64,000 bases of DNA. Source: an archaeon (GTDB taxonomy: Archaea; EX4484-52; WAPT01). The stretch lies in contig JAPDKB010000009.1 in assembly GCA_029258795.1 (NCBI GenBank), positions 1 to 64,000 on the forward strand, in the 5' to 3' direction. The notes beneath the pieces were generated by a model. It saw only the letters and a program-made list of their open reading frames with translations, searched no databases and was not told where the DNA came from. Of the stretch, positions 1 to 64,000 are shown piece by piece. A program made the translations under genes and the position numbers. Positions within the stretch are counted from its first letter, which is position 1. Each line of letters opens with the position of its first letter.

Positions 1-208
1 ACAGTATTCCCCCTCCTGTAGGGCCAACATACTCCTTCAGTATTTTGAGCACCTCTGCCATGAAGTAGTCGGCACCCATCAGCACCAATCTCTTACCATT
101 CACTATAAAGTTACCGTTGGTATCGCCGTGTGCCTTCAGGCCCACAAGCCTCTTGAACTCACCATCCCTTATCTTTTCCATTTTTTTGATATCAAGCTGA
201 ACATCCAC
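1..208 (-). CDS. V4R-family protein, N-terminal part (cut by window edge)
   Basis: Only the first 69 codons are in the window. The reading frame begins at a GTG at 208 preceded by a good ribosome binding site (GAGGTGAT, 6 nt upstream). The segment 'KRLVLMGADYFMAEVLKILK' followed by 'EYVGPTGGG' resembles the N-terminal half of the next gene ('RRLVLVNYKVFGKVVELTKK', 'MVGPG'), which ends in a V4R domain. I infer a tandem paralogue of that gene: a small-molecule-binding sensor domain of unknown ligand. The C-terminal half with the V4R cysteines lies outside the window, so the family call rests on similarity to the neighbour only. Confidence 0.6.
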   Translation of the reverse strand, partial: MDVQLDIKKMEKIRDGEFKRLVGLKAHGDTNGNFIVNGKRLVLMGADYFMAEVLKILKEYVGPTGGGIL

Positions 209-224
209 TTTTATCACCTCATAT

Positions 225-890
225 CTAAGCTTCAGGAGCTGTTACTATGAACTCACAGTATTTATCACCCTTCGCACGGCACTTAACCTCTCTGGCGATC
301 ACCTCTTTTCCATGAAGTGCCATATATGCCCCTGCGACAATTCCTGTCATAAAGTGACACACGGGTTCAGAGGTTTTTATGTTCTCATCCACATAGTAAG
401 CACTTTCGAAGGTGTTATCCATAACTACTCTAACGAATACAGGATTATGACTATCATGTGTGATTTCGGAATTTCCTATCCATCCAGCGTACTTACCATA
501 TCCAAATATCTTTGCGATTATTTCGAGAGGATCATCACCCTTGAGCTTGCCTAAAAACTTTGCGTCTGCTCCGCTGAAGACCCCTTTAAGTGCCAGAAGG
601 GGGGAACTGGAGGACTTGAACATTTTCACGATGTCTTTTGCTGCATTCACTCCAAAATCATAGAAAAATTTCTTGGCTATTCCCGGACCAACCATTTTCT
701 TTGTTAATTCAACGACTTTTCCAAAAACTTTATAATTTACAAGCACTAATCTTCTATCCTTGGCACTAATCTTACCATCCTTATCTGCAGTGATGGTTAC
801 TAACTTTGGTGCGACCTTAAACATCGCCTCTCTAATTTCGATAAGATCCTTCATTTTTTCTTCAGGTATCTCACCAATCAGTTCCACCAT
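225..890 (-). CDS. V4R-domain protein
   Basis: A 221-residue soluble protein. The C-terminal 60 residues have the V4R (4-vinyl reductase) signature: 'PVCHFMTGIVAGAY' followed by 'EVKCRAKGDKYCEFIV', with the conserved Cys-x6-Cys near the end. V4R domains bind small ligands such as hydrocarbons or metals and serve as input domains; the ligand here is unknown. The ATG at 890 is preferred over the upstream GTG at 899 because GTGAGG lies just before it. A TATA-like TTTTATATAC at about 955-964 on the minus strand gives it its own promoter. It lies 16 nt ahead of the partial paralogue. A third, double-domain member is at 30108. Confidence 0.75.
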   Translation of the reverse strand: MVELIGEIPEEKMKDLIEIREAMFKVAPKLVTITADKDGKISAKDRRLVLVNYKVFGKVVELTKKMVGPGIAKKFFYDFGVNAAKDIVKMFKSSSSPLLALKGVFSGADAKFLGKLKGDDPLEIIAKIFGYGKYAGWIGNSEITHDSHNPVFVRVVMDNTFESAYYVDENIKTSEPVCHFMTGIVAGAYMALHGKEVIAREVKCRAKGDKYCEFIVTAPEA

Positions 891-971
891 ATGCCTCACA
901 CCATCACGCTTTTTTGAGCGTTCGACACCGGTTTAACTATTAGACAAATGTTGTATATAAAATTTGTGTTT

Positions 972-3323
972 TCACTTCTGAGTTACGGTTATATGGGTGG
1001 CATTAAACAGGAACCCTCGATTTAGAAGCTGAAGAAGATGTTTGCCCTCGTGCAAAATAAATCTGTTATCGATTCTCATATTCTCGGGCAGTGTTAATAT
1101 AATTCTCAATATCCAGTAATCCTTCAGATTGTATCCAAAGTTTGCGTTCTCTGATTCAAACATTCCAGATCTAGTCCACCCGAGTCTTTCAACAACTCTT
1201 TTTTCGTTATCGTTGGTGAATATTACATATACTTTGTGGTTTTTGATATCATCGACACTCTTTATGAAATTTGACCCGTTCGATCCAAAGATGTGGATGC
1301 CCGAACAGAAATCTATGCCTGCAATTGAGGTATTGATTACCCCAATTACTCCGCACTCCGTTTTTGTGGTGCTATTGAAGTTTCCTTCAATCGATATCGT
1401 GATGTTTCCCACGGTCATTTTTACTCCGCTTGCAATCGTGATTAATGTCTCATTGAAGCCGTAAAGCAGCGAGTTGTTCCACACCTCCACACGTAAGATG
1501 TGTGTACCTCCTCCCAGTGACGAGGAAGGGATGTGTGTTGAGTACACGCCTGCATCCACTTCTCTCAAATTGATTCTGAAGAGCTGAGAAACATTCACAT
1601 CGTTATCTTTAAAAACAAAGCTATTTATGGAAAGCCCGCTAGTTCTTTGGGAGTTATTCTCCACAACTATCAATAAATATATTGTATCCTCCAGACCGAA
1701 AACATCAACTTTATTTGCTATACAATCATTCCAGAAATAGCGCTCTTCATTAGAAACGCAAACATTCACGTTATAACTAACAACGTTCAATTTGGCTGTG
1801 GGAGCAGGAACAACCTCTCTTAATTCGGAACCATTTGACAGAGTTGAACTTGCATGGAAAATGAGGAGATAACTTCCAGGCACAATCTCTGAAAACAGGG
1901 AATCAATGCTAATGAGGGAGTGCCACCACCCTTCAGAGTTTCGAGAACTCGTGTTTTCAAGATACACAACCGCATGCTCATTGGACGGAGAAATCATCTC
2001 GACCCATACAGAGCTAATGTCGGCATCTCTGTTCCTGTAAACATAACAGCTTATATTGATTCTGGGGTCAGCCTTAACAGCGCTTAATGGGGATGATGTT
2101 GCACTACCAGCCAAAAATATACCGCTGGCGTTTTCAATCCCTATTCTCACAACAAACCCACTCTCATTCCACCCATAATCCCCGTTTTCATCCCACACCT
2201 CCACACTCAAAACATGCGTCCCAGCATCACGTGGAGCAATGAAGGAATAATTGTACTTCCCGGCATCATCGGTTGTGGTGAAAACACTCTCGCTTCCAAT
2301 GCTAACAACAGCAGGTTCAACGTCCACAACCTTCCTTAAGAACACATCATCGAAGTAGGAGCTATAGGCCGACGAGAAAAACACGCTGATCGTTAAACCC
2401 AAACCCACGCTGTGGTATCCGGAGCTAACACTGAACTTGGCCACACCACCATAAAGACCAGCACCGCTATAACTCTGGCTGAAAACCACATTTCCATCCA
2501 CATTAACAACAGTGTTCACAGTACTCAAAAACCCGGGTGCATCGTTCCTGTACTTGAAAACGAGTTCATAGTTCCCTCCATCCAGATAGATGGAGTGCTG
2601 ACTCAACGCCTGACAGGAGGAAAACCACCCAGCTCTAGCTCTAACCTCCATCGAGTAAGGATGCGAGCTGTAATACGCTGTACTCACTTCATTCCATGCA
2701 TTACCACAATCATGACTTAAACTCCACCCGTCAAGCAAGCCATCATCAAAGTCATCATAAAAAACAAACACGGCAGAAGCATTGCTTCTGCTGGTAGCGT
2801 TAGCATTACCATAAACCATAAATATCTCGGTCCCCTTGCTGGCTGAGATGAACGGGACCTTAACCCAGATAACCGTACTTACGCTACCACACCCACTCTC
2901 AACCCAGTAATCAAGCAGCTTTCCACTCCTATCCACAAACCTGATATCACCACAATCACTTCTCATCTTTCCAGCGGAAATTAAGCTTGAAGTATCAACC
3001 ACAACCCGAATGGTGTAGTTCCACACATCAACACTGCCGCCACTAACATTTATGCTCCTCCAGAATTTCCATAACCCGTTCTCACCCTTCAAATACCCTC
3101 CATCTCCAACCATTTCAGCAAGACCACCATCCAGCTTGAAATGCAACGGCACCCTGCCAACAACCTTTCCACTTGAATTGACAACATGTCCACTCACGCT
3201 CACCTTCTCATACGGATTCACCATCGTGGCATTCAGCCCAACACTCACGTTCAGTGCTACACACAAATGTATGTAAAGAGGCAGGGGCAACAGGAATCCC
3301 AGAATTAAATACCGCTTTACCAT
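972..3323 (-). CDS. Secreted DUF2341 surface protein, likely pilus-associated adhesin
   Basis: A 783-residue exported protein. Residues 1-24 form a signal peptide (Lys-Arg, hydrophobic core, 'CVALN'). Residues about 100-175 match the DUF2341 domain ('WNYTIRVVVDTSSLISAG', 'DIRFVDRSGKLLDYW', 'GTEIFMVYGNA'), which is found in archaeal and bacterial surface proteins and probably binds carbohydrate. The rest is beta-rich, Ig-like and dense in N-x-S/T glycosylation sites. No C-terminal membrane segment is visible. It is the last gene of the pilus operon, 16 nt after the pilin, so it may be a tip or shaft adhesin (inference). The N-terminal stretch also resembles an Ig-fold stalk. Confidence 0.7.
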   Translation of the reverse strand: MVKRYLILGFLLPLPLYIHLCVALNVSVGLNATMVNPYEKVSVSGHVVNSSGKVVGRVPLHFKLDGGLAEMVGDGGYLKGENGLWKFWRSINVSGGSVDVWNYTIRVVVDTSSLISAGKMRSDCGDIRFVDRSGKLLDYWVESGCGSVSTVIWVKVPFISASKGTEIFMVYGNANATSRSNASAVFVFYDDFDDGLLDGWSLSHDCGNAWNEVSTAYYSSHPYSMEVRARAGWFSSCQALSQHSIYLDGGNYELVFKYRNDAPGFLSTVNTVVNVDGNVVFSQSYSGAGLYGGVAKFSVSSGYHSVGLGLTISVFFSSAYSSYFDDVFLRKVVDVEPAVVSIGSESVFTTTDDAGKYNYSFIAPRDAGTHVLSVEVWDENGDYGWNESGFVVRIGIENASGIFLAGSATSSPLSAVKADPRINISCYVYRNRDADISSVWVEMISPSNEHAVVYLENTSSRNSEGWWHSLISIDSLFSEIVPGSYLLIFHASSTLSNGSELREVVPAPTAKLNVVSYNVNVCVSNEERYFWNDCIANKVDVFGLEDTIYLLIVVENNSQRTSGLSINSFVFKDNDVNVSQLFRINLREVDAGVYSTHIPSSSLGGGTHILRVEVWNNSLLYGFNETLITIASGVKMTVGNITISIEGNFNSTTKTECGVIGVINTSIAGIDFCSGIHIFGSNGSNFIKSVDDIKNHKVYVIFTNDNEKRVVERLGWTRSGMFESENANFGYNLKDYWILRIILTLPENMRIDNRFILHEGKHLLQLLNRGFLFNATHITVTQK

Positions 3324-3338
3324 GAATTCTTGTTGTGT

Positions 3339-3794
3339 TTACTGAATTATAAAATAATCTCTCTCCACACTGACTGCATTCATACCGCATCTTCGCGGCA
3401 CCACTCTAACTTCTTTAACCGAAGGAGGAACACCATCCAGAACTATATAACCGATATCTCCCGGAGAGAGTGTCCCAAGAGAGAAATTTGCACCGTTACG
3501 ATACACCGCTATATCGTAACTCTCGTTCACAACCACCACTTTATCTATGTTCACGCTTCTTGTACCGCTCGCACGAACTCTAACTATCATCCTCTTTTCA
3601 GCAGCAGAATAAACTACCTCATCGACGTTTATGGTGGCGTAGGAACAACCTATCTCGCTTGTATCTGCCAGTTCTTCGGTTTGTTGCTTGGCGATGAATT
3701 TCATCCATCCGCCTATAAATCCCGCTAAACCCACGACTATTACAACAAGTAAAACCGACGCAAGCAATGGTGAGATACCACACCTATTCCTCAC
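3339..3794 (-). CDS. Type IV pilin / archaellin-like protein
   Basis: The N-terminus 'VRNRCGISPLLASVLLVVIV' is the classic archaeal class III (prepilin) signal: a short basic leader, a Gly before the cleavage site, ISP, then one hydrophobic helix that forms the pilus core. I chose the GTG at 3794 because GGAGGG sits 8 nt upstream and the resulting leader is short, as is usual; an ATG at 3809 would add five residues. The remaining 120 residues are a beta-rich globular domain with two cysteines. Processing would need a PibD/FlaK peptidase, not in this window. It is co-transcribed with the ATPase and platform genes upstream. Confidence 0.75.
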   Translation of the reverse strand: MRNRCGISPLLASVLLVVIVVGLAGFIGGWMKFIAKQQTEELADTSEIGCSYATINVDEVVYSAAEKRMIVRVRASGTRSVNIDKVVVVNESYDIAVYRNGANFSLGTLSPGDIGYIVLDGVPPSVKEVRVVPRRCGMNAVSVERDYFIIQ

Positions 3795-3812
3795 GTACAC
3801 ACCCTCCATAAC

Positions 3813-4355
3813 TCATATTAATGGTTGTTCACCTTTATATGTGAAAAAGCTCCATCCTAAAGGAGGCCTTTTTGCTATTGCCGTTACTTCCACACATTTA
3901 TCGAATATTTTAACGATTTCAGGACCACCATCTGCACCCGCATGCTCACCATTTTCACCAAAGAATTCACTAACATTGATGTAGATGTAAGCAGAGGAGC
4001 CCCTCGGTATGGTTATTTTTGTTTCATTTAATCTTTTTTCAATCTTCGAATCCCCAACACTCACGATAATCAGCGAGGGTTCGATTTCACGCAATCCTGT
4101 GTTTTGAATGTAAACTGCAAAAACATGCGATTTTGGATCATACTGGCTGTACACCTCCCTTATTTCAAAGGATTTGTGAAGACAGCTCTCATTAACTTTT
4201 TCAGCTCTCGGAGTTGTTATCATCCTTCCAGATACAAGTATGACCGCAACTCCAATCACGACCAGCACAAGTATTACTGTTATTTTTTTCTCGTTAAAGG
4301 AGGATAATACCATGAGTTTAATTGTGTTTTTTTCACATTTATATCTGTTTTTCAT
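3813..4355 (-). CDS. Membrane-anchored pilin-like protein, hypothetical
   Basis: 180 residues with one membrane helix near residues 25-43 ('ITVILVLVVIGVAVILVSG') and an extracellular beta-rich domain with three cysteines. It lacks the G-ISP type prepilin motif of its neighbour, so it may be a minor pilin or a pseudopilin-like anchor; this is inferred from position. Its ATG overlaps the stop codon of the TadC-like gene in an ATGA arrangement, implying translational coupling, and the pilin gene starts 18 nt further on. An internal ATG at 4313 would place the helix closer to the start. I do not recognise the family. Confidence 0.6.
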   Translation of the reverse strand: MKNRYKCEKNTIKLMVLSSFNEKKITVILVLVVIGVAVILVSGRMITTPRAEKVNESCLHKSFEIREVYSQYDPKSHVFAVYIQNTGLREIEPSLIIVSVGDSKIEKRLNETKITIPRGSSAYIYINVSEFFGENGEHAGADGGPEIVKIFDKCVEVTAIAKRPPLGWSFFTYKGEQPLI

Positions 4356-5260
4356 GAAAATATCCCGTGTCCTATCACCATTAACAAGTACCCTGTGATG
4401 GATAATACTAAAGAATGCTTCAGTCCATCAGTAAATGTGCCTTCAGCAAGTTTTCCTATAGCCAGTCCTGAAAAGAATCCCTGTATCAGAACCATTCTTA
4501 GAAAAAGTTTGTGATATTCCTCCAAGCTTATGCCAGAACCCATAACTGCCATACCTCCTCCCATAAATGTTGCTGCTTTACCTCCGAGTTCTGTTGCACC
4601 ACCACCGAGAAGAGAAGGCAAGAGAAAATCTTGCAATGCTATCATTATGCCTATAAAGATAAAGAATATGAGATAGCCCTGTGTCCTCTGACTGGATATC
4701 ATGGACCTTCTTTCATCCTTTATTTTTTCAACTTCGACTGTGGCTTTGGTAACAGAATCTATGGCTTCAGCCAGTTCTCCACCACTTCTATGTGCTTCTA
4801 TTATTACTGACACCGCTCTCGCTATCACTCTGCTTCTTGTGGCTTTCATGAACTCTTTCAAGGCGGTTTCAAAGGGCACGCCCCATGAAATCTGCGCCAC
4901 CATTCTTTTAACCAGTGGGTTAAGCGCTCCATAATCCGCTTTTGAAGCATATTTTAAGGATAGGGGTAAGCTCATTCCACCACGTAGACCCTCAACAACT
5001 TCTCTCATGAAGTCCGGGAAGCGCTCCTCCATCTCCTTTATCCTCCTGTACTTCATGTATCTCATCATGGCCGGAGGTACAATCACCACTACTAACGCTA
5101 CAGCATTGAGCACATTGCTCAAAAGAGCCATCCCGGGAATGCGAGAAATATACAATACGTTGAAGATATAGATAAATACACCTCCGATAAGCGATGCTAC
5201 AAGCATATATATCTCTTCTTTCTCGATGTTGGCTTCCTCCAAAAACTTGTTGAAATCCAT
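4352..5260 (-). CDS. TadC/FlaJ-type pilus assembly membrane protein (second half)
   Basis: 302 residues with a T2SSF (GspF) domain: two N-terminal membrane helices (residues about 20-65), a cytoplasmic helical region with 'FMREVVEGLRGGMSLPLSLK' and 'GGELAEAIDSV', then three or four C-terminal helices. Such proteins form the inner-membrane platform of type IV pili and archaella and are driven by the GspE/FlaI ATPase. Archaellar FlaJ carries two such domains in one chain; here they are in two adjacent genes, as in Tad systems (TadB/TadC). It lies 10 nt downstream of its partner. Confidence 0.8.
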   Translation of the reverse strand: MDFNKFLEEANIEKEEIYMLVASLIGGVFIYIFNVLYISRIPGMALLSNVLNAVALVVVIVPPAMMRYMKYRRIKEMEERFPDFMREVVEGLRGGMSLPLSLKYASKADYGALNPLVKRMVAQISWGVPFETALKEFMKATRSRVIARAVSVIIEAHRSGGELAEAIDSVTKATVEVEKIKDERRSMISSQRTQGYLIFFIFIGIMIALQDFLLPSLLGGGATELGGKAATFMGGGMAVMGSGISLEEYHKLFLRMVLIQGFFSGLAIGKLAEGTFTDGLKHSLVLSITGYLLMVIGHGIFS

Positions 5261-5270
5261 AATTATTACC

Positions 5271-6347
5271 TCACACTTCTGGTTGAGATACAGACAGCAT
5301 CAACAGGAATATGAAATTCAGAGATGGCAGCACGAAATAGATTCCGAGTTTCATGAGAGTCAATAGGTCAAAACCCATAAACCCGCCTTTTGATGGTAGA
5401 ACGCTCATTATTGCGAAAACCGTAACCATGAGTAGGGGTGCGATTATCAATAACGCAGTATACATGTCCGCAAAGGTGGACAGATTTTCTATATACTTCT
5501 TTCTTTCCAGCCTGTAATTGAAAAGCGCCCTTTCTGCCATCTCATTCAGATATTCCCTGAGATTTCCACCACTCTCTATTATGGATAGCATACCGAATAG
5601 TAATTCTTTCAGCTTTTGTGAAGACGTCCTTCTGGCAACATAACGTATGGCTGTGGTTATATCCTCACCAAATATTTTTACTCTCTCCACAATTCTTCTG
5701 GATTCTTCAGATATGCCGCCATATTCTGTAAATTCACTCAGCATCTCAAAGGTTTTGTCAGGAGGTACTCCCGATGTTGTTATGGCAGCCATGTGGCTTA
5801 AAGCGAAGGTCAGATTGGCATCTATACTGGATTTCATTCTCGATATTTTATTAACCGGGTAAAAATAAAATAACAGGAAAGTGATAGTAGCGGCTCCTAC
5901 CGATGCAGCGAGTAAAACGAGGATGAGCTTGAGTCCGGTGATTTTGAGTAAGGATACTATGGGATATACTACTATAAAACCAGAGATTCCAACGAAAAAG
6001 GACACGCCAACTGCCGTCGAGAAATACGTTTCTGGGAGTACTCTCATGGACGCCATTTCCAGATTTCTGGACATTTTTTTATAGATGCCGGGGCAGTAAT
6101 TTGCAATTTTTCCAAATACTGCATTGAAGAATATCGAGCTATTTTTGGAGTAGTAAGCATCTCCTATGATTTCCATTAAATTCTTCACAGAATCGCTTAC
6201 CTTTGGCGTTTTGAATTTTTTCTTTTCCTTCTTTTCCTCCGTTATCAATCCAGCTTTCTTTAACTTTTCTATAATTTCTTCTTTATTTTTGTTCATTTTT
6301 CTTCTTTTTGGATGAAAAAAAAGCAATTTTGCTTTCATGATTCTCAC
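5271..6347 (-). CDS. TadB/FlaJ-type pilus assembly membrane protein (first half)
   Basis: 358 residues: a lysine-rich cytoplasmic N-terminus of about 100 residues, two membrane helices (about 108-165), a cytoplasmic T2SSF domain containing 'ANLTFALSHMAAITTSGVPP' and 'ESGGNLREYLNEMAERA', and C-terminal helices. It pairs with the following T2SSF gene to build the pilus platform. The first codon overlaps the stop of the KaiC-like gene (GTGA); an ATG three codons further in (6338) is an alternative start. Gene order ATPase, KaiC-like, platform mirrors flaI/flaH/flaJ functions in the archaellum. Confidence 0.8.
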   Translation of the reverse strand: MRIMKAKLLFFHPKRRKMNKNKEEIIEKLKKAGLITEEKKEKKKFKTPKVSDSVKNLMEIIGDAYYSKNSSIFFNAVFGKIANYCPGIYKKMSRNLEMASMRVLPETYFSTAVGVSFFVGISGFIVVYPIVSLLKITGLKLILVLLAASVGAATITFLLFYFYPVNKISRMKSSIDANLTFALSHMAAITTSGVPPDKTFEMLSEFTEYGGISEESRRIVERVKIFGEDITTAIRYVARRTSSQKLKELLFGMLSIIESGGNLREYLNEMAERALFNYRLERKKYIENLSTFADMYTALLIIAPLLMVTVFAIMSVLPSKGGFMGFDLLTLMKLGIYFVLPSLNFIFLLMLSVSQPEV

Positions 6348-7087
6348 TCAATGGTCACGAACACCTCCTCATGCGGGTATATTACCATCCCATTAGGAGT
6401 TATTTTAATGGGATGAACTTTGGAAGAATGGTTCGTTCTTCTCATTTTCCTTATAATTATCACTCTTACATATTCTGTCTGCGCGAGTATGTAGTATAGC
6501 AGGATTATTCCGTCACACACGAACTCTTCCACATCAAACCTGCTCAGCTTCCTGAGATTGTCGGACGGTATCTCTGACGTTAAGAGAGCAACGGCCTGAT
6601 GTTCAAAAATAAGGTCCTGAATGTCCATCAAGCACTTTCGAATCTCTCTTACATCTCGAAGGTAGAGGTTCATAGCGCTTATAGAGTCAATCACGACACG
6701 TTTTGCTCCCATTTCTCTAACGTTTGAGGCAAGTATGTCAAAGATGTTTTCATACTTGTAGGGGTCGTATTTTATTATGCGTATCATATCTTGGGACATT
6801 AACTCCTCCATATTCCATCCAAACTGCTTACAGGTTCGAAGTACTGCGGACTCTCTCTCCTCAAGGCTCAGATAGAACCCCTTTTCTCCGTTTAGCGCAC
6901 CCCTATAAAGAAACTCAAGGGCGAACATCGTTTTTCCACTACCTGCAGGTCCGGCAAGCAATACTGTGTTACCAGCTGGGATTCCACCATCCACAAGCTC
7001 ATCCGCGCCCTCTATTCCAATCTTTATTCTGGGCATGTTATCTTCTCCAGTGTCTGTTGTGGCCGTCATGAAATCCATACTGCTCAT
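6344..7087 (-). CDS. KaiC/FlaH-like RecA-fold ATPase in the pilus operon
   Basis: 247 residues. Walker A is 'GPAGSGKTMFALEF' near residue 47, Walker B is 'KRVVIDSIS' near residue 130, and the chain ends with the KaiC-family motif 'IRKMRRTNHSSKVHPIKI'. This is a single-domain KaiC-like ATPase. In archaella, FlaH is a KaiC-like protein that binds FlaI; the position between the GspE-type ATPase and the platform genes suggests the same role here. Unlike many FlaH proteins it keeps an intact Walker B, so it may hydrolyse ATP. The ATG at 7087 follows GGGTGA; upstream GTG is possible. An AT-rich gap of 68 nt before it could hold an internal promoter. Confidence 0.75.
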   Translation of the reverse strand: MSSMDFMTATTDTGEDNMPRIKIGIEGADELVDGGIPAGNTVLLAGPAGSGKTMFALEFLYRGALNGEKGFYLSLEERESAVLRTCKQFGWNMEELMSQDMIRIIKYDPYKYENIFDILASNVREMGAKRVVIDSISAMNLYLRDVREIRKCLMDIQDLIFEHQAVALLTSEIPSDNLRKLSRFDVEEFVCDGIILLYYILAQTEYVRVIIIRKMRRTNHSSKVHPIKITPNGMVIYPHEEVFVTIE

Positions 7088-7155
7088 CTTTTTCACCCGT
7101 GTTAAGATTCTTTTTGATAACTATAAATTAGTGTGCAACACCATAATATATTTTT

Positions 7156-8847
7156 TCAGGTGTTTGCGCTCAGCTCATTTGAATTACTTTGTTCAGCACT
7201 TTGGATGTTTATGCTCGTTTTATTCATACTTTTGTTCTCCTCCATCATTTTTATGGCTCTTTTCTTGTCTTTATAATAAAGAGATATGAGCTTGCTTACT
7301 TCATTGAAGTCAAATATTTTGTTGTTATAAATCCATTCAAGATATTTCCTCCTGGTGTCTATCTCTTTTTCGATTTGATGGGGGGGCATCCCTATTTCTA
7401 CCGATATTACGTCAAGAACGTAACTCCTTTTCTTTGCAAACTTATCGAAAGCAGGATCCCATGTGAACACCTTGTTTATTCTGGCTTTTCCTGTGCCAGG
7501 ATCTATCGTCTCGAGCTCCACTATCTCCTTTATTCTCCTAGCCGATTTACCTAGATGCGGGGTCTTATGCATAATTATAATTATATCTAGTGTCTCAAGT
7601 AGAGACGGAGGAAGTTCGATGGGAGGTGTTTGCATTCTTTTGATTATATCATCCACACTACCACCGTGAATCGTGCTTAAAGCCGTGTGACCAGAAGCCA
7701 TACCCTGAAATAGGACTGTGGCTTCCCTACCCCTAACCTCGCCCACTATAATGTAATCAGGATTCTGCCTAAAGCTCGCTTTCAGCAGATCAAACATGCT
7801 GACTTCCCCATATTTGGTAGCGGATTCAGTAACTCCAAATCCTGTTCTGGACACTGCTGGAATCCAGTTATCGTGGTAAAGATTAAGCTCTCTCGTATCT
7901 TCTATGCTGACTATTTTAGCTTCCGGCGGTATGAAGGACACCACAGCATTCATAATACTCGTTTTACCTGCTCCGGTACCTCCCGCAATTAGTATGTTCT
8001 TTCCATGCTCCACCGTGAACCAAAGATACGCTAACACTTCTGAAGATGCTGTGCCGAGTCGCATCATATCTATGGGGCTGTATGGTGTGGCTCTAAATTT
8101 TCTTATGGAGAATGTAGGACCCCTCGTTGTCACATCACTTGCCAGAGTTGCGTTGACTCTGGAGCCATCGGGCAAGCTTCCGTCCAGTAAGGGCTCCGCA
8201 TAAGATATGTAACGACCGCATCTTTCCGCAAGCTTGATAACGAATTCTTGAAGCTCACGCTTGTCATCAAAAATAACATTGGATTTTATGTTCCCGAATT
8301 TCTTATGTGTTATGTAGAGGGGGACGCTGACACCATCACACCCTATATCCTCAATGTATTCGTCGTGCATGAGCGGTTCTAGCTTGTTCAGTCCCACGAA
8401 GTCACGATAAACGTAATAGAAAATTTTGGTGAACTGTCCCGGCTTTATATTGAGGCGAAGCTCTTTTATTATTTTCAAGCTTTTGGATTTGAGGTATTCG
8501 AGCAGCTTTTCTGGATCGCCTGCCTCATCAAAATCTATATCTATAACTTTCACCAAACTCTCTTTCAATTTGTTGAAGATTTCTTTTTCCTCCTCGCTTA
8601 ATTTTGGCTCTATCACTTCATAAACAAGCTCTTTATTTTCCTCATCCCATCTTATTCTTGCATAAGCAAAAGGGTGAATTAACGGATACCTGACATCTGT
8701 TTGTGAAACGTCCTTTATTACGGGAAGAACGACATATTTTTTCTTCAGACCTATTCTGAACATCTCTATTTCTCTCTCTATGGTTTTGAGCTCTTCTTTT
8801 GCTTCAAGATAGCGCTTTCTTAACCATCCTCTTAATTGCAATCCCAT
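7156..8847 (-). CDS. GspE/FlaI/TadA-type secretion ATPase
   Basis: 563 residues. The core has Walker A 'IAGGTGAGKTSIMNAV' near residue 285, the Asp box 'SIEDTRELNL', Walker B 'PDYIIVGEVRGREATVLFQG' and the His box 'GHTALSTIHGGSVDDIIKRM', in the order of the type II/IV secretion ATPase family. It is the motor for pilus or archaellum assembly in the cytoplasm, docking on the TadC-like platform encoded downstream. The N-terminal 230 residues are the usual membrane-proximal adaptor region. The C-terminal 60 residues are low-complexity, Lys/Asn/Ser-rich. It is the first gene of a seven-gene operon and is divergent from GGPP synthase across 83 nt. Confidence 0.9.
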   Translation of the reverse strand: MGLQLRGWLRKRYLEAKEELKTIEREIEMFRIGLKKKYVVLPVIKDVSQTDVRYPLIHPFAYARIRWDEENKELVYEVIEPKLSEEEKEIFNKLKESLVKVIDIDFDEAGDPEKLLEYLKSKSLKIIKELRLNIKPGQFTKIFYYVYRDFVGLNKLEPLMHDEYIEDIGCDGVSVPLYITHKKFGNIKSNVIFDDKRELQEFVIKLAERCGRYISYAEPLLDGSLPDGSRVNATLASDVTTRGPTFSIRKFRATPYSPIDMMRLGTASSEVLAYLWFTVEHGKNILIAGGTGAGKTSIMNAVVSFIPPEAKIVSIEDTRELNLYHDNWIPAVSRTGFGVTESATKYGEVSMFDLLKASFRQNPDYIIVGEVRGREATVLFQGMASGHTALSTIHGGSVDDIIKRMQTPPIELPPSLLETLDIIIIMHKTPHLGKSARRIKEIVELETIDPGTGKARINKVFTWDPAFDKFAKKRSYVLDVISVEIGMPPHQIEKEIDTRRKYLEWIYNNKIFDFNEVSKLISLYYKDKKRAIKMMEENKSMNKTSINIQSAEQSNSNELSANT

Positions 8848-8871
8848 ACTATTCTGTTTTTATTTTCTGGC

Positions 8872-8880
8872 ATTTATATT
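8872..8880 (+). promoter_or_regulatory. Probable TATA box for GGPP synthase
   Basis: ATTTATATT lies in the 83-nt divergent gap between the secretion ATPase and the prenyl transferase gene. Transcription would start about 25 nt downstream, leaving a leader of about 30 nt. Confidence 0.45.
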
Positions 8881-8930
8881 TTTGCGCGAGAGAAGGAACA
8901 ATTAAAAAGTTTTGGGAAAGAATATCTTCC

Positions 8931-9929
8931 ATGGACATGGAGGACATTCTTCGAGAGGCGGAAAAGTACAAGGAAAGGCTTGAGGGAGAGCTTAAGAATA
9001 CCATACCATCCGAGGGAATAAAAAATTTTCATGATGCGATGCACTACCATCTATCCACAGGCGGGAAAAGGTTAAGACCTATACTGGCACTTCTGACCGC
9101 AAGAGCCCTTGGAGTGGATGAGGAAAAAGTCATGCCCTTTGCCGTAGCGTGTGAGCTTCTCCACAACTGGCTCTTAATTCATGATGACATCGAGGATGGA
9201 GATACCGTAAGGCGGGGTAAGCCTGCGGTATGGGTGAAGTATGGACTTGCTCACGGAGTAAATGTTGGGGATGGGATGGCACATTACGCCATTAAATCTG
9301 TTTTGAGGTGTTACGAGAAGGGAGTACCAGCCGAAACCGTTTTCCGCCTTTTGGAAGTTTACGCTGATACAGCAATTAAAACTGCGGAGGGGCAGGCGTT
9401 GGAGATAAATCTTAGGAACAATGATCATCCAACGGAAGAGGAATACATGAGAATGGTGACGGGTAAAACCGCTTATTATTTGACCATTCCGATGGTGGGA
9501 GCAGCGGTAATTGCAGGGATGGATGATAACTTTGTGAATAGAATAGTGGAATATGGCAAATGTGTAGGACCAGCGTTTCAAATAAGGGATGATGTGATTG
9601 ATCTCACCGAGGGGAAAGGCAGGGACGATATAGGTAATGACATAAAGGAAGGCAAGAGGAGCATACTGGTTGTTTATGCACTTGAGGCTGCTTCGGAAGA
9701 AGAAAAGAATAAGTTGATTGAGATACTCAACAAGCCCCGTGAAGAAACCACAAGAGAGGATGTGCTGTGGGTAGTTGAGTTGTTCCGCAAGACAGGAGCA
9801 ATTGAGCGTGCAAATCAAAAAGCAGAAGAGCTGGTAAATAAAGCAAAAGAAGTGATTTCCCCGCTTCCAGACCAGCTTAAAGAAATACTGGAAGCGATGG
9901 CAGATTACATGATTAAAAGAAAAACCTGA
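8931..9929 (+). CDS. Geranylgeranyl diphosphate synthase (polyprenyl synthetase)
   Basis: 332 residues. The first aspartate-rich motif is 'HDDIEDGDTVRRGKPAVW' and the second is 'IRDDVIDLTEGKGRDD'; 'GGKRLRP' binds diphosphate. This trans-prenyltransferase condenses isopentenyl diphosphate with allylic diphosphates to make the C20 chain of archaeal lipids (or longer chains). The residue pattern before the first motif ('CELLHNWLLIHDD') lacks obvious bulky blocks, so exact chain length is not decided. The ATG at 8931 is chosen because a longer frame would run into the divergent ATPase gene. S26e follows after 21 nt. Confidence 0.9.
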   Translation: MDMEDILREAEKYKERLEGELKNTIPSEGIKNFHDAMHYHLSTGGKRLRPILALLTARALGVDEEKVMPFAVACELLHNWLLIHDDIEDGDTVRRGKPAVWVKYGLAHGVNVGDGMAHYAIKSVLRCYEKGVPAETVFRLLEVYADTAIKTAEGQALEINLRNNDHPTEEEYMRMVTGKTAYYLTIPMVGAAVIAGMDDNFVNRIVEYGKCVGPAFQIRDDVIDLTEGKGRDDIGNDIKEGKRSILVVYALEAASEEEKNKLIEILNKPREETTREDVLWVVELFRKTGAIERANQKAEELVNKAKEVISPLPDQLKEILEAMADYMIKRKT

Positions 9930-9950
9930 AAAATAAGGGGGTGATGTTCT

Positions 9951-10211
9951 ATTCCAAAAAGAGGGCCTGCTTACAAAAGAGGATGGGATGCTCCATCTAG
10001 CAGGGGGCATGCTCCGACCGTTGAGTGTAGCTATTGCGGTAGAATCGTGCCAAAATACAAATGTTTCGTTGTGTATAGGGGCTTCAGAATAAACGACCCG
10101 AGCTTGAGGAGAGAAATAGATCCGAGGTTTGCTTCCTCCACAGTTCAGAAGATGTACGCATGTCCCAAATGTGCCAGATTCCACGGCATAGTGCAGAAGA
10201 AGAAAAAATGA
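9951..10211 (+). CDS. Ribosomal protein S26e (eS26), apparent ATT start codon
   Basis: 86 residues that I read directly from the bases: 'PKRGPAYKRGWDAPSSRGHA', then 'CSYCGRIVPKYKC', 'DPRFASSTVQKMYACPKCAR'. The two CxxC pairs and basic N- and C-termini fit eS26, a small-subunit protein at the mRNA exit. In this frame a TGA lies three codons before the first proline codon, and there is no ATG, GTG or TTG before the conserved N-terminus; the codon in place is ATT, with a strong binding site GGGGGTGAT 5 nt upstream. The ATG at 9944 is in another frame. Either ATT is used or the A-run at 9956-9960 hides a one-base error. eS26 is patchily distributed among archaea. Confidence 0.75.
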   Translation: MPKRGPAYKRGWDAPSSRGHAPTVECSYCGRIVPKYKCFVVYRGFRINDPSLRREIDPRFASSTVQKMYACPKCARFHGIVQKKKK

Positions 10212-10213
10212 AA

Positions 10214-10222
10214 ATTTTTATA
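10214..10222 (+). promoter_or_regulatory. TATA box for the SpoIIM-like gene
   Basis: TTTTTATAT begins 3 nt after the S26e stop codon and 27 nt before the next ATG, the spacing expected for a leaderless or near-leaderless archaeal transcript. Confidence 0.5.
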
Positions 10223-10248
10223 TGGTGGTGTGAGCCAGATAAAATTTC

Positions 10249-11091
10249 ATGGTATTGGAATTAGTGATCAATAGCACCATCAAAAGAAACGAGAAATATT
10301 TGATTGTTTACTCGTTCATTGTCACGTCCATCGCGCTCTTTGTATCTTACTACATATTTCCGACAGCATCCTCTATTGTTTCCCTTTTTTTCATAACCAT
10401 AACCATGATGCCCGCATTTTACAGGCTTCTTATAGAGGAGGAGGAAACGCTGGAAAGGTTGTGTTGGGGTAAAAAGACAAAAAAACATCTCGTGTTGGAG
10501 AGCACACTTTCTCTTTTCGAACGGAACAGAAAAGTTATAATGGCATATGCATATCTTTTCGTCGGAGTTGCATTTTCGATGACCTTCTGGTATACTATAC
10601 TTCCACAAGATTACGTTACTCATCTCTTTTCTTTCCAGGAAAAGACGATTCAGGCAATAAGGGGTATGGCCACCACCCCGTTTCAAGATTTCCTTATAAT
10701 ATTCTTCAATAATTTGAGAGTCTCTTTCGTTGCTTTCATGTTATCGTTCTTTTTTGGCACCGGCGCTTTATTCGTTATAACGTGGAACGCAAGCGTTGTG
10801 GCTGTATTTTTCGGAAATATAGCGAGAGATTTGATCAATGCCGGGTTGAGTAAGGGACTGGCAGCTTTGCTTGCGTTTTTCTTGGGCAGCTCATCAATCT
10901 TTCTCCACGCTGTGCCTGAAATCACCGCTTACTTCCTTGCAGGAATTGCAGGGGGTGTGCTTTCCATAGGCGTGTATCGTGGCAGATACACAACTCAAAT
11001 AGTAGAAGATGCTCTCACCATCTACCTCTGTTCCGTTGCAGTGCTTCTATTTGCGGCGTTTATAGAAGCATATATAACGCCCGCGCTATAA
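10249..11091 (+). CDS. SpoIIM-type (DUF95) integral membrane protein
   Basis: 280 residues with about six membrane helices: two near residues 18-60, one near 100-120, then three in the C-terminal half. The C-terminal segment 'HAVPEITAYFLAGIAGGVLS' is the hallmark of the SpoIIM/DUF95 family, named for stage II sporulation protein M. The archaeal members have no assigned function; some lie next to membrane remodelling or ATPase genes. Here it is followed tail to tail by a KaiC-like gene (2-nt gap). The upstream TATA box gives it its own promoter. Confidence 0.75.
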   Translation: MVLELVINSTIKRNEKYLIVYSFIVTSIALFVSYYIFPTASSIVSLFFITITMMPAFYRLLIEEEETLERLCWGKKTKKHLVLESTLSLFERNRKVIMAYAYLFVGVAFSMTFWYTILPQDYVTHLFSFQEKTIQAIRGMATTPFQDFLIIFFNNLRVSFVAFMLSFFFGTGALFVITWNASVVAVFFGNIARDLINAGLSKGLAALLAFFLGSSSIFLHAVPEITAYFLAGIAGGVLSIGVYRGRYTTQIVEDALTIYLCSVAVLLFAAFIEAYITPAL

Positions 11092-11093
11092 CT

Positions 11094-11816
11094 TCACTCC
11101 ACCTCTATTATTCTCCATCCAGAAGGTGTTATTTCAAACGGGTATATGAGGGTGGAGTGATTTGTCCTTCTCATCTTCCTTATGGTTATGGTACGTTTGA
11201 ACTCCTCAGATACAGGCACGAAATCGAGCTTTATGACTGAGTCCGCAAGGTATTCTATTATGCCTGATCCGCTTAACCCCTCTCCCGTTTCTGGAACTTC
11301 TCCAGTCATTACGGTGGTGACATTCAGCTCTCTCAACTTCTCCATCAAGTTCATGATCGCGACTCTGGCTAGGTATTTGTCGTGGATGAACATCTCCAGC
11401 ACGGATATGGAATCAAGCACAAGGCGCCTTGCTCCGATTTCCACAACAGCATTGTAAAGATTCTGATAGATATCGAGGATGTAGTTTTTTGTAATTCTTG
11501 CTATATCACTATCTATTGGTTTCTCAGGAAACAGGGGTTTGAGCGTAACGAATTTCACGAGTCCCTGCTGTTCAAGCATATCGAAATCCCATCCGAACAT
11601 GTTTCGCATATCTTCCTTTATGTCTGTAACCCTCTCTTCTGTGGTCGCATACACTCCGGGCTCGCCAAGCTGCGCTCCAGCATAAATGAAAGAGCACGAG
11701 AATTGAGTTTTTCCGGTTCCCGTTTTACCAACAACAAGATTAACGGAGCCCTTAACAAAACCCCCCTCCATTTTATCATCAAGCCCGGGAATGCCGGTGG
11801 TTACTCTTTCGACCAT
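11094..11816 (-). CDS. KaiC-like RecA-fold ATPase
   Basis: 240 residues, one KaiC domain. Walker A 'GKTGTGKTQFSCSFIYAG' near residue 30, Walker B 'RRLVLDSISVLEMF' near residue 130, and the family C-terminus 'IRKMRRTNHSTLIYPFEI'. It is closely related in layout to the KaiC-like gene of the pilus operon. Its start overlaps the last 16 nt of the giant surface protein gene, so the two are almost certainly co-expressed and translationally coupled. I infer that it acts at the cytoplasmic tail of that protein, as a switch or assembly ATPase; the sequence does not prove this. Confidence 0.8.
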   Translation of the reverse strand: MVERVTTGIPGLDDKMEGGFVKGSVNLVVGKTGTGKTQFSCSFIYAGAQLGEPGVYATTEERVTDIKEDMRNMFGWDFDMLEQQGLVKFVTLKPLFPEKPIDSDIARITKNYILDIYQNLYNAVVEIGARRLVLDSISVLEMFIHDKYLARVAIMNLMEKLRELNVTTVMTGEVPETGEGLSGSGIIEYLADSVIKLDFVPVSEEFKRTITIRKMRRTNHSTLIYPFEITPSGWRIIEVE

Positions 11817-14800
11817 TCTTTTCTCACCTTTTCAAGCCGTTTCTTAATATCCTTTATCCTTTTCTCAACCTCCTCCAACTTCACAGTTTCTCGTTTTTGG
11901 GGTAAAGCTTTAAGTGCTTCAACCTTTTCTTTTCTCGGTTTTCTTATTATGAACGAACCCCTAACTTTATTTAACATCTCCTCTATATTAAACTTTTTCT
12001 CACCACTTTTTGGTACGGCGGTTTTTTCCTTTTCTTTCATTTTCTTTTTCTCACGCTCTTTTTCGGCTTTCCTCTTTGCACGGTATTCCATCACATGGAG
12101 GTGAAGAAGCATTCCTTTGTCTTCCTCAAGCTCTTTTATCTCGGCTCTTGTTCTGAGCACCTTTTCCTGTATCTCACTTATCATTTTGTTGAATGTGGCT
12201 TCATCCAACTCTCTTTTGAAATACTGCTTCTGTATGCTCTTTCTTGTTTCTACCAGTGTGTTTAGCTTTTCTTTCGCTTCGGAAAGTTTTCTGTTGATCC
12301 TTATCAACGGCAATAATAGAAGTTCTGTAAGAATCGCCATGATGGCGGCAAGTAGAAGCGCCAGCATTATCTCCTTCCTGTATTCATGAACGAATATCCT
12401 CACTCTGGCCATGAATATTCTGTTTTCTATTCCTTCTATTTTCTGGGCTATTATCTCATTCACTTCCTTAAGACATTGCTCATCATTCTTCAATATACAA
12501 TCACTATGTGCTTTCTTTATCAATCCATCTATATCTTTCAGCTCCTTTTCATAAAGGTGTGTTTGATTCACACTCTTCAAAAATCTGACGAGTTTGTTGT
12601 AACTGTTCACTAGCGACCTCAGGTTTTTAACCTCCTCGCTTTCTATCACTTTGACAGTTAGTGGGAGGGATTTTGAAACATTCTCATAGCTGTATTGAAC
12701 CACTAAAAGATATTCGCCTGCTTGCAGATAGAGGGGTGCACTTATCTCTATCAGCACCGTTCTTTCTTCTTTTGGAGAAAGGTATATAACTTTTGGTGCA
12801 GACGCTTGTAATTCACCCTCAACATCTACACCACCCAATAAAACGATTTCGACAGGATTCGGATTTATGAGAATTAGTGCTACTGAACCATCCTTTCCTT
12901 GCTCTATCTCCACAACATCTTTCGTCAGCCTCATCTGGAATTCCTCGATTTTTATCGGGAGGGTGGTGAAGTTCCCAGCCATTCCTCCGGTTGCTCCGCC
13001 CTTTTCACCACCTCCGCCACCCTCACCTGCCTGAGCTAACACTTCCTGTCCTATCACAACATTTCTTACCACACTTTTCTCATTTCTATTTACATCACTT
13101 ACGTAAACCATCACCTTCGCTTCTTCAACTCCGACAAAGGGACTGAAGGCCTGAAGATTCGCATACCTGCCTAGTTGACCAGCATAGACAAGGGTGGCGT
13201 ATGGATATCTCGTTTGCGGATTGGAGCATCCATCTAAGCACCACGCTTCCGCACCGGAAATCCAAGTTACTGGCTGACCTCTGGCGTTTTTAACTTCTAT
13301 GACCAGCGGAATGTACTGTAAGTACTCGTGAGAGGACGCGGGCTCAATTACGGTCACGTTGAACTCCCTGTAAACTCTGATCACAAAGCTCCTGTTCATA
13401 GCAACATTTCCATCCTTTTCAACCCAGACCGTCACGTTATAGGTTAGAAAGCTCTGATTTTCCAATATTGGAGGATCATACATCTCTATTCTGTAGAGCA
13501 GAGTGTTCACACTCGAGCTTCCAGTACCTGAGAGTTCAATCACTTTTATACCGGACATGTTTATGATCGCATGATATGTAAAGTCATTTACAGTGTTGTT
13601 GTTAACATCTCTCACATCAAAGATAGCTCTTATGTACTCTCCTTTGTTGTAGGAGTAGTATGCTGGCTCAACATTAAAGTAGGGATAAACGTCTGTTGCA
13701 TTAAAGGAGTCATAAGGAGACACGGCCACATTATTTCCCGCGTCTTTGGCGAATATCCTAACCCAATATACACCGGTTACGGGTATGTTCTGATACGTAG
13801 CTTGGAAGTGTGTGGCGTTAAACCTTACCATGGTTATGTTCAGTGCTGTTCCGTTTGGCAGTGTTATCTCCGCCACAACACTCTCTACTAGAGTCTCATG
13901 ATCGATCACTTTGGTTGTGATTGTTACAGGACTCATCAAATTTGTATAATTTGGCTTTATATCGACCATCTCGATGGATGGCGCGACATCATCTGTAGGT
14001 ATCACGGTCAGATTTATCACCGAAAAATTGAAGTTCTTTGAAGTGTTTATGGTGACGTTGATGAGTGTTGAACCCGTGCTGTTTAACGTGATGTTCCATC
14101 CCACAAGCAAACCGTTCGGATTGTCCTCATAGTAGATGTGGTCAAATCTTTTGCTTCCGTTCTCTCCTTGTGCAAGATAAGCAACACTTGTGTTTTCTAT
14201 TGTTATGTTGAGTGTCACATTTTGGAGGTCGCCATTCTTTATCAGCACGATCCAAGTCATGTTGTGGTGGAGAGCCGTTAACGGCAATTTTACTGTACCA
14301 GAGTAAGTTTCCGCATAAATAATCTCGCCCACACCATAATCGACAAAGAACCAAGAATGATTTGCTGCAGAGCCGATGGTGTCGGATACAGTGACATTAA
14401 TGCTGTAGTTTCCGGATTGCGTCACTCCATAATAAGTTCCACAGTAAACGAAGAAATCACCAGTTGTGTTGCAGAATTCCAAGTGAAGCGTTTCTGATGA
14501 GCCTCTGGGCTTGGTGACATTTACGCTAACGGAGCTTATCTCCGTTATGTTCCCTTTAACCCAAACCGAGATGTTAAGTGGACTTTCTATTGTGGAGATC
14601 TTGGCATTCCTGACGTCCACGATCATCTTTAGCACGCGGAAGGTCATGTTCACACTCTCATTTATGTAATTTCCTGCATCATCTTCAGCATAGATGGACA
14701 GTATCGTATAGTTCCCCACCTGACTTGTGTTCGTTATGGAGAAAAGCCATACTCCATAGTTCCCACTTCCATTCACGATTTCAACTTCACCATCTTGCTT

Positions 14801-17800
14801 CTTAACGTAAAGCTTTGAGGAGTTGACATCAACATTGTCCACAATCCATGCTACGAAACGAACAACATCACCAGCATAATATTCCGTTCGGTTATCCTCG
14901 AACCAATAGCCCAATATGGTTGGCGGAGTCGTGTCGTTTACCGTTACATTGATACCTCTTTCCAGTATTGATGTACCGTTCTCCATCACCCTTGTTAGGA
15001 ATGTGTAATTGCCTGCGTTTTCTACGGTTACGTTCCACACCACCAATCCCGTGGTATTTGGAGCTATGTTCCCTAGATGTTGGATGAACTCTGGGGTGAT
15101 GGTGATGTTGCAGTAGTTGTTGTAACATTCTGGAGGCACAAGCTCGATACTTACGTTTATGGCTGTACCGCTATGATTGGCATCGAGCAGGTTGGTTACA
15201 TTCAGCACCAGCTGAAATGTCTCGTTCTGAGCGAAATGGGTTCTGGCTGGAGAGGTGTTGAGCTCAGCAACCATATTGGATATGCGAAGCAAAGTGTCAT
15301 CCCTATAGCTACCAGAAGAGAAACATGCATACCATCTTTCCACGATGTCCTGAGCTGAAACTTTCTCTCCGAAAAGATAACCTTCAACACCGCAGTAGTT
15401 TGTTGGATTGGTTATGTTAACGTTCCATCCAAGGAGAGAATCACCATCTGTAATAGGAGTAAGATTACACGCCTCGGTTAATGATGTGTAATTGATTATT
15501 GTGTAAGCAGGAGCGCCATTTAAGATTCCGCACGTAGATGGAGGGATCATGAAGCTAAGCTCGCCTCTATCCACGGTTTTATTGAAAGTGAAGTTGAGGA
15601 TGAAAGGTGACACCACCCAGTAGTTGGATTCGTTTGTTCCATTTATCAGCACTCTTAGCTCGGGTTTAACAACAAAGAACGTAAGCCCCAATTTTGTAGT
15701 GTTTGCATGACCGAACACATCAGCAAGCTGGAGCGATGTTATGTTATACTTACCAAGGGTATCTCCAGCTACAGCCACCCTCCACACTCCAAGAGTGTTC
15801 GTGCCCTCAAGAAGATAAGCATAAACAACCTTCTCCGTGCCGTTCGGTAGGGTAACGTTAGCTTTAACACCTGCCACTCCGGCCGTGTCATTTACTCCCA
15901 CATCCAAGTAGAAAACCTCGCCCTCGAATATTCTCACATCTCCATAGATCGCATCACTTCCGGGTGTTGTGTTCACGCTAATGATCTCCGGGGGCTTCTC
16001 GTCAACATAATATTTCAAAGCGTACATTTTCGTGTTTCCAGCTATATCGCTAACCCAAACATTCAGGATGTGCCATCCGTCTCCGCTGAGATGGGGAGAG
16101 AAAGCCACCCCGTTACCTATCGTTACATTCGTGCCGTTCTCTAGCTCAACCACGCCTGTATTGTTCGTGGTTCCATAATAATCGAAGTTATCCTCCCATT
16201 CAAAGGTTAGCGGTGTGGTGTTAAGAATAACCGAGAGGTTTTGAGGAGTAACACTCGTGAGCTCGGGTGGTGTGTAATCTGTGGAGAAGGTGAAGGTTCT
16301 GGTTGAGGTCAGGTTAGCACCGTTTTTAGCAGTTATGGTGATTTTGCACTCTCCGTATCCTTCACTCATACAGTACTCTGGCAGCACAACCTCCAGTTTT
16401 GAACAATCAAAAACACCATTTACATATTCAGTTGTGTAATTGCATTCGACCACATCGCTGTGCGCATCGGTGATTGAAAGCGTAATATTGAAGGTTTTGC
16501 CGTGCCACGAGTTTTGAGGAGGACTCACTAGCTCCATTTCTGGGGGGGAGTTATCGACCTGCAGATAAACGGTGGTGTGATTAACATTTCCAGCTTTATC
16601 AGCAGCTGTAAGCTTTATTCCGCATTCTGGAGTGTTTGAATCCTGACACAGAGAAGTGAAGAACTCCACCACCTGATGAGATCCGCACGACACATCAGCT
16701 AGCTTTTGCCACGATGCGGTCGAGTTTTTGCGATAATAGATTGTGACATCATCACAATTAATATCGTTGACTGTGTAATTGATTGAGATGGTGTTGCTCA
16801 CCAAGGAGCTGTTTTCGGGGGAGTGTATCGCGACGGTTGGTGGTGTGGTATCTATTATGAATTGTGAAAAGACCGCAGACATGTGTCCCGCGGTATCACT
16901 TACGTTGAACTGGATGGTGTAGACGTCATCTCGGTATGCTGAGAAATCAAGTGTTTCGTTGAACTCGCATGTTGTTGCACCACCCACAGTGGTGTTCATC
17001 CCGCTAAAAATAACACTTCCCGTACTGTTCGTTACCGTGTAGTTGCAGCTTGACAGTCCCGTGCCCTTCTCTCCAACCAGATAAATCTGTATGTGAGTCG
17101 TGTTGTGATAGGAATCGCGCTCCGGCAGCAGGATCATGGCGGATGGGTAAGTGTTATCAATGTTAATCTTCACCATTACTTCTCCCACGTTTCCCGCGAT
17201 GTCCGTCGCATTTACGATAATGTAGTGGGTGCCGTTATAGGCCGAGGAGTTCCACGTGGCTGTGTAATCGTTAGCGGAACTGAGCTCCCCACTTTCAATC
17301 AGGTTCCAGGTGGAGTTGAAAATGTAGTAGAAAGCGCTCCCTTCTGCACCGCTTCCTTTATCGGAGAGCTGCACCTTTATCGTTACATTTCCGCTCTGAA
17401 CGGAGTTGTTTTCTGGGCTCAGGACTAGAATTGTGGGTGGCGCCCTGTCTATGGATATGTTTGCCGCGGCTTCTTTTATGCTTTCTTCATGTCCCGCAGC
17501 ATCCACGGAGTAGTATCTCAGGTAATAGGTGCAGGCTTCTCCCTCCGGACAGCCAGTTAAAACGGGAGTTGTGTACTCATTTTCTGGATCGCATGCTGGC
17601 GAAGCACTCAAACAATAATATGTCCTGTAGCATCCTGAAGCGGCGTCATCGCAGCTCAGCTCTATGGCTATATTATGGCTGAGCCAGCTCCATCCGTTGG
17701 CTTGGATGTAAGCGCTATAGTTATCGGTGGTTGTGGGCGGGTTAACGTCAAGGAGGTAATGTATCCTCGTGTGATTGGTGTTGTTGAATAGATCGAAAAT

Positions 17801-20503
17801 CCAAACATCAAGCCAGACATCACCCTCATCACTTTCATTCCAGCCCGGATAGAACGGGTAGTTGATAGCGAAAGTTAAGTTGGTGCCATTGCCGTTGTTT
17901 CTTATGCCTGTCGAGTTGAGACCTGCGTTTCTTTCTTCAGGCATGTCGATAGCAGAGATATTTATCCAGTTCTCGAGCGTGATGATGGAGTTGTTAACAG
18001 GATCTATATTACTGATAATGGGGGGGTCAACATCCGCAAAAAACCTCAGAGTTGTGGCGTTAACGTTTCCAGCATTATCCCACACCCAGACCTTCAGGCT
18101 GTGCCATCCTGATGTTTCAAACTCAACCTGGAATGGTACGCCATTTTGGACTGTTATGTTCGTGCCGTCAAGCTCAACTATGCCTGTGTCATTTGTACCG
18201 CTTCTGTATTTAGTTCCCACGTTATCGATCCAGGAAACGGGATCGTCCCAAGTAAGGTTAATATTCAATCTTTTCCATACCACGGAATTGTTTTCGGGTA
18301 TGGATGCTATAACCGGTGGTTTCGTATCCAGCTTGTAAGTTAGATCGGTTACGTTTGTATTTCCAGCCTCGTCCCAGCAGAAAATTTTCAGGGTGTATGT
18401 TCCGTCCTTCAGTCCTTCAAATGGCAGGAATTCGGTTCCATTCTCCGTTAAGTTATGTTTAACCAGCTGATCAGATGTGTTGTAAATATAGTAGTGTACA
18501 TCACCTTTTGCTTTCCAGTCGTCATAAACCAGAACCGTAAATCTCGAGCTCGGACTGACCCAGCTGTTTTCTGAAGGTGTGATGGTGAACCACGGTGGTG
18601 TGGTGTCGTAAACGACCCAGTTGTAGTTCGGCTTGCCGCTGAGATCATACGCTATATTTCCCGCTTTGTCCCTAAACCTGAAATACACGGTCCTGTTTCC
18701 CTCAGAACTGGAACAGCCCGCTGCAGCGCTGGTTATATCAACCTCAACGAGTTTGTAGAAGTTGTAATCCTGACCGTTAGACTCCTCGCCATCCTGCAAA
18801 TCCGACCATGCTATCCACCCCGACCAGCTGGAGTTATCGCACGAATAAGAAACGTAAGCTGGCAGATCCGTGATTTCAAATACACTTGCGGCGCTTTCTC
18901 GGTACCGATAGTAGAGTTTAAACTCGGCCGTTTCGGTATTCACAAAATGTTGACCCGCAACAACATACGGAGTTTGTGGACGCGTTTTATCTACAACCAG
19001 AGTTAAATTAGCAAATCCACCCCAATCATTCTCGCTATCCTGACATCTCACGCCTACATTATAGGTGCCGTCAGGAAGGTCGCTTACGTTGATATAAGTT
19101 GAAAAGTTGTTGTAGTAGTAGGAGTAGTAATAATCAGTAGTGAGCTGAACGGGTAGTTTGTAATCCTCACTGTAAACAAAGCCTCCCGTCTTTGAGATCG
19201 AAGAATAATTCACAACATACTGCCATGAATCCAGTTTAGAGAGTTGGTCAGGGTCGTATTTCCATCTGCAGGTTTCAACCCACGACAATTCAGACCATGA
19301 CCATACATAATAGCACACATATCTCATATACCAAGGATCCTTTCTTAACTCACAAACCCCTTCTATTTGTGGATATCCGCTGTACTCACAGTATGAATCA
19401 AGCGGGTCGCATGTTACATTTCTATCCAGAACTACTTTTATTGCGCGAGGCTCCGTCAAAAAGCCGATAACCCTACGCATGATCTCTAACCTTTTCAGAT
19501 CATCCTCAATGGTTGCCCATTCAAAACCAAAGAGAACGACTTTGTAGGAATTTGTGCCGTTGTCATGAGTTATTGCGGTAACACCATTAAAAGGTTCTTG
19601 AGTACCTAGGTATCCCCCCACACATTCATACAAGTAAAGCCGCACTCTTCGTTCACATGGGTAGTACGTGTTGCCAAATATGTCCTCTTGAGCTTCTCCT
19701 GGATCAAGACAAACAAAATTTAATGCAGAATTATCATCTATAAATTCTAACGAATAAATATAAGGAGAAGAAGAATTTAGAATAGTGATATTGATCTGAC
19801 TCCACTCACCATAACACCTGCCCCTCCATAGGGATCCATCACAGATATATCCTGTGATGCTACCCTCAAAAATACCTTCATGATAAAAAATATTCGGAGC
19901 TGTTTGAGAAAGACTGATAGGATCATCCTCGTAGTCATCTCCTATAAACGTGTTTGGCTTGCCCACAATATTTGCATCCACGTATGGACTGTTCGACTTG
20001 CACAGTTTGATGTGTAAATAGTTTTTAAGGAAATCAAGATCCTCAATACTTTCCATCCAGTTCTCTCCACTCAAAAAAAGTTTTCCCCCAGAAGCAAGAT
20101 ATTCTTTGAGATTATTAATATCTGTCTCTTTTAGCGCTTCGTCGCTTAGATCCGTTCCAGTGAACCAGATCACTATATCAAAATTCATAAGATCTTCGGA
20201 TGTGAGTGGTAAAGCGTTAGAGGCATGAGTGTTATAATAACAAAACTCTCCAGGTTTAAGTTCGACCCACCCGTTTTCTGAAATACAAGACCCACGATCG
20301 TTAAACCCTAGAGCACTCAGCGTGGTTTTATATTTATCTAACATTTCAGAAGGATTAATAAGTGTGGGGTCGATTGCATCATAAACCAGCAAAATTTTCG
20401 GTAGTGGTGTTTCAGCAGCATGCACAAGCTGAGAAGCAGAGCTAATGGTAATCAGCGTTACTGTAAATGCTGTTAAAACCAGCAAAATTTTGGCTAACCG
20501 CAT
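11801..20503 (-). CDS. Giant membrane-anchored surface protein with Ig-like repeats and cytoplasmic coiled coil
   Basis: 2900 residues from the ATG at 20503, which gives a clean signal peptide ('MRLAKILLVLTAF', 'SQLVHA'); an in-frame ATG lies 15 codons upstream. Residues about 35-330 form a glutamine-amidotransferase-like domain ('ILLVYDAIDP', 'DIVIWFTGTDLS', 'LKEYLASGGKLFLSGENW'). Then come about 13 Ig-like modules, each opening with a 'DTTPP' or 'DxxPP' variant and often 'SPENNS', dense in N-glycosylation sites. A glycine-rich hinge ('GEGGGGGEKGG') precedes a beta domain, a short coiled coil, one membrane helix ('IMLALLLAAIMAILTELLLL') and a 166-residue basic, coiled-coil tail predicted to be cytoplasmic. 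Probably a cell-envelope or adhesion protein. TATA-like ATATTAA 30 nt upstream suggests a leaderless transcript. Confidence 0.85.
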   Translation of the reverse strand: MRLAKILLVLTAFTVTLITISSASQLVHAAETPLPKILLVYDAIDPTLINPSEMLDKYKTTLSALGFNDRGSCISENGWVELKPGEFCYYNTHASNALPLTSEDLMNFDIVIWFTGTDLSDEALKETDINNLKEYLASGGKLFLSGENWMESIEDLDFLKNYLHIKLCKSNSPYVDANIVGKPNTFIGDDYEDDPISLSQTAPNIFYHEGIFEGSITGYICDGSLWRGRCYGEWSQINITILNSSSPYIYSLEFIDDNSALNFVCLDPGEAQEDIFGNTYYPCERRVRLYLYECVGGYLGTQEPFNGVTAITHDNGTNSYKVVLFGFEWATIEDDLKRLEIMRRVIGFLTEPRAIKVVLDRNVTCDPLDSYCEYSGYPQIEGVCELRKDPWYMRYVCYYVWSWSELSWVETCRWKYDPDQLSKLDSWQYVVNYSSISKTGGFVYSEDYKLPVQLTTDYYYSYYYNNFSTYINVSDLPDGTYNVGVRCQDSENDWGGFANLTLVVDKTRPQTPYVVAGQHFVNTETAEFKLYYRYRESAASVFEITDLPAYVSYSCDNSSWSGWIAWSDLQDGEESNGQDYNFYKLVEVDITSAAAGCSSSEGNRTVYFRFRDKAGNIAYDLSGKPNYNWVVYDTTPPWFTITPSENSWVSPSSRFTVLVYDDWKAKGDVHYYIYNTSDQLVKHNLTENGTEFLPFEGLKDGTYTLKIFCWDEAGNTNVTDLTYKLDTKPPVIASIPENNSVVWKRLNINLTWDDPVSWIDNVGTKYRSGTNDTGIVELDGTNITVQNGVPFQVEFETSGWHSLKVWVWDNAGNVNATTLRFFADVDPPIISNIDPVNNSIITLENWINISAIDMPEERNAGLNSTGIRNNGNGTNLTFAINYPFYPGWNESDEGDVWLDVWIFDLFNNTNHTRIHYLLDVNPPTTTDNYSAYIQANGWSWLSHNIAIELSCDDAASGCYRTYYCLSASPACDPENEYTTPVLTGCPEGEACTYYLRYYSVDAAGHEESIKEAAANISIDRAPPTILVLSPENNSVQSGNVTIKVQLSDKGSGAEGSAFYYIFNSTWNLIESGELSSANDYTATWNSSAYNGTHYIIVNATDIAGNVGEVMVKINIDNTYPSAMILLPERDSYHNTTHIQIYLVGEKGTGLSSCNYTVTNSTGSVIFSGMNTTVGGATTCEFNETLDFSAYRDDVYTIQFNVSDTAGHMSAVFSQFIIDTTPPTVAIHSPENSSLVSNTISINYTVNDINCDDVTIYYRKNSTASWQKLADVSCGSHQVVEFFTSLCQDSNTPECGIKLTAADKAGNVNHTTVYLQVDNSPPEMELVSPPQNSWHGKTFNITLSITDAHSDVVECNYTTEYVNGVFDCSKLEVVLPEYCMSEGYGECKITITAKNGANLTSTRTFTFSTDYTPPELTSVTPQNLSVILNTTPLTFEWEDNFDYYGTTNNTGVVELENGTNVTIGNGVAFSPHLSGDGWHILNVWVSDIAGNTKMYALKYYVDEKPPEIISVNTTPGSDAIYGDVRIFEGEVFYLDVGVNDTAGVAGVKANVTLPNGTEKVVYAYLLEGTNTLGVWRVAVAGDTLGKYNITSLQLADVFGHANTTKLGLTFFVVKPELRVLINGTNESNYWVVSPFILNFTFNKTVDRGELSFMIPPSTCGILNGAPAYTIINYTSLTEACNLTPITDGDSLLGWNVNITNPTNYCGVEGYLFGEKVSAQDIVERWYACFSSGSYRDDTLLRISNMVAELNTSPARTHFAQNETFQLVLNVTNLLDANHSGTAINVSIELVPPECYNNYCNITITPEFIQHLGNIAPNTTGLVVWNVTVENAGNYTFLTRVMENGTSILERGINVTVNDTTPPTILGYWFEDNRTEYYAGDVVRFVAWIVDNVDVNSSKLYVKKQDGEVEIVNGSGNYGVWLFSITNTSQVGNYTILSIYAEDDAGNYINESVNMTFRVLKMIVDVRNAKISTIESPLNISVWVKGNITEISSVSVNVTKPRGSSETLHLEFCNTTGDFFVYCGTYYGVTQSGNYSINVTVSDTIGSAANHSWFFVDYGVGEIIYAETYSGTVKLPLTALHHNMTWIVLIKNGDLQNVTLNITIENTSVAYLAQGENGSKRFDHIYYEDNPNGLLVGWNITLNSTGSTLINVTINTSKNFNFSVINLTVIPTDDVAPSIEMVDIKPNYTNLMSPVTITTKVIDHETLVESVVAEITLPNGTALNITMVRFNATHFQATYQNIPVTGVYWVRIFAKDAGNNVAVSPYDSFNATDVYPYFNVEPAYYSYNKGEYIRAIFDVRDVNNNTVNDFTYHAIINMSGIKVIELSGTGSSSVNTLLYRIEMYDPPILENQSFLTYNVTVWVEKDGNVAMNRSFVIRVYREFNVTVIEPASSHEYLQYIPLVIEVKNARGQPVTWISGAEAWCLDGCSNPQTRYPYATLVYAGQLGRYANLQAFSPFVGVEEAKVMVYVSDVNRNEKSVVRNVVIGQEVLAQAGEGGGGGEKGGATGGMAGNFTTLPIKIEEFQMRLTKDVVEIEQGKDGSVALILINPNPVEIVLLGGVDVEGELQASAPKVIYLSPKEERTVLIEISAPLYLQAGEYLLVVQYSYENVSKSLPLTVKVIESEEVKNLRSLVNSYNKLVRFLKSVNQTHLYEKELKDIDGLIKKAHSDCILKNDEQCLKEVNEIIAQKIEGIENRIFMARVRIFVHEYRKEIMLALLLAAIMAILTELLLLPLIRINRKLSEAKEKLNTLVETRKSIQKQYFKRELDEATFNKMISEIQEKVLRTRAEIKELEEDKGMLLHLHVMEYRAKRKAEKEREKKKMKEKEKTAVPKSGEKKFNIEEMLNKVRGSFIIRKPRKEKVEALKALPQKRETVKLEEVEKRIKDIKKRLEKVRKEWSKE

Positions 20504-20544
20504 CTTAATCAAAACATGCAATCTAATCTTAATATGGTTTACTC

Positions 20545-22266
20545 TCACATTTTTTCCATGACCTCAATACCCAGCAGCCCAAGCCCCGTCTTTATAATGA
20601 TGGAAACTGCTTCCACGAGCTTTAACCTGCTGAGCAGCACATCCTCGCTTTCAGCTTTTAAAACCGGGATGTTCTGGTAAAAGCTGTTGAAGTCGTGCGC
20701 AAGTTCGATCAGGTAAGAAGCTATCCTGTGGGGCTCGTAATGTATGGCAGCCTCCTTAATCACTTCGGGGAAGAAAAGCAACCGCTTAACAATATTTTTT
20801 TCTACCTCACTCTCAAGCACAACACTCTCCAGCTTTCTTGCGCGCTCACAAAGCTCCCCTCCAGCCTTCTCAAGTATGGATTTAGCCCTAACATATGTGT
20901 ACTGGAGGTAAGGGCCAGTATCTCCCTCAAAGCTTATCATCTTGTCCCAATCAAAAACAACATCCTTGATTCTGTTCTGGCTTAAATCAGCGAATTTTAT
21001 GGCCGCCACACCCACTTTTTTCGCAATATTCTCCAATTCCTTTCCCTTTATCTCCGGATTCTTTTCCAGAATTATTTTCTTTGCTCTCTCGATAGCTTCC
21101 TTAATCACATCCTCAAGAAAGATCACTCTGCCCTTCCTGGTGCTCATCTTCCCCTCCGGAAGTCGTACAAGCCCGAAATCCACATGCACCAGCTTGTCAT
21201 GAGAAGCATAACCGAGGAGTTCCGCAGCTTTAAACACCTGCTGGAAATAAAGTTTTTGTTCACCTCCCACAACATAAAGTATCTTGTACGGATTGAGTTC
21301 AGACATGCGGTATTTTATGGCAGCGAGGTCTCGTGTCGAATAAAGTGTGGATTCATCCGATTTCCGTATCACGAGATTGGGTAGCCCGTACTTTTCAAGC
21401 TCCACCACCACAGCACCGCTCTCATCTTGTTTGGCTATGCCTTTTTCCAGAGCATCGTTGATCACATCACCACACATCCCAACGTAAAAGCTTTCTCCCA
21501 GCCATAAATCAAATTCCACACCAAGAAGTGCATAGATGCGCTTGAACTCATTCAAGCTTATTTCAACAAACCATTCCCAGAGTTTTCTGTTCTCCTTATC
21601 ACCCTTCTCCAGCTTCGCAAACTCTTCTCTTGCCCTTTCTTCAAGCTCGGGATCACTTTCTGCTTCTCTATGAAACTTAACATAGAGCTCGAGCAGGGCT
21701 TTGACACCACCCTTCTCCACTTCCTCCTTTTTCCCCCAGGTTTTGTAAGCGTAAAGAAGCTTGCCAAATTGCGTACCCCAATCTCCTAAGTGGTTGTCTT
21801 TGATAACTTCATAACCCAAAAATGAGAAGATTCTAGCAATGGCATCCCCAATTATTGTTGATCTTAGGTGGCCGACGCTCATGGGCTTTGCTATGTTCGG
21901 AGAGGACATATCAACAATTATTTTCTTACCATTACCCACATTAGAAGAACCATAGCTATCTTTGCACTCCTCAATTTCCTTCAACAGCTTACAAGCAAGT
22001 ACATTCCAATCAACATAAAAGTTGATGTAACCCCCCTCAGCCCCTATCTCGTCGAAAATTTCGGATTTCGCATCTTTTATTTGGCTTACAGCATCTTCAG
22101 CTATGTTTTGCGGGGATTTTCGGAATTCTTTAGCATACTTGAAACAGGGAACGGCAAATATGGCTTTTACATGTTCCGGAGGAATTTCGATTTCTGGATT
22201 TTTGAGACCCGCATCTTCAACCAGCTTCATTATCGTGTTTCTAATCTCCTCTATTACATAGTTCAT
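20545..22266 (-). CDS. argS: Arginyl-tRNA synthetase
   Basis: 573 residues, class I synthetase charging tRNA-Arg. The N-terminal Arg-tRNA-synthetase additional domain (residues 1-100) is followed by the HIGH-type motif in 'PNIAKPMSVGHLRSTIIGDA', the KMSK-type loop 'EGKMSTRKG', and the helical DALR anticodon-binding domain at the C-terminus ('HDFNSFYQNIPVL'). Length is normal. The ATG at 22266 follows GGTGATGGG. It lies 42 nt ahead of the giant surface gene but that gene seems to have its own TATA box. A C/D-box sRNA lies just upstream, and a tRNA-Arg(TCT) gene is 1 kb away. Confidence 0.95.
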   Translation of the reverse strand: MNYVIEEIRNTIMKLVEDAGLKNPEIEIPPEHVKAIFAVPCFKYAKEFRKSPQNIAEDAVSQIKDAKSEIFDEIGAEGGYINFYVDWNVLACKLLKEIEECKDSYGSSNVGNGKKIIVDMSSPNIAKPMSVGHLRSTIIGDAIARIFSFLGYEVIKDNHLGDWGTQFGKLLYAYKTWGKKEEVEKGGVKALLELYVKFHREAESDPELEERAREEFAKLEKGDKENRKLWEWFVEISLNEFKRIYALLGVEFDLWLGESFYVGMCGDVINDALEKGIAKQDESGAVVVELEKYGLPNLVIRKSDESTLYSTRDLAAIKYRMSELNPYKILYVVGGEQKLYFQQVFKAAELLGYASHDKLVHVDFGLVRLPEGKMSTRKGRVIFLEDVIKEAIERAKKIILEKNPEIKGKELENIAKKVGVAAIKFADLSQNRIKDVVFDWDKMISFEGDTGPYLQYTYVRAKSILEKAGGELCERARKLESVVLESEVEKNIVKRLLFFPEVIKEAAIHYEPHRIASYLIELAHDFNSFYQNIPVLKAESEDVLLSRLKLVEAVSIIIKTGLGLLGIEVMEKM

Positions 22267-22291
22267 CCCATCACCTGAAGAAGAATTGTGA

Positions 22292-22359
22292 ACCGGCTCA
22301 GGGGGTGTTCACCTCATGCATCTTTTTCCTTAGCTGACGATCTTCACATCATCGCCGGT
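22292..22359 (-). ncRNA. C/D-box sRNA predicted to guide 23S rRNA methylation
   Basis: A 68-nt element between the TIM-barrel gene and argS. A 6-bp terminal stem (ACCGGC with GCCGGT) closes box C (ATGATGT, 22346-22352, one mismatch to RTGATGA) and box D (CTGA, 22298-22301). The 12 nt just upstream of box D (GGTGAACACCCC) are perfectly complementary to GGGGTGTTCACC in the 23S rRNA of this window (25086-25097). The box D+5 rule predicts 2'-O-methylation of the U at 25093. The internal D'/C' boxes are degenerate. C/D sRNAs act with L7Ae, Nop5 and fibrillarin. Confidence 0.75.
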
Positions 22360-22381
22360 AAAAATTATCTAAACCTCAAAA

Positions 22382-23248
22382 TTAAAAAATCCCTCTCATT
22401 GCAAGCAATTTCCTTAGATGTTTTATATCGTCTTCATAACCTTTCTCTATCTTGCTCTTTTTACCTATTGACTTCATCAACAACTCGTAGTTCGTGGTGG
22501 AAATCTCCATTATTATCGTTTCTGGAACCTTCAACTTCTCAAATATCTTGCGGTAGTTGATGTGTCCAACACTCAACGGAAGGTGAAAATCTCCTCGAAG
22601 CTTTACGAAAGCAGAGCCGAGGTCTCCCTTGAGCAGGTAAACCAGCGAGCTCCAGGCAGAAGCATGCCTGAAATAAGTGTTGCTTATGTGGAGGTGATCG
22701 GGATTGAGATGCTCCACCCATTCGTACACCTCGTGTTGTTTGTTTGCTTCAACAGCATAGAGAAACATGTGGGGTATGTCAAGCGTAAATCCCAGCCCGT
22801 GTTTTCTTGCCATTTCCTCAACTTTAAAGGGGCTGGCAAGAGACGTGTTTTCGATGGTTATGGTAATTGAATATTTGTCTGGCTTTACAGCAAGCACACC
22901 GTCTTCATCTTTTTTCTGGTGGAACACTATTTTAAGAGCGTTTATTTCCTCGGCAACTTCCAGGCAAGCGTCGATCTTTCGCAGTTCTACATCTACAGGT
23001 TTATAAGGAAAGATGAGCGAGATGTCATCAAAGGAATGAGCAGTGAATTTGAAGTTATAAGATGATGCGAAATCCAAAAACCAGGAAAGCAGATTTTTAT
23101 CGATCTTTCCATGAGGTGTGACAAAGCAATAGACGGGAATTTCCAGAAGTTTGACCTTTCCATCAAGCACTCCGAACTTGTTCTCTACGTATTCCTTAGA
23201 AAATTTACGCCCTTCCACATCAAAGCCATAAAGAATGGTGGAGGACAT
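22382..23248 (-). CDS. TIM-barrel protein of the AP-endonuclease-2 / sugar isomerase family
   Basis: 288 residues of the xylose-isomerase-like TIM-barrel superfamily. Strand-end residues expected to bind a metal are visible: 'FTAHSF', 'ITIENTS' (Glu), 'GFTLDIPHMF' (Asp, His), 'PDHLHISNTYF' (His), 'HLPLSVGHINY' and 'TIIMEIS' (Glu). The family includes endonuclease IV, sugar epimerases and inosose dehydratases; the substrate here cannot be told. The ATG at 23248 ('MSSTILYGFD') is preferred; two extra codons upstream are possible. It stands alone upstream of the C/D sRNA and argS. Confidence 0.7.
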   Translation of the reverse strand: MSSTILYGFDVEGRKFSKEYVENKFGVLDGKVKLLEIPVYCFVTPHGKIDKNLLSWFLDFASSYNFKFTAHSFDDISLIFPYKPVDVELRKIDACLEVAEEINALKIVFHQKKDEDGVLAVKPDKYSITITIENTSLASPFKVEEMARKHGLGFTLDIPHMFLYAVEANKQHEVYEWVEHLNPDHLHISNTYFRHASAWSSLVYLLKGDLGSAFVKLRGDFHLPLSVGHINYRKIFEKLKVPETIIMEISTTNYELLMKSIGKKSKIEKGYEDDIKHLRKLLAMRGIF

Positions 23249-23284
23249 ACTTTTCAATTGTTCAGCACATTAAAAAATTTTGAA

Positions 23285-23410
23285 TGGCGAGCCCGGGGGG
23301 ATTTGAACCCCCGACCTACAGGTTAGAAGCCTGCCGCTCTTTCCGGACCGGAAAGCCGGAAACGCAGGAAAGCCCAGCTTTCCGAGGTGTCCAGGCTGAG
23401 CTACGGGCCC
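23285..23410 (-). tRNA. tRNA-Arg(TCT) with an insertion in the D-loop
   Basis: The acceptor stem (GGGCCCG with CGGGCTC), discriminator G and encoded CCA (23285-23287) are present. The anticodon loop CTTCTAA gives TCT, and the T-arm is uninterrupted (TTCAAAT loop). Between the D-stem strands GCTC (23401-23398) and GAGC (23339-23336) there are 58 nt instead of about 10, so roughly 48 nt (about 23341-23388) are inserted in the D-loop. The insert folds into two hairpins (GGAAAGC with GCTTTCC; TTTCCGG with CCGGAAA). I interpret it as a non-canonical intron spliced by the tRNA endonuclease. Confidence 0.88.
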
Positions 23411-23413
23411 GCG

Positions 23414-23569
23414 CTACAGCAATCTGATGATTATTTCCAGTGCTGCTATGCCTGCTCCAGCATAAACAATATATTCTGGCTTGATCTGGAACTTTTCCTT
23501 ATACTCATCGAAATACCTTACAAGCCCTGCCGTGCTCAAAGGCATGGAAACTTTCTTATCCTTTGCCAT
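23414..23569 (-). CDS. secG: Preprotein translocase Sec61-beta subunit
   Basis: 51 residues: a short basic N-terminus, the conserved 'PLSTAGLVRYFDE' motif, and a single C-terminal membrane helix ('YIVYAGAGIAALEIIIRLL'). This is the archaeal Sec61-beta, the small third subunit of the SecYE translocon; SecY is encoded at 44626. The ATG at 23569 is preceded by GAGGT 7 nt upstream; the frame stays open further back but that part overlaps the RNase P RNA. It lies 27 nt downstream of the RNase P RNA and 4 nt before tRNA-Arg, all on the same strand. Confidence 0.9.
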   Translation of the reverse strand: MAKDKKVSMPLSTAGLVRYFDEYKEKFQIKPEYIVYAGAGIAALEIIIRLL

Positions 23570-23595
23570 GTTCTTTACCTCATTTGTTTTTGTTA

Positions 23596-23920
23596 CGGGA
23601 GGGTGGAGTAAGCCCCCTTCTGTTACGCGCGTCATGGCAGCTCCACGAAATTGCTGGAAGGAGCCACCACCTGATGCGCGCGGAGCATTAGACTGAGCGG
23701 GCACAAAACCCTTGCACCTGAGGTGGCGCGTTTCACCCCGCATGAGTGACCTCAGCTCCATGCATCATCGCATTTCCTCATGCGGGTGTCGTTTCTGCTC
23801 CACCCTCATGCCCTTCCGGCACGGCTCTCTCGAGCCAGCTAACCTGCCTTGTGGCAGGCGGTGGGGGGACTTTCCTCACGCAGCAGATAATGCTGCGCGA
23901 TAGCTCCGCACACCCTCCCG
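23596..23920 (-). ncRNA. rnpB: RNase P RNA (archaeal type A)
   Basis: A 325-nt RNA. Its ends pair perfectly to form P1 (CGGGAGGGTG with CACCCTCCCG). The universal core is present: GAGGAAAGTCC near the 5' end, GCCGGAAGGGCATGAGGGTG, AGCAGAAACGAC in the middle and ACAGAAGGGGGCTTACTCC near the 3' end. It is the catalytic RNA that trims tRNA 5' leaders. One protein partner, Rpp29, is encoded at 53349. The length and motif order fit the archaeal A-type fold. Confidence 0.95.
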
Positions 23921-23974
23921 CAAAATAGATATATTTGCTTTGGTTTTTTAAACTTTACTCTCAATTCAGAAGCA

Positions 23975-24319
23975 TCAGTAAGCCGACTCAACGATTTTGT
24001 TGAATCTCCAGAGCGAGTATGCGATCAGGATACCTGAAGGCAGTACTGAGAAAACCGTCAGAAAAGAATACACAAAATAATTTGAGGAATAATAGAATGC
24101 TGCAAGAGTAAAAATTGCTATGATGATTGCACCGAGTCCCATAAGCATAAAGATATTTCTTCCTTGGTTGAACAGGGTTATCGCCCCGAGTTTGGGATTT
24201 ATTTTTATTTTCTTGAGAAGTTCTCTAGTATAATAAGCACATATCACAGCCAGCATTGCATCAATTAACAGCATTGCTGCTATGACGTTTGTATTTTGGA
24301 TTATTCCTTCACCGAACAT
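23975..24319 (-). CDS. Small membrane protein, hypothetical
   Basis: 114 residues with three or four membrane helices (about residues 10-30, 50-75, 80-105) and a short basic loop 'YYTRELLKKIKINPKLG'. I do not recognise the family. It starts 3 nt after the preceding membrane protein gene on the same strand, so the two form a pair. No catalytic motif is visible. Confidence 0.6.
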   Translation of the reverse strand: MFGEGIIQNTNVIAAMLLIDAMLAVICAYYTRELLKKIKINPKLGAITLFNQGRNIFMLMGLGAIIIAIFTLAAFYYSSNYFVYSFLTVFSVLPSGILIAYSLWRFNKIVESAY

Positions 24320-24322
24320 TTC

Positions 24323-24664
24323 TCACACCTTTTTGAGGTTTCTGCCTAAGGTTATGAAGCACATGGCTATCAGGATTGTACTAGCCATCATGATGGGTAC
24401 ATACAGTATCATAACCCACAACGGAAAAACAGGGTTTATGAGATAAGCTGCTAGGAACTCAATCATAAGAAAAATCACTGCAAGCACCATTCCCCAGAAA
24501 AGATAGTTGAAAGAGTTGAGCAGGATTTCTGGTTTATTAATGAGTGTCACGAGATACTCTTTTTTAACTGTAACTAGACGTATCGAATACCAAGTAATCA
24601 GAAGGAAAAATATCCCTACGAGTATGAAAGAAAATGTCTCCGGATTGATGGTGAACATTGCCAT
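24323..24664 (-). CDS. Small membrane protein, hypothetical
   Basis: 113 residues from the ATG at 24664. There are four predicted membrane helices ('FILVGIFFLLITWYSIRLV', 'YLFWGMVLAVIFLMI', 'LWVMILYVPIMMASTILIAM'). A TATA-like stretch (TTATAAATAATATAAAG, about 24684-24700) lies 25-30 nt upstream, which favours this start and a leaderless transcript separate from the rRNA operon. An upstream ATG at 24712 would sit nearly on the rRNA processing stem. It is paired with the next small membrane gene. No function can be proposed. Confidence 0.6.
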   Translation of the reverse strand: MAMFTINPETFSFILVGIFFLLITWYSIRLVTVKKEYLVTLINKPEILLNSFNYLFWGMVLAVIFLMIEFLAAYLINPVFPLWVMILYVPIMMASTILIAMCFITLGRNLKKV

Positions 24665-24733
24665 AAACCAATATTTTGGGCCGTCCTTTATATTATTTAT
24701 AGAAGAAAGCACATATGTATTCGTTTTTTAACG

Positions 24734-24750
24734 ACCCCAGAGGTACTGCC
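24734..24750 (-). other. 3' strand of the 23S rRNA processing stem
   Basis: The transcript sequence CGGCAGTACCTCTGGGG (24734-24750) pairs with CCCCAGAGGTGCTGCCG (27719-27735) on the other side of the 23S gene. Inside it, GCGTGCATGC (24764-24773) pairs with GCATGCACGC (27695-27704), and the unpaired bases between the two helices form a bulge-helix-bulge-like site. This is the substrate for the splicing endonuclease that releases pre-23S rRNA. Confidence 0.75.
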
Positions 24751-24759
24751 GTTTAGCAT

Positions 24760-27710
<2,951 letters not shown>

Positions 27711-27864
27711 TTTTGCTGCGGCAGCACCTCTGGGGGATCATTGGGAAGCATGAAAAACTTCCCTACCCTCAGTCCCCGAGACGATGGCTCGGGAACATCA
27801 TCTTGGTTTTATTTACCTGTTGAAAGGGAAAGTAAAGGAAGTGTTGTGTGGCCCTTAGATGGGA

Positions 27865-27938
27865 TGGACCCTGAGGGATTTGAACCCTCGGCCTCCGCCT
27901 TGCAAGGGCGGCGATCTTCCAGGCTGATCTAAGGGCCC
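27865..27938 (-). tRNA. tRNA-Ala(TGC) in the rRNA spacer
   Basis: 74 nt with acceptor stem GGGCCCT/AGGGTCC, anticodon loop CTTGCAA (TGC) and an intact T-loop TTCAAAT. It lies between 16S and 23S as in most euryarchaea. CCA is not encoded. It is the only tRNA in the window without an insertion. Confidence 0.95.
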
Positions 27939-28024
27939 TTAAAAATGGCGTTTATTTTTCATCGGGGAGAATTTAGTGCTCCGCCAGTGTCCGTGCCATG
28001 CCCGCCACTTTTTGACGGGCGTCG

Positions 28025-28068
<44 letters not shown>

Positions 28069-28150
28069 AACTTAGCCCCCCTCGCGGAGCCCTAGTTCCA
28101 CCCTCCCGGAAAGAGAGGACTTCACTAGGACCCCACTCGGGTGGCTTGAT

Positions 28151-28182
<32 letters not shown>

Positions 28183-28471
28183 GCCGAACGATGCTAACGT
28201 TCGGCTACTAGGGATTCCGCCGTCACGACGGCGAGTTGCAGCCGTCGATCTGTACTGAGACCGGGTTTCGAGGATTAGCTTCCCCTTTCGGGGTCGCATC
28301 CCATTGTCCCGGCCATTGTTGCCCGCGTGTAGCCCGGGGGATTCGGACCATACAGACCTGCCGTCGCCCGCTCCTTCCTCCCGCTTGGCGCGGGCAGTCC
28401 CCCATGAGTGCCGGTGCCACAAGCGTGACACCGTCGCAACATGGGGCGCGGGTCTCGCTCGTTACCTGACT

Positions 28472-28516
28472 TCTCCTGCCTACGGCGGAGCCCTCCAAAT
28501 GCTCCGCATTTGTAGG
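28472..28516 (-). other. 45-nt intron-like insertion in 16S rRNA near E. coli position 1092
   Basis: The transcript runs CGTCCTGTTA, then 45 extra nt, then AGTCAGGTAACGAGCG. Without the insert the junction is the universal TTAAGTCxxGxAACGAGCG. The insert folds into a hairpin (CCTAC with GTAGG, GCGGAGC with GCTCCGC). This position is, to my knowledge, an rRNA intron site in Thermoproteales, although those introns are usually much longer. Confidence 0.75.
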
Positions 28517-28557
<41 letters not shown>

Positions 28558-28667
28558 ATACCTCTCAGCGCGTCAGGTAAGCCCTTCAGGCTGACCGTCA
28601 TCCTGCTGTCACCCCCGGTGAGGTTCCCGGCGTTGAATCCCATTAAACCGCAGGCCTCACCCCTTGT

Positions 28668-28724
<57 letters not shown>

Positions 28725-28777
28725 CCGCTTAACGGCTTCCCTACGGCACGGCCGAAGCTCGAGACTTCGGCCATACC

Positions 28778-28833
<56 letters not shown>

Positions 28834-28908
28834 TGGCTTTCGCCCCTCACCGTCGGACCCGTTCTAGCCGAGCGCCTTCGCCACAGGTGGTCCCCCCGGG
28901 ATTACAGG

Positions 28909-28954
28909 AATGTGCTTGCGCAAGCAAGCACATTAAAGCGAGCTTGCTCGCGAA
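28909..28954 (-). other. 46-nt intron-like insertion in the 690 loop of 16S rRNA
   Basis: The transcript runs GGGGTGAAAT, then 46 extra nt, then CCTGTAATCCC; without the insert the normal archaeal GGGGTGAAATCCTGTAAT is restored. The insert folds into two perfect hairpins (GCGAGC with GCTCGC; TGTGCTTGC with GCAAGCACA). The 690 loop lies at the subunit interface beside the mRNA and S11, so removal by splicing is expected. Confidence 0.75.
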
Positions 28955-29653
28955 ATTTCACCCCTACCCCGGGAGTACCCTCGGCTCCTCCCGGTCCCAA
29001 GGTGGGCAGTTTGTCCGGCAAGCCCTGCAGTTTTCTGCAGGATTTCACCGGACACTTACCCACCCGGCTACGGGCGCTTTAGGCCCAGTAATCGCGGCCG
29101 CCACTTGCGGGTCCGCTATTACCGCGGCGGCTGCCAGCGGTATTGCCCCCCGCTTATTCCCGGAGCTGTTTAGGCTCCGGAAAAGCCTGCACCCGAAGCG
29201 AGCGCAGGCACTTCGGCTGACTCCGTCACGGTTGCCCGCATTGCGGAAGTTTCGCGACTGCTGCGCCCCGTAGGGCCTGGGGTCGTGTCTCAGACCCCAT
29301 GTGGGGGCTCCTGCTCTCACAGCCCCTACGGATTATCGGCACGTCAGGTATTTACCCTGACGTCAACCTAATCCGCCGCACCCCCACCCTCGGGCGCTTA
29401 CGCTTTCGGGGATGGATCCTTCCAGACCTCATCCCCTATGGGGGATTAGCCTCAGTTTCCCGAGGTTATCCCCCACCCGAGGACAGGTTAGGTACGTGTT
29501 ACTCACCCGTCCGCCGGTGCTCTCGGCCTAGAAAGGCCAAGAGCCCCAGACTCGCATGTCTTAGTCCCAGCCGAATAGCAGCGGCCTCTGGCAGGATCAA
29601 CCAGAATTGGCGGGGCGAGAGCACACGCTCTCGTCCCTGCTCCGGCACTGGAG

Positions 29654-29677
29654 CACTGGCGGAGTTTCACCATCTCC
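29654..29677 (-). other. 5' strand of the 16S rRNA processing stem
   Basis: CTCCGCCAGTG (29654-29664, transcript sense) pairs perfectly with CACTGGCGGAG (27979-27989) beyond the 3' end of 16S, and GGGAGA pairs with TCTCCC further out, leaving internal unpaired bases as in a bulge-helix-bulge motif. Confidence 0.75.
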
Positions 29678-29719
29678 CCTCATTTAGACCTACTCATCCG
29701 AGCAGGTCCACATCGATTT

Positions 29720-29802
29720 GGGGTACGGTGGATAGCATCTATCATCGTTTGCGGAGCACGATTATTTGCTCCGCATACTCGGATGCTAACGCCCCATACC
29801 CC
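29720..29802 (-). other. Long hairpin in the rRNA leader
   Basis: Between the rRNA promoter and the 16S processing stem, an 83-nt segment folds back on itself: GGGGTATGGGGCGTTAGCAT pairs with ATGCTATCCACCGTACCCC with a few wobbles and mismatches, and an inner arm TGCGGAGCA pairs with TGCTCCGCA. A second short hairpin (GGTGCTTGC with GCAAGCACC) lies at about 29835-29855. The function is unknown; it may be a leader fold or a small RNA. Confidence 0.55.
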
Positions 29803-29927
29803 GAAGGTTGATGCTCTACAGCTCGAGCACCCGGTGCTTGCGCGCAAGCACCACGTATCATGAATCTCATCCAAAATAAGAATCGATTCACTCATCCGTG
29901 CAAGGTAACATAAATCATTACATAAAA

Positions 29928-29940
29928 CATTTAAATACTT
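29928..29940 (-). promoter_or_regulatory. Probable rRNA operon promoter (BRE/TATA)
   Basis: The minus strand reads AAGTATTTAAATG directly downstream of tRNA-His and about 320 nt before 16S. This fits an archaeal BRE plus TATA box; transcription would begin near 29905. The region from 29665 to 29945 holds no gene, only the leader structures listed. Confidence 0.5.
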
Positions 29941-29948
29941 TGTGGTAG

Positions 29949-30065
29949 GGTGGGGGCCGGGATTTTCGGGATGTGTGTTGATTTTGGTGAGGAATTTTAC
30001 ACTTTCGAACCCGGGTCAGAGGCTCCACAGGCCTCCATTCTAGACCAGGCTAAACTACCCCCACC
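29949..30065 (-). tRNA. tRNA-His(GTG) with a T-loop intron
   Basis: The acceptor stem GTGGGGG/CCCCCAC is extended by an encoded G at -1 (30065) facing C73, the identity element of tRNA-His. The anticodon loop CTGTGGA gives GTG. The T-stem CCGGG/CCCGG encloses 48 nt rather than 7: TTCGA, then about 41 nt (29964-30004), then AT. The insert ends in CCCGAAA. CCA is not encoded. Confidence 0.9.
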
Positions 30066-30107
30066 ACAGAAACATAGTTTAAATTGGGAGGCATTTTTAA
30101 AAGTTTT

Positions 30108-31172
30108 TTAGGATTTTCTGATGACGAACTCGCAGAACTCATCACCCATGGCAATGCATTTCGTTTCTTCAGTGGAACATTCCTCACCGAAAAATAGATT
30201 GCCCCAACCCATCATGTAACCTCTAACGGCATCACAAACGGGCTTTGAAGTTTTCACACCCTTTTCAATATAAGTTTCAGCAAAGCCAGAATTGAAGAGA
30301 CGTACTATTATTTCATTCTTATCCATGGTTATAATTTTTGCGATGCCGAAACCCCAGATTCTGGAATAATATTGATCAAGGAATTTCTGCCACATTTTTC
30401 GCTTAGTTGAAAAAGTTGTGAACTCTTTCAAAATGAAGATATATAGTTGGAGGAGTTTGGATACTTTTTTGTACCATTCGGATGCCGATAATGAAATGAT
30501 TCCTGTGATGGAATCACCCATGATTTTCTTTCCTTCCTCCCTTATTGTGAAGTAAAAGCTTGACGGAACTATCAGCTCGGGCCAGCCCTTAAGCATATAA
30601 AATCCTTTATTGGTGTCCAGCTTCACCCCTCCGTAAGGCACCAAATTTCCTGATTGTTTTGGATGCGGTTTCTCGTCAAAATCCCAATTGGATGGGCTAT
30701 CCTCAATCTCAATTGAGAATCTGCATTTATCATCACCACGCGTAACGCATGAAATTTCCACACATCTGCTTTTCCGCCTAGTAGAGCGCTCAGCCAAACC
30801 CTCCAGCACACCTGCGATGTAATGACAGAATGGTGTTTTACGCTTTCCGAATTTTTTAACGAACCCTGTGGAGAAAGGTGTCTCGCGCGCCTCTACTATT
30901 ATCCTGTTCTTATTTTCCTTCTTTAAAGTATATTTTCCCAGCCCAAGCCATGTTAGGGATTCCACACTACTTTCCAACGAGCCGTTTTCAACAGGAACTA
31001 TGAGCGAGGCATCTTTACCTGCTTTGTGGAAGAGAAATCCAGCGGAGGCACCAACCAACCTTTCCATTTCTCTCTTCATGCTCTGAAAAATGTACGCATG
31101 CCTCAGCAGCACTCTGAATCCATTTACATATATCGCGCCCTTTTCCGGGTTGACTAGAATGTCCACGCTCAT
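30108..31172 (-). CDS. Protein with two V4R domains
   Basis: 354 residues made of two V4R modules. The first (residues about 15-180) ends with 'PFCHYIAGVLEGLAERS' and 'CVEISCVTRGDDKCRFSI'; the second (about 200-354) ends with 'PVCDAVRGYMMGWGNLFF' and 'ETKCIAMGDEFCEFVI'. V4R domains bind small ligands, so this is probably a sensor or carrier; it has no DNA-binding or catalytic domain. The ATG at 31172 is chosen because a TATA box (TTTTTATATA, about 31196-31206) lies just upstream with AAGGT near the start. Two single-V4R relatives sit at the left end of the window. Confidence 0.7.
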   Translation of the reverse strand: MSVDILVNPEKGAIYVNGFRVLLRHAYIFQSMKREMERLVGASAGFLFHKAGKDASLIVPVENGSLESSVESLTWLGLGKYTLKKENKNRIIVEARETPFSTGFVKKFGKRKTPFCHYIAGVLEGLAERSTRRKSRCVEISCVTRGDDKCRFSIEIEDSPSNWDFDEKPHPKQSGNLVPYGGVKLDTNKGFYMLKGWPELIVPSSFYFTIREEGKKIMGDSITGIISLSASEWYKKVSKLLQLYIFILKEFTTFSTKRKMWQKFLDQYYSRIWGFGIAKIITMDKNEIIVRLFNSGFAETYIEKGVKTSKPVCDAVRGYMMGWGNLFFGEECSTEETKCIAMGDEFCEFVIRKS

Positions 31173-31264
31173 GGTTACCTTATCTAGGTTAAAGCCATAT
31201 ATAAAAATTTTCGTTTTTTGTCGAATAAAAACGGGTAGGTGGAACAAAACTATTTTTAGAATGA

Positions 31265-31400
31265 TGGTGCGGGGGGTGGGACTTTCAGCTGCGAAGCCTC
31301 CAGCAATTATTCAGCTTTCTCCGCAGCATTCGAACCCACGAAGGCACTGAGCCACGGGACCCTGAATCCCGCGCCTTTGGCCAGGCTCGGCAACCCCCGC
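31265..31400 (-). tRNA. tRNA-Leu(CAG) with a T-loop intron
   Basis: Acceptor GCGGGGG/CCCCCGC, discriminator A and encoded CCA are present. The anticodon loop TTCAGGG gives CAG, and there is the long variable arm of leucine tRNAs. The T-stem GTGGG/CCCAC encloses 54 nt: TTCGA, a 47-nt insert (31283-31329), then GT. The insert has a 9-bp stem (GCTGCGGAG with CTTCGCAGC, one G-U pair) and is nearly the same as that of tRNA-Val. Confidence 0.92.
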
Positions 31401-31467
31401 ACTTCAAGCAAAGAACATGAATTAATTGCGCGCAAAAGTTAAAAATGATAGCACAAAGCTCCTTGAT

Positions 31468-31956
31468 ATGGGTGAGAGAAACGATAGAGAGCTCTTGCTA
31501 ATTTCCGCCTGTCTTTTTGGTCTGGATACCAATTACAAAGGAGAGAACAAAAGGCTTGAGAAGCTAGAAGAACTGCTGAAAGATTATATTTTGATTCCTG
31601 TTTGTCCAGAGCAGCTTGGCGGGCTGGAAACTCCAAGAGTTAGCGCGGAAATAGAAACCGGTAAAATCGGAAATGATGTGCTTGAAGGTAAAGCAAGGGT
31701 GATGAGAGAAGATGGTAAGGATGTTACGGAAAACTTCGTGAGAGGGGCTCAGCAAACTTTGACCATCTGTAAGATTCTTGGGATAAAAAAGGCATTGCTA
31801 AAAGAAAGGAGCCCATCCTGCGGTGTGAATGTAATCTATGATGGAACATTCAGCAGGAAGCTTAAGAAAGGAGAGGGTGTCACCACAGCGTTGCTCAGGC
31901 AACACAGCGTAGAGGTTTTCAGCGAGGAAGAGCTAGATAAACTCTTACGGTGTTGA
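31468..31956 (+). CDS. DUF523 family protein
   Basis: 162 residues. The family hallmarks are visible: the N-terminal 'LLISACLFGLDTNYKG', 'ILIPVCPEQLGGLETPR' and 'ALLKERSPSCGVNVIYDGTF' with its conserved SPSCG cysteine. DUF523 proteins are widespread, small and cytoplasmic, sometimes fused to DUF1722; their biochemical role is not established, though the conserved cysteines suggest metal or Fe-S binding. The ATG at 31468 is chosen; a TTG further up is less likely. The 3' end overlaps the end of cysS by 12 nt (convergent). Confidence 0.8.
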   Translation: MGERNDRELLLISACLFGLDTNYKGENKRLEKLEELLKDYILIPVCPEQLGGLETPRVSAEIETGKIGNDVLEGKARVMREDGKDVTENFVRGAQQTLTICKILGIKKALLKERSPSCGVNVIYDGTFSRKLKKGEGVTTALLRQHSVEVFSEEELDKLLRC

Positions 31957-33387
31957 AGCAGGATTCGATATTTTCCTCCATCTTACACCGCGCGGCGTGT
32001 CGAAAACAAGCACACCTCTCTTTCTCAGCTCATCTCTTATCCTATCTGCTTCCTCAAACCTCCTTTCCTTTCTCAGCTTTTCCCTTTCTTCAATCATCTT
32101 CATTTCTTCCACGTCCAGCCCTTCACTCCTCTCAAAATCCTCAAAAATGCCGAGCACGCTTGCAAGCTTCAGGAACTGGTCAAGCATGTGCTCCATAGCT
32201 CTTCTACTTTTTCTTTCTTCAGAATTAACGTACTTGTTGATAAAGCTGGCGAATTCAACCAGCACTCTTGTTGCTCTTGAGGCATCAAAATCATCATCCA
32301 TAGCTTCCTCAAACTCCTTAACAAATCTGTCAACTTCCCTTATTGCATCTTCATCAACCCATCCATCATCTTCTGTTGCGTTAATTTCAGCATCGAGCAT
32401 TTCCAAAGCGTTCTCAAGTTTTCTGTAAAGCTTCTCAGAGTCCTTTATTGCCTTTTCATCGAAATCCACAGGGTCTCTGTAATGCACGCTTGCCAAGAAG
32501 AATCTCAGCACACGAGCATCATATTTCTGTAGGAGCTCCCTCATCGTCACTATGTTTCCCAAGCTCTTGCTCATTTTCTCTCCTTTTATTGTGACGAACT
32601 CGTTGTGCATCCAGTAACGCACAAAGGTCTTGCCCGTTGCTGCCTCGCTCTGAGCTATCTCATTTTCGTGATGCGGGAAGATGAGGTCCTTTCCCCCGCC
32701 ATGAATGTCCAGCGTCTCTCCTAGATACTTCATGCTCATGGCTGAACATTCTATATGCCATCCGGGCCTTCCCTTCCCCCAGGGCGAATCAAACACACTG
32801 CCAACTTTATAATCTTCATCCTTAGCGGCCTTCCACAAAGCAAAGTCCCTCACATCTCTTTTGCGCGAGTCTGGCTCTATTCTGTGGCGCTTCAGCTCTT
32901 CAAGATTCTGTTTGCTCAGCTTGCCATAGTCCTTGAAGGAAGGCACATGGAAATACACGGTGCCATCATCAAGCACGTAAGCGTGACCTCTCTCAATTAT
33001 CTTTTCAATCAACTCAACGATCTCCTTTATGTGCTCCGTGACCTTCGGATAGTGATGCGCTTTCTTTATGTTCAGGGGCTCCACTATATCCTCAAAGAAC
33101 GCCTTAATGAAGAATTCCGAAACTTCCTTGAAGCTTTTCCCCTCTTTCAGAGCACGATTTATTATTTTATCATCCACATCAGTGAAGTTCTGCACAAAAA
33201 CAACTTCGTATCCTCTGTATTCCAGCCATCTCCTTATAACATCGAATGCAACACAACTTCTAGCATGCCCTATGTGACTGTAGTCGTAAGGAGTTATACC
33301 ACACACATACATCCTTACCTTTCCTCCCTCAAGCGGAACGAATTCTTCCTTCTTTCTCGTCATGGTGTTATATATCTTAATGGGCAT
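31945..33387 (-). CDS. cysS: Cysteinyl-tRNA synthetase
   Basis: 480 residues, class I. The HIGH motif is in 'GITPYDYSHIGHARS', the KMSKS loop is 'GEKMSKSLGNIV', and the zinc ligands are Cys in 'MYVCGITPYD', Cys in 'WHIECSAMSMKYLG' and His in 'GGKDLIFPHHENEIAQSEA'. The helical C-terminus is normal. It charges tRNA-Cys. The ATG at 33387 ('MPIKIYNTM') is selected since the longer frame runs into the divergent methyltransferase gene, only 54 nt away. Confidence 0.95.
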   Translation of the reverse strand: MPIKIYNTMTRKKEEFVPLEGGKVRMYVCGITPYDYSHIGHARSCVAFDVIRRWLEYRGYEVVFVQNFTDVDDKIINRALKEGKSFKEVSEFFIKAFFEDIVEPLNIKKAHHYPKVTEHIKEIVELIEKIIERGHAYVLDDGTVYFHVPSFKDYGKLSKQNLEELKRHRIEPDSRKRDVRDFALWKAAKDEDYKVGSVFDSPWGKGRPGWHIECSAMSMKYLGETLDIHGGGKDLIFPHHENEIAQSEAATGKTFVRYWMHNEFVTIKGEKMSKSLGNIVTMRELLQKYDARVLRFFLASVHYRDPVDFDEKAIKDSEKLYRKLENALEMLDAEINATEDDGWVDEDAIREVDRFVKEFEEAMDDDFDASRATRVLVEFASFINKYVNSEERKSRRAMEHMLDQFLKLASVLGIFEDFERSEGLDVEEMKMIEEREKLRKERRFEEADRIRDELRKRGVLVFDTPRGVRWRKISNPASTP

Positions 33388-33441
33388 AAAAGCTGATTTT
33401 GAAAGGAAATTATAAAAGAATTGTTCTTCTCCACCTTCTCC

Positions 33442-33951
33442 ATGGAGTTCTTCTCCCACATCTATGAAAGCTGGCGCGAAATGCAATATGAAAAGTACGA
33501 AGCAATTTTTCGCGAGCTTGAGAGTGCTAACGCGAGTGTGCGGGGAAAAACCGTTGTGGATGTTGGATCTGCACAGGGCTTCCTAATCGATTTTATGAGG
33601 GGGCAGGGAATACAAACCAAGCTGTATGTGGGAGTGGATGTTGATAAAAGCGCGATACGAAAGCTGAATTCCCAGCTCAAAATTTTGGCGAGCGCGGAAG
33701 CATTGCCGTTTAAAGAAGAGGTGTTTGATGTGATGTTCTGTATAGATGTGATTCACCTTTTGAAGGATAAGCTTGATCTTTCTCCGGTGAAGGAGGATGG
33801 GGTGGTTGTGGTTGCTCTACCATCCAGACATGAGAGCAAGTTGCAGAGGTTTGTGGAAGATATGAGCGCTGAAGGAATGGAAATGTTGAGCTCTTTTTCA
33901 ATAGAAGGAAAAGAAAGGGAGTGTGTGGTGGTGCTGAGGAAGAAGCACTAG
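33442..33951 (+). CDS. Class I SAM-dependent methyltransferase
   Basis: 169 residues. Motif I is 'VVDVGSAQGFLIDFM', the acidic strand after it is 'YVGVDVDKSAIRKL', motif III is 'SAEALPFKEEVFDVMFCIDV', typical of Methyltransf_11. The substrate is unknown; no targeting domain is present. The ATG at 33442 is preferred to TTG at 33421. It is divergent from cysS and ends overlapping the end of the next, convergent gene by 4 nt. Confidence 0.75.
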   Translation: MEFFSHIYESWREMQYEKYEAIFRELESANASVRGKTVVDVGSAQGFLIDFMRGQGIQTKLYVGVDVDKSAIRKLNSQLKILASAEALPFKEEVFDVMFCIDVIHLLKDKLDLSPVKEDGVVVVALPSRHESKLQRFVEDMSAEGMEMLSSFSIEGKERECVVVLRKKH

Positions 33952-34256
33952 CATTGTTGCTGGAGTTTTGTTGCGATTTCTCTTAGCTCTGCAGGGCTGT
34001 AGCTCTCATTCCTGTCCAGAAGCCTGGAGTAAACCTCCTCCAGCCTGCTGACCACGCTGTGCTCGCCCCTGTAGAACGAGTTCCAGAGCTTACCCGCTTC
34101 CCTGTAGTTCTCCAGTGTGCGCTTCAGCTTTTCCACATCCACACCAACCCTCTCCAGAACATGTCCATCGTTTTCAAGCAGGGTTTCGATGCTGTTTAAC
34201 AAGTCCGCGTACGAGAAAAAGCTATACTTCTTGGCTCTTTCCGAGGATAAATCCAT
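33948..34256 (-). CDS. Hypothetical helical protein
   Basis: 102 residues, charged and probably all helical ('VEKLKRTLENYREAGKLWN', 'RLEEVYSRLLDRNES'). No family is recognised and there are no cysteines that look like a metal site apart from the final residue. GAAGGGTG precedes the ATG at 34256, and a TATA-like CTTTATAAAC is found about 60-70 nt further up. It follows rlmH on the same strand. Confidence 0.6.
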   Translation of the reverse strand: MDLSSERAKKYSFFSYADLLNSIETLLENDGHVLERVGVDVEKLKRTLENYREAGKLWNSFYRGEHSVVSRLEEVYSRLLDRNESYSPAELREIATKLQQQC

Positions 34257-34331
34257 CACCCTTCATCCCACTCACCCCCTCCAGATTTTCTCGACAGGTT
34301 GAGATGTTAGGAAAAAGAAGTTTATAAAGTT

Positions 34332-34757
34332 TTATCCACGCGCAAAAGGCAGATTCTTCATGATGCATACGCATCTGTACAGCTGCTCCAGCAGGACTAT
34401 TCTTGCAAGTTGATGTGAGAATGTTAATCTAGAGAGTGAAAGTGTGGAAGAGGCAAGCTCCTTTATACTTTCATCCACGCCGTGTTTACCACCTATGATG
34501 AATGTTATATCACTGTTCAGCTTTTCTTTCAAAAACTCGCAGAAGTCGTGAGAGTTGAACTCCTCACCCCTCTCATCCAGCAAAACAACATAACCTTTAA
34601 GGTATTTCTTTATTTTTTCCGCTTCCTCCTCCACACTCCTGCCTTCCTTGAGCTCAACGATTTCAATCTTGAGGTGGGGCTGGAGAAGCGCCAGATAATG
34701 TCCCTGAGCATCCCGAAAATGGGATTTTAACTTACCCACACAAACAATTCTGGTCAT
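34332..34757 (-). CDS. rlmH: rRNA large-subunit methyltransferase RlmH (SPOUT family)
   Basis: 141 residues. The SPOUT trefoil-knot signature is 'DITFIIGGKHGVDESIKELA' followed by 'SLSRLTFSHQLARIVLLEQL', with the family ending 'NLPFARG'. In bacteria RlmH methylates pseudouridine 1915 in helix 69 of 23S rRNA; archaeal homologues are known but less studied. It lies directly after tRNA-Glu on the same strand (gap 24 nt). The usual bacterial ending is Pro-Tyr-His-Arg; here it is Pro-Phe-Ala-Arg, so the details of catalysis may differ. Confidence 0.85.
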   Translation of the reverse strand: MTRIVCVGKLKSHFRDAQGHYLALLQPHLKIEIVELKEGRSVEEEAEKIKKYLKGYVVLLDERGEEFNSHDFCEFLKEKLNSDITFIIGGKHGVDESIKELASSTLSLSRLTFSHQLARIVLLEQLYRCVCIMKNLPFARG

Positions 34758-34780
34758 TCAGAAACACCACAAAAACTGTT

Positions 34781-34899
34781 TGGTGCCCCCGCCGGGATTT
34801 TCAGCCGCTTATTCTCTCTCGAAGTAGAGCATGACGGCATTTGAACCCGGGTCATCGGCTCGAGAGGCCGATATCCTTGCCTGGCTAGACTACGGGGGC
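34781..34899 (-). tRNA. tRNA-Glu(CTC) with a T-loop intron
   Basis: Acceptor GCCCCCG/CGGGGGC, A73 and encoded CCA. The anticodon loop CTCTCGA gives CTC. The T-stem CCGGG/CCCGG encloses 49 nt: TTCAA, a 42-nt insert (34799-34840), then AT. The insert ends in GCGGCTGAAA and forms a GCCG/CGGC stem at its base. Confidence 0.92.
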
Positions 34900-34946
34900 A
34901 CAATAACTTGTATTAAAAAAGCAGGAGAATTTTAAATGTTTCGTCT

Positions 34947-35174
34947 TCACTTCTTACCTCTGCTCTCCGCCGGAAGCAAGAATCTGCGGTACAACGCTAT
35001 CTCATCAATGAAGTCCTTATGGGTTATCATCAAACTTCTGCAGCAATACCTTGTTATTCCGAGTTCGTCCAGCACTTTAGAAGGATGCTTTCCCTTCTTG
35101 ACTTCCTGCTGAAACTTTTCCCATTTGTCAGCAAGCACCTTCCCACAGGAGATGCATCTTATGGGTATGATCAC
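34947..35174 (-). CDS. rpoN: DNA-directed RNA polymerase subunit N (Rpb10)
   Basis: 75 residues with the zinc site 'IPIRCISCGKVLADKW' and 'ELGITRYCCRSLMITH'. It is a small assembly subunit of archaeal RNA polymerase. The start is GTG at 35174, with GAGGTGA 6 nt upstream. It lies at the end of the S13-to-RpoN ribosomal/RNA polymerase cluster, after S9, as is usual in archaea. Confidence 0.93.
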   Translation of the reverse strand: MIIPIRCISCGKVLADKWEKFQQEVKKGKHPSKVLDELGITRYCCRSLMITHKDFIDEIALYRRFLLPAESRGKK

Positions 35175-35227
35175 GATATCTCACCTCACAGATTAAAGGT
35201 GTAAATAGGGGGATGGAAATATCCCCA

Positions 35228-35635
35228 TCATCTGTAGCTGGTCTGTTTGATTCTTCTCGGACCCTTCTTTGACCTTGATGGTTTGTGGGGCTCTGTTCTT
35301 CTCGGATCGTAAACAAGCATACCCCTGTCATATTCGAGGAACTTCTTCTTCAAGCTCTCGCTTTTGGTCAGTCTGACCAAAGCCCTCGCTATCGCCATCC
35401 TTATCGCTTCAGCTTGAGCATTAATCCCACCGCCTTTCACCACAATATCCATGTCCACCTTCTTTATCTTATCCTCTCCAGCTATTATTATGGGCTCCAT
35501 GATCTTCAGCTTCAGCATTTCGGGCTTGTAAATATCAAGCAACATCTTGTTTATTCTTATGGTTCCACTCCCCTCCCTAACATACGCTCTTGCTACAGCC
35601 GTCTTTCTCTTACCTGTTGTAACAAAAGGTTTCAT
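35228..35635 (-). CDS. rps9: Ribosomal protein S9 (uS9)
   Basis: 135 residues. The start 'MKPFVTTGKRKTAVARAYVR' and the basic C-terminal tail ending 'RRIKQTSYR', which reaches the P-site tRNA anticodon, are diagnostic. The ATG at 35635 is preferred; the longer frame overlaps L13. The stop is 53 nt before rpoN. Confidence 0.95.
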   Translation of the reverse strand: MKPFVTTGKRKTAVARAYVREGSGTIRINKMLLDIYKPEMLKLKIMEPIIIAGEDKIKKVDMDIVVKGGGINAQAEAIRMAIARALVRLTKSESLKKKFLEYDRGMLVYDPRRTEPHKPSRSKKGPRRIKQTSYR

Positions 35636-35639
35636 AGTA

Positions 35640-36056
35640 TCACCACCTTGCACCCAACCATCTTGCAATGTCCTCAATTCTCACGAACTTCCTATCTCTG
35701 AGCTTGTCTGCGGTCCATTCGAGCTTGATCTTCTCAGCATCCTTATACTCGTCAGGTACGCCGATAAAGACCTTCACCCTTTTATATGCCTCTTTGCCGC
35801 GTGTTGTTTTGTATGGAAGCATCCCGCGTATTGCTCTTCTCACAATCCTATCGGGCATTCTGGGGAAAAACGGACCCTTGTATCTGTCTCCCACATCCCT
35901 TCTGGTTTTGTACTTATCTTTTATGTTCTCTTCATTCCCGCTTATTATGGCTTTTTCAGCATTAACTATAACGATTGTCTCTCCCTCCAGAGCTTTCTTC
36001 GCCACAAATGATGCCATCCTTCCCAAAATGGTGTCTGTAGCGTCTATAACCATCAT
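35640..36056 (-). CDS. rpl13: Ribosomal protein L13 (uL13)
   Basis: 138 residues: 'IDATDTILGRMASFVAKKAL', 'AEKAIISGNEENI', 'RGMLPYKTTRGKEAY'. Normal archaeal length. The start follows GGGTGA. It lies between L18e (7-nt gap) and S9 (4-nt gap), the conserved archaeal order. Confidence 0.95.
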   Translation of the reverse strand: MMVIDATDTILGRMASFVAKKALEGETIVIVNAEKAIISGNEENIKDKYKTRRDVGDRYKGPFFPRMPDRIVRRAIRGMLPYKTTRGKEAYKRVKVFIGVPDEYKDAEKIKLEWTADKLRDRKFVRIEDIARWLGARW

Positions 36057-36063
36057 TTTTCAT

Positions 36064-36432
36064 TCACCCTTTCATCAACCTTACTCCGCTTCCATTAGGG
36101 TTCTGTTCCAACAGGTCTCTTATAGGGAGCCACTTTCCTCCCGCTTCCTCAACTTTTTTTATGGCCGAAGGTGAAGCATCAAGTGATGCAACCACAAGTT
36201 TTTTGGTGAGATTCCCACCACCAAGCAGCTTGCCTGCCACAACAACAATCTCTCCTTCATTGCAGTACCTTTCCAGCTTTCCAACGTTTACGGGCTTCTT
36301 AATCCTTCTTGGCCTCTCAAGCTCATCTGCAAGCGCTCTCCACACCGGAGCTTTATTCTTCACGCTTGCTTTCCTCAATACCCTTATCAGCTCCCTCAAC
36401 ACAGGGTTGGTAGGGCCGGTCGGTTTCATCAT
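36064..36432 (-). CDS. rpl18e: Ribosomal protein L18e (eL18)
   Basis: 122 residues: 'KPTGPTNPVLRELIRVLRKA', 'VNVGKLERYCNEGEIVVVAG' and 'VASLDASPSAIKKVEEAGG'. The ATG at 36432 follows GAGGTGG; the upstream extension would run into the tRNA-Leu gene, whose 3' end is only 18 nt away. The tRNA and L18e are on the same strand, so the mRNA may begin at or be trimmed next to the tRNA. Confidence 0.95.
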   Translation of the reverse strand: MMKPTGPTNPVLRELIRVLRKASVKNKAPVWRALADELERPRRIKKPVNVGKLERYCNEGEIVVVAGKLLGGGNLTKKLVVASLDASPSAIKKVEEAGGKWLPIRDLLEQNPNGSGVRLMKG

Positions 36433-36450
36433 GCCACCTCCATAGCTGTA

Positions 36451-36570
36451 TGGTGCAGGGGGTGGGATTTCCACGCTTCCGTGCAATTATCGGAAGCGGT
36501 TCGAACCCACGACGGGCCTGCGCCCACCGGATCTTAAGTCCGGCGCCTTTGACCTCTCGGCCACCCCTGC
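36451..36570 (-). tRNA. tRNA-Leu(TAA) with a T-loop intron
   Basis: Acceptor GCAGGGG/CCCCTGC, A73 and encoded CCA; the long variable arm of leucine tRNAs; anticodon loop CTTAAGA (TAA). The T-stem GTGGG/CCCAC encloses 39 nt: TTCGA, a 32-nt insert (36469-36500) folding as CGCTTCCG with CGGAAGCG, then AT. It sits inside the ribosomal/RNA polymerase cluster between rpoD and L18e. Confidence 0.92.
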
Positions 36571-36611
36571 ACAGCCCAGCAATCTTCACTTTTTGTGTAT
36601 GATTTTTAAAT

Positions 36612-37421
36612 TCATTTAAGCTGAGCTTTAACCTTCTCCTCAAACTCGTTTATTCTTTCAATCACACCTTGCACAGCATTCATCACTATCTGTGCAGGGG
36701 TCAGGCCGGAAACGCTTTCAACGTTGAATATGATGTGTGAAGAGTCTCCACGCACCTTTATCTTGCCTTCCGATCTCTCCTCACACAGTCCGCAGAGATC
36801 ACAGAGATAAGGATCTTTCAACACAGCTTTTCCGTCCTTGATTTCCAGAGCTCCTCTCGGGCAGAGCTTTTTAGCATCCACCTTTCCATCGAGCTTTTCG
36901 CTCTCCACAACAGGGAAGTACTGATAACCAACGACAGCGCTCTGCCATCTCGCATGTCTCGTTGCCTTGTCGAGTATTGCAACGGCTTCCAGCTCAATCT
37001 CCTGTCCTTCAAGCAGCTTGACTATTATCTCATCTCCATAGACGGGAGCAACATCCGGATTGTTCGACACAAGGTCTTTAGCATAGACCACACAGGGCCC
37101 CTTTTTCTTGAGCAGGAGCTTTGCGGTACATTTCATACAACCTTCTTCCTTGTTGCAATCACACTTCTCTCTCGGCACGTAGCGAAGCGGATCGAATTTT
37201 AGAGGGATAAGTCCTATTCTGTGTGCAAGAAGCTCGTTGTAAAGAGCGGAAGTGTTCTTGATAATGTCCACAAACTCCACTGCCATCACATAAACCTCGC
37301 TGTACATGGCTCTCCTTATAGCGTTCGCTATTGCAGGATTTATTCCCTTAACCTCAAACCTGATCTTCTCACCATCATCCTCAAGAATTTTAACATCAAA
37401 TCCGCTCTTGGCTTTTACCAT
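36612..37421 (-). CDS. rpoD: DNA-directed RNA polymerase subunit D, with a [4Fe-4S]-type cysteine motif
   Basis: 269 residues. The alpha-like dimer domain is clear ('GINPAIANAIRRAMYSEVYV', 'LAHRIGLIPL'). An inserted ferredoxin-like domain (about residues 168-220) has 'KKLCPRGALEI' and 'YLCDLCGLCEE', giving one complete cluster motif (Cys-x2-Cys-x2-Cys plus a distant Cys-Pro); another cysteine group sits at 'EKCDCNKEEGCMKC'. Subunit D pairs with subunit L to start polymerase assembly. The Fe-S domain is kept in only some archaea, and its state could couple transcription to redox. Confidence 0.93.
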   Translation of the reverse strand: MVKAKSGFDVKILEDDGEKIRFEVKGINPAIANAIRRAMYSEVYVMAVEFVDIIKNTSALYNELLAHRIGLIPLKFDPLRYVPREKCDCNKEEGCMKCTAKLLLKKKGPCVVYAKDLVSNNPDVAPVYGDEIIVKLLEGQEIELEAVAILDKATRHARWQSAVVGYQYFPVVESEKLDGKVDAKKLCPRGALEIKDGKAVLKDPYLCDLCGLCEERSEGKIKVRGDSSHIIFNVESVSGLTPAQIVMNAVQGVIERINEFEEKVKAQLK

Positions 37422-37426
37422 TCACA

Positions 37427-37840
37427 TCACACTCTCCTTCCTCTTCTTCCGCCGGGCTTTCTGGTTCTGTCGTGCGGAATGGGAGTCACATCCTCAATCT
37501 TACCGATCTTCAATCCTGCCTGAATAAGGGCTCTTATTGCTGGCTGAGCTCCCGGACCGGGTATTTTGGAGAGATGGCCTCCCGGAGCCCTGACGCGCAC
37601 GTGCACAGCAGTTATTCCCTTTTCAAGCGCTTCTTCAGCAGCCCTCTTGGCAGCGAGCATGGCCTGGTATGGTGCACCCTTCAACCTGCCCTTATCGGTA
37701 ACAAATCCACCCGAAACACGGGAAATCGTGTATGCTCCAGTAATGTCGGTTATGTGAACTATGGTGTTGTTAAAGCTGCTGTAGATGTGAGCTATTCCCC
37801 ACCTTTCCTGCTTTTCTTTTGTTGTCTTAGCTTTAGCCAT
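37427..37840 (-). CDS. rps11: Ribosomal protein S11 (uS11)
   Basis: 137 residues: '[20 protein letters not shown]', '[20 protein letters not shown]' and the basic end '[11 protein letters not shown]'. It binds the platform next to the 690 loop of 16S rRNA, the loop that carries an insertion in this genome. It lies 20 nt after S4 and 5 nt before rpoD. Confidence 0.95.
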
Positions 37841-37860
37841 CCACCATCACCACTTTTTCA

Positions 37861-38412
37861 TCAGCTGCCTTCTCCACCGGCTTGTTCACCACCGCTTTTC
37901 TGCTCCGCAAAAAGACCGAAACCCTTCTCATACATCTCCTTAACAGAGGAATTCGGATGGAAATCTATCGAGTTTTCCTTATCTATGTTCACGATGTATC
38001 CCGGAGAGACAACACGCTGTCCATCCACAACTATGTGTCCATGAACTATGAACTGCCTTGCCTGCTTTATGGTTCTGGCAAGACCCTTTCTGTAAACAAG
38101 TGTCTGCAACCTTCTTTCAAGCAGGTCCTTGACGGTTATATCCAGAATGTCGTCAAGTGTTGCATCCTCTTTTACAAGACCCATCTCATAAGCTTTCCTT
38201 ATAAGAATCTTCTCTGCTTCCTCGTCAGGATTTGCGATGAGCTGCCTTGCTCTCCTTCTGAGCTTTCTCACTAGCTCTTCGGCTCTCCTTATCTCCTTCT
38301 TCCTTCTGAGCCCGTATATCCTCATCAACTTCCTTTCTTCTCTAATCCTTTCAGCATCCCATCTTTTGCGCGGGGATTTCCACTTTCTCTTCAGCTTGCG
38401 CGGATCACCCAT
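37861..38412 (-). CDS. rps4: Ribosomal protein S4 (uS4)
   Basis: 183 residues of the archaeal uS4 type: '[20 protein letters not shown]' at the N-terminus, and an S4 RNA-binding domain '[20 protein letters not shown]' with '[19 protein letters not shown]'. The C-terminus has a Gly/Glu-rich tail of about 20 residues. It lies between S13 and S11. Confidence 0.95.
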
Positions 38413-38426
38413 ATATCAACACCACA

Positions 38427-38885
38427 TCACTTCTTCTTTCTCTGCACACCAACAGTCATACCCTTCCTGAATCCGGTTCTCGTGCGCTGCCCTCTTACAG
38501 GCAGACCCATCTGGTGTCTCACTCCTCTGTAGCACTTAATTCTCATGAGTCGTGTTATGTCTTCCTTAACCCTCAGGTCGAGGTCAACTCCAACCAGATG
38601 CTCGTCCTTTCCTGTCTCTCTATCCTTCCTCCTGTTGAGCATCCATACGGGCATGCCATACTTGAGAGGGTCTTTAAGAGCATCCTCGATCTTCTTTATT
38701 TCCTCCTCGCTAAGCTCCTTCAGTTTCTTCTTCTCATCTATACCCAGAAGCCTGACCAACGCTCTTGCGAAATTGTAGCCAACACCCTTTATTCCCTGCA
38801 GAGCCATGTAAACATACCTATTTCCATCCAGATCCGTACCAGCAATACGTACGACCTCTTCAGCTCTTATTTCCTTTGCAGCCAT
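38427..38885 (-). CDS. rps13: Ribosomal protein S13 (uS13)
   Basis: 152 residues: 'RIAGTDLDGNRYVYMALQGI', 'CYRGVRHQMGLPVRGQRTRT' and the basic C-terminus. The ATG at 38885 follows GAGGTG; a GTG two codons upstream is an alternative. First gene of the S13-S4-S11-RpoD run. GAG of its ribosome binding site could pair in a small hairpin (CTCG/CGAG), a hint of translational control only. Confidence 0.94.
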   Translation of the reverse strand: MAAKEIRAEEVVRIAGTDLDGNRYVYMALQGIKGVGYNFARALVRLLGIDEKKKLKELSEEEIKKIEDALKDPLKYGMPVWMLNRRKDRETGKDEHLVGVDLDLRVKEDITRLMRIKCYRGVRHQMGLPVRGQRTRTGFRKGMTVGVQRKKK

Positions 38886-39124
38886 CTTCACACCTCGCGA
38901 AACCCAACGAGTTCTTCCCGCCAGAAACGACCCGGATTTATGCCCCCGCAGCTTTTTCCCGGAGGCAACCGGGCCACGAAAATAACTTCCTCAATTTTAA
39001 TTCAAAAACGTGACAATTTATACTCACATAAAATTTAAAAAGGTTTTCAAATGTTCAAGCTGAAATTCCGGACAGAGGATGTTTTTCTTTATTAATGCCT
39101 TATTAATGATAAAAGTTTAAAAAT
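38886..39124 (-). promoter_or_regulatory. S13 operon leader and promoter region
   Basis: 239 nt without a gene. On the minus strand TTTAAATTTTATG (about 39026-39038) is a likely TATA region, leaving a leader of about 120 nt that is G+C-rich near the gene and can form CCCGG/CCGGG and CTCG/CGAG hairpins. On the plus strand AAAGTTTAAAAATATG near 39112 could serve the divergent hypothetical gene. Confidence 0.4.
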
Positions 39125-39730
39125 ATGCCAATACAAATGTGCCGCATGAAACTTGCGCCTAAAAATTTTGATGATGTTGAAATTGTCAAGGAATGCTTGA
39201 TCACGAGTTATAATCTTCACCATACCATCGAGATTGAGGGGAAAGCAGTAGGGGTTGCCGATTATTGGCCCAATATCAGAGAAAACATAGAGAGATTTTC
39301 CAAGTTTCTTTTTGAAACGGATAGGGGCGAGGGAACTATAATTTCGTGTAGCGAGTTGTATGATGGTGTGCGTGAGATAGTTATGCTCACAGAAATCAGG
39401 GAGATAACGGGTTTGACACCAAACTCAACCATTTATTTCGGAGGAAAAGCGGAGTTCCACCCAACGTTGGAGAAAATTTCTGCATCCTATAATCCTTACC
39501 CTCCCACCGTGCCAAGATACTCGTGGTGCGTGCTGGAATACATAATCCCTCCGGCAGATTCAACCTTCATCCTTACATCATCGAAAAAATTGGACGAAAT
39601 TTCGGAGAAAGAGTTGGAAGGGTTTGAGCGACAGCTGGAAATAAAGGATGAATTGTTGAAAAAACTCCAGGAAACATACATAAAAAAGAAGGAGCGCGTT
39701 AACTTTGAAATCAACAAACTTTATGTATAG
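39125..39730 (+). CDS. Hypothetical protein
   Basis: 201 residues, soluble, no recognised family. The C-terminal 50 residues are a charged helix or coiled coil ('ELEGFERQLEIKDELLKKLQ'). The middle has 'PNSTIYFGGKAEFHP' and several tryptophans and prolines. The ATG at 39125 is the longest option; given a TATA-like element at about 39110-39120, a leaderless start at the internal ATG 39146 ('MKLAPKNFDD') may be nearer the truth. It is divergent from S13 and lies just outside the integrated element. Confidence 0.55.
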   Translation: MPIQMCRMKLAPKNFDDVEIVKECLITSYNLHHTIEIEGKAVGVADYWPNIRENIERFSKFLFETDRGEGTIISCSELYDGVREIVMLTEIREITGLTPNSTIYFGGKAEFHPTLEKISASYNPYPPTVPRYSWCVLEYIIPPADSTFILTSSKKLDEISEKELEGFERQLEIKDELLKKLQETYIKKKERVNFEINKLYV

Positions 39731-39738
39731 ATAAAAGT

Positions 39739-39753
39739 TTGGCACCGCGGGCA
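39739..39753 (-). other. Putative att repeat (displaced 3' end of tRNA-Ser)
   Basis: TGCCCGCGGTGCCAA (minus strand) matches 14 of 15 bases of the 3' end of tRNA-Ser plus CCA at 41522-41536 (TGCCCGCGGCGCCAA), in direct orientation. Upstream, GCAAACC (39794-39800) pairs with GGTTTGC (39751-39757), recalling a T-arm with an inserted loop. This is the layout left by an element that integrated at the 3' end of the tRNA. Confidence 0.6.
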
Positions 39754-39852
39754 AACCCAAGGAACCGCCAGCAGGGCCCCTCTCCCCATACGAGGTTTGC
39801 AATTTACTCTTTAGGTTCTAGGGCTGAAGAACTTTATAAAGTTTGTTCTGAG

Positions 39853-40410
39853 TCATAAATCTCCGAATCTAAAAACTTCCAACTTCCGTTCCTTCAGATC
39901 CATTAGAAAAAACTTGAAATCATCGGATATGGTGATTTCAAAGAGGGATTTGTTTCTGCGCATCCAATCAACAAATTTCCTATCCGTTGTAAGAAACCCA
40001 TCAAGCCGGTTAGATACTGCTGTCAGCAGATGAAGAAGATCGTAGGTTTTCACGTTCTTTGTTAGCATTCCGAGAATCTTTTTATTCGCGAAAAGAAACA
40101 TCACATCACTCTCAACACCAACCCTTTCAAACCTGCTGAGGAAACTGGCAAATTCCTTTCCGAATTTTCTGAAGAAGGCTTCCGCTCTTTTCTTGGGATC
40201 TTCTATTACATCTCCGCAGAATTTCTTTATTATTTCCTTCTCCTTTTTCTTATAAAGAATCGTGAAGAAGAACTCTTCAAGCGTGAAGGGAGAGATACAG
40301 AAGGCCACATCTGCTTCCTTACCGAGCTCTTTTTCGATAATCTTCCATCCTTCTTGGGAGAAGAGAGCCATAAAGCCAGAAGTATCCAGATAAACTCTCA
40401 CACCGCTCAC
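39853..40410 (-). CDS. PIN-domain nuclease (VapC-like)
   Basis: 185 residues. The four acidic active-site positions are recognisable: Asp in 'VYLDTSGFMALF', Glu in 'ISPFTLEEFFF', Asp in 'KTYDLLHLLTA' and Asp in 'GFLTTDRKFVDW'. PIN domains are Mg-dependent RNases, often toxins. The start overlaps the preceding gene by 4 nt (ATGA), so the pair is translationally coupled, as in toxin-antitoxin operons, though the partner is larger than a normal VapB. It lies within the putative tRNA-Ser element. Confidence 0.75.
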   Translation of the reverse strand: MSGVRVYLDTSGFMALFSQEGWKIIEKELGKEADVAFCISPFTLEEFFFTILYKKKEKEIIKKFCGDVIEDPKKRAEAFFRKFGKEFASFLSRFERVGVESDVMFLFANKKILGMLTKNVKTYDLLHLLTAVSNRLDGFLTTDRKFVDWMRRNKSLFEITISDDFKFFLMDLKERKLEVFRFGDL

Positions 40411-41099
40411 CGTCCTACCATGACGGGGATCCTCTCAGCATATTCCTTAAGTTCAACTACACCTCCCCTTCCGGGAGAGAACAGGTGAATGAATGTATGG
40501 AATATTCCTGTCAGCCGAGAAAGCTGCATGAGATTCATTCTCCTGTAACCACGGAAAGCAAGGTATAAAGCTATTATCGGCGCTTCGAAGATTATTATCT
40601 TTTCAGGGAACTTCTCAAATCCTTCTTCTGCCAGGGACAGATATTTCTCCTTCTTCATTTTTCTCAGTAGTTCGTAATCCATTCTTATCATTTTCGGATA
40701 CTCCTCGAGAACAGAGGCGAGATAGTATGATAGCGGATATATATCATCGGTTCTTCTGATCATTCCCTCAATTTTCTTCAGCTTTTCCTCAAAATCCCTG
40801 AACTCCCTCTCAGAAATTTCAACTGCTTTTATTGCTGTGTAATTCTTCCTCATTTTTTCCATGGTTTCCTCAGCATACTCTCTGAGCATCCCCCTATAAT
40901 CGGGAGAGTTCAGAATTTCGAATATTCTGGAGAGGTGAACCTCTATCTTATTCAGAGCCATTTCAGTTTCCTTAGATCTTCTTGCAGATTTCATATACCC
41001 AAGTCTGAATATCTCTGTGGGATACTCTCCCATTTTCTCTTTTAGCAAAGGCCTGTAAGCAAGAATCGAAGCAATTGCAACTTCTTGAACTTTCATCAT
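40407..41099 (-). CDS. Hypothetical partner of the PIN nuclease
   Basis: 230 residues from ATG 41099 (or 41096), mostly helical. I do not recognise the family. The middle is a coiled-coil-like stretch ('EFRDFEEKLKKIEGMIRRTD'), and the C-terminal part ('RMNLMQLSRLTGIFHTFIHL') could be a small helix-turn-helix. A TATA element (ATATATATTAC) about 25 nt before 41099 supports a leaderless start; a longer frame to 41237 lacks such support. Possible antitoxin-like or regulatory partner by position only. Confidence 0.6.
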   Translation of the reverse strand: MMKVQEVAIASILAYRPLLKEKMGEYPTEIFRLGYMKSARRSKETEMALNKIEVHLSRIFEILNSPDYRGMLREYAEETMEKMRKNYTAIKAVEISEREFRDFEEKLKKIEGMIRRTDDIYPLSYYLASVLEEYPKMIRMDYELLRKMKKEKYLSLAEEGFEKFPEKIIIFEAPIIALYLAFRGYRRMNLMQLSRLTGIFHTFIHLFSPGRGGVVELKEYAERIPVMVGR

Positions 41100-41304
41100 G
41101 AATATTGTTAGGAACAAAAGTAATATATATGTATTTGGCAAATCCAAATTCTTGCTCTCATCGAAGAAGTTTATAATGTTTGGCATTTCTCGGTGGGAGG
41201 TCGAGCTACCATCATATAACTTCTTAATACCCTTCAATTTATCCTGAGTACGGTGTGTTCATACCACCAAATCCAAAAACCTTTCCAAATAAATTATTAT
41301 ATTG

Positions 41305-41493
41305 TTAGAACTCTCTATCATGAAAAAAGCGTTCTTTTGAGCAAGGAAGAAATTTTATCTCCAGAATTTCTCCTATGAGCTGTTTGTTTCTTTCAGAAAT
41401 GTTCGAACCCCTCAGAAGCTTGAGAGCATGTTCGTATCTTCTCCCGTATCCGTGAATGTCCTCGTTCATACATAATGGAGTTTCCCTGGTCAT
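41305..41493 (-). pseudogene. Remnant of a tyrosine integrase N-terminus
   Basis: 62 codons beginning at ATG 41493, just after tRNA-Ser. The stretch 'MNEDIHGYGRRYEHALKLLR' followed by 'GSNISERNKQLI' looks like the SAM-like N-terminal domain of archaeal tyrosine recombinases. The catalytic domain (R..HxxR..Y) is absent, and the frame soon loses resemblance. It may be the int(N) fragment left when an element splits its integrase on integration, or simple decay. The attribution is from pattern memory and needs a search. Confidence 0.5.
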
Positions 41494-41522
41494 AGATTGG
41501 GGGAGGCTCCGCTGGTTGCAAT

Positions 41523-41643
41523 TGGCGCCGCGGGCAGGATTTTCAGATGCGGGAAAATCAAAGTCCCACAACCTTCGAACCTGCGCGCCCTTACGGGCAC
41601 CGGCTCTCAAGGCCGGCGCACTACCAGGCTATGCGACCGCGGC
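41523..41643 (-). tRNA. tRNA-Ser(TGA) with a T-loop intron
   Basis: Acceptor GCCGCGG/CCGCGGC, G73 and encoded CCA; anticodon loop CTTGAGA (TGA); long variable arm GCCCGTAAGGGC. The T-stem GCAGG/CCTGC encloses 41 nt: TTCGA, a 34-nt insert (41541-41574) ending in CTGAAA, then AT. The 3' end serves as a putative attachment site. A TATA-like AATTTAAAAG lies near 41690. Confidence 0.92.
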
Positions 41644-41697
41644 GCGGAAAAGACATGCTTGGCAGAGTTAAAAATAGCGCGAGAGCTTTTAAATTTT

Positions 41698-42303
41698 TTA
41701 GCCGAAGGGAGAATGCCTTAAATCCTTCTCTTTATATCCTAACCGTTTACCCACCTCGTTGGCTATAATCTCACCGCAAATGGTGGCTTTGAATTCGAAA
41801 GATGATCCCATGGACTTGTAGATTGGCGATTCTCCACTGTTGTTGTATTTATCGGAATGAGCTTTAAGCAAGAGATAAATGTCGGATAGCTCAGCCACAG
41901 GCGAATCAGGATTGCCCACTATGGAAGAGACGTAAATGTCGTGTTCTTTTGCTATGCGAATATCTTCCACAACCTTCCTCGTTTTCCCGCTTCCTGAAAC
42001 AGCCAGCATCACATCATTATCGCTCACTGGCGGATGGGTGTAAGTGTTATCCGATGTGACAACAACTCTCTTACCCATCTGAGCTAAGCGCATACCACTA
42101 TACTTACTACTTTCCAAACTTCTTCCCGTGGCGTTGAGCCAGATTGTATTTGCTTCATACATTTTATCCACAATCCTTCCAAAAACATCTGCCTGCCCTT
42201 CCAGTTCATGCTGCAGTTCATCTAGAATTTTTTTGTAAAAATTAATAGGTCCTGCTATGTCAATTTTACAAGAAATCAGCGACTCTCTATTTAATAAGGG
42301 CAT
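41698..42303 (-). CDS. SIS-domain protein, 6-phospho-3-hexuloisomerase-like
   Basis: 201 residues, one SIS sugar-isomerase domain: 'ANTIWLNATGRSLESSKYSG', 'MLAVSGSGKTRKVVEDIRIA', and a C-terminal 'ICGEIIANEVGKRLGYKEKD'. Size and layout fit 6-phospho-3-hexuloisomerase (HxlB/PHI), which with hexulose-phosphate synthase makes ribulose 5-phosphate in archaea, but the synthase is not in the window. Other phosphosugar-binding SIS roles are possible. The start follows GGTAGGGC. Confidence 0.7.
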   Translation of the reverse strand: MPLLNRESLISCKIDIAGPINFYKKILDELQHELEGQADVFGRIVDKMYEANTIWLNATGRSLESSKYSGMRLAQMGKRVVVTSDNTYTHPPVSDNDVMLAVSGSGKTRKVVEDIRIAKEHDIYVSSIVGNPDSPVAELSDIYLLLKAHSDKYNNSGESPIYKSMGSSFEFKATICGEIIANEVGKRLGYKEKDLRHSPFG

Positions 42304-42354
42304 GATGCCCTACCACCCTCTAAAAAAAATTAGTACTCAAAATTTAAATTTCCT

Positions 42355-42561
42355 TCAAAGCTTGAGATTATGTTTAAAGTTGGCTTTTTCGGCTTTTTCC
42401 AGCTCCCATGCATCCTCAAGCAGCATATCAGGAACATCACCATCAAGCACCGGAAATGCAAGCCTGCAGTTCTCGCAAACTATGAACATGCCCTTCTCAA
42501 CAACATCTCCCTTGCATTTGGGGCAAGCCAAAATTTCCAGCAGCTTTTTATCCACACCCAT
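42355..42561 (-). CDS. Trm112/UPF0434-like zinc-binding protein
   Basis: 68 residues: '[20 protein letters not shown]' and '[20 protein letters not shown]' give two CxxC zinc pairs in the Trm112p-like fold. In archaea and eukaryotes Trm112 activates several methyltransferases that modify tRNA, rRNA and release factor; the bacterial relative YcaR is of unknown role. The ATG at 42561 follows GAGGTG 6 nt upstream. It lies directly downstream of cbf5. Confidence 0.8.
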
Positions 42562-42597
42562 GTGCCGCACCTCAAACTTTCATTCTTTCAAGGATTT

Positions 42598-43560
42598 TTA
42601 TTTCTTTTTCTTCCAGAGCTTCGGATAAACGCCCTTTTCCATGACCACTCTGTTTATCGTGCATGCAACACCGCTCCTTCTTCCAGCCATCTCTTCAGCA
42701 TTCATTTCTGCCCTGCCCAAGGCAACGAGCTCGCCCTTCAAGCTCAGGATTGCCACAACGTCACCTTTCTTTACACTCTTTTCCACCTTGGAAATCCCGC
42801 CCACATGAAGCTGCGCACCATAACAAATTGCTGAGATAGCACTGTCTTTCACCAAAACCTTCTTCACATCTTTGAGCAGGTATTCCACAGGCAGCACAAC
42901 CTCCCTGAGCTTCGCATCTTTCCCTTCCTCTTTCCATATTGCATAAGCGTCAACAACATCTTGAAGGTAGCATGCTTTATCCTCAGTTATGCTGCCCACA
43001 GCGGTCCTCCTCAGCTCCTGAAGATGGGCATTCACACCCATGGCTCTACCCATATCCACACACAGCTTTCTTATGTAGGTGCCTGCTTCACATCTAACGC
43101 GGAAGAGCACATATCTCCCCTCAATCTCCAACACCTCGATGGAATAAATCTTCCTTTTTCTCGGCTTTCTCGCAACAGCACTCCTCAAGGGTGGAACCTG
43201 CGTTATCGTGCCCTCAAAATTCTTCATCACTTCCCTTATCCTGCTTTCCTCAACATCCCCATGCAACTTCATTAACGCAACATATTCCTTATCGCTTCTC
43301 GCAAGAAGCTGGGTAAGCTTGGTGGCGTGGTTCAATAGGATGACAAGCACACCGGTGGCATTCGGGTCAAGCGTTCCGGTCTGACCCGCTTTCCTCACTT
43401 CCAGAATATCTTTAAGCCATGCCACCACCTGGTGACTTGTTGGGCCGCGCGGCTTATCAACGATAACAGCGCCATACTTCAAAAGCTCTTCCACGGGTCT
43501 TTCGTGAGGATAATACCCATGTTCTGGAGAAGTTTCTGCCTCCTCTCTCACAATCCACAT
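42598..43560 (-). CDS. cbf5: tRNA/rRNA pseudouridine synthase Cbf5 (TruB family)
   Basis: 320 residues. The catalytic Asp is in 'GQTGTLDPNATGVLVI'; the start 'LLKYGAVIVDKPRGPTSHQV' and the C-terminal PUA domain ('KKVLVKDSAISAICYGAQLH', 'KKGDVVAILSLKGELVALG') complete the family. Cbf5 is the enzyme of H/ACA RNPs and also makes pseudouridine 55 in tRNA T-loops. Here most T-loops are interrupted by insertions, so it must act after their removal or tolerate them. It lies 36 nt after L14e. Confidence 0.93.
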   Translation of the reverse strand: MWIVREEAETSPEHGYYPHERPVEELLKYGAVIVDKPRGPTSHQVVAWLKDILEVRKAGQTGTLDPNATGVLVILLNHATKLTQLLARSDKEYVALMKLHGDVEESRIREVMKNFEGTITQVPPLRSAVARKPRKRKIYSIEVLEIEGRYVLFRVRCEAGTYIRKLCVDMGRAMGVNAHLQELRRTAVGSITEDKACYLQDVVDAYAIWKEEGKDAKLREVVLPVEYLLKDVKKVLVKDSAISAICYGAQLHVGGISKVEKSVKKGDVVAILSLKGELVALGRAEMNAEEMAGRRSGVACTINRVVMEKGVYPKLWKKKK

Positions 43561-43596
43561 GGAAGAAAAAGTATGGGGGAGCTTTTAATAATCTTT

Positions 43597-43872
43597 TTAC
43601 AGCTGAATTCCTACCCTCTTGCTCATAACCTCTTCAAGCTTGGCTTCCTTAATCGCATTGAGAACTTCCTCATCGCTGGCATTCTTCTTTATCTTCACCT
43701 TGTGAGGTGTTGGCTCCAGGTGCTTAATGTTGCATTTTTTCCTCCTTGCTCCTGTCAAAGATTTTGGCCCGGTGACCATCACGAAATTGTCATCCAGCAC
43801 ATCTATCACAACACAAAAGCATCCTGCATCTCTTCCAGCATTTTTCACGCAGACCCTACCAACTTCAAGCAT
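43597..43872 (-). CDS. rpl14e: Ribosomal protein L14e (eL14)
   Basis: 91 residues with a KOW-like N-terminus 'LEVGRVCVKNAGRDAGCFCV' and 'TGARRKKCNIKHLEPTPHKV'. The ATG at 43872 follows GGGGTGAG. It sits between L34e and cbf5, as in many archaea; a cytidylate kinase gene often found here is absent. Confidence 0.92.
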   Translation of the reverse strand: MLEVGRVCVKNAGRDAGCFCVVIDVLDDNFVMVTGPKSLTGARRKKCNIKHLEPTPHKVKIKKNASDEEVLNAIKEAKLEEVMSKRVGIQL

Positions 43873-43891
43873 CACGCTCACCCCTTTACCA

Positions 43892-44158
43892 TCACTGCTT
43901 CATTTTCACCACAGCTTCTGCTATCTTTTTCCTCAAACATGAAGGGCAGAGCACACCACCATACATCCTTTCAGGCCTTTTCTTTGTCTTCGCCATACTT
44001 TTAAGCTTGTAAGCTTTAACTCTGGGAACTCCAGCCAGTGGGGTTCCACACACTCCACACTTTGCAAAGTTGACTTTCTTCTCAACTTTATGGATAACAA
44101 GTTTGCCTCCCGGCGTTCTGACGCGCTTCCACTTCTTACCTCGCAACGATGGTCTCAT
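43892..44158 (-). CDS. rpl34e: Ribosomal protein L34e (eL34)
   Basis: 88 residues with zinc ligands 'AKCGVCGTPLAGVPR' and 'GVLCPSCLRKKI'; 'MRPSLRGKKWKRVRTPGGK' is the usual start. The ATG at 44158 follows GAGGTGAC; seven upstream codons are also open but overlap the previous gene. Confidence 0.93.
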   Translation of the reverse strand: MRPSLRGKKWKRVRTPGGKLVIHKVEKKVNFAKCGVCGTPLAGVPRVKAYKLKSMAKTKKRPERMYGGVLCPSCLRKKIAEAVVKMKQ

Positions 44159-44168
44159 ACTCGTCACC

Positions 44169-44624
44169 TCAATCAACACGAAGCAGCTTCCTGAAAAAGA
44201 TGGAAGCCGGAATGGAAATTATTATGTACAGGCCTATTATGCCAACGGTATCGCCAACAAAAGGCAATGGGAAGGGCAGCTTGAAAGTTGCGCCGTTGTA
44301 AAGCTTTTTGAGCAGCGGGAACATGATAAGGATTATGAGCATGGTGTAGATGAGCTGCTTCTGGGTTAGGGTCATCTGCTCCTTCAGCAGGTGCATATTC
44401 TTTTCCCATAAATCTTTTAATTCTTTCTCATCCCCTCGCTTTCTCGCATCGTCCATCCTTTTCTTGTATTCCTTCGCTTTTCTCCTGAGATGCTTGGCTT
44501 TCTCCACATCTATGGTGATGAGGTAAACCAGCGGGAAAAGGAATGCCATGAGGATTGAAAAAAGGGTCACACCTATCAGCGGATCAAGATTTGCGAGCAT
44601 TTCAACAACCATGACTCCCACCAT
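44169..44624 (-). CDS. EMC3/Oxa1-like membrane insertase (DUF106)
   Basis: 151 residues with three membrane helices (about 15-37, 88-105, 122-142) and a long cytoplasmic coiled coil between the first two ('AKHLRRKAKEYKKRMDDARK'). This is the archaeal DUF106 family, related to YidC/Oxa1 and eukaryotic EMC3, which inserts short membrane proteins. It lies 1 nt after secY, a conserved neighbourhood. Adenylate kinase, often between them, is missing. An internal ATG at 44612 is a possible start. Confidence 0.85.
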   Translation of the reverse strand: MVGVMVVEMLANLDPLIGVTLFSILMAFLFPLVYLITIDVEKAKHLRRKAKEYKKRMDDARKRGDEKELKDLWEKNMHLLKEQMTLTQKQLIYTMLIILIMFPLLKKLYNGATFKLPFPLPFVGDTVGIIGLYIIISIPASIFFRKLLRVD

Positions 44625-44625
44625 A

Positions 44626-46008
44626 TCATCCTTTCATCTTACCCATGAGCTTCCTTACCATCGGATGCGCGTCCTCCAGCTGCTGTACTGCCAGCATCTC
44701 GTACATATTATATATGATCATCACCGCCAGAAGTATGGCTGTACCTCTAACCAACGCTCCCAGCAAATCGGCAAGAGCCGCAAGCAATCCTACAAAAGCC
44801 CCACCCATAATTGCAAGAGGAGTTATGTACCTCTCCAGTACCTTCTCAATGACACGCGGGTCCTTTCTGAATCCCGGAATTTGCAGGCTTGCTGACTGAA
44901 TCTGTCTTGCAACGCTCTTGGCATCCATGCCTGCAGTTGTTACCCAGAAGAGGGAGAATATGGCTGTGCCCACAACCATCACTATCAGATAAGTTATGGC
45001 TCTCACCACCTCCCTTCCTGTGAGTCCTCCATAGAGCAAATAGTAGATGAAAGATCTTGGCGGGGTCATGTAGTAAACCAACCCGCTTTTGGGTCTGCCA
45101 TCCGCGTCAAAACAACCAAGCACTCCACATTTAAGGTTGGTATCCACATCATGAGCTACCATCCTTCCTGCCATTTCTATGTTTATGATGAGGGCCGTCA
45201 CCAAAATCACGGGGATGACGTTTGTGTAGATAAAGCGGAGAGGCCATTTTCTGCCGAAGCCGCGCAACGTTCCAAAAGCAAGAGGTATCTCAACACGCAT
45301 CGATTGAGCATAAACAGCTATCACAAATATCACAATTGTGGTGATGATTGGTACGAGCATTTTCACATCTGGAGTGCCGTCCAAAACCGTTTGAATGAAA
45401 GCCAGCAACCTGCCAGCATAGTATTCTCCCGCTGTCTGGAAGTTGAAAAGCTGGATGAATATCTGCCTTGAGATTCCAGCAACTATGAACAGCGAGATGC
45501 CGCTACCAAAACCCCACTTGCTCACAACTTCATCCATGAAGATGACAAGCCACCCTCCAATACAGAGCTGAAGCACCACGATGGCAACGTTGAAAAAAGA
45601 ATAGGTAGCGGGCTGTATCGGACCAAAAAGAACCCATGCAACTGCCTGCACAAAAGTTATAACAAACGCAAGGAATTTTTGAGCGCCCTGAAACATTATT
45701 CTGCCGTGCCTCGTGTTAAGATCCCAGTTTATTATTCTTGCACCCACAAGCATCTGCAGGATGATGGATGCGGTGACTATCGGACCTATACCCAGCGTCA
45801 TCAAGCTGCCGGTTTTTGCTCCCAGAAGCATTTCCCATTCAGCAAATCTGGCCGCAACCTCCTCCTTTATCCCGTAAACCCGTATCTCGGTCAAAATGTA
45901 ATATAGAATCAGAATTATTCCCGTCCACTTCAACCTCTCATTTAGTGTTAGCCTTCTCTTTGGAGCTTCCACACCCGGCAGAAGCTCGAAAAACTTTTCC
46001 AGGTTCAT
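44626..46008 (-). CDS. secY: Preprotein translocase subunit SecY
   Basis: 460 residues with about ten membrane helices. Recognisable parts are 'KRRLTLNERLKWTGIILILY', the plug region 'MTLGIGPIVTASIILQMLVG', 'SKWGFGSGISLFIVAGISRQ', and the cytoplasmic loops with conserved basic residues ('RGFGRKWPLRFIYTNVIPVI'). It forms the Sec channel with SecE and Sec61-beta (23414). The ATG at 46008 overlaps nothing and lies 1 nt after the L15 stop. Confidence 0.95.
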   Translation of the reverse strand: MNLEKFFELLPGVEAPKRRLTLNERLKWTGIILILYYILTEIRVYGIKEEVAARFAEWEMLLGAKTGSLMTLGIGPIVTASIILQMLVGARIINWDLNTRHGRIMFQGAQKFLAFVITFVQAVAWVLFGPIQPATYSFFNVAIVVLQLCIGGWLVIFMDEVVSKWGFGSGISLFIVAGISRQIFIQLFNFQTAGEYYAGRLLAFIQTVLDGTPDVKMLVPIITTIVIFVIAVYAQSMRVEIPLAFGTLRGFGRKWPLRFIYTNVIPVILVTALIINIEMAGRMVAHDVDTNLKCGVLGCFDADGRPKSGLVYYMTPPRSFIYYLLYGGLTGREVVRAITYLIVMVVGTAIFSLFWVTTAGMDAKSVARQIQSASLQIPGFRKDPRVIEKVLERYITPLAIMGGAFVGLLAALADLLGALVRGTAILLAVMIIYNMYEMLAVQQLEDAHPMVRKLMGKMKG

Positions 46009-46009
46009 T

Positions 46010-46492
46010 TTAACTGCCCTCCTCCGCTGCTGCAGCAGCCAAAACAACCTTTCCGCCAGCACTCTCTATCTTTTCAATTGCCTTTTGGGTGGCTTCAGCA
46101 ACTCTAACCTCCACAGGCAGGTTTATTTTTCCGGCACCGAGCAGCTTATCGTAGCCGGCCTTCTCAAGATCAACAACGTAAGGCTTATCTTTCTTTTCCG
46201 CCACCCCCATCGCAACCCATCTTTCAATATAACGCTCAATATCTCCAACATTTATGCAATTTTTCTCTCTCACTATTGATTTGTGTCTTTTGAAACCCTT
46301 CCTTCCCCTTCCAAGAGGAAGTTTGCCTTCAGCATAAAGCATCGTTAGCTTCTGCTGTCCTCTCTTACCCATTCCTGCTTTACCCTTTCCACCTTTCGAA
46401 CCCTTACCTCTGTGCTTCTTCTTAGAACCCCATCCGTAGGTTTTCGAACCCCTGAGCTTGTTGACTTTCCTCTTCCTCTTTCTTACGACCAT
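46010..46492 (-). CDS. rpl15: Ribosomal protein L15 (uL15)
   Basis: 160 residues: 'KLRGSKTYGWGSKKKHRGKG', 'GGKGKAGMGKRGQQK' and the C-terminal 'INLPVEVRVAEATQKAIEKI'. It is the last ribosomal protein before secY, as in other archaea. Confidence 0.94.
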   Translation of the reverse strand: MVVRKRKRKVNKLRGSKTYGWGSKKKHRGKGSKGGKGKAGMGKRGQQKLTMLYAEGKLPLGRGRKGFKRHKSIVREKNCINVGDIERYIERWVAMGVAEKKDKPYVVDLEKAGYDKLLGAGKINLPVEVRVAEATQKAIEKIESAGGKVVLAAAAAEEGS

Positions 46493-46503
46493 GACCTACA
46501 CCT

Positions 46504-46938
46504 TCATATCATTCTTTTTATGAGGTCGTTGATCTTCTCTCCCCTGTAACCGAGTGCTCCTCCAACCGTGAAGTGCTTCTTTATACCTTTTCTCTCATAA
46601 CCCTTTCTCGGAGGAGCAAGCCGAAACACGGGCTTCAATCCGGCTTTTTTAAGCCCCACTTCCTTGATTTTCTTCACATACTCATCGACTTTCTCTGCTG
46701 GTATTTTTCCACCACCTTCAAGCTCCCCTCTTTTTTCCACAAGAAGCTTGAGGACTTCATCACTAACCTCTCCCCACGTAACATAATCCTTGACCTTGAA
46801 AATCATACCCTTGTATGAGTCATTTTCAGGCACAACCGTGCAGTGGTGTGGCTTGTTCAGATTCAGAAGTTTAAGTGTTCTTTCAACTTCCTCCCTTACA
46901 CCAACAGTACCTCTTACTCTCACCACCGCGTACATCAC
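46504..46938 (-). CDS. rpl30: Ribosomal protein L30 (uL30)
   Basis: 144 residues of the long archaeal form: 'YAVVRVRGTVGVREEVERTL', 'LNLNKPHHCTVVPENDSYKG', 'FRLAPPRKGYERKGIKKHFT'. Its start overlaps the S5 stop by 4 nt. Confidence 0.94.
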   Translation of the reverse strand: MMYAVVRVRGTVGVREEVERTLKLLNLNKPHHCTVVPENDSYKGMIFKVKDYVTWGEVSDEVLKLLVEKRGELEGGGKIPAEKVDEYVKKIKEVGLKKAGLKPVFRLAPPRKGYERKGIKKHFTVGGALGYRGEKINDLIKRMI

Positions 46939-47636
46939 ACAGCACCCTGAACCATACCAGTTCTCTTGATTTCTTCCTCGCCAACCTTCATTTTGTTGAG
47001 GTTTCTGAAAGCATCAATGGCCGCTCCCACAAAATTAAGTCGGGTTCTCGTGTCTCCAAAGGACTGAGACCACACATCCTTAATACCAGCCAGCCTCATA
47101 ACTTTCTTTAGTTCCTCTCCAACCACGAGTCCCACTCCTTTCGGAGCGGGCATCAGCACAACTCTGACGCTACCCATCTTACCCATGACTCTGAAAGGTA
47201 TGGAGTGATGACCCCTGCATCCACACTCCCAGGATCCACACCCTCTCCTTATGGGGAATATGTTCAGTTTGGCTTTTCTTATTGCTTTCTCTATAACCTC
47301 TCTGGCACTCTTACCTCTTGCCACACCAAATCCTATCAGCCCGTTCTCGTTTCCAACGATAGCAGCAGCATGAAGGGTCCTTCTCCTTCCTGACTTGTGC
47401 ATCCTCACGGTGGATCTTATGGGTACTCTTCTCTTACCACCACCCTTACCGCTCACACCACCTATGTTTATGAGCTCTTCCTTCAAATCGGGCACGAGAT
47501 AATCAACTATTTCCGGCTCTTTTATAACATAACCTCTAGCAAAAATCTCCTCTATTGACTTTATCTCTCCTTCTTTAACCATCCTTCCGAGTTCCGTCCT
47601 CGGTACCCAATCCTCCAGTGAGGTTTTCACGGCCAT
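46935..47636 (-). CDS. rps5: Ribosomal protein S5 (uS5)
   Basis: 233 residues: the double-stranded RNA-binding part 'GRRRTLHAAAIVGNENGLIG', 'SIPFRVMGKMGSVRVVLMPA' and 'KDVWSQSFGDTRTRLNFVGA'. The ATG at 47636 is chosen; a GTG at 47645 overlapping the L18 stop is possible. Confidence 0.94.
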   Translation of the reverse strand: MAVKTSLEDWVPRTELGRMVKEGEIKSIEEIFARGYVIKEPEIVDYLVPDLKEELINIGGVSGKGGGKRRVPIRSTVRMHKSGRRRTLHAAAIVGNENGLIGFGVARGKSAREVIEKAIRKAKLNIFPIRRGCGSWECGCRGHHSIPFRVMGKMGSVRVVLMPAPKGVGLVVGEELKKVMRLAGIKDVWSQSFGDTRTRLNFVGAAIDAFRNLNKMKVGEEEIKRTGMVQGAV

Positions 47637-47641
47637 GTTAA

Positions 47642-48202
47642 TCACTCATCATGGGATTTCTTCTTTTTACCGGATTTTTTGGATTCGCCACTTTTAGCAG
47701 AGAACACCTTATCAATATTTTCCTTAACCTTTTTGAAGGTTTCCACAACCTTCCTGCTTATGTGCTCACCCATTATCCTACTCTCATCCGGAACCTTGTC
47801 TGGAGAGTGAGGGATGTTCAATCCAGCATCCACCGCTCCTTTGAGCACAGCGAATATTCTGGCTCCTTTGGTTGAAGTGTGTCTCCCTATGTCGAGTATG
47901 GCTTCATTTATACCTTCTTTCAAGGCCATCTTGCCGATGAGGTATCCGGTTAGGTAAGCTGCGGGCGTGTTTTTGAAGGATGTGATATCCCATCCATACT
48001 CCGCAAGCTTTTTGGAAGTAACCATGACTTTAGTAACATCTCCCTTAGGGTTGAACTCTCTTATGTGGGCTATTATCTGCGTGTTCGTCCTTCTGACAGT
48101 AAGTATTGGCTTGCCGCTCTTAACAAGAGCCAGCCTTTTCTTGTAATCAGTTTTTCCTTCCCTTCTCCTCCTGAATTTCATTAAGTAACCGCGTTTCCCC
48201 AT
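47642..48202 (-). CDS. rpl18: Ribosomal protein L18 (uL18)
   Basis: 186 residues, archaeal type: 'FRRRREGKTDYKKRLALVKS', 'RRTNTQIIAHIREFNPKGD', 'AYLTGYLIGKMALKEGINEA'. The C-terminus has a Lys/Ser-rich tail of about 25 residues. It binds 5S rRNA, whose gene is not in the window. Confidence 0.94.
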   Translation of the reverse strand: MGKRGYLMKFRRRREGKTDYKKRLALVKSGKPILTVRRTNTQIIAHIREFNPKGDVTKVMVTSKKLAEYGWDITSFKNTPAAYLTGYLIGKMALKEGINEAILDIGRHTSTKGARIFAVLKGAVDAGLNIPHSPDKVPDESRIMGEHISRKVVETFKKVKENIDKVFSAKSGESKKSGKKKKSHDE

Positions 48203-48208
48203 AATTCA

Positions 48209-48673
48209 TCACGTTTCTGCCTGTTTTTCTCTCATTTCCTTTAGCTTTTCAACCCTCTGAAGGAGGTGGGCTTTCGTTCTGAACATACCTCCTTTTGCAT
48301 GAGCATAAAGCATTCTGTATTCTGTTTGAGTAATCTCTCCCTTATCACGCAGCTCTCTGAGCAGCTTTCGCAGAGCCCTTATCCTTATCATCCATGCAAG
48401 TTTCCTTGGCATCCTTGCCGTCTTTTTACCCTTCCTTGAGCCGTGGCCCTTTCTCCTTCCCTTCTTCTTCTGCATCTTTATGTGCTTGGCTCTCGCGGTG
48501 CTCACCCCAACCTTCGGGAGTACCGCTATCTTACCCTCCCTAATCAGCCTCCTTATATCCTCCCTGGTTATGGCTTGAGCTACCTCATCAACATGAGCAG
48601 GATCTATCCACACTCTGTGAACTCCGCATTTCAGTATCTGTGCGGCCATCCTTTTCTGGGTTCTTAAATTCAT
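48209..48673 (-). CDS. rpl19e: Ribosomal protein L19e (eL19)
   Basis: 154 residues: 'LRTQKRMAAQILKCGVHRVW', 'HIKMQKKKGRRKGHGSRKGK' and 'YRMLYAHAKGGMFRTKAHLL'. It lies 6 nt before L18 and 12 nt after a small zinc-ribbon gene. Confidence 0.94.
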   Translation of the reverse strand: MNLRTQKRMAAQILKCGVHRVWIDPAHVDEVAQAITREDIRRLIREGKIAVLPKVGVSTARAKHIKMQKKKGRRKGHGSRKGKKTARMPRKLAWMIRIRALRKLLRELRDKGEITQTEYRMLYAHAKGGMFRTKAHLLQRVEKLKEMREKQAET

Positions 48674-48685
48674 ATCCCATCACCG

Positions 48686-48868
48686 TTAATTGTTTGCAGG
48701 CAGTATCTCTTTTTGATGAGCTACGACCACAACCTCTCTGGTGTATTTCATTCCACACCTTTTACAGGAATAAACTTTTATGCCCTGCACCTTCATGGTT
48801 TCGGCGCGAGCCCCGCACGCAGGGCATATTTCCTCATGAAAGTGAACAAATGGAACATCGATGAACAT
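48686..48868 (-). CDS. Small zinc-ribbon protein inserted in the ribosomal operon
   Basis: 60 residues: an N-terminal beta strand ('MFIDVPFVHFHEEI'), then a zinc ribbon with 'CPACGARAETMKVQ' and 'YSCKRCGMKYTREVVVV'. It lies between L32e (12 nt) and L19e (12 nt) on the same strand, where archaea normally have no gene. GGTGGATGAG precedes the ATG. I do not recognise the family. It could be a lineage-specific ribosomal or translation factor, or a small zinc protein that hitched into the operon. Confidence 0.65.
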   Translation of the reverse strand: MFIDVPFVHFHEEICPACGARAETMKVQGIKVYSCKRCGMKYTREVVVVAHQKEILPANN

Positions 48869-48880
48869 AACTCATCCACC

Positions 48881-49573
48881 TTACTTTTTGCTTTTGGTGG
48901 TTGATTTTTTGGTGGTCTTGGAAGAGCTCTTACTTTTTGCTTTTGAACTGCCTGTGGCTTTTTTGGTTTTACCTTCCACTTTTTCCTTTTTCTTAACCTC
49001 TTTCTTCCTCTCATCACCCTTCTTCTCAGCCGTCTTCTTTTCCGCTTTTTTGGCTTTCTCCTTTACAGCTTTCTTCTCCTCAGCTTCCTCCTCTTCCTTT
49101 GTTTCCTCAACCTTCTTCTCTTCCTTCGCCTTTTCCTCCTTCTCTTTCTTTTTCTTCTCCTCTCTTGCCTTCAATTCAAGATATGAACGCCTCTTTATCC
49201 TTGGATTGAGCACTTTGATGCCAAGTTCTTCAGCTTTCTTCAGGATTTCAAGCTTCTTCTTTGTGCCCACACATGAAGCAACTCTAACAGCTTCCTCTTC
49301 CCTGTTAACCCTTTCAAGATCGGTAGGGTTGTAAACAATCACCTCCCTATAACCAGAAGGATGAAGGTGTCTCGCTTCTTTAGGACCGCCATATCCGGAG
49401 CAAGGCATTTTTGGCTTTCCGAATATTCTTTTCCTCATTTTGTTGTGAATTCCCTTCGGTTTTCTGTAGCCACTCCTGCTTATCTTCTTTATTCTATCTC
49501 CTAAATACCTCCTGAATTTGGGCTTCCTCTTCTTTACTTCCTCTCTGAGCTTTACAAGCTCCTTCATTGCCAT
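48881..49573 (-). CDS. rpl32e: Ribosomal protein L32e (eL32) with a long Lys/Glu-rich C-terminal tail
   Basis: 230 residues; the conserved domain ends near residue 130 ('FRRYLGDRIKKISRSGYRKP', 'MPCSGYGGPKEARHLHPSGY'). The last 100 residues are a low-complexity charged tail ending in Lys/Ser/Thr repeats. Part of that tail ('[20 protein letters not shown]') is the same, at both protein and DNA level, as the tail of S3 (54176). Archaeal L32e normally ends near residue 130-150, so the tail is extra. The start overlaps the L6 stop by 10 nt. Confidence 0.93.
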   Translation of the reverse strand: MAMKELVKLREEVKKRKPKFRRYLGDRIKKISRSGYRKPKGIHNKMRKRIFGKPKMPCSGYGGPKEARHLHPSGYREVIVYNPTDLERVNREEEAVRVASCVGTKKKLEILKKAEELGIKVLNPRIKRRSYLELKAREEKKKKEKEEKAKEEKKVEETKEEEEAEEKKAVKEKAKKAEKKTAEKKGDERKKEVKKKEKVEGKTKKATGSSKAKSKSSSKTTKKSTTKSKK

Positions 49574-50139
49574 AGATCCTCACTCCTCTTCGGCTTCTTG
49601 TAAATATAAATACCATCGAAGAATATTCGCGGATCTCTTCCTGCACGATATTTGCATGCTTGCTCCATGTTGGCTGCCGTTTGCCCCACATCTTCGATGT
49701 TTATGCCTTCCACCACAATCTCTTCCTTATCTATCTTGACCTTGACATCTCCCACTATCTTTGCCTTTCTAGCACCCTTCTCTCCCATGAAATTGCTTAT
49801 GACTATGTAATCTCCTTCCTGCTTCACAGTCATCGGGAAGTGGGTGTAAACTATCTTTAACCGGGCTTCAAAGCCCCTGGCAACACCATACATCATGTTT
49901 TTGATGTGAGACACCCATGTACCGACTATGGCTTTATCCTTTCTCTTTTTGGACTCGGTCCTGACTTTAACAACACCATCATCAACCATAACCTTCACGC
50001 GGGGGTGGGAGAACATTCTTCTTAACTCTCCCTTCTCTCCTTTAACAATGAGAGTATCGCCTTCCAAGCTTACCTCTATTCCTTCCGGAATCTTTACTTC
50101 CCTTTCAATCACCGTTTGCATCTGCTCTTGCTGGCTCAT
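49564..50139 (-). CDS. rpl6: Ribosomal protein L6 (uL6)
   Basis: 191 residues, two similar halves: 'REVKIPEGIEVSLEGDTLIV', 'THIKN'-type segment 'GTWVSHIKNMMYGVARGFEA' and 'NIEDVGQTAANMEQACKYRA'. Normal archaeal length and position between S8 and L32e. Confidence 0.94.
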   Translation of the reverse strand: MSQQEQMQTVIEREVKIPEGIEVSLEGDTLIVKGEKGELRRMFSHPRVKVMVDDGVVKVRTESKKRKDKAIVGTWVSHIKNMMYGVARGFEARLKIVYTHFPMTVKQEGDYIVISNFMGEKGARKAKIVGDVKVKIDKEEIVVEGINIEDVGQTAANMEQACKYRAGRDPRIFFDGIYIYKKPKRSEDLWQ

Positions 50140-50167
50140 CTCATCTCACCATCAAAAATCACGCAGT

Positions 50168-50551
50168 TCAGTAAACATAAGCAAGCAAAGCCCCACCCTT
50201 TCTTCCCTTAACTTTCGTGTGTGCGACCACACCTTCGTCGGTGGTGATTATGAGCAATCCGACTCCTGCTGCAGGCAAATACTGCTTCTCCCACTCATCA
50301 AACTCATCCTTTTTAACATAAAATCTTGGCCTTATGGCGTTGCAGTTATTGATTCTGCCTTTAAGTTCTATTCTGAATTTTCCGCCCTTACCATCATCGA
50401 TGTACTCGAAGTTTCCTATGTATCCGTACTCCTGCATAACCTTGAGCACATCCCTGACTAACCTTGAGGCGGGAACAACACACTCCTTCTTTCCAACCTT
50501 CTCAGCGTTCTTGATGATTGACATGACATCTGACAGCAAATCGTGCCTCAT
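50168..50551 (-). CDS. rps8: Ribosomal protein S8 (uS8)
   Basis: 127 residues: 'DLLSDVMSIIKNAEKVGKKE', 'VMQEYGYIGNFEYIDDGKGG' and 'GLLIITTDEGVVAHTKVKGR'. It binds the central domain of 16S rRNA. Confidence 0.94.
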   Translation of the reverse strand: MRHDLLSDVMSIIKNAEKVGKKECVVPASRLVRDVLKVMQEYGYIGNFEYIDDGKGGKFRIELKGRINNCNAIRPRFYVKKDEFDEWEKQYLPAAGVGLLIITTDEGVVAHTKVKGRKGGALLAYVY

Positions 50552-50562
50552 GATTCACACCT

Positions 50563-50790
50563 TTATTCCAGCTTTTTCCACCCCATCTCTTTGGCTACCT
50601 CCCTGAAGCATCTTCTGCAGATGTTGAGATCATATTTCCTTATCAAGCTCCTGCCCATGTTGCCGCATCTTATGCATCTAACCTTTCCATATCCGGTCGT
50701 TCTCTCCTTCCTTGTATTGTGTTTTAACACCTTCTTCATCTTTCCCGGCTTGTTCTGGTATATTTTCAGGGATTTTCTGAAGTCACCCAT
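50563..50790 (-). CDS. rps14: Ribosomal protein S14 (uS14), zinc form with extended N-terminus
   Basis: 75 residues. The C-terminal 45 have the zinc site 'KVRCIRCGNMGRSLIRKY' and 'NICRRCFREVAKEMGWKKL'. Archaeal S14 is usually 50-57 residues, so about 20 N-terminal residues are extra. The ATG at 50790 is supported by GGGTGAT at the L5 stop; a shorter start at 50739 has no good binding site. Confidence 0.9.
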   Translation of the reverse strand: MGDFRKSLKIYQNKPGKMKKVLKHNTRKERTTGYGKVRCIRCGNMGRSLIRKYDLNICRRCFREVAKEMGWKKLE

Positions 50791-50795
50791 AACCA

Positions 50796-51353
50796 TCACC
50801 CTTCCACAACCTCAACACCAAATTTCTCTTTCATGAATTGGATTGCCTCTTCTCTTTTTATTCTGTGGCTCCTGCCCACCTTCGTTTTTCTTAGCTTCCT
50901 TCTTTTGACCCTAAAACCGGGTCTTTCCAGTTGAATTGCCACATCCATACCAAAAATACCAATGCTGGGATCATATTTTATGCCGGGAATGTCCAGATAT
51001 TCCTTTATTCCAAAATTGACGTTACCTTCATTATCAAAACAGCTCATTCTTAACTTCTTATCCACTGCCTGCAACAGCTTCTCGGCAAGCTCTTCAGCAT
51101 CCTTGCCACGCAGAGTAACTTTAACACCGATCGGCAATCCTCGCCTTATACCAAAAGTTCTGGCCTTTCGTGTGGCTTTCGTCTTCACCGGCTTTTTACC
51201 TGTGAGCTTTTCAAGCAATCTGTATGCTTTTTCCACTTCAGCAACAGGATCCTTCGTGCCTATATTCAGGACTAGCTTACCTATTCTTATTTCCCTCATG
51301 GGATTTGTCTTCGCTTCCTTACCTTTCTGAGCTTGAGTTGTGTTCTCGGCCAT
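50796..51353 (-). CDS. rpl5: Ribosomal protein L5 (uL5)
   Basis: 185 residues: 'MREIRIGKLVLNIGTKDPVA', 'RKARTFGIRRGLPIGVKVTL', 'GIKEYLDIPGIKYDPSIGIF'. It contacts 5S rRNA and the P-site tRNA. The ATG at 51353 is preferred to an ATG two codons upstream. Confidence 0.94.
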   Translation of the reverse strand: MAENTTQAQKGKEAKTNPMREIRIGKLVLNIGTKDPVAEVEKAYRLLEKLTGKKPVKTKATRKARTFGIRRGLPIGVKVTLRGKDAEELAEKLLQAVDKKLRMSCFDNEGNVNFGIKEYLDIPGIKYDPSIGIFGMDVAIQLERPGFRVKRRKLRKTKVGRSHRIKREEAIQFMKEKFGVEVVEG

Positions 51354-51378
51354 CCACACTCACCATCAAAAAGCATGA

Positions 51379-52101
51379 CTAATGTACGGTTATTTCGGGC
51401 GCGTCATCGCCCACCACAAAAACATAATCAGCAAGCGTAGTAACTTTCTTATCACCTACCTTCAGAGTTATTCTGTTGGGGTCAAAACCCTTTATTATCT
51501 CAATCTGCTCCACCTTACCGAGTTCGCCAGCCAACTTACCTCTGTAAATCTGTGCAACCTTTCCAACTTCCATCTTTATGTGCTTGAGGATCTTCTGATC
51601 AGGCAAGCTTATGAGCAGGGAGTCCATGGTTTTGTAAACATCCTCCTTCGGATTGCAGGGATCCTTAACCTTGATAAGTATGTTCCTGCCATCGTGAAGG
51701 TTGAGCTGGATGTGACCGCCCTTAACCACGGTCTTGTTCATTATCCTGCAGAGCTTCATGTTCGCTTCCTTTTCCGGGATTTCGACCAGCACAAACCTCT
51801 CCTTCTTTGGAACGACTCTGTAGTGCTTGCCAGCATCAGGTAGGGATATGACATCCATCACTCCGACTCCAAAGCGGTCATCCTTGCGCACAACACCATC
51901 CACAACAACCTTTCCGGCAGCCACAATTTTCTTGGCTTCTCTTGCGTTTCTTGCGTAACCGAGCATGTCTCGCAACACTATTCTTAAAGGTATTGCTCTA
52001 TCATGCGGATGTCCGCCCCCCTTCACAACAGGAGCAAATTTGCTAACCTTGACTGGTATGCTGTAAACCTTTGGTGCAGCATATCTTTTTAGATGTGCCA
52101 T
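51379..52101 (-). CDS. rps4e: Ribosomal protein S4e (eS4)
   Basis: 240 residues: 'HLKRYAAPKVYSIPVKVSKF', an S4 domain ('REAKKIVAAGKVVVDGVVRK') and a KOW region at the C-terminus. The start overlaps the L24 stop by one base. Confidence 0.94.
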   Translation of the reverse strand: MAHLKRYAAPKVYSIPVKVSKFAPVVKGGGHPHDRAIPLRIVLRDMLGYARNAREAKKIVAAGKVVVDGVVRKDDRFGVGVMDVISLPDAGKHYRVVPKKERFVLVEIPEKEANMKLCRIMNKTVVKGGHIQLNLHDGRNILIKVKDPCNPKEDVYKTMDSLLISLPDQKILKHIKMEVGKVAQIYRGKLAGELGKVEQIEIIKGFDPNRITLKVGDKKVTTLADYVFVVGDDAPEITVH

Positions 52102-52514
52102 CAGCTGCTCACCTCTTCTTTAGCAGATTCACCACTTTTTCTTGCAATCTTTTTAATTCTTTTCTCATCTTCCGTGTTCAACTCCACGATCTGAAGGTTG
52201 GATGGGTGGAGGGGTACAAGCACCTCACTACCATCCGTCTTCTTCCTCTTGACATTTTCAACATAAACGCGTCCTTTCTTTAGATTAACTCTTGTAACCT
52301 TACCCTCAACACCCTTAAATGAACCCCTCAACACCCGTACGACATCTCCTGTTCTTACAACAACATTTCTCCTTCCGTATTTCTTTCGTAGCTCTTTTGA
52401 GAGGTTGACTGAGAGGAATTTCCTCCTTATGTGGAGAGGAGCATTAGCTATGTATTTCCTCTGTTTTCTCGGGCTTTTGCTGCGCACCCAGTTCCTTGAA
52501 AACTTGACCTTCAT
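52101..52514 (-). CDS. rpl24: Ribosomal protein L24 (uL24)
   Basis: 137 residues: '[20 protein letters not shown]', the KOW motif '[20 protein letters not shown]', and a charged C-terminal tail. The ATG at 52514 follows GGGGTGA; two upstream codons are possible. Confidence 0.94.
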
Positions 52515-52528
52515 AACCATTCACCCCT

Positions 52529-52927
52529 TCACATCACTATGCTTGCTATTTTACCCACAGCCGGAAACCTTTCCACCGCCTCTTTTGCTACAACACCCTT
52601 TATTTCCCTTCCTCTTGGCTCCATCCTTTCATTTATGAGCACCGCAGCATTATCCTCAAAACAGACAAACATACCGTTTCTTCTCCTGTATTTTCTTCTC
52701 TGCCTGACCACCACCGCATGCACAACTTCATTCCTTATCTTTTCATTACCCTTTATAACGGTGCAGATCACAACATCTCCCACTCCTGCTCTTGCAATCC
52801 TCCTTCTCGTGCCTTTGTAACCCTTGACACCTATCACTTTGAGTAGCTTAGCTCCAGTATTATCTATACATTTCAGTACTGTACCTATCTGCACGGCTTT
52901 TATCGGTTTGACGCTTATGGCTTTCAT
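52529..52927 (-). CDS. rpl14: Ribosomal protein L14 (uL14)
   Basis: 132 residues, the normal archaeal length from the ATG at 52927: 'AVQIGTVLKCIDNTGAKLLK', 'RRIARAGVGDVVICTVIKGN', 'FEDNAAVLINERMEPRGREI'. Confidence 0.95.
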   Translation of the reverse strand: MKAISVKPIKAVQIGTVLKCIDNTGAKLLKVIGVKGYKGTRRRIARAGVGDVVICTVIKGNEKIRNEVVHAVVVRQRRKYRRRNGMFVCFEDNAAVLINERMEPRGREIKGVVAKEAVERFPAVGKIASIVM

Positions 52928-52939
52928 ATGCGGCACCCG

Positions 52940-53356
52940 TTACGCTTCTTTCACCACTTCTATCACAACAAAGCTCTTGGTTTTGCTTAGCGGCTTACAC
53001 TCCGCAATTCTAACGATATCTCCTTCTTTAGCGTTTATGCATGGCGGGTTGTGTGCAGCCACTTTCGTTCTGCAGCGCATGTATCTCTTCAGCTTTTTGA
53101 TTTTTCTCAAGTATTCCCAACCAACAACAACTGTCTTATCCATTTTGGCTGAAAGCACCACACCCTGAAAAATCTTACCCCTTATCTTGAGGTGACCATG
53201 ATAAGGACATTTTTCATCATTACAAACCTTCTTTGGCGGGTTTTTAACCTCAATACCTATATCCCTTATTTTTATTTTCACTTCTTTTTTCTTCTCAGCA
53301 GTCTTCTTACCACTACTTTCGCTCTTCTTTCCTTTTTGGGCTGTTTTCTCAGCCAT
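52940..53356 (-). CDS. rps17: Ribosomal protein S17 (uS17)
   Basis: 138 residues: the OB-fold core has 'CNDEKCPYHGHLKIRGKIFQ', 'KMDKTVVVGWEYLRKIKKLK' and 'KEGDIVRIAECKPLSKTKSF'. A 25-residue Lys/Ala-rich N-terminal extension ('KKSESSGKKTAEKKKEVKIK') resembles the tails of S3 and L32e. The start overlaps the Rpp29 stop. Confidence 0.94.
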   Translation of the reverse strand: MAEKTAQKGKKSESSGKKTAEKKKEVKIKIRDIGIEVKNPPKKVCNDEKCPYHGHLKIRGKIFQGVVLSAKMDKTVVVGWEYLRKIKKLKRYMRCRTKVAAHNPPCINAKEGDIVRIAECKPLSKTKSFVVIEVVKEA

Positions 53357-53654
53357 TCAATCCACCCCATATTTTTCGTGGAAACCTTTTCTTTATCCTA
53401 TCTTCGGGCCTGCCCTGAATCACCTTACCATCCACTTCCACCACGCTCCCATCCGGAAGCGTGAAGTGGAACACACAGTTCTTCTTTTCAACCCTGATCT
53501 CCCTGCCATCTCGCTTTCTTATCACAAGCGTGTTTTTCGTTTCATTTATGACTTGCCCTTCAACCCCCACAAGCGTGGGGTCACTGCTTTTTACTATTTT
53601 AACATCGAGGCCTATGAGCTCATGCCTGACGAGGTTCTCTGGCTTTATTGGCAT
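53349..53654 (-). CDS. rnp1: RNase P protein component 1 (Rpp29/Pop4)
   Basis: 101 residues: 'NLVRHELIGLDVKIVKSSDP', 'GVEGQVINETKNTLVIRKRD', 'KNCVFHFTLPDGSVVEVDGK'. This Sm-like protein pairs with Rpp21 to bind the specificity domain of RNase P RNA (23596-23920 here). Its place between SUI1 and S17 is standard for archaea. Confidence 0.93.
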   Translation of the reverse strand: MPIKPENLVRHELIGLDVKIVKSSDPTLVGVEGQVINETKNTLVIRKRDGREIRVEKKNCVFHFTLPDGSVVEVDGKVIQGRPEDRIKKRFPRKIWGGLNG

Positions 53655-53658
53655 CGGC

Positions 53659-53964
53659 TCACTCCACTATCGAGCTTTCCGGAAAGCCCTCCTCGATGAG
53701 CATCTTTTTGACCTTCAGGCGATGATCTCCCTGCAGTTCTATCTTACCGTCCTTGTAGGTACCACCACATGCAAGTTTTTTCTTGAACTTCTTGAGCAGT
53801 GATTTGATGTCTATGCTCTTTTCATCAAGCCCTTCTATAATCGTTATGGTTTTGCCGAATTTCCTCTTTTCCACATAAATTTTAATTTTCTGCTTTTCCC
53901 TCGCTATGGTTTCGCAGATGCACAGGTCTTTTGGAAGACCACAAACATTACATATCTCCGTCAT
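53659..53964 (-). CDS. Translation initiation factor 1 (SUI1/eIF1)
   Basis: 101 residues. An N-terminal zinc-type motif '[17 protein letters not shown]' is followed by the SUI1 fold '[20 protein letters not shown]' and '[20 protein letters not shown]'. It acts at start-codon selection on the 30S subunit, relevant to the apparent ATT start of S26e. It overlaps the L29 stop by 4 nt. Confidence 0.93.
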
Positions 53965-54173
53965 TTCTTACTAAGCACCTCTTTTTCCCTTTTTATGGTC
54001 AATATCCTTGCTATAGTTCTTTTTATCTCTCTGACCTTACCTGGATTGTCCGGCACGCCTCCCACCTTTGCCTTTGCTCTTTCTTTCATCAGCTCCATTC
54101 TCAAATCTGCGAGTTTCTTCTCAAGTTCTTCGTCACTCATGTCTCTTATCTGTGTTGCCTTGAGTATTGCCAT
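53961..54173 (-). CDS. rpl29: Ribosomal protein L29 (uL29)
   Basis: 70 residues: '[20 protein letters not shown]' and '[19 protein letters not shown]'. Two-helix hairpin near the exit tunnel. Follows S3 with overlapping ends. Confidence 0.93.
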
Positions 54174-54175
54174 GA

Positions 54176-55066
54176 TCATTCACCACTTTTCTTTTCCTCA
54201 TTTTTCTTCACAGAGCCCGAAGCATCAGCATCGGATTTCTTTCCCTTATCCATACCTTCCTTTTTCTTGACCTCTTTCTTCCTCTCATCACCCTTCTTCT
54301 CAGCCGTCTTCTTTTCCGCTTTTTTTGCCTTCTCCTTTACAGCGTTCTTCTCATCACTCCCTTCCTTTGTTTCCTCAACCTTTTCCTCCTCCTTCTCAGC
54401 TTCCTCCTCTTCCTTATCCTCTTCTTTCTTTACCGCGAACTTCTTAATGATGTCCTCACTTATTTCTACTTCTCCCCGCGCAACTCTCTTTTCAAGTTCC
54501 ATCTCAGGAGGCATAAAAGGCATTATTTCGACCTTTACTCCGATAACTCCCGGCTTGAGCACGGCTTGTTCCTTCGCAACATCCACGTATTCCTGAGCTG
54601 GATGTCCGCATTTCATGACATAACCAGCAACATACTTTTCTGTTCTGTGTCTCTCTCCCGTGAGCTTCCCGCTTACATCTATTTCAACACCAACCGCTCC
54701 AGCTTCCATGATCCTGTTGAGATACATGGTGACTACGCGCTTATAGTGCAAGCCCCTTTCAAGAGCGAATTTTATGCGTTTGGCAACCACCTTTGCATCA
54801 AGATAAGGATTATCAACACCTTTAACCTCTATCTGCGGGTTCTCTATGCCAAACTCCTCCTTCATTTTTTCCTGAATCTTGGCTATTCTTTCTCCACCCC
54901 TACCTATGACAAGTGCGGGTCTTCCAGCATATATAACTATTCTGGTTGCCAGAGGAGTCCTCTTAATCTCACACCGGCTGTACTCCGCTCTATCCAGCTC
55001 TTTATCCAAAAATTCAGCTATCTTCATGTTCACTATTCCTTCCTGAACGAACTTTCTCTCTATCAT
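54176..55066 (-). CDS. rps3: Ribosomal protein S3 (uS3) with a long Lys/Glu-rich C-terminal tail
   Basis: 296 residues. The KH domain ('[20 protein letters not shown]') and C-terminal domain ('[20 protein letters not shown]', '[20 protein letters not shown]') end by about residue 215. The last 80 residues are a charged tail ('[20 protein letters not shown]', '[14 protein letters not shown]') shared at DNA level with the L32e gene. Archaeal S3 tails vary, but this copy-like sharing is unusual. Confidence 0.94.
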
Positions 55067-55073
55067 CCTTCCT

Positions 55074-55505
55074 TCACCTTTGCTCCAAAACTACTGAGAT
55101 GTGCACGCTCTTTCTTTTCTGCCCTCTGAGGGGTGAGCGCCTTGGCCTGTAAAATGTGGGGGCTTTCATCACCAAAAATGATTTGATGAAGAGCTTTGAA
55201 ACATCAAGTCCCTGATTCTCAGCGTTTTTCACAGCACTGTTGATGAGATCAAGTATTTCCTTTGCAGCGTTAACTGGATACCTTCCAGCCCCGATACCTG
55301 GCTTGTGAGCCACATCTCTGTTGAACCTGCCGAATGGCACAGCTCTCTTCATCTCAATGACATCCTGAAGGAAGCGCCTTGCTTTCTCAACGTTCATTCC
55401 CTTTATAGCTTTTCCTATTTCCACAGAGGCTTTCCATGAAATCCTTACATACCTTTTGCATGCTCTTGCCATTCTTGAAGGATCGTAATCCTGCACGTTA
55501 TACAT
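55074..55505 (-). CDS. rpl22: Ribosomal protein L22 (uL22)
   Basis: 143 residues: 'RISWKASVEIGKAIKGMNVE', 'GIGAGRYPVNAAKEILDLIN', 'PTFYRPRRSPLRGQKRKSVH'. It lines the exit tunnel. Between S19 and S3. Confidence 0.94.
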   Translation of the reverse strand: MYNVQDYDPSRMARACKRYVRISWKASVEIGKAIKGMNVEKARRFLQDVIEMKRAVPFGRFNRDVAHKPGIGAGRYPVNAAKEILDLINSAVKNAENQGLDVSKLFIKSFLVMKAPTFYRPRRSPLRGQKRKSVHISVVLEQR

Positions 55506-55517
55506 CTCGGCTCACCT

Positions 55518-55907
55518 TCACTTCCTACCTACGTGCTTTGTTGATTTGGATGCACCTATACCTGGACCGCTGTGCTGCACGGGCTTTCTGGTTAGAGCAA
55601 ATTCTCCCAACCTGTGCCCTATCATTTCAGCGGTTATGGTGACGGGCACAAACTCTTTACCATTGTGGACGCCTATAGTGCGCCCCACCATTTCGGGCAG
55701 GATGATCATGTCTCTGCAGTGAGTTTTTATGAACTTGTCCTTGGAGGTTTTCCTTATTTTTTGAAGCAGCTTCTTCTCAGCTTCAGTGAGCCCTCTCTTC
55801 AAGTGTCTCCTAGCCCTTGCTGTCAGTAATTCAGCTAACTCTTCCAAGCTCATCTTCTGCAATTCTTCAAGCGTGTAACCTCTGAACCTGAACTCCTTTC
55901 GAGCCAT
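55518..55907 (-). CDS. rps19: Ribosomal protein S19 (uS19)
   Basis: 129 residues: '[20 protein letters not shown]' and '[20 protein letters not shown]', '[20 protein letters not shown]'. Normal archaeal length. Confidence 0.95.
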
Positions 55908-55914
55908 TTACCAT

Positions 55915-56628
55915 TCACCTCTTCCTTCTACCGGTTCTTCTCGCGGCTATGCTACCCACCTTTCTGCCGGGCGGTGCACGCCTGCTAACAGTTTTGGGCA
56001 CACCAAAGCTCTTACCACCGAACTTGTGATCACATGCGTTCATGGCTTTAGCCCTCGTTCTCGGGTACTTCTTACCTCTCGCATGCATCGCGTGCCACTT
56101 ATTGCCAGCTTTCACAAATGGCTTTTTCGGCCTCTCTCCACCTGCAACTATACCTATTGTGGCTCTGCAGTTCGGATTGAGCCCCTTGGTTTTTCTTGAT
56201 GGGAATTGCACTGTGACTTTATCAACATCTCTTGAAAGGACTATGGCATAACCACCGCTTGCCCTCACGAGCTTTCCACCATCGCCAGGAACAACCTCTA
56301 TGTTAAACACGGGTGTACCTTCAGGTATGTCTTTAAGGGGCAGCACATTCCCTATCTTTAGCTGTGCTCCCTCTCCAACTTCCACAACGTCTCCCGTCTT
56401 CACACCTTCACTTGCAATGAAATACCATTTCTCACTCGTGCCATCGAATTTAACGAGTGCAAGAGGAGCTGTTCTGCCTGGATCATCCACTATATCTATT
56501 ATCTTACCTTTAAGGTTGCCCTTCTGAAGGGGAGGATATTTAACATCAGCAACGTAGTTGAAGCTTGGCACTAAGTAGGTTTTGGATACGCCCCTTCCAC
56601 GGCGCTGAGCGATTATTCTTGTACCCAT
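55915..56628 (-). CDS. rpl2: Ribosomal protein L2 (uL2)
   Basis: 237 residues: 'GTRIIAQRRGRGVSKTYLVP', 'GNVLPLKDIPEGTPVFNIEV', and the peptidyl-transferase-proximal 'GGKSFGVPKTVSRRAPPGRK'. Essential for subunit joining. Confidence 0.95.
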   Translation of the reverse strand: MGTRIIAQRRGRGVSKTYLVPSFNYVADVKYPPLQKGNLKGKIIDIVDDPGRTAPLALVKFDGTSEKWYFIASEGVKTGDVVEVGEGAQLKIGNVLPLKDIPEGTPVFNIEVVPGDGGKLVRASGGYAIVLSRDVDKVTVQFPSRKTKGLNPNCRATIGIVAGGERPKKPFVKAGNKWHAMHARGKKYPRTRAKAMNACDHKFGGKSFGVPKTVSRRAPPGRKVGSIAARRTGRRKR

Positions 56629-56643
56629 ACATCACCACCATCA

Positions 56644-56922
56644 TCAGATTATGCCTAATTTAGCAGCTATGTCTGTAGCATTGTAATCCTTGCTTACGGC
56701 TATGTATGCCTTCTTCCTGCCCTTCGCATCTATCAACGTTCTAACCTTTCTGACCTTAACCTTAAACATGTTTTCAAAAGCTTTCTTTATCTTTTCCTTG
56801 TTAGCTCTTCTATCCACTATAAATGTTATGGTGTTCTCCCTCTCTATGAGAGAGATTGCCTTTTCTGTAAGCACGGGATAAAGCAACACTTCAAATGGGT
56901 CGTTAACCTTAACTTCAGCCAT
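56644..56922 (-). CDS. rpl23: Ribosomal protein L23 (uL23)
   Basis: 92 residues: 'VLLYPVLTEKAISLIERENT', 'DRRANKEKIKKAFENMFKVK' and 'KKAYIAVSKDYNATDIAAKL'. It forms the docking site for SRP at the exit tunnel. Follows L4 by 1 nt. Confidence 0.95.
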   Translation of the reverse strand: MAEVKVNDPFEVLLYPVLTEKAISLIERENTITFIVDRRANKEKIKKAFENMFKVKVRKVRTLIDAKGRKKAYIAVSKDYNATDIAAKLGII

Positions 56923-56923
56923 T

Positions 56924-57751
56924 TCAGCTCACCGCGAAAAGCTTTTTCTCCTCCAGCTCTTTTATGGCATTCTCACTCCAGATGCTCAACCTTCCTGCAT
57001 GACCACCCGGAGCCAGCATCTCCACGTTGAGATCCTTCACAAGGCAGACATCAACACCGGGTATGTTTCTTGCTGCCTTGAATATTCCATCATCCTTACT
57101 CACCACTATGAGGGGGCCTTTCCTCTTCTTGTATCTCCTTCCTCTCATCTTACCCTTTCCGGCCCTGTATCTTTTCTCGCGCACCCTTTCCAGCTCTTCC
57201 TCCAGACCCAGCTTTTTGAGCAGGTTTTCAAGCTCTTTTGTCTTCTTCACACTTTCAAGCTCGCTAACAACGACTATTGGTAGCTTTTCAACTTTATCCG
57301 CTCTGTGTCCTCTCTTAAGCACGAGGGTTTTCCTTGCAAGAGCGGCTATGGCAGCAAGTATAGCTTTCCTCCTCTCCTTCTTGTTTATCTTCTGCTCCCA
57401 CTTCTTCTCAGCTTTTGGTGGATGAGCTTTCCTACCCTTGACAGCATGTGGCACAAACCTCACAACTCCGGTCATGTGGCCTGAACCAACTCTTATGCGT
57501 GGCAGCCTCGCTATACCTCTGTTTATCCAGGCCCCGTAAGCGCCTCTTCTTCCTCTGTAATCAGCACTAGTTCTCTTTCCTGCCAGAGGATCAGCTCCAT
57601 AGGGCTGCCTCCTGTGGCTCATGATGGCAAGGAAAGCTCTGATTATGAGATCATGCCTTACCTCCTCGCTGAAGTGCTCGGGGAGAGTGATCTCGCCCTT
57701 CTTGCTTCCGTCCAGACCATAAACAGGAACTTTCAACTCAGCCATAGCCAT
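56924..57751 (-). CDS. rpl4: Ribosomal protein L4 (uL4)
   Basis: 275 residues: 'SHRRQPYGADPLAGKRTSAD', 'IARLPRIRVGSGHMTGVVRF' and 'LVKDLNVEMLAPGGHAGRLS'. The extended loop lines the exit tunnel. Begins 1 nt after L3. Confidence 0.95.
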   Translation of the reverse strand: MAMAELKVPVYGLDGSKKGEITLPEHFSEEVRHDLIIRAFLAIMSHRRQPYGADPLAGKRTSADYRGRRGAYGAWINRGIARLPRIRVGSGHMTGVVRFVPHAVKGRKAHPPKAEKKWEQKINKKERRKAILAAIAALARKTLVLKRGHRADKVEKLPIVVVSELESVKKTKELENLLKKLGLEEELERVREKRYRAGKGKMRGRRYKKRKGPLIVVSKDDGIFKAARNIPGVDVCLVKDLNVEMLAPGGHAGRLSIWSENAIKELEEKKLFAVS

Positions 57752-57752
57752 T

Positions 57753-58760
57753 TCACCATATCAGCTGCTTGATCTCGGGAGGTTCTGTTGGGGGCTCATG
57801 AGACCTTATAGCATATCTTATCCTCACCAATCTCTTTGATGGCCCAGGAACAGAACCATGGATAATTATATAATCTGATTTCACAACACCATAGTGTTTC
57901 CAGCCACCGGGTCTTGCAACACGGGAAGCGTCATTTCCAACCTCCATAATCCACTTGTTGTACTCGGTCCTTGTGTGATACCCCATCTGACCCATCTGAG
58001 GAACGGTCCACATAGTTCTTGCAGGGTGCCATGGACCGAGAGTTCCAGCTTTTCTCCTTACCTTCCTTGCCTTGTGGTGCAGAAGCTTCACACCAAATCT
58101 CTTTACGGAGCCCTGGAATCCCTTACCCTTGGTAACGGCCGTGACATCAACAAAAACACCGGGAGAAAAGACATCGGAAATGCGAAGTTCCTTGCCGAGA
58201 AGGGAGGAAACCTCATCGAGAACAGCAGAAAGGGAATCAGAAGCAGAATCGGAAGAAGCGTCGTTTACCCAGTTTGTGGGGAAATAGTGAATCTCAAAGA
58301 TCTCAGGTGTCTTCTTTCCTATTCCTGCAAGCTTCGGCTGCGTTGCAACAATCAGCTTAACCTTATCAAAACCATTTTTGACCTTATCAAGCACAGCATT
58401 TTTATCCTTGTTCGGCTTTATTCCGGTTATTTTTCGTGCAACCTCCTTGTCTATCTTCTCACTCCACAGTTCTGTTATTGCTTCGTATCCATATGGTGTC
58501 TTTTTATAGAAGCGAGCAGCAAGAACCTTGAGAGGTGGTGTTTCTATCAGGGTTGCGGGCTCCACAATTTCCTTGTTCTTGAACATACCCTCCCTTTTTT
58601 CTATGTAATCAACCTGAAGCATCCCTACTTTGTATCCGGCAAATTCCACCACATTCTTGCCATCAACAGCAGGAACATGCCTGACTCTAGCATAAATGCG
58701 CTTAGCCCTAACTCTGGGGGAAAACTGCAATGATCCTCTCCTCGGGTGGTAATAGCTCAT
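57753..58760 (-). CDS. rpl3: Ribosomal protein L3 (uL3)
   Basis: 335 residues: 'YYHPRRGSLQFSPRVRAKRI', 'VTKGKGFQGSVKRFGVKLLH', 'ARTMWTVPQMGQMGYHTRTE'. It is the first gene of the super-operon. The ATG at 58760 is chosen; GTG two codons upstream is possible. Confidence 0.95.
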   Translation of the reverse strand: MSYYHPRRGSLQFSPRVRAKRIYARVRHVPAVDGKNVVEFAGYKVGMLQVDYIEKREGMFKNKEIVEPATLIETPPLKVLAARFYKKTPYGYEAITELWSEKIDKEVARKITGIKPNKDKNAVLDKVKNGFDKVKLIVATQPKLAGIGKKTPEIFEIHYFPTNWVNDASSDSASDSLSAVLDEVSSLLGKELRISDVFSPGVFVDVTAVTKGKGFQGSVKRFGVKLLHHKARKVRRKAGTLGPWHPARTMWTVPQMGQMGYHTRTEYNKWIMEVGNDASRVARPGGWKHYGVVKSDYIIIHGSVPGPSKRLVRIRYAIRSHEPPTEPPEIKQLIW

Positions 58761-59003
58761 TTCCACACACCACGCAGCATATTCATGGCTCGTAGCTTGT
58801 GTTCACAAGATTTGTAATCATGAAAATGATAACATTTAAATATTTTGGTGATATCTGGCTGGAGGCAACAACCTATACATACCCTCATACAAAAAAAGCG
58901 ACAGCTTTTAATCAAACACCAAAATTTTTAAACGTTGTTATTCTCGCCTTCACGACTTTAAAGAAAAAATATTTTTAAAGTAGCGTCGGCAATAAAATAC
59001 CCA
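58761..59003. promoter_or_regulatory. Divergent promoter region upstream of the L3 operon
   Basis: 243 nt without a gene. On the minus strand AAAATATTTAAATG (58833-58846) is a strong BRE/TATA candidate for the ribosomal operon, leaving a leader of about 60 nt with a CTTGTG/CACAAG hairpin. On the plus strand AATATTTTTAAAG (about 58968-58980) can serve the divergent membrane protein gene, nearly leaderless. A second minus-strand TATA-like GTTTAAAAATTTT lies near 58930. Confidence 0.55.
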
Positions 59004-59603
59004 ATGACTGAAAAACTCAGCGAAAAGGTGAAGAAATTCCTTGTAGTGAAAAAGAAAGTAAAACTGGAGGAAATATCCAGCTATAAAACTCAGATTCTCA
59101 TAATAGGGTCAACGATTTCCTTCCTTCTCGGAGGTTTTGACCTCTTACTTCCTTTTCTTCTTGCATGGTTTTCATACTTTATATTTGAGAGTTACGCATG
59201 GGAATTTGGTTTGGATAATCTTGGGGTGGAGCTCATAACACTGGCATGTGTGCTCGTGGGGATGAAATTCGAACCAGCATTTTCCTTCATTTACGCGTAT
59301 GTTACAATAGGCACAATGTCATCCATAGCAAAGTTTGTTGATCCCGACTCCGATGAGATATCAAATCCATTCGGAAGCTATGCTTTTGGGTATGGTGTTG
59401 CTGCGCTTTCAGCATCTTATCTAGCAGGCAACCTACCTTTCCCAGAACTTCTGGTTGCTTCTGCCATACTTGCCAATCTCGCGAGATTTGCTTTTGACCT
59501 CTTGGTTTACAGAAGTATTGATGATATTATATGGAGGGTGGGTAATATTTTCTTTAACTGCATTATTGCAATGTTCTTTTCATTTCTCAGCATGGTTATC
59601 TAG
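59004..59603 (+). CDS. Hypothetical integral membrane protein
   Basis: 199 residues with five or six membrane helices ('ILIIGSTISFLLGGFDLLLP', 'FLLAWFSYFIFESYAWEFGL', 'LITLACVLVGMKFEPAFSFI', 'ELLVASAILANLARFAFDLL', 'NIFFNCIIAMFFSFLSMVI') and a basic N-terminus. No family is recognised. The last 24 nt overlap the end of the convergent acetyltransferase gene. Confidence 0.65.
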   Translation: MTEKLSEKVKKFLVVKKKVKLEEISSYKTQILIIGSTISFLLGGFDLLLPFLLAWFSYFIFESYAWEFGLDNLGVELITLACVLVGMKFEPAFSFIYAYVTIGTMSSIAKFVDPDSDEISNPFGSYAFGYGVAALSASYLAGNLPFPELLVASAILANLARFAFDLLVYRSIDDIIWRVGNIFFNCIIAMFFSFLSMVI

Positions 59604-60080
59604 GGTTTTTCGCAATCTTGTGTAGATGGGCGTGTATTTTCGTTTCTCGTAAAATCTGATCGAGTTGTGATTTCCAACGTAAGCGTCAAGCTCAACAATT
59701 TTGATGTCCATCTCATGCGCTTTCTTCTCGGCTGCTGAAAGCAATGCACTCCCCACCCCTTTGGAACGCCACTCTTCAACCACATAGATATTATCTACAT
59801 ACAACACCTTTTCCCGCCTATAGATTCCAGCATAAGTTATGACTCTCCCGCTCACCACACCGATAATCTTCCCATCCTCACTCTCAGCCACGAGCAACAA
59901 TTTCGTACCCTTTTTCATACCTCTAATACAAGAGTTAACGTAGTTCTTCAGGCTACCCTCACAATCATCTCCACTTTTGAGAAGGGGATCGTAATACCTC
60001 TCCTCTTCCTGCATCAGCTTGAAAAGTCGCAGTATATGGTCCGAGTCATCATCTTCGGCTTCCCTTATTTCCGCATGCAT
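59580..60080 (-). CDS. GNAT family N-acetyltransferase
   Basis: 166 residues. The acetyl-CoA loop is 'VEEWRSKGVGSALLSAAEKK' (the R/Q-x-x-G-x-G/A pattern), preceded by 'YVDNIYV' and followed by 'VELDAYVGNHNSIRFYEKRK'. The layout is that of RimI/ArsN-like N-acetyltransferases; the acceptor (a protein N-terminus, amine or antibiotic) is unknown. It lies between the membrane protein gene (convergent) and tRNA-Val. Confidence 0.8.
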   Translation of the reverse strand: MHAEIREAEDDDSDHILRLFKLMQEEERYYDPLLKSGDDCEGSLKNYVNSCIRGMKKGTKLLLVAESEDGKIIGVVSGRVITYAGIYRREKVLYVDNIYVVEEWRSKGVGSALLSAAEKKAHEMDIKIVELDAYVGNHNSIRFYEKRKYTPIYTRLRKTLDNHAEK

Positions 60081-60110
60081 GAAGGGATCACACCATCAAA
60101 CAAAAATCTA

Positions 60111-60228
60111 TGGGCCGGCCAGGATTTTCAGCTGCGGAGTTCCAGCATATTCAGCTTTGCTCCGCAGCAATCGAACCTGGGACCTCTCCCGCGTCAGGGG
60201 AGCGTCATAACCCCTAGACCACCGGCCC
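60111..60228 (-). tRNA. tRNA-Val(GAC) with a T-loop intron
   Basis: Acceptor GGGCCGG/CCGGCCC with A73; anticodon loop CTGACGC (GAC). The T-stem CCAGG/CCTGG encloses 52 nt: TTCGA, a 45-nt insert (60126-60170), then AT. The insert has a perfect 9-bp stem (GCTGCGGAG with CTCCGCAGC) and ends in CAGCTGAAA. CCA is not encoded. Confidence 0.92.
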
Positions 60229-60359
60229 GTGAAATGCAAAAATGATTGGTGGAATAATTTTTTAACTTTTTGGAGCTGCACGGAATTGAAAGAAATATGT
60301 GAAAATAATAAGGTTGTATTTCGAAATTTCATTACTTCGATCTAATTAATCATCATGTG

Positions 60360-61061
60360 ATGATAAAATTTAAAAAATTAAAGTATAAATATAATTGCAT
60401 GACATATTATTCTTGGATCGGATATAATCGAAAGTTTGAAAAGGTATCGAAAAGCATAAATAGAACGTTAGAAATTTGGAATTTTATAGAAAAATTGGAA
60501 AAATCTGGTGTTTCATCTGAAGAAATTAGAGAAATTAAGGAGTTAGCCAAACTATATGAAGAAATTGAAACTGAAGCCGAGGAACTTAGAACTAAATTTT
60601 ATGAGACTGTGGAGGAGTGGGGCTTATATTTGGGAGGTATCCGCTATATTCCTTCATATGATTCCTTGTGGTTTGAGATTTGGTCAGAACAAAACGCACA
60701 CAACCCCAGTACGTTGGTTCCTCTGTATGACGTTTTAAGGCAAAAGGAATTATACCATGATGAGGAAACAGGTGTCAGGAAAGGTTTGGGTCATGTGAAT
60801 CCCATTAGCGATGGTTATCTAGGATGGTGGAAATTCATACACGAAGTGATAAGGAATGGATACGATGGTAACAAAAAGGACATAGAAATTGTGAGAGAAT
60901 TTTTCCAAAAAAATCCAGATTTCAATGAAAAATTCAAAACACAAAGATATGGGAGCGGGTGGAGCCCACATACTTCGTTCATATTTGACTTACCTTTGGA
61001 GTTAGAGGAACCTGTGAAGAATCATTTTGAGAGTGTAGATAAGTATCTCGAGAAATCTTAA
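60360..61061 (+). CDS. AT-rich hypothetical protein
   Basis: 233 residues from ATG 60360; ATG 60399 ('MTYYSWIGYN') is also plausible because AATTTAAAAAA lies about 27 nt before it. The N-terminal half is a charged helix ('ELAKLYEEIETEAEELRTKF'), the rest has many aromatic residues ('PSYDSLWFEIWSEQNAHN', 'GYLGWWKFIHEVIRNGY'). No family is recognised. Its base composition is clearly richer in A+T than its neighbours, which suggests recent acquisition; it borders tRNA-Val on the 5' side. Confidence 0.6.
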   Translation: MIKFKKLKYKYNCMTYYSWIGYNRKFEKVSKSINRTLEIWNFIEKLEKSGVSSEEIREIKELAKLYEEIETEAEELRTKFYETVEEWGLYLGGIRYIPSYDSLWFEIWSEQNAHNPSTLVPLYDVLRQKELYHDEETGVRKGLGHVNPISDGYLGWWKFIHEVIRNGYDGNKKDIEIVREFFQKNPDFNEKFKTQRYGSGWSPHTSFIFDLPLELEEPVKNHFESVDKYLEKS

Positions 61062-61095
61062 ACACAATTTAAATTTTTGAAAAATTTCCTTTCTA

Positions 61096-62715
61096 TCAGA
61101 ACAGCTCAACCTTCTCAATCTTTCTTAGAAGGATCTCAGGTCTCTTTATTTCATGTCCCTCCTCCAGCTTTCTTCCACACAGTTTCCAGCTAATCTCGTT
61201 TATGTTCATGATGTCAAGCGCTTTTCCACATGTGTGGGGTATAACTGGGTAGAGCATCAGGCATATGTCCTTAGCGAGGTTTAGAGAGTGAGATAGCACC
61301 TTATGTGCCATCTTTTTATCTTCCTTCACGAGCTTCCACGGCTCGTGCTGCTGGAAGTAGGAGTTACCTATTGAAGCCAGCTTATCTATGGTCTCTACAG
61401 CACCTTTAATGTTCCACTTTTCATAACTTTCCCTCGCTTTTTCAATAAGTCCCATTACTTCCCTGAACTCCTCCTGTTCGTACGTCTCCACTCCTATCGT
61501 TTTACCCTCAAAATTCTTGTGAAGGAAGCTCAACACACGATAAACGAAGTTAATCATGTTACCCACAAGCACGTTGTTTATGGCAGCCATGAAAGCTTCC
61601 CTGCTCAGATCTATGTCCGTTATGTTATTTGATGTGTGGTAAGCAAAATAAAACCTCAGATATTCCGGATTCCCAACCTTTTCCAGATAATCCTTGGCGG
61701 TTATGAAGGTGCCCCTGCTTTTACTCATCTTTTCTCCTTCAACCGTAAGGAAACCGTGAGTGTGAAGGTAATCTGGCAGTCTAAAGCCAGATGCCATCAG
61801 CATGGCAGGCCAGAAGAGGTAATGGAAATAGATTATATCCTTTCCTATCACATGCACAATTGAATGGCTTTCACCTTTCCATATTTTTTTCCAATCACAC
61901 CCAGCTTTTTTGCAGTAGTTTGCGGTTGAGGCAATGTATCCTATTGGCGCGTCCCACCACACGTAAAAATACTTGTTTTCCTCCTCCGGAATCTTGAATC
62001 CGAAGTAAGGTCCATCTCTCGATATGCACCAGTCCTCAAGCCCCTTTTCCAACCATTCCTTGATGTAGTTCTTGACCTCTTCTTGGAGGGGGGCTTCCTC
62101 CATCCAGTGCTTTAGCTTCTCCTCAAACGCGCTGAGCTTGAAGAAATAATGCTTGCTTTTTTTCACCACAGGCATGCTTCCACATATTGCGCATCTCGGG
62201 TTTTTGAGGTTGAAGGGCGTGTATGTTGCACCACACTTTTCACACACATCCCCGTACTGGTCTTCTGCTCCACACTTAGGACATGTGCCCTTAACATACC
62301 TGTCCGGCAGAAATCTCTCGCATTTCTCACAGTAAAGAAGCTCTACTTCCTTCGTGTAAATGTATCCCTTTTCCCTTGCATTTTCAAACATCTCTACCGC
62401 TATCTTTTCATTCTCATCGCTGTGTGTGATGTGGTAGTTGTCAACGCTTATCATGAACTCGTCCAGCACCTTTTTGAACTTCTCATGGTTTTCCATCACG
62501 AAGCTCAGCGGGTCTTTTCCCGCTTTTCTCGCGTTGATTTCTATGGGGGTGCCGTGCGCATCTGTAGCACAAACATAAATGACGCGCTTCCCAACCATTC
62601 TGTAGAACCTAGCTATTATGTCTGTTATTATGAACTCGTACAAGTGACCGAAGTGCGGTTCGCCATTTCCGTAGGGAAGAGCCGATGTCATGAGCAAGTT
62701 TTCTTTGAGTTTCAT
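61096..62715 (-). CDS. metG: Methionyl-tRNA synthetase
   Basis: 539 residues, class I. HIGH-type motif 'LPYGNGEPHFGHLYEF', KMSKS loop 'GEKMSKSRGTFI', and a zinc knob with four CxxC pairs ('YCEKCERFLP', 'GTCPKCGAEDQYGDVCEKCG', 'RCAICGSMP'). It lacks the C-terminal EMAP/tRNA-binding domain. The ATG at 62715 has GGTGA upstream. Its first 107 nt overlap the end of the DUF1704 gene in another frame. Confidence 0.95.
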   Translation of the reverse strand: MKLKENLLMTSALPYGNGEPHFGHLYEFIITDIIARFYRMVGKRVIYVCATDAHGTPIEINARKAGKDPLSFVMENHEKFKKVLDEFMISVDNYHITHSDENEKIAVEMFENAREKGYIYTKEVELLYCEKCERFLPDRYVKGTCPKCGAEDQYGDVCEKCGATYTPFNLKNPRCAICGSMPVVKKSKHYFFKLSAFEEKLKHWMEEAPLQEEVKNYIKEWLEKGLEDWCISRDGPYFGFKIPEEENKYFYVWWDAPIGYIASTANYCKKAGCDWKKIWKGESHSIVHVIGKDIIYFHYLFWPAMLMASGFRLPDYLHTHGFLTVEGEKMSKSRGTFITAKDYLEKVGNPEYLRFYFAYHTSNNITDIDLSREAFMAAINNVLVGNMINFVYRVLSFLHKNFEGKTIGVETYEQEEFREVMGLIEKARESYEKWNIKGAVETIDKLASIGNSYFQQHEPWKLVKEDKKMAHKVLSHSLNLAKDICLMLYPVIPHTCGKALDIMNINEISWKLCGRKLEEGHEIKRPEILLRKIEKVELF

Positions 62716-63880
62716 CACCCTTCACCAGAGTTTTTCTTGTGGTTGTGGCAACATCTTTTATGAATGATTCGGCACTTTTTAATATGTTTTCTACCTTGTT
62801 CAGGGAGCGCACACCCTTTGGCAGGAAAGATGGTTTGTTTATCTCCCCGTTTTCCATCAACATCTTCACCACTTCAAAATATTGGTGCGTGACTCTTCCG
62901 GCATAAAGCACGTGTAATGATTTCCCTTTCTTTGCAACTTTTTGAATCTCCATGAAACCCTTGAGGTAAAGGTAATCTTTGGTGAATCCGCCCCCTCTGA
63001 AGCTCCTGAAGGTTAGAGTCCATGCCATCTCATCATCAAACCCCCATTCCTTCATTTTATGAAAAACTTCGGAAAAACTCAGCCCTTCAAGCATGTAATG
63101 GATGCTCAGAACACGACCGGCATAATCTCTCAGCTTGTCGCTCTCTAACATACCCGTGAGCTTTTCCATGTACACAGCCAGACCCTCTTCCGTTTCTGTG
63201 TTGCGCGGAAATCCGGAAAGAAATATATCAAGTGGTTGGGTATGGCCATTCTGCGCTCTTAAGACATGCACACCTATTTCATGCACAACAAGCCGTTTCA
63301 TTTCATTCCTGCTAAATGTTCTGTTGGCAGGAACCAGAATTTTCCTTTCGATGGGCATGACTGTGGTCAGAGTTTTGGTGGAATATTCAACCACCCATCC
63401 CTTTATACCATAGCTTTCCAGCGCCTTTTCAAACACGGCTTTTGCTTCACGCTCCGTCATTCCCGCAACTTGTGTTTTTCTTTTGCTTCCCTTATAGCGT
63501 TTGAGGATTCTTTCCGCTTCACCGATCAAGCTTGAGGATGGTCTTCCATAAACTTTCAAACTGTACTCGATCACCTCATCTTTTCCTCTGTTGGCTATTA
63601 TGTGCGCAATGTTTGCAAGCTCTTCAACCTTCTGGTGGTAGAGATCATAAAGCTCGCCTTCAGGAATTTGGAGGGATGCAAGACTTTTCGCAATCTCCTT
63701 TGGGCTGAAAAAAACCACAGGGTAACGAAATTTCGGTTCCTTACCTTCACGAAAGAACCTTTCCTTCTCTTCTTTTAAATTGACAGGTTCTATTGCTCGA
63801 AGCACACCCACACTCAATTTTCTGTGTTCCTTCAATGCCAAATCAACCGCCCTGTACTTCTCAACCACACTGCCCTTCAT
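62609..63880 (-). CDS. DUF1704 family metallopeptidase-like protein
   Basis: 423 residues. The zinc-peptidase motif is 'LVVHEIGVHVLRAQNG' (HExxxH), and the second conserved block is 'TETEEGLAVYMEKL', the family's (Q)EGLA motif. DUF1704 is related to the eukaryotic MATCAP tubulin peptidases; the archaeal substrate is unknown. It overlaps metG by 107 nt, so the last 35 codons or so are probably an overrun or a real nested overlap. The N-terminal 130 residues are helical. Confidence 0.75.
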   Translation of the reverse strand: MKGSVVEKYRAVDLALKEHRKLSVGVLRAIEPVNLKEEKERFFREGKEPKFRYPVVFFSPKEIAKSLASLQIPEGELYDLYHQKVEELANIAHIIANRGKDEVIEYSLKVYGRPSSSLIGEAERILKRYKGSKRKTQVAGMTEREAKAVFEKALESYGIKGWVVEYSTKTLTTVMPIERKILVPANRTFSRNEMKRLVVHEIGVHVLRAQNGHTQPLDIFLSGFPRNTETEEGLAVYMEKLTGMLESDKLRDYAGRVLSIHYMLEGLSFSEVFHKMKEWGFDDEMAWTLTFRSFRGGGFTKDYLYLKGFMEIQKVAKKGKSLHVLYAGRVTHQYFEVVKMLMENGEINKPSFLPKGVRSLNKVENILKSAESFIKDVATTTRKTLVKGDETQRKLAHDIGSSLRKWRTALRSLVRVHNNRHNS

Positions 63881-63881
63881 T

Positions 63882-64000
63882 CTACTCCCTCACAATTTTC
63901 ATGAACCTTAGCGCGTCATCATACATCTCGTAGTTGTTGAACATAACGTACGCGCTTTTATCCCCCTTAATTTTCTCCATAACCTTTTCTTTTAGAATTG
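63882..64000 (-). CDS. DUF72 family protein, C-terminal end (cut by window edge)
   Basis: Only the last 38 codons are in the window. The ending 'AYVMFNNYEMYDDALRFMKI' resembles the conserved C-terminus of DUF72 (TIM-barrel) proteins, where a Phe-Asn-Asn follows the last strand. It ends 1 nt before the DUF1704 start, so they are likely co-transcribed. Confidence 0.6.
   Translation of the reverse strand, partial: ILKEKVMEKIKGDKSAYVMFNNYEMYDDALRFMKIVRE

Follow-up and report, generated by a model that had tools for sequence, protein, structure and literature searches.

Putative bulge–helix–bulge introns concentrate at one T-loop site in the tRNA genes of an archaeon of the phylum EX4484-52

Thirty of the 46 tRNA genes found in the genome of an archaeon of the GTDB phylum EX4484-52 carry an insert at the same T-loop site. 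We consider it very probable that these inserts are bulge–helix–bulge (BHB) introns between tRNA positions 59 and 60, that they are cut by the endonuclease EndA and joined by RtcB, and that a homologous intron family has spread at the T-loop. What would favour this site is that the exon side of the splice motif hardly varies between tRNAs: a single type of intron end suits every one, and a homologous family could thus pass from one tRNA to another. The sequence itself shows the motif geometry, the junction, the empty orthologues, the homology of the introns and the enzyme genes, and assignment of the inserts as putative archaeal BHB introns is supported by fold, covariation, uninterrupted orthologues and the presence of EndA and RtcB. 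The chemistry is ordinary and its distribution unusual. The assembly (GCA_029258795.1) comprises 1.17 Mb in 23 contigs and is 96% complete, and all genomes compared here are metagenome assemblies. The next relatives of its EndA are recorded mostly as Nanohaloarchaea, Aenigmatarchaeota or DPANN metagenome-assembled genomes, which fits EX4484-52, a phylum closely related to Nanohaloarchaeota (PMC9765267). The organism thus probably belongs to a DPANN lineage near Nanohaloarchaeota, rather than to Thermoproteales; the original prediction had pointed to noncanonical archaeal introns as known from Thermoproteales and some other archaea, and the kind of intron was right.

A structural scan of the window (the whole analysed stretch, 64,000 nt of contig JAPDKB010000009.1) found exactly eight tRNA genes, each on the minus strand:

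23289..23410, minus strand: tRNA-Arg(TCT), D-loop intron at about 23340-23387 (48 nt), T-loop intact
27866..27938, minus strand: tRNA-Ala(TGC), between the 16S and 23S rRNA genes, the sole uninterrupted tRNA gene of the window
29950..30064, minus strand: tRNA-His(GTG), T-loop intron 29963-30003 (41 nt); central helix TTCG:CGAA with 4/4 pairs, inner helix weak (1 bp contiguous)
31269..31400, minus strand: tRNA-Leu(CAG), T-loop intron 31282-31328 (47 nt); strict BHB, 9-bp inner helix
34785..34899, minus strand: tRNA-Glu(CTC), T-loop intron 34798-34839 (42 nt); strict BHB, 5-bp inner helix
36455..36570, minus strand: tRNA-Leu(TAA), T-loop intron 36468-36499 (32 nt); strict BHB, 8-bp inner helix, central helix including G-U wobbles
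41527..41643, minus strand: tRNA-Ser(TGA), T-loop intron 41540-41573 (34 nt); central helix 4/4, inner helix mismatched once, after the first pair
60112..60228, minus strand: tRNA-Val(GAC), T-loop intron 60125-60169 (45 nt); strict BHB, 9-bp inner helix

The six tRNAs with T-loop inserts (32-47 nt) are those that the original prediction had listed, and apart from the inserts nothing is abnormal in their acceptor, anticodon and T stems. Anticodon-loop introns are absent from all six, again as predicted; elsewhere in the genome, some tRNAs combine T-loop and anticodon-loop introns. The earlier count of six interrupted genes among eight holds for the T-loop alone, as the D-loop insert of Arg(TCT) makes a seventh and leaves only Ala(TGC) intact. 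The expectation that such genes are easily missed was borne out: ARAGORN detects three of the eight and Rfam, at gathering score, two, so that in genomes of this kind a large part of the tRNA set can escape standard tRNA finders.

To cover the whole genome, we located tRNA genes with a split-tRNA covariance model and patterns, the T-arm-split scan that had been proposed as a check. The resulting 46 genes are those assigned to the organism, with four further tRNA genes on a bacterial-looking contig (C11) left out, and the 30 T-loop inserts comprise 29 counted by script and that of Leu(CAA), added by hand because its model match was trimmed. The predicted strong preference for one T-loop site thus extends genome-wide, and some D-loop and anticodon-loop introns occur besides this dominant site. 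In two congeneric genomes, G001 and G002, T-loop inserts were present in 9 of 35 and 10 of 37 detected tRNA genes, respectively, counts in which genes with unusual introns at several sites may escape detection, above all in these two genomes, and in which one of the 35 G001 genes was judged by its 74-nt model match alone, which has no space for an insert. The 5′ and 3′ tRNA parts are collinear and adjacent in every gene, ruling out permuted or split tRNAs. Group I introns are likewise ruled out, as the window inserts have no Rfam match to them and the inserts are 16-59 nt long, compared with the usual >200 nt.

In the proposed pre-tRNA, the T-stem would form the outer helix, the intron's own hairpin the inner helix, and T54-T55-C56-R57 would pair with four bases near the intron 3′ end (YGAA or a wobble form of it, for example TGGA) as a central 4-bp helix. 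Nucleotides 58-59 and the first intron base would make up the 5′ bulge, and the last two intron bases and T60 the 3′ bulge, with the four pairing bases standing just before this 3-nt bulge. Folding for BHB motifs, another check that had been proposed, covered 49 T-loop introns from the three congeneric genomes. The central helix has all four pairs in 40 of the 49 introns and at least three in every one, and 30 combine strict 3-4-3 spacing with 3 bp or more of inner helix. Shuffled inserts gave a mean of 0.06 strict motifs and a maximum of 2, excluding a chance origin. Altering the length of the 3′ bulge almost abolished the central helix (0-1 of 49), and altering that of the 5′ bulge left 0-3 strict motifs. 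In about ten introns the central helix is kept but inner pairing is poor. Nine form just three of the four central pairs, including that of Leu(CAA), whose failure is a padding artefact that leaves its end one base short, its intron being the same as the strict one of Leu(CAG). All six window introns have the full central helix, and in four of the six 3 bp or more of the inner helix are contiguous; the original prediction was therefore right in expecting BHB motifs, which are mostly strict rather than relaxed as it had supposed.

Pair counts across 17 genes provide covariation evidence: T-stem and central helix are 100% paired, with U opposite A57 and U or C opposite G57. Among tRNA-like matches from other families of the order and from two outgroup genomes, a full central helix is present in 32 of 33; eight further script matches were discarded on visual inspection as lying outside tRNA genes.

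With high confidence, we place the predicted splice junction between positions 59 and 60, not after A58 as first proposed, because BHB cleavage is expected after the second base of each bulge. We called a gene informative if the 58/59 and 59/60 products differ and a congener has an uninterrupted T-loop. All six informative genes support 59/60, their congeners' base 59 matching the 59/60 product only, and insertion after A58 is thereby ruled out. Four of them, Val(GAC), Gly(CCC), Leu(TAG) and Leu(GAG), came from automatic orthologue matching; for Trp and Leu(CAA), whose anticodon introns place them beyond the distance limit of that matching, the sequences were inspected directly. For Val(GAC), excision at 59/60, but not at 58/59, reproduces the uninterrupted G002 gene exactly. 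Letter-for-letter identity with intact G002 genes also holds for spliced Thr(GGT) and Gln(TTG). Spliced His(GTG) is identical to the exons of its G002 counterpart, which also has an intron there. Among the other window genes, Ser(TGA) has uninterrupted orthologues in both G001 and G002, and Arg(TCT) has one in G002.

These comparisons also bear on whether the interrupted genes are decaying or silenced copies in a cell that uses intact copies elsewhere. Many tRNAs are affected and, at 96% completeness, a few genes may be unseen, which leaves this explanation some room. However, the search for intact second copies that the original prediction had called for found, among the 46 genes, only one possible second isoacceptor, an odd and doubtful Gly(TCC) gene at C3:58040. 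Exons are conserved with the congeners, some being identical, and T-loop introns shared between G001 and G002 differ at 10.2% of positions compared with 1.4% for the rest of those genes, a roughly sevenfold faster divergence of the inserts that also argues against silenced copies. We therefore consider silencing highly improbable. Still less probable is retention of the inserts in mature tRNA as an enlarged T-arm: an endonuclease motif is present at nearly every site, the splice products are identical to uninterrupted orthologues, EndA and RtcB are both encoded, and an insert kept in place would perturb the elbow, where the D- and T-loops make contact.

Returning to splicing, we infer that EndA would cut each 3-nt bulge after its second base and that RtcB, encoded in the genome (E 2e-175), would ligate the exons into a normal seven-base T-loop. 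EndA is the product of a single gene (197 aa, one Pfam match), and genomes of the order have at most one match each, a single alpha-type gene of about 185-285 aa. A structural model of a congener EndA matches the alpha4 enzyme of M. jannaschii best (1A79; Z 24.3, 1.8 Å over 170 residues, 39% identity), with Z values of ~21-23 against catalytic subunits of (alpha-beta)2 enzymes. As modelled, the fold alone would leave the assembly type unsettled and the single gene says more: EndA looks like the alpha4 type, from which we infer a tetramer. Enzymes of the order have a loop about four residues longer than that of M. jannaschii; we do not claim it as a lineage-specific lysine loop like the ASL or CSL of broad enzymes, since its lysine is not conserved in all families. 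Alpha4 EndA is held to be narrow, with efficient removal of relaxed motifs only by (alpha-beta)2 and epsilon2 enzymes (PMC6379350). The mostly strict introns fit such a narrow enzyme, and those with weak helices would need enzyme tolerance or an unseen factor. The combination questions the view that many noncanonical introns need a broad-specificity endonuclease.

Eleven introns of the genome, in tRNAs for nine amino acids, form one homologous family by local alignment against shuffled introns. The cluster also takes in six congener introns, and its links exceed the maximum of 6000 shuffled comparisons. The eleven best matches of an intron model (R2) in the genome all lie inside T-loops, including those to the Leu(CAG) and Val(GAC) introns of the window at exactly 31282-31328 and 60125-60169. 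Searching the genome with this model found no free-standing intron copies, the one extra match being 22 bases long (E 0.05). Congener orthologues of Ala(CGC), Cys, Gly(CCC), Gly(TCC) and Val(GAC) are empty, and these several empty sites point to recent spread of the family. Recent gain in this lineage is the simpler reading of the sequences, with loss in the other lineage possible for any single gene. T-loop introns thus appear to be spreading in a lineage whose close relatives lack many of them, and the filled and empty sites in congeners make archaeal intron gain directly testable.

How members of the family would have moved from tRNA to tRNA can be read in more than one way. Gene conversion between tRNA genes, in place of movement by the introns themselves, is a possibility to which we give a minor share: Leu(CAG) of the window and Leu(CAA) on contig C3 have an identical intron together with the same flanking T-stem and acceptor sequence, which conversion would produce. 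Against it, near-identical introns sit between differing T-stems (CCAGG in Val, CCGGG in Ala-CGC), and the exons of spliced Val are identical to the intact G002 gene, showing that no exon tract came with the intron, yet the shared 7-nt GGTTCRA could still seed short conversions. A reading of comparable standing, in which our confidence is low, is a mobile BHB intron family directed at a single site in nearly every tRNA, in which the excised intron may re-enter T-loop RNA through EndA and RtcB acting in reverse, with docking on the universal TTCR and later fixation in DNA. If so, the T-loop would be a general landing pad for tRNA introns, and an alpha4 enzyme would be tied to the spread of noncanonical introns. 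As for the site itself, protection from mobile elements has been hypothesized in the literature for tRNA introns generally (PMC4090602), and an intron in the T-loop would destroy integrase attachment sites; the motif rule accounts for the site without this, and we consider it unlikely as the reason for the preference.

Introns of this kind, intron transposition and high intron loads are already known. Position 59/60 is listed among many noncanonical tRNA intron positions (PMC4090602), and similar introns across tRNAs of Thermoproteales have been read as large-scale transposition (PMC4033280); the work on these transposed introns (Sugahara 2008, Fujishima 2010) is summarized in PMC4033280 and PMC4090602. 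The present genome resembles Thermoproteales in its noncanonical BHB introns, recent gain and use of 59/60, and two traits of that type were found here: similar introns in different tRNAs, and presence or absence between close genomes. In contrast, Thermoproteales have introns at many positions, up to three introns per tRNA and a heteromeric, broad-specificity (alpha-beta)2 EndA, whereas here 30 introns share one dominant site and each genome of the order has at most one EndA match, apparently alpha4-like. Loads can be high elsewhere: in Pyrobaculum calidifontis, 46 genes contain 71 introns (PMC8450103), and intron-containing tRNA genes reach 92-95% in Asgard genomes (PMC11291895). Among the latter, Atabeyarchaeia and Freyarchaeia resemble our genome in their very high share of tRNA genes with introns, often noncanonical ones; in contrast, over half of their genes have multiple introns, and a one-site rule was not found described in the part of PMC11291895 consulted. 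ARMAN-2 (Micrarchaeum) is likewise a DPANN archaeon with noncanonical tRNA introns, but has a three-unit epsilon2 EndA with a lineage-specific loop (PMC12397907), unlike the single alpha-type gene of the present order.

Canonical 37/38 introns share the BHB geometry and the enzymes, and in them too the exon gives part of the central helix (anticodon bases; PMC4090602); here, in contrast, the exon half is the conserved T-loop, and one intron end fits every tRNA. This suggests a settlement rule for noncanonical introns, by which the exon half of the splice motif must pre-exist, as it does in the T-loop of nearly all tRNAs. In the literature consulted we did not find a description of single-site dominance in a DPANN order, of the T-loop rule or of such a load with an alpha4-like enzyme, and key Thermoproteales papers may partly note them; we regard the DPANN lineage near Nanohaloarchaeota, the one-site concentration and the T-loop rule as new here.

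The family is not strictly bound to the T-loop: when compared with T-loop introns of the order, the D-loop inserts of Arg(TCT) and Arg(CCT) have scores of up to 29-34 (shuffled maximum 26) and are related to them in sequence. Other families of the order have similar introns as well. Across 200 genomes from a different archaeal phylum (probably Thermoproteota), no genome has more than three matches to a strict DNA pattern of the motif, which covers only some T-stems and so gives relative numbers. Within the order the pattern has none in two families and 1-7 in many other genomes, and in the present genome it has 13, with 0 for a reversed control pattern.

The rule by which T-loop bases T54-T55-C56-R57 pair with the intron 3' end (TTCR:YGAA) also holds for T-loop introns of G037 and G039, genomes from other archaeal groups; the splicing endonuclease (EndA) frame of G039 spans 387 aa and contains two family matches.

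G037 C2:56141-56244, T-loop intron locus
G039 C3:9601-9702, T-loop intron locus

Four tRNA genes of the window's own genome, G000, carry D-loop inserts. The Arg(TCT) insert is homologous to the Arg(CCT) one, and both show a relationship to the T-loop intron family.

Window 23289-23410 (-), tRNA-Arg(TCT)
G000 C3:79312-79432, Arg(CCT)
G000 C1:64112-64272, Arg(TCG)
G000 C2:52503-52623, Val(CAC)

Two intron sites coexist in tRNA-Leu(GAG): the anticodon-loop intron is present in 3/3 genomes (G000 and its congeners G001 and G002), and the T-loop intron, among these three, in G000 only.

G000 C2:63833-64001, tRNA-Leu(GAG), anticodon-loop and T-loop introns

In G000 and in the G001/G002 orthologues, the tRNA genes for elongator Met, Trp and Leu(CAA) have anticodon introns with C/D-box-like motifs (TGATGA ... 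CTGA), so these introns may harbour nested guide RNAs. Such nesting is known for Trp; the Leu(CAA) case is less usual.

G000 C2:176578-176706, elongator Met
G000 C2:24474-24643, Trp
G000 C3:113043-113223, Leu(CAA)

Position 33 is A, not U, in a tRNA-like gene called Gly(TCC), for which G001 and G002 yielded no counterpart.

G000 C3:58040-58109, Gly(TCC)-called gene

Contig C11 of G000 is probably a bacterial contaminant: its four tRNA genes follow a typical bacterial order, adjoined by a sodium/phosphate cotransporter-like ORF.

G000 C11, within 1-1500, Thr(TGT)-Tyr-Gly(TCC)-Thr(GGT), all without introns
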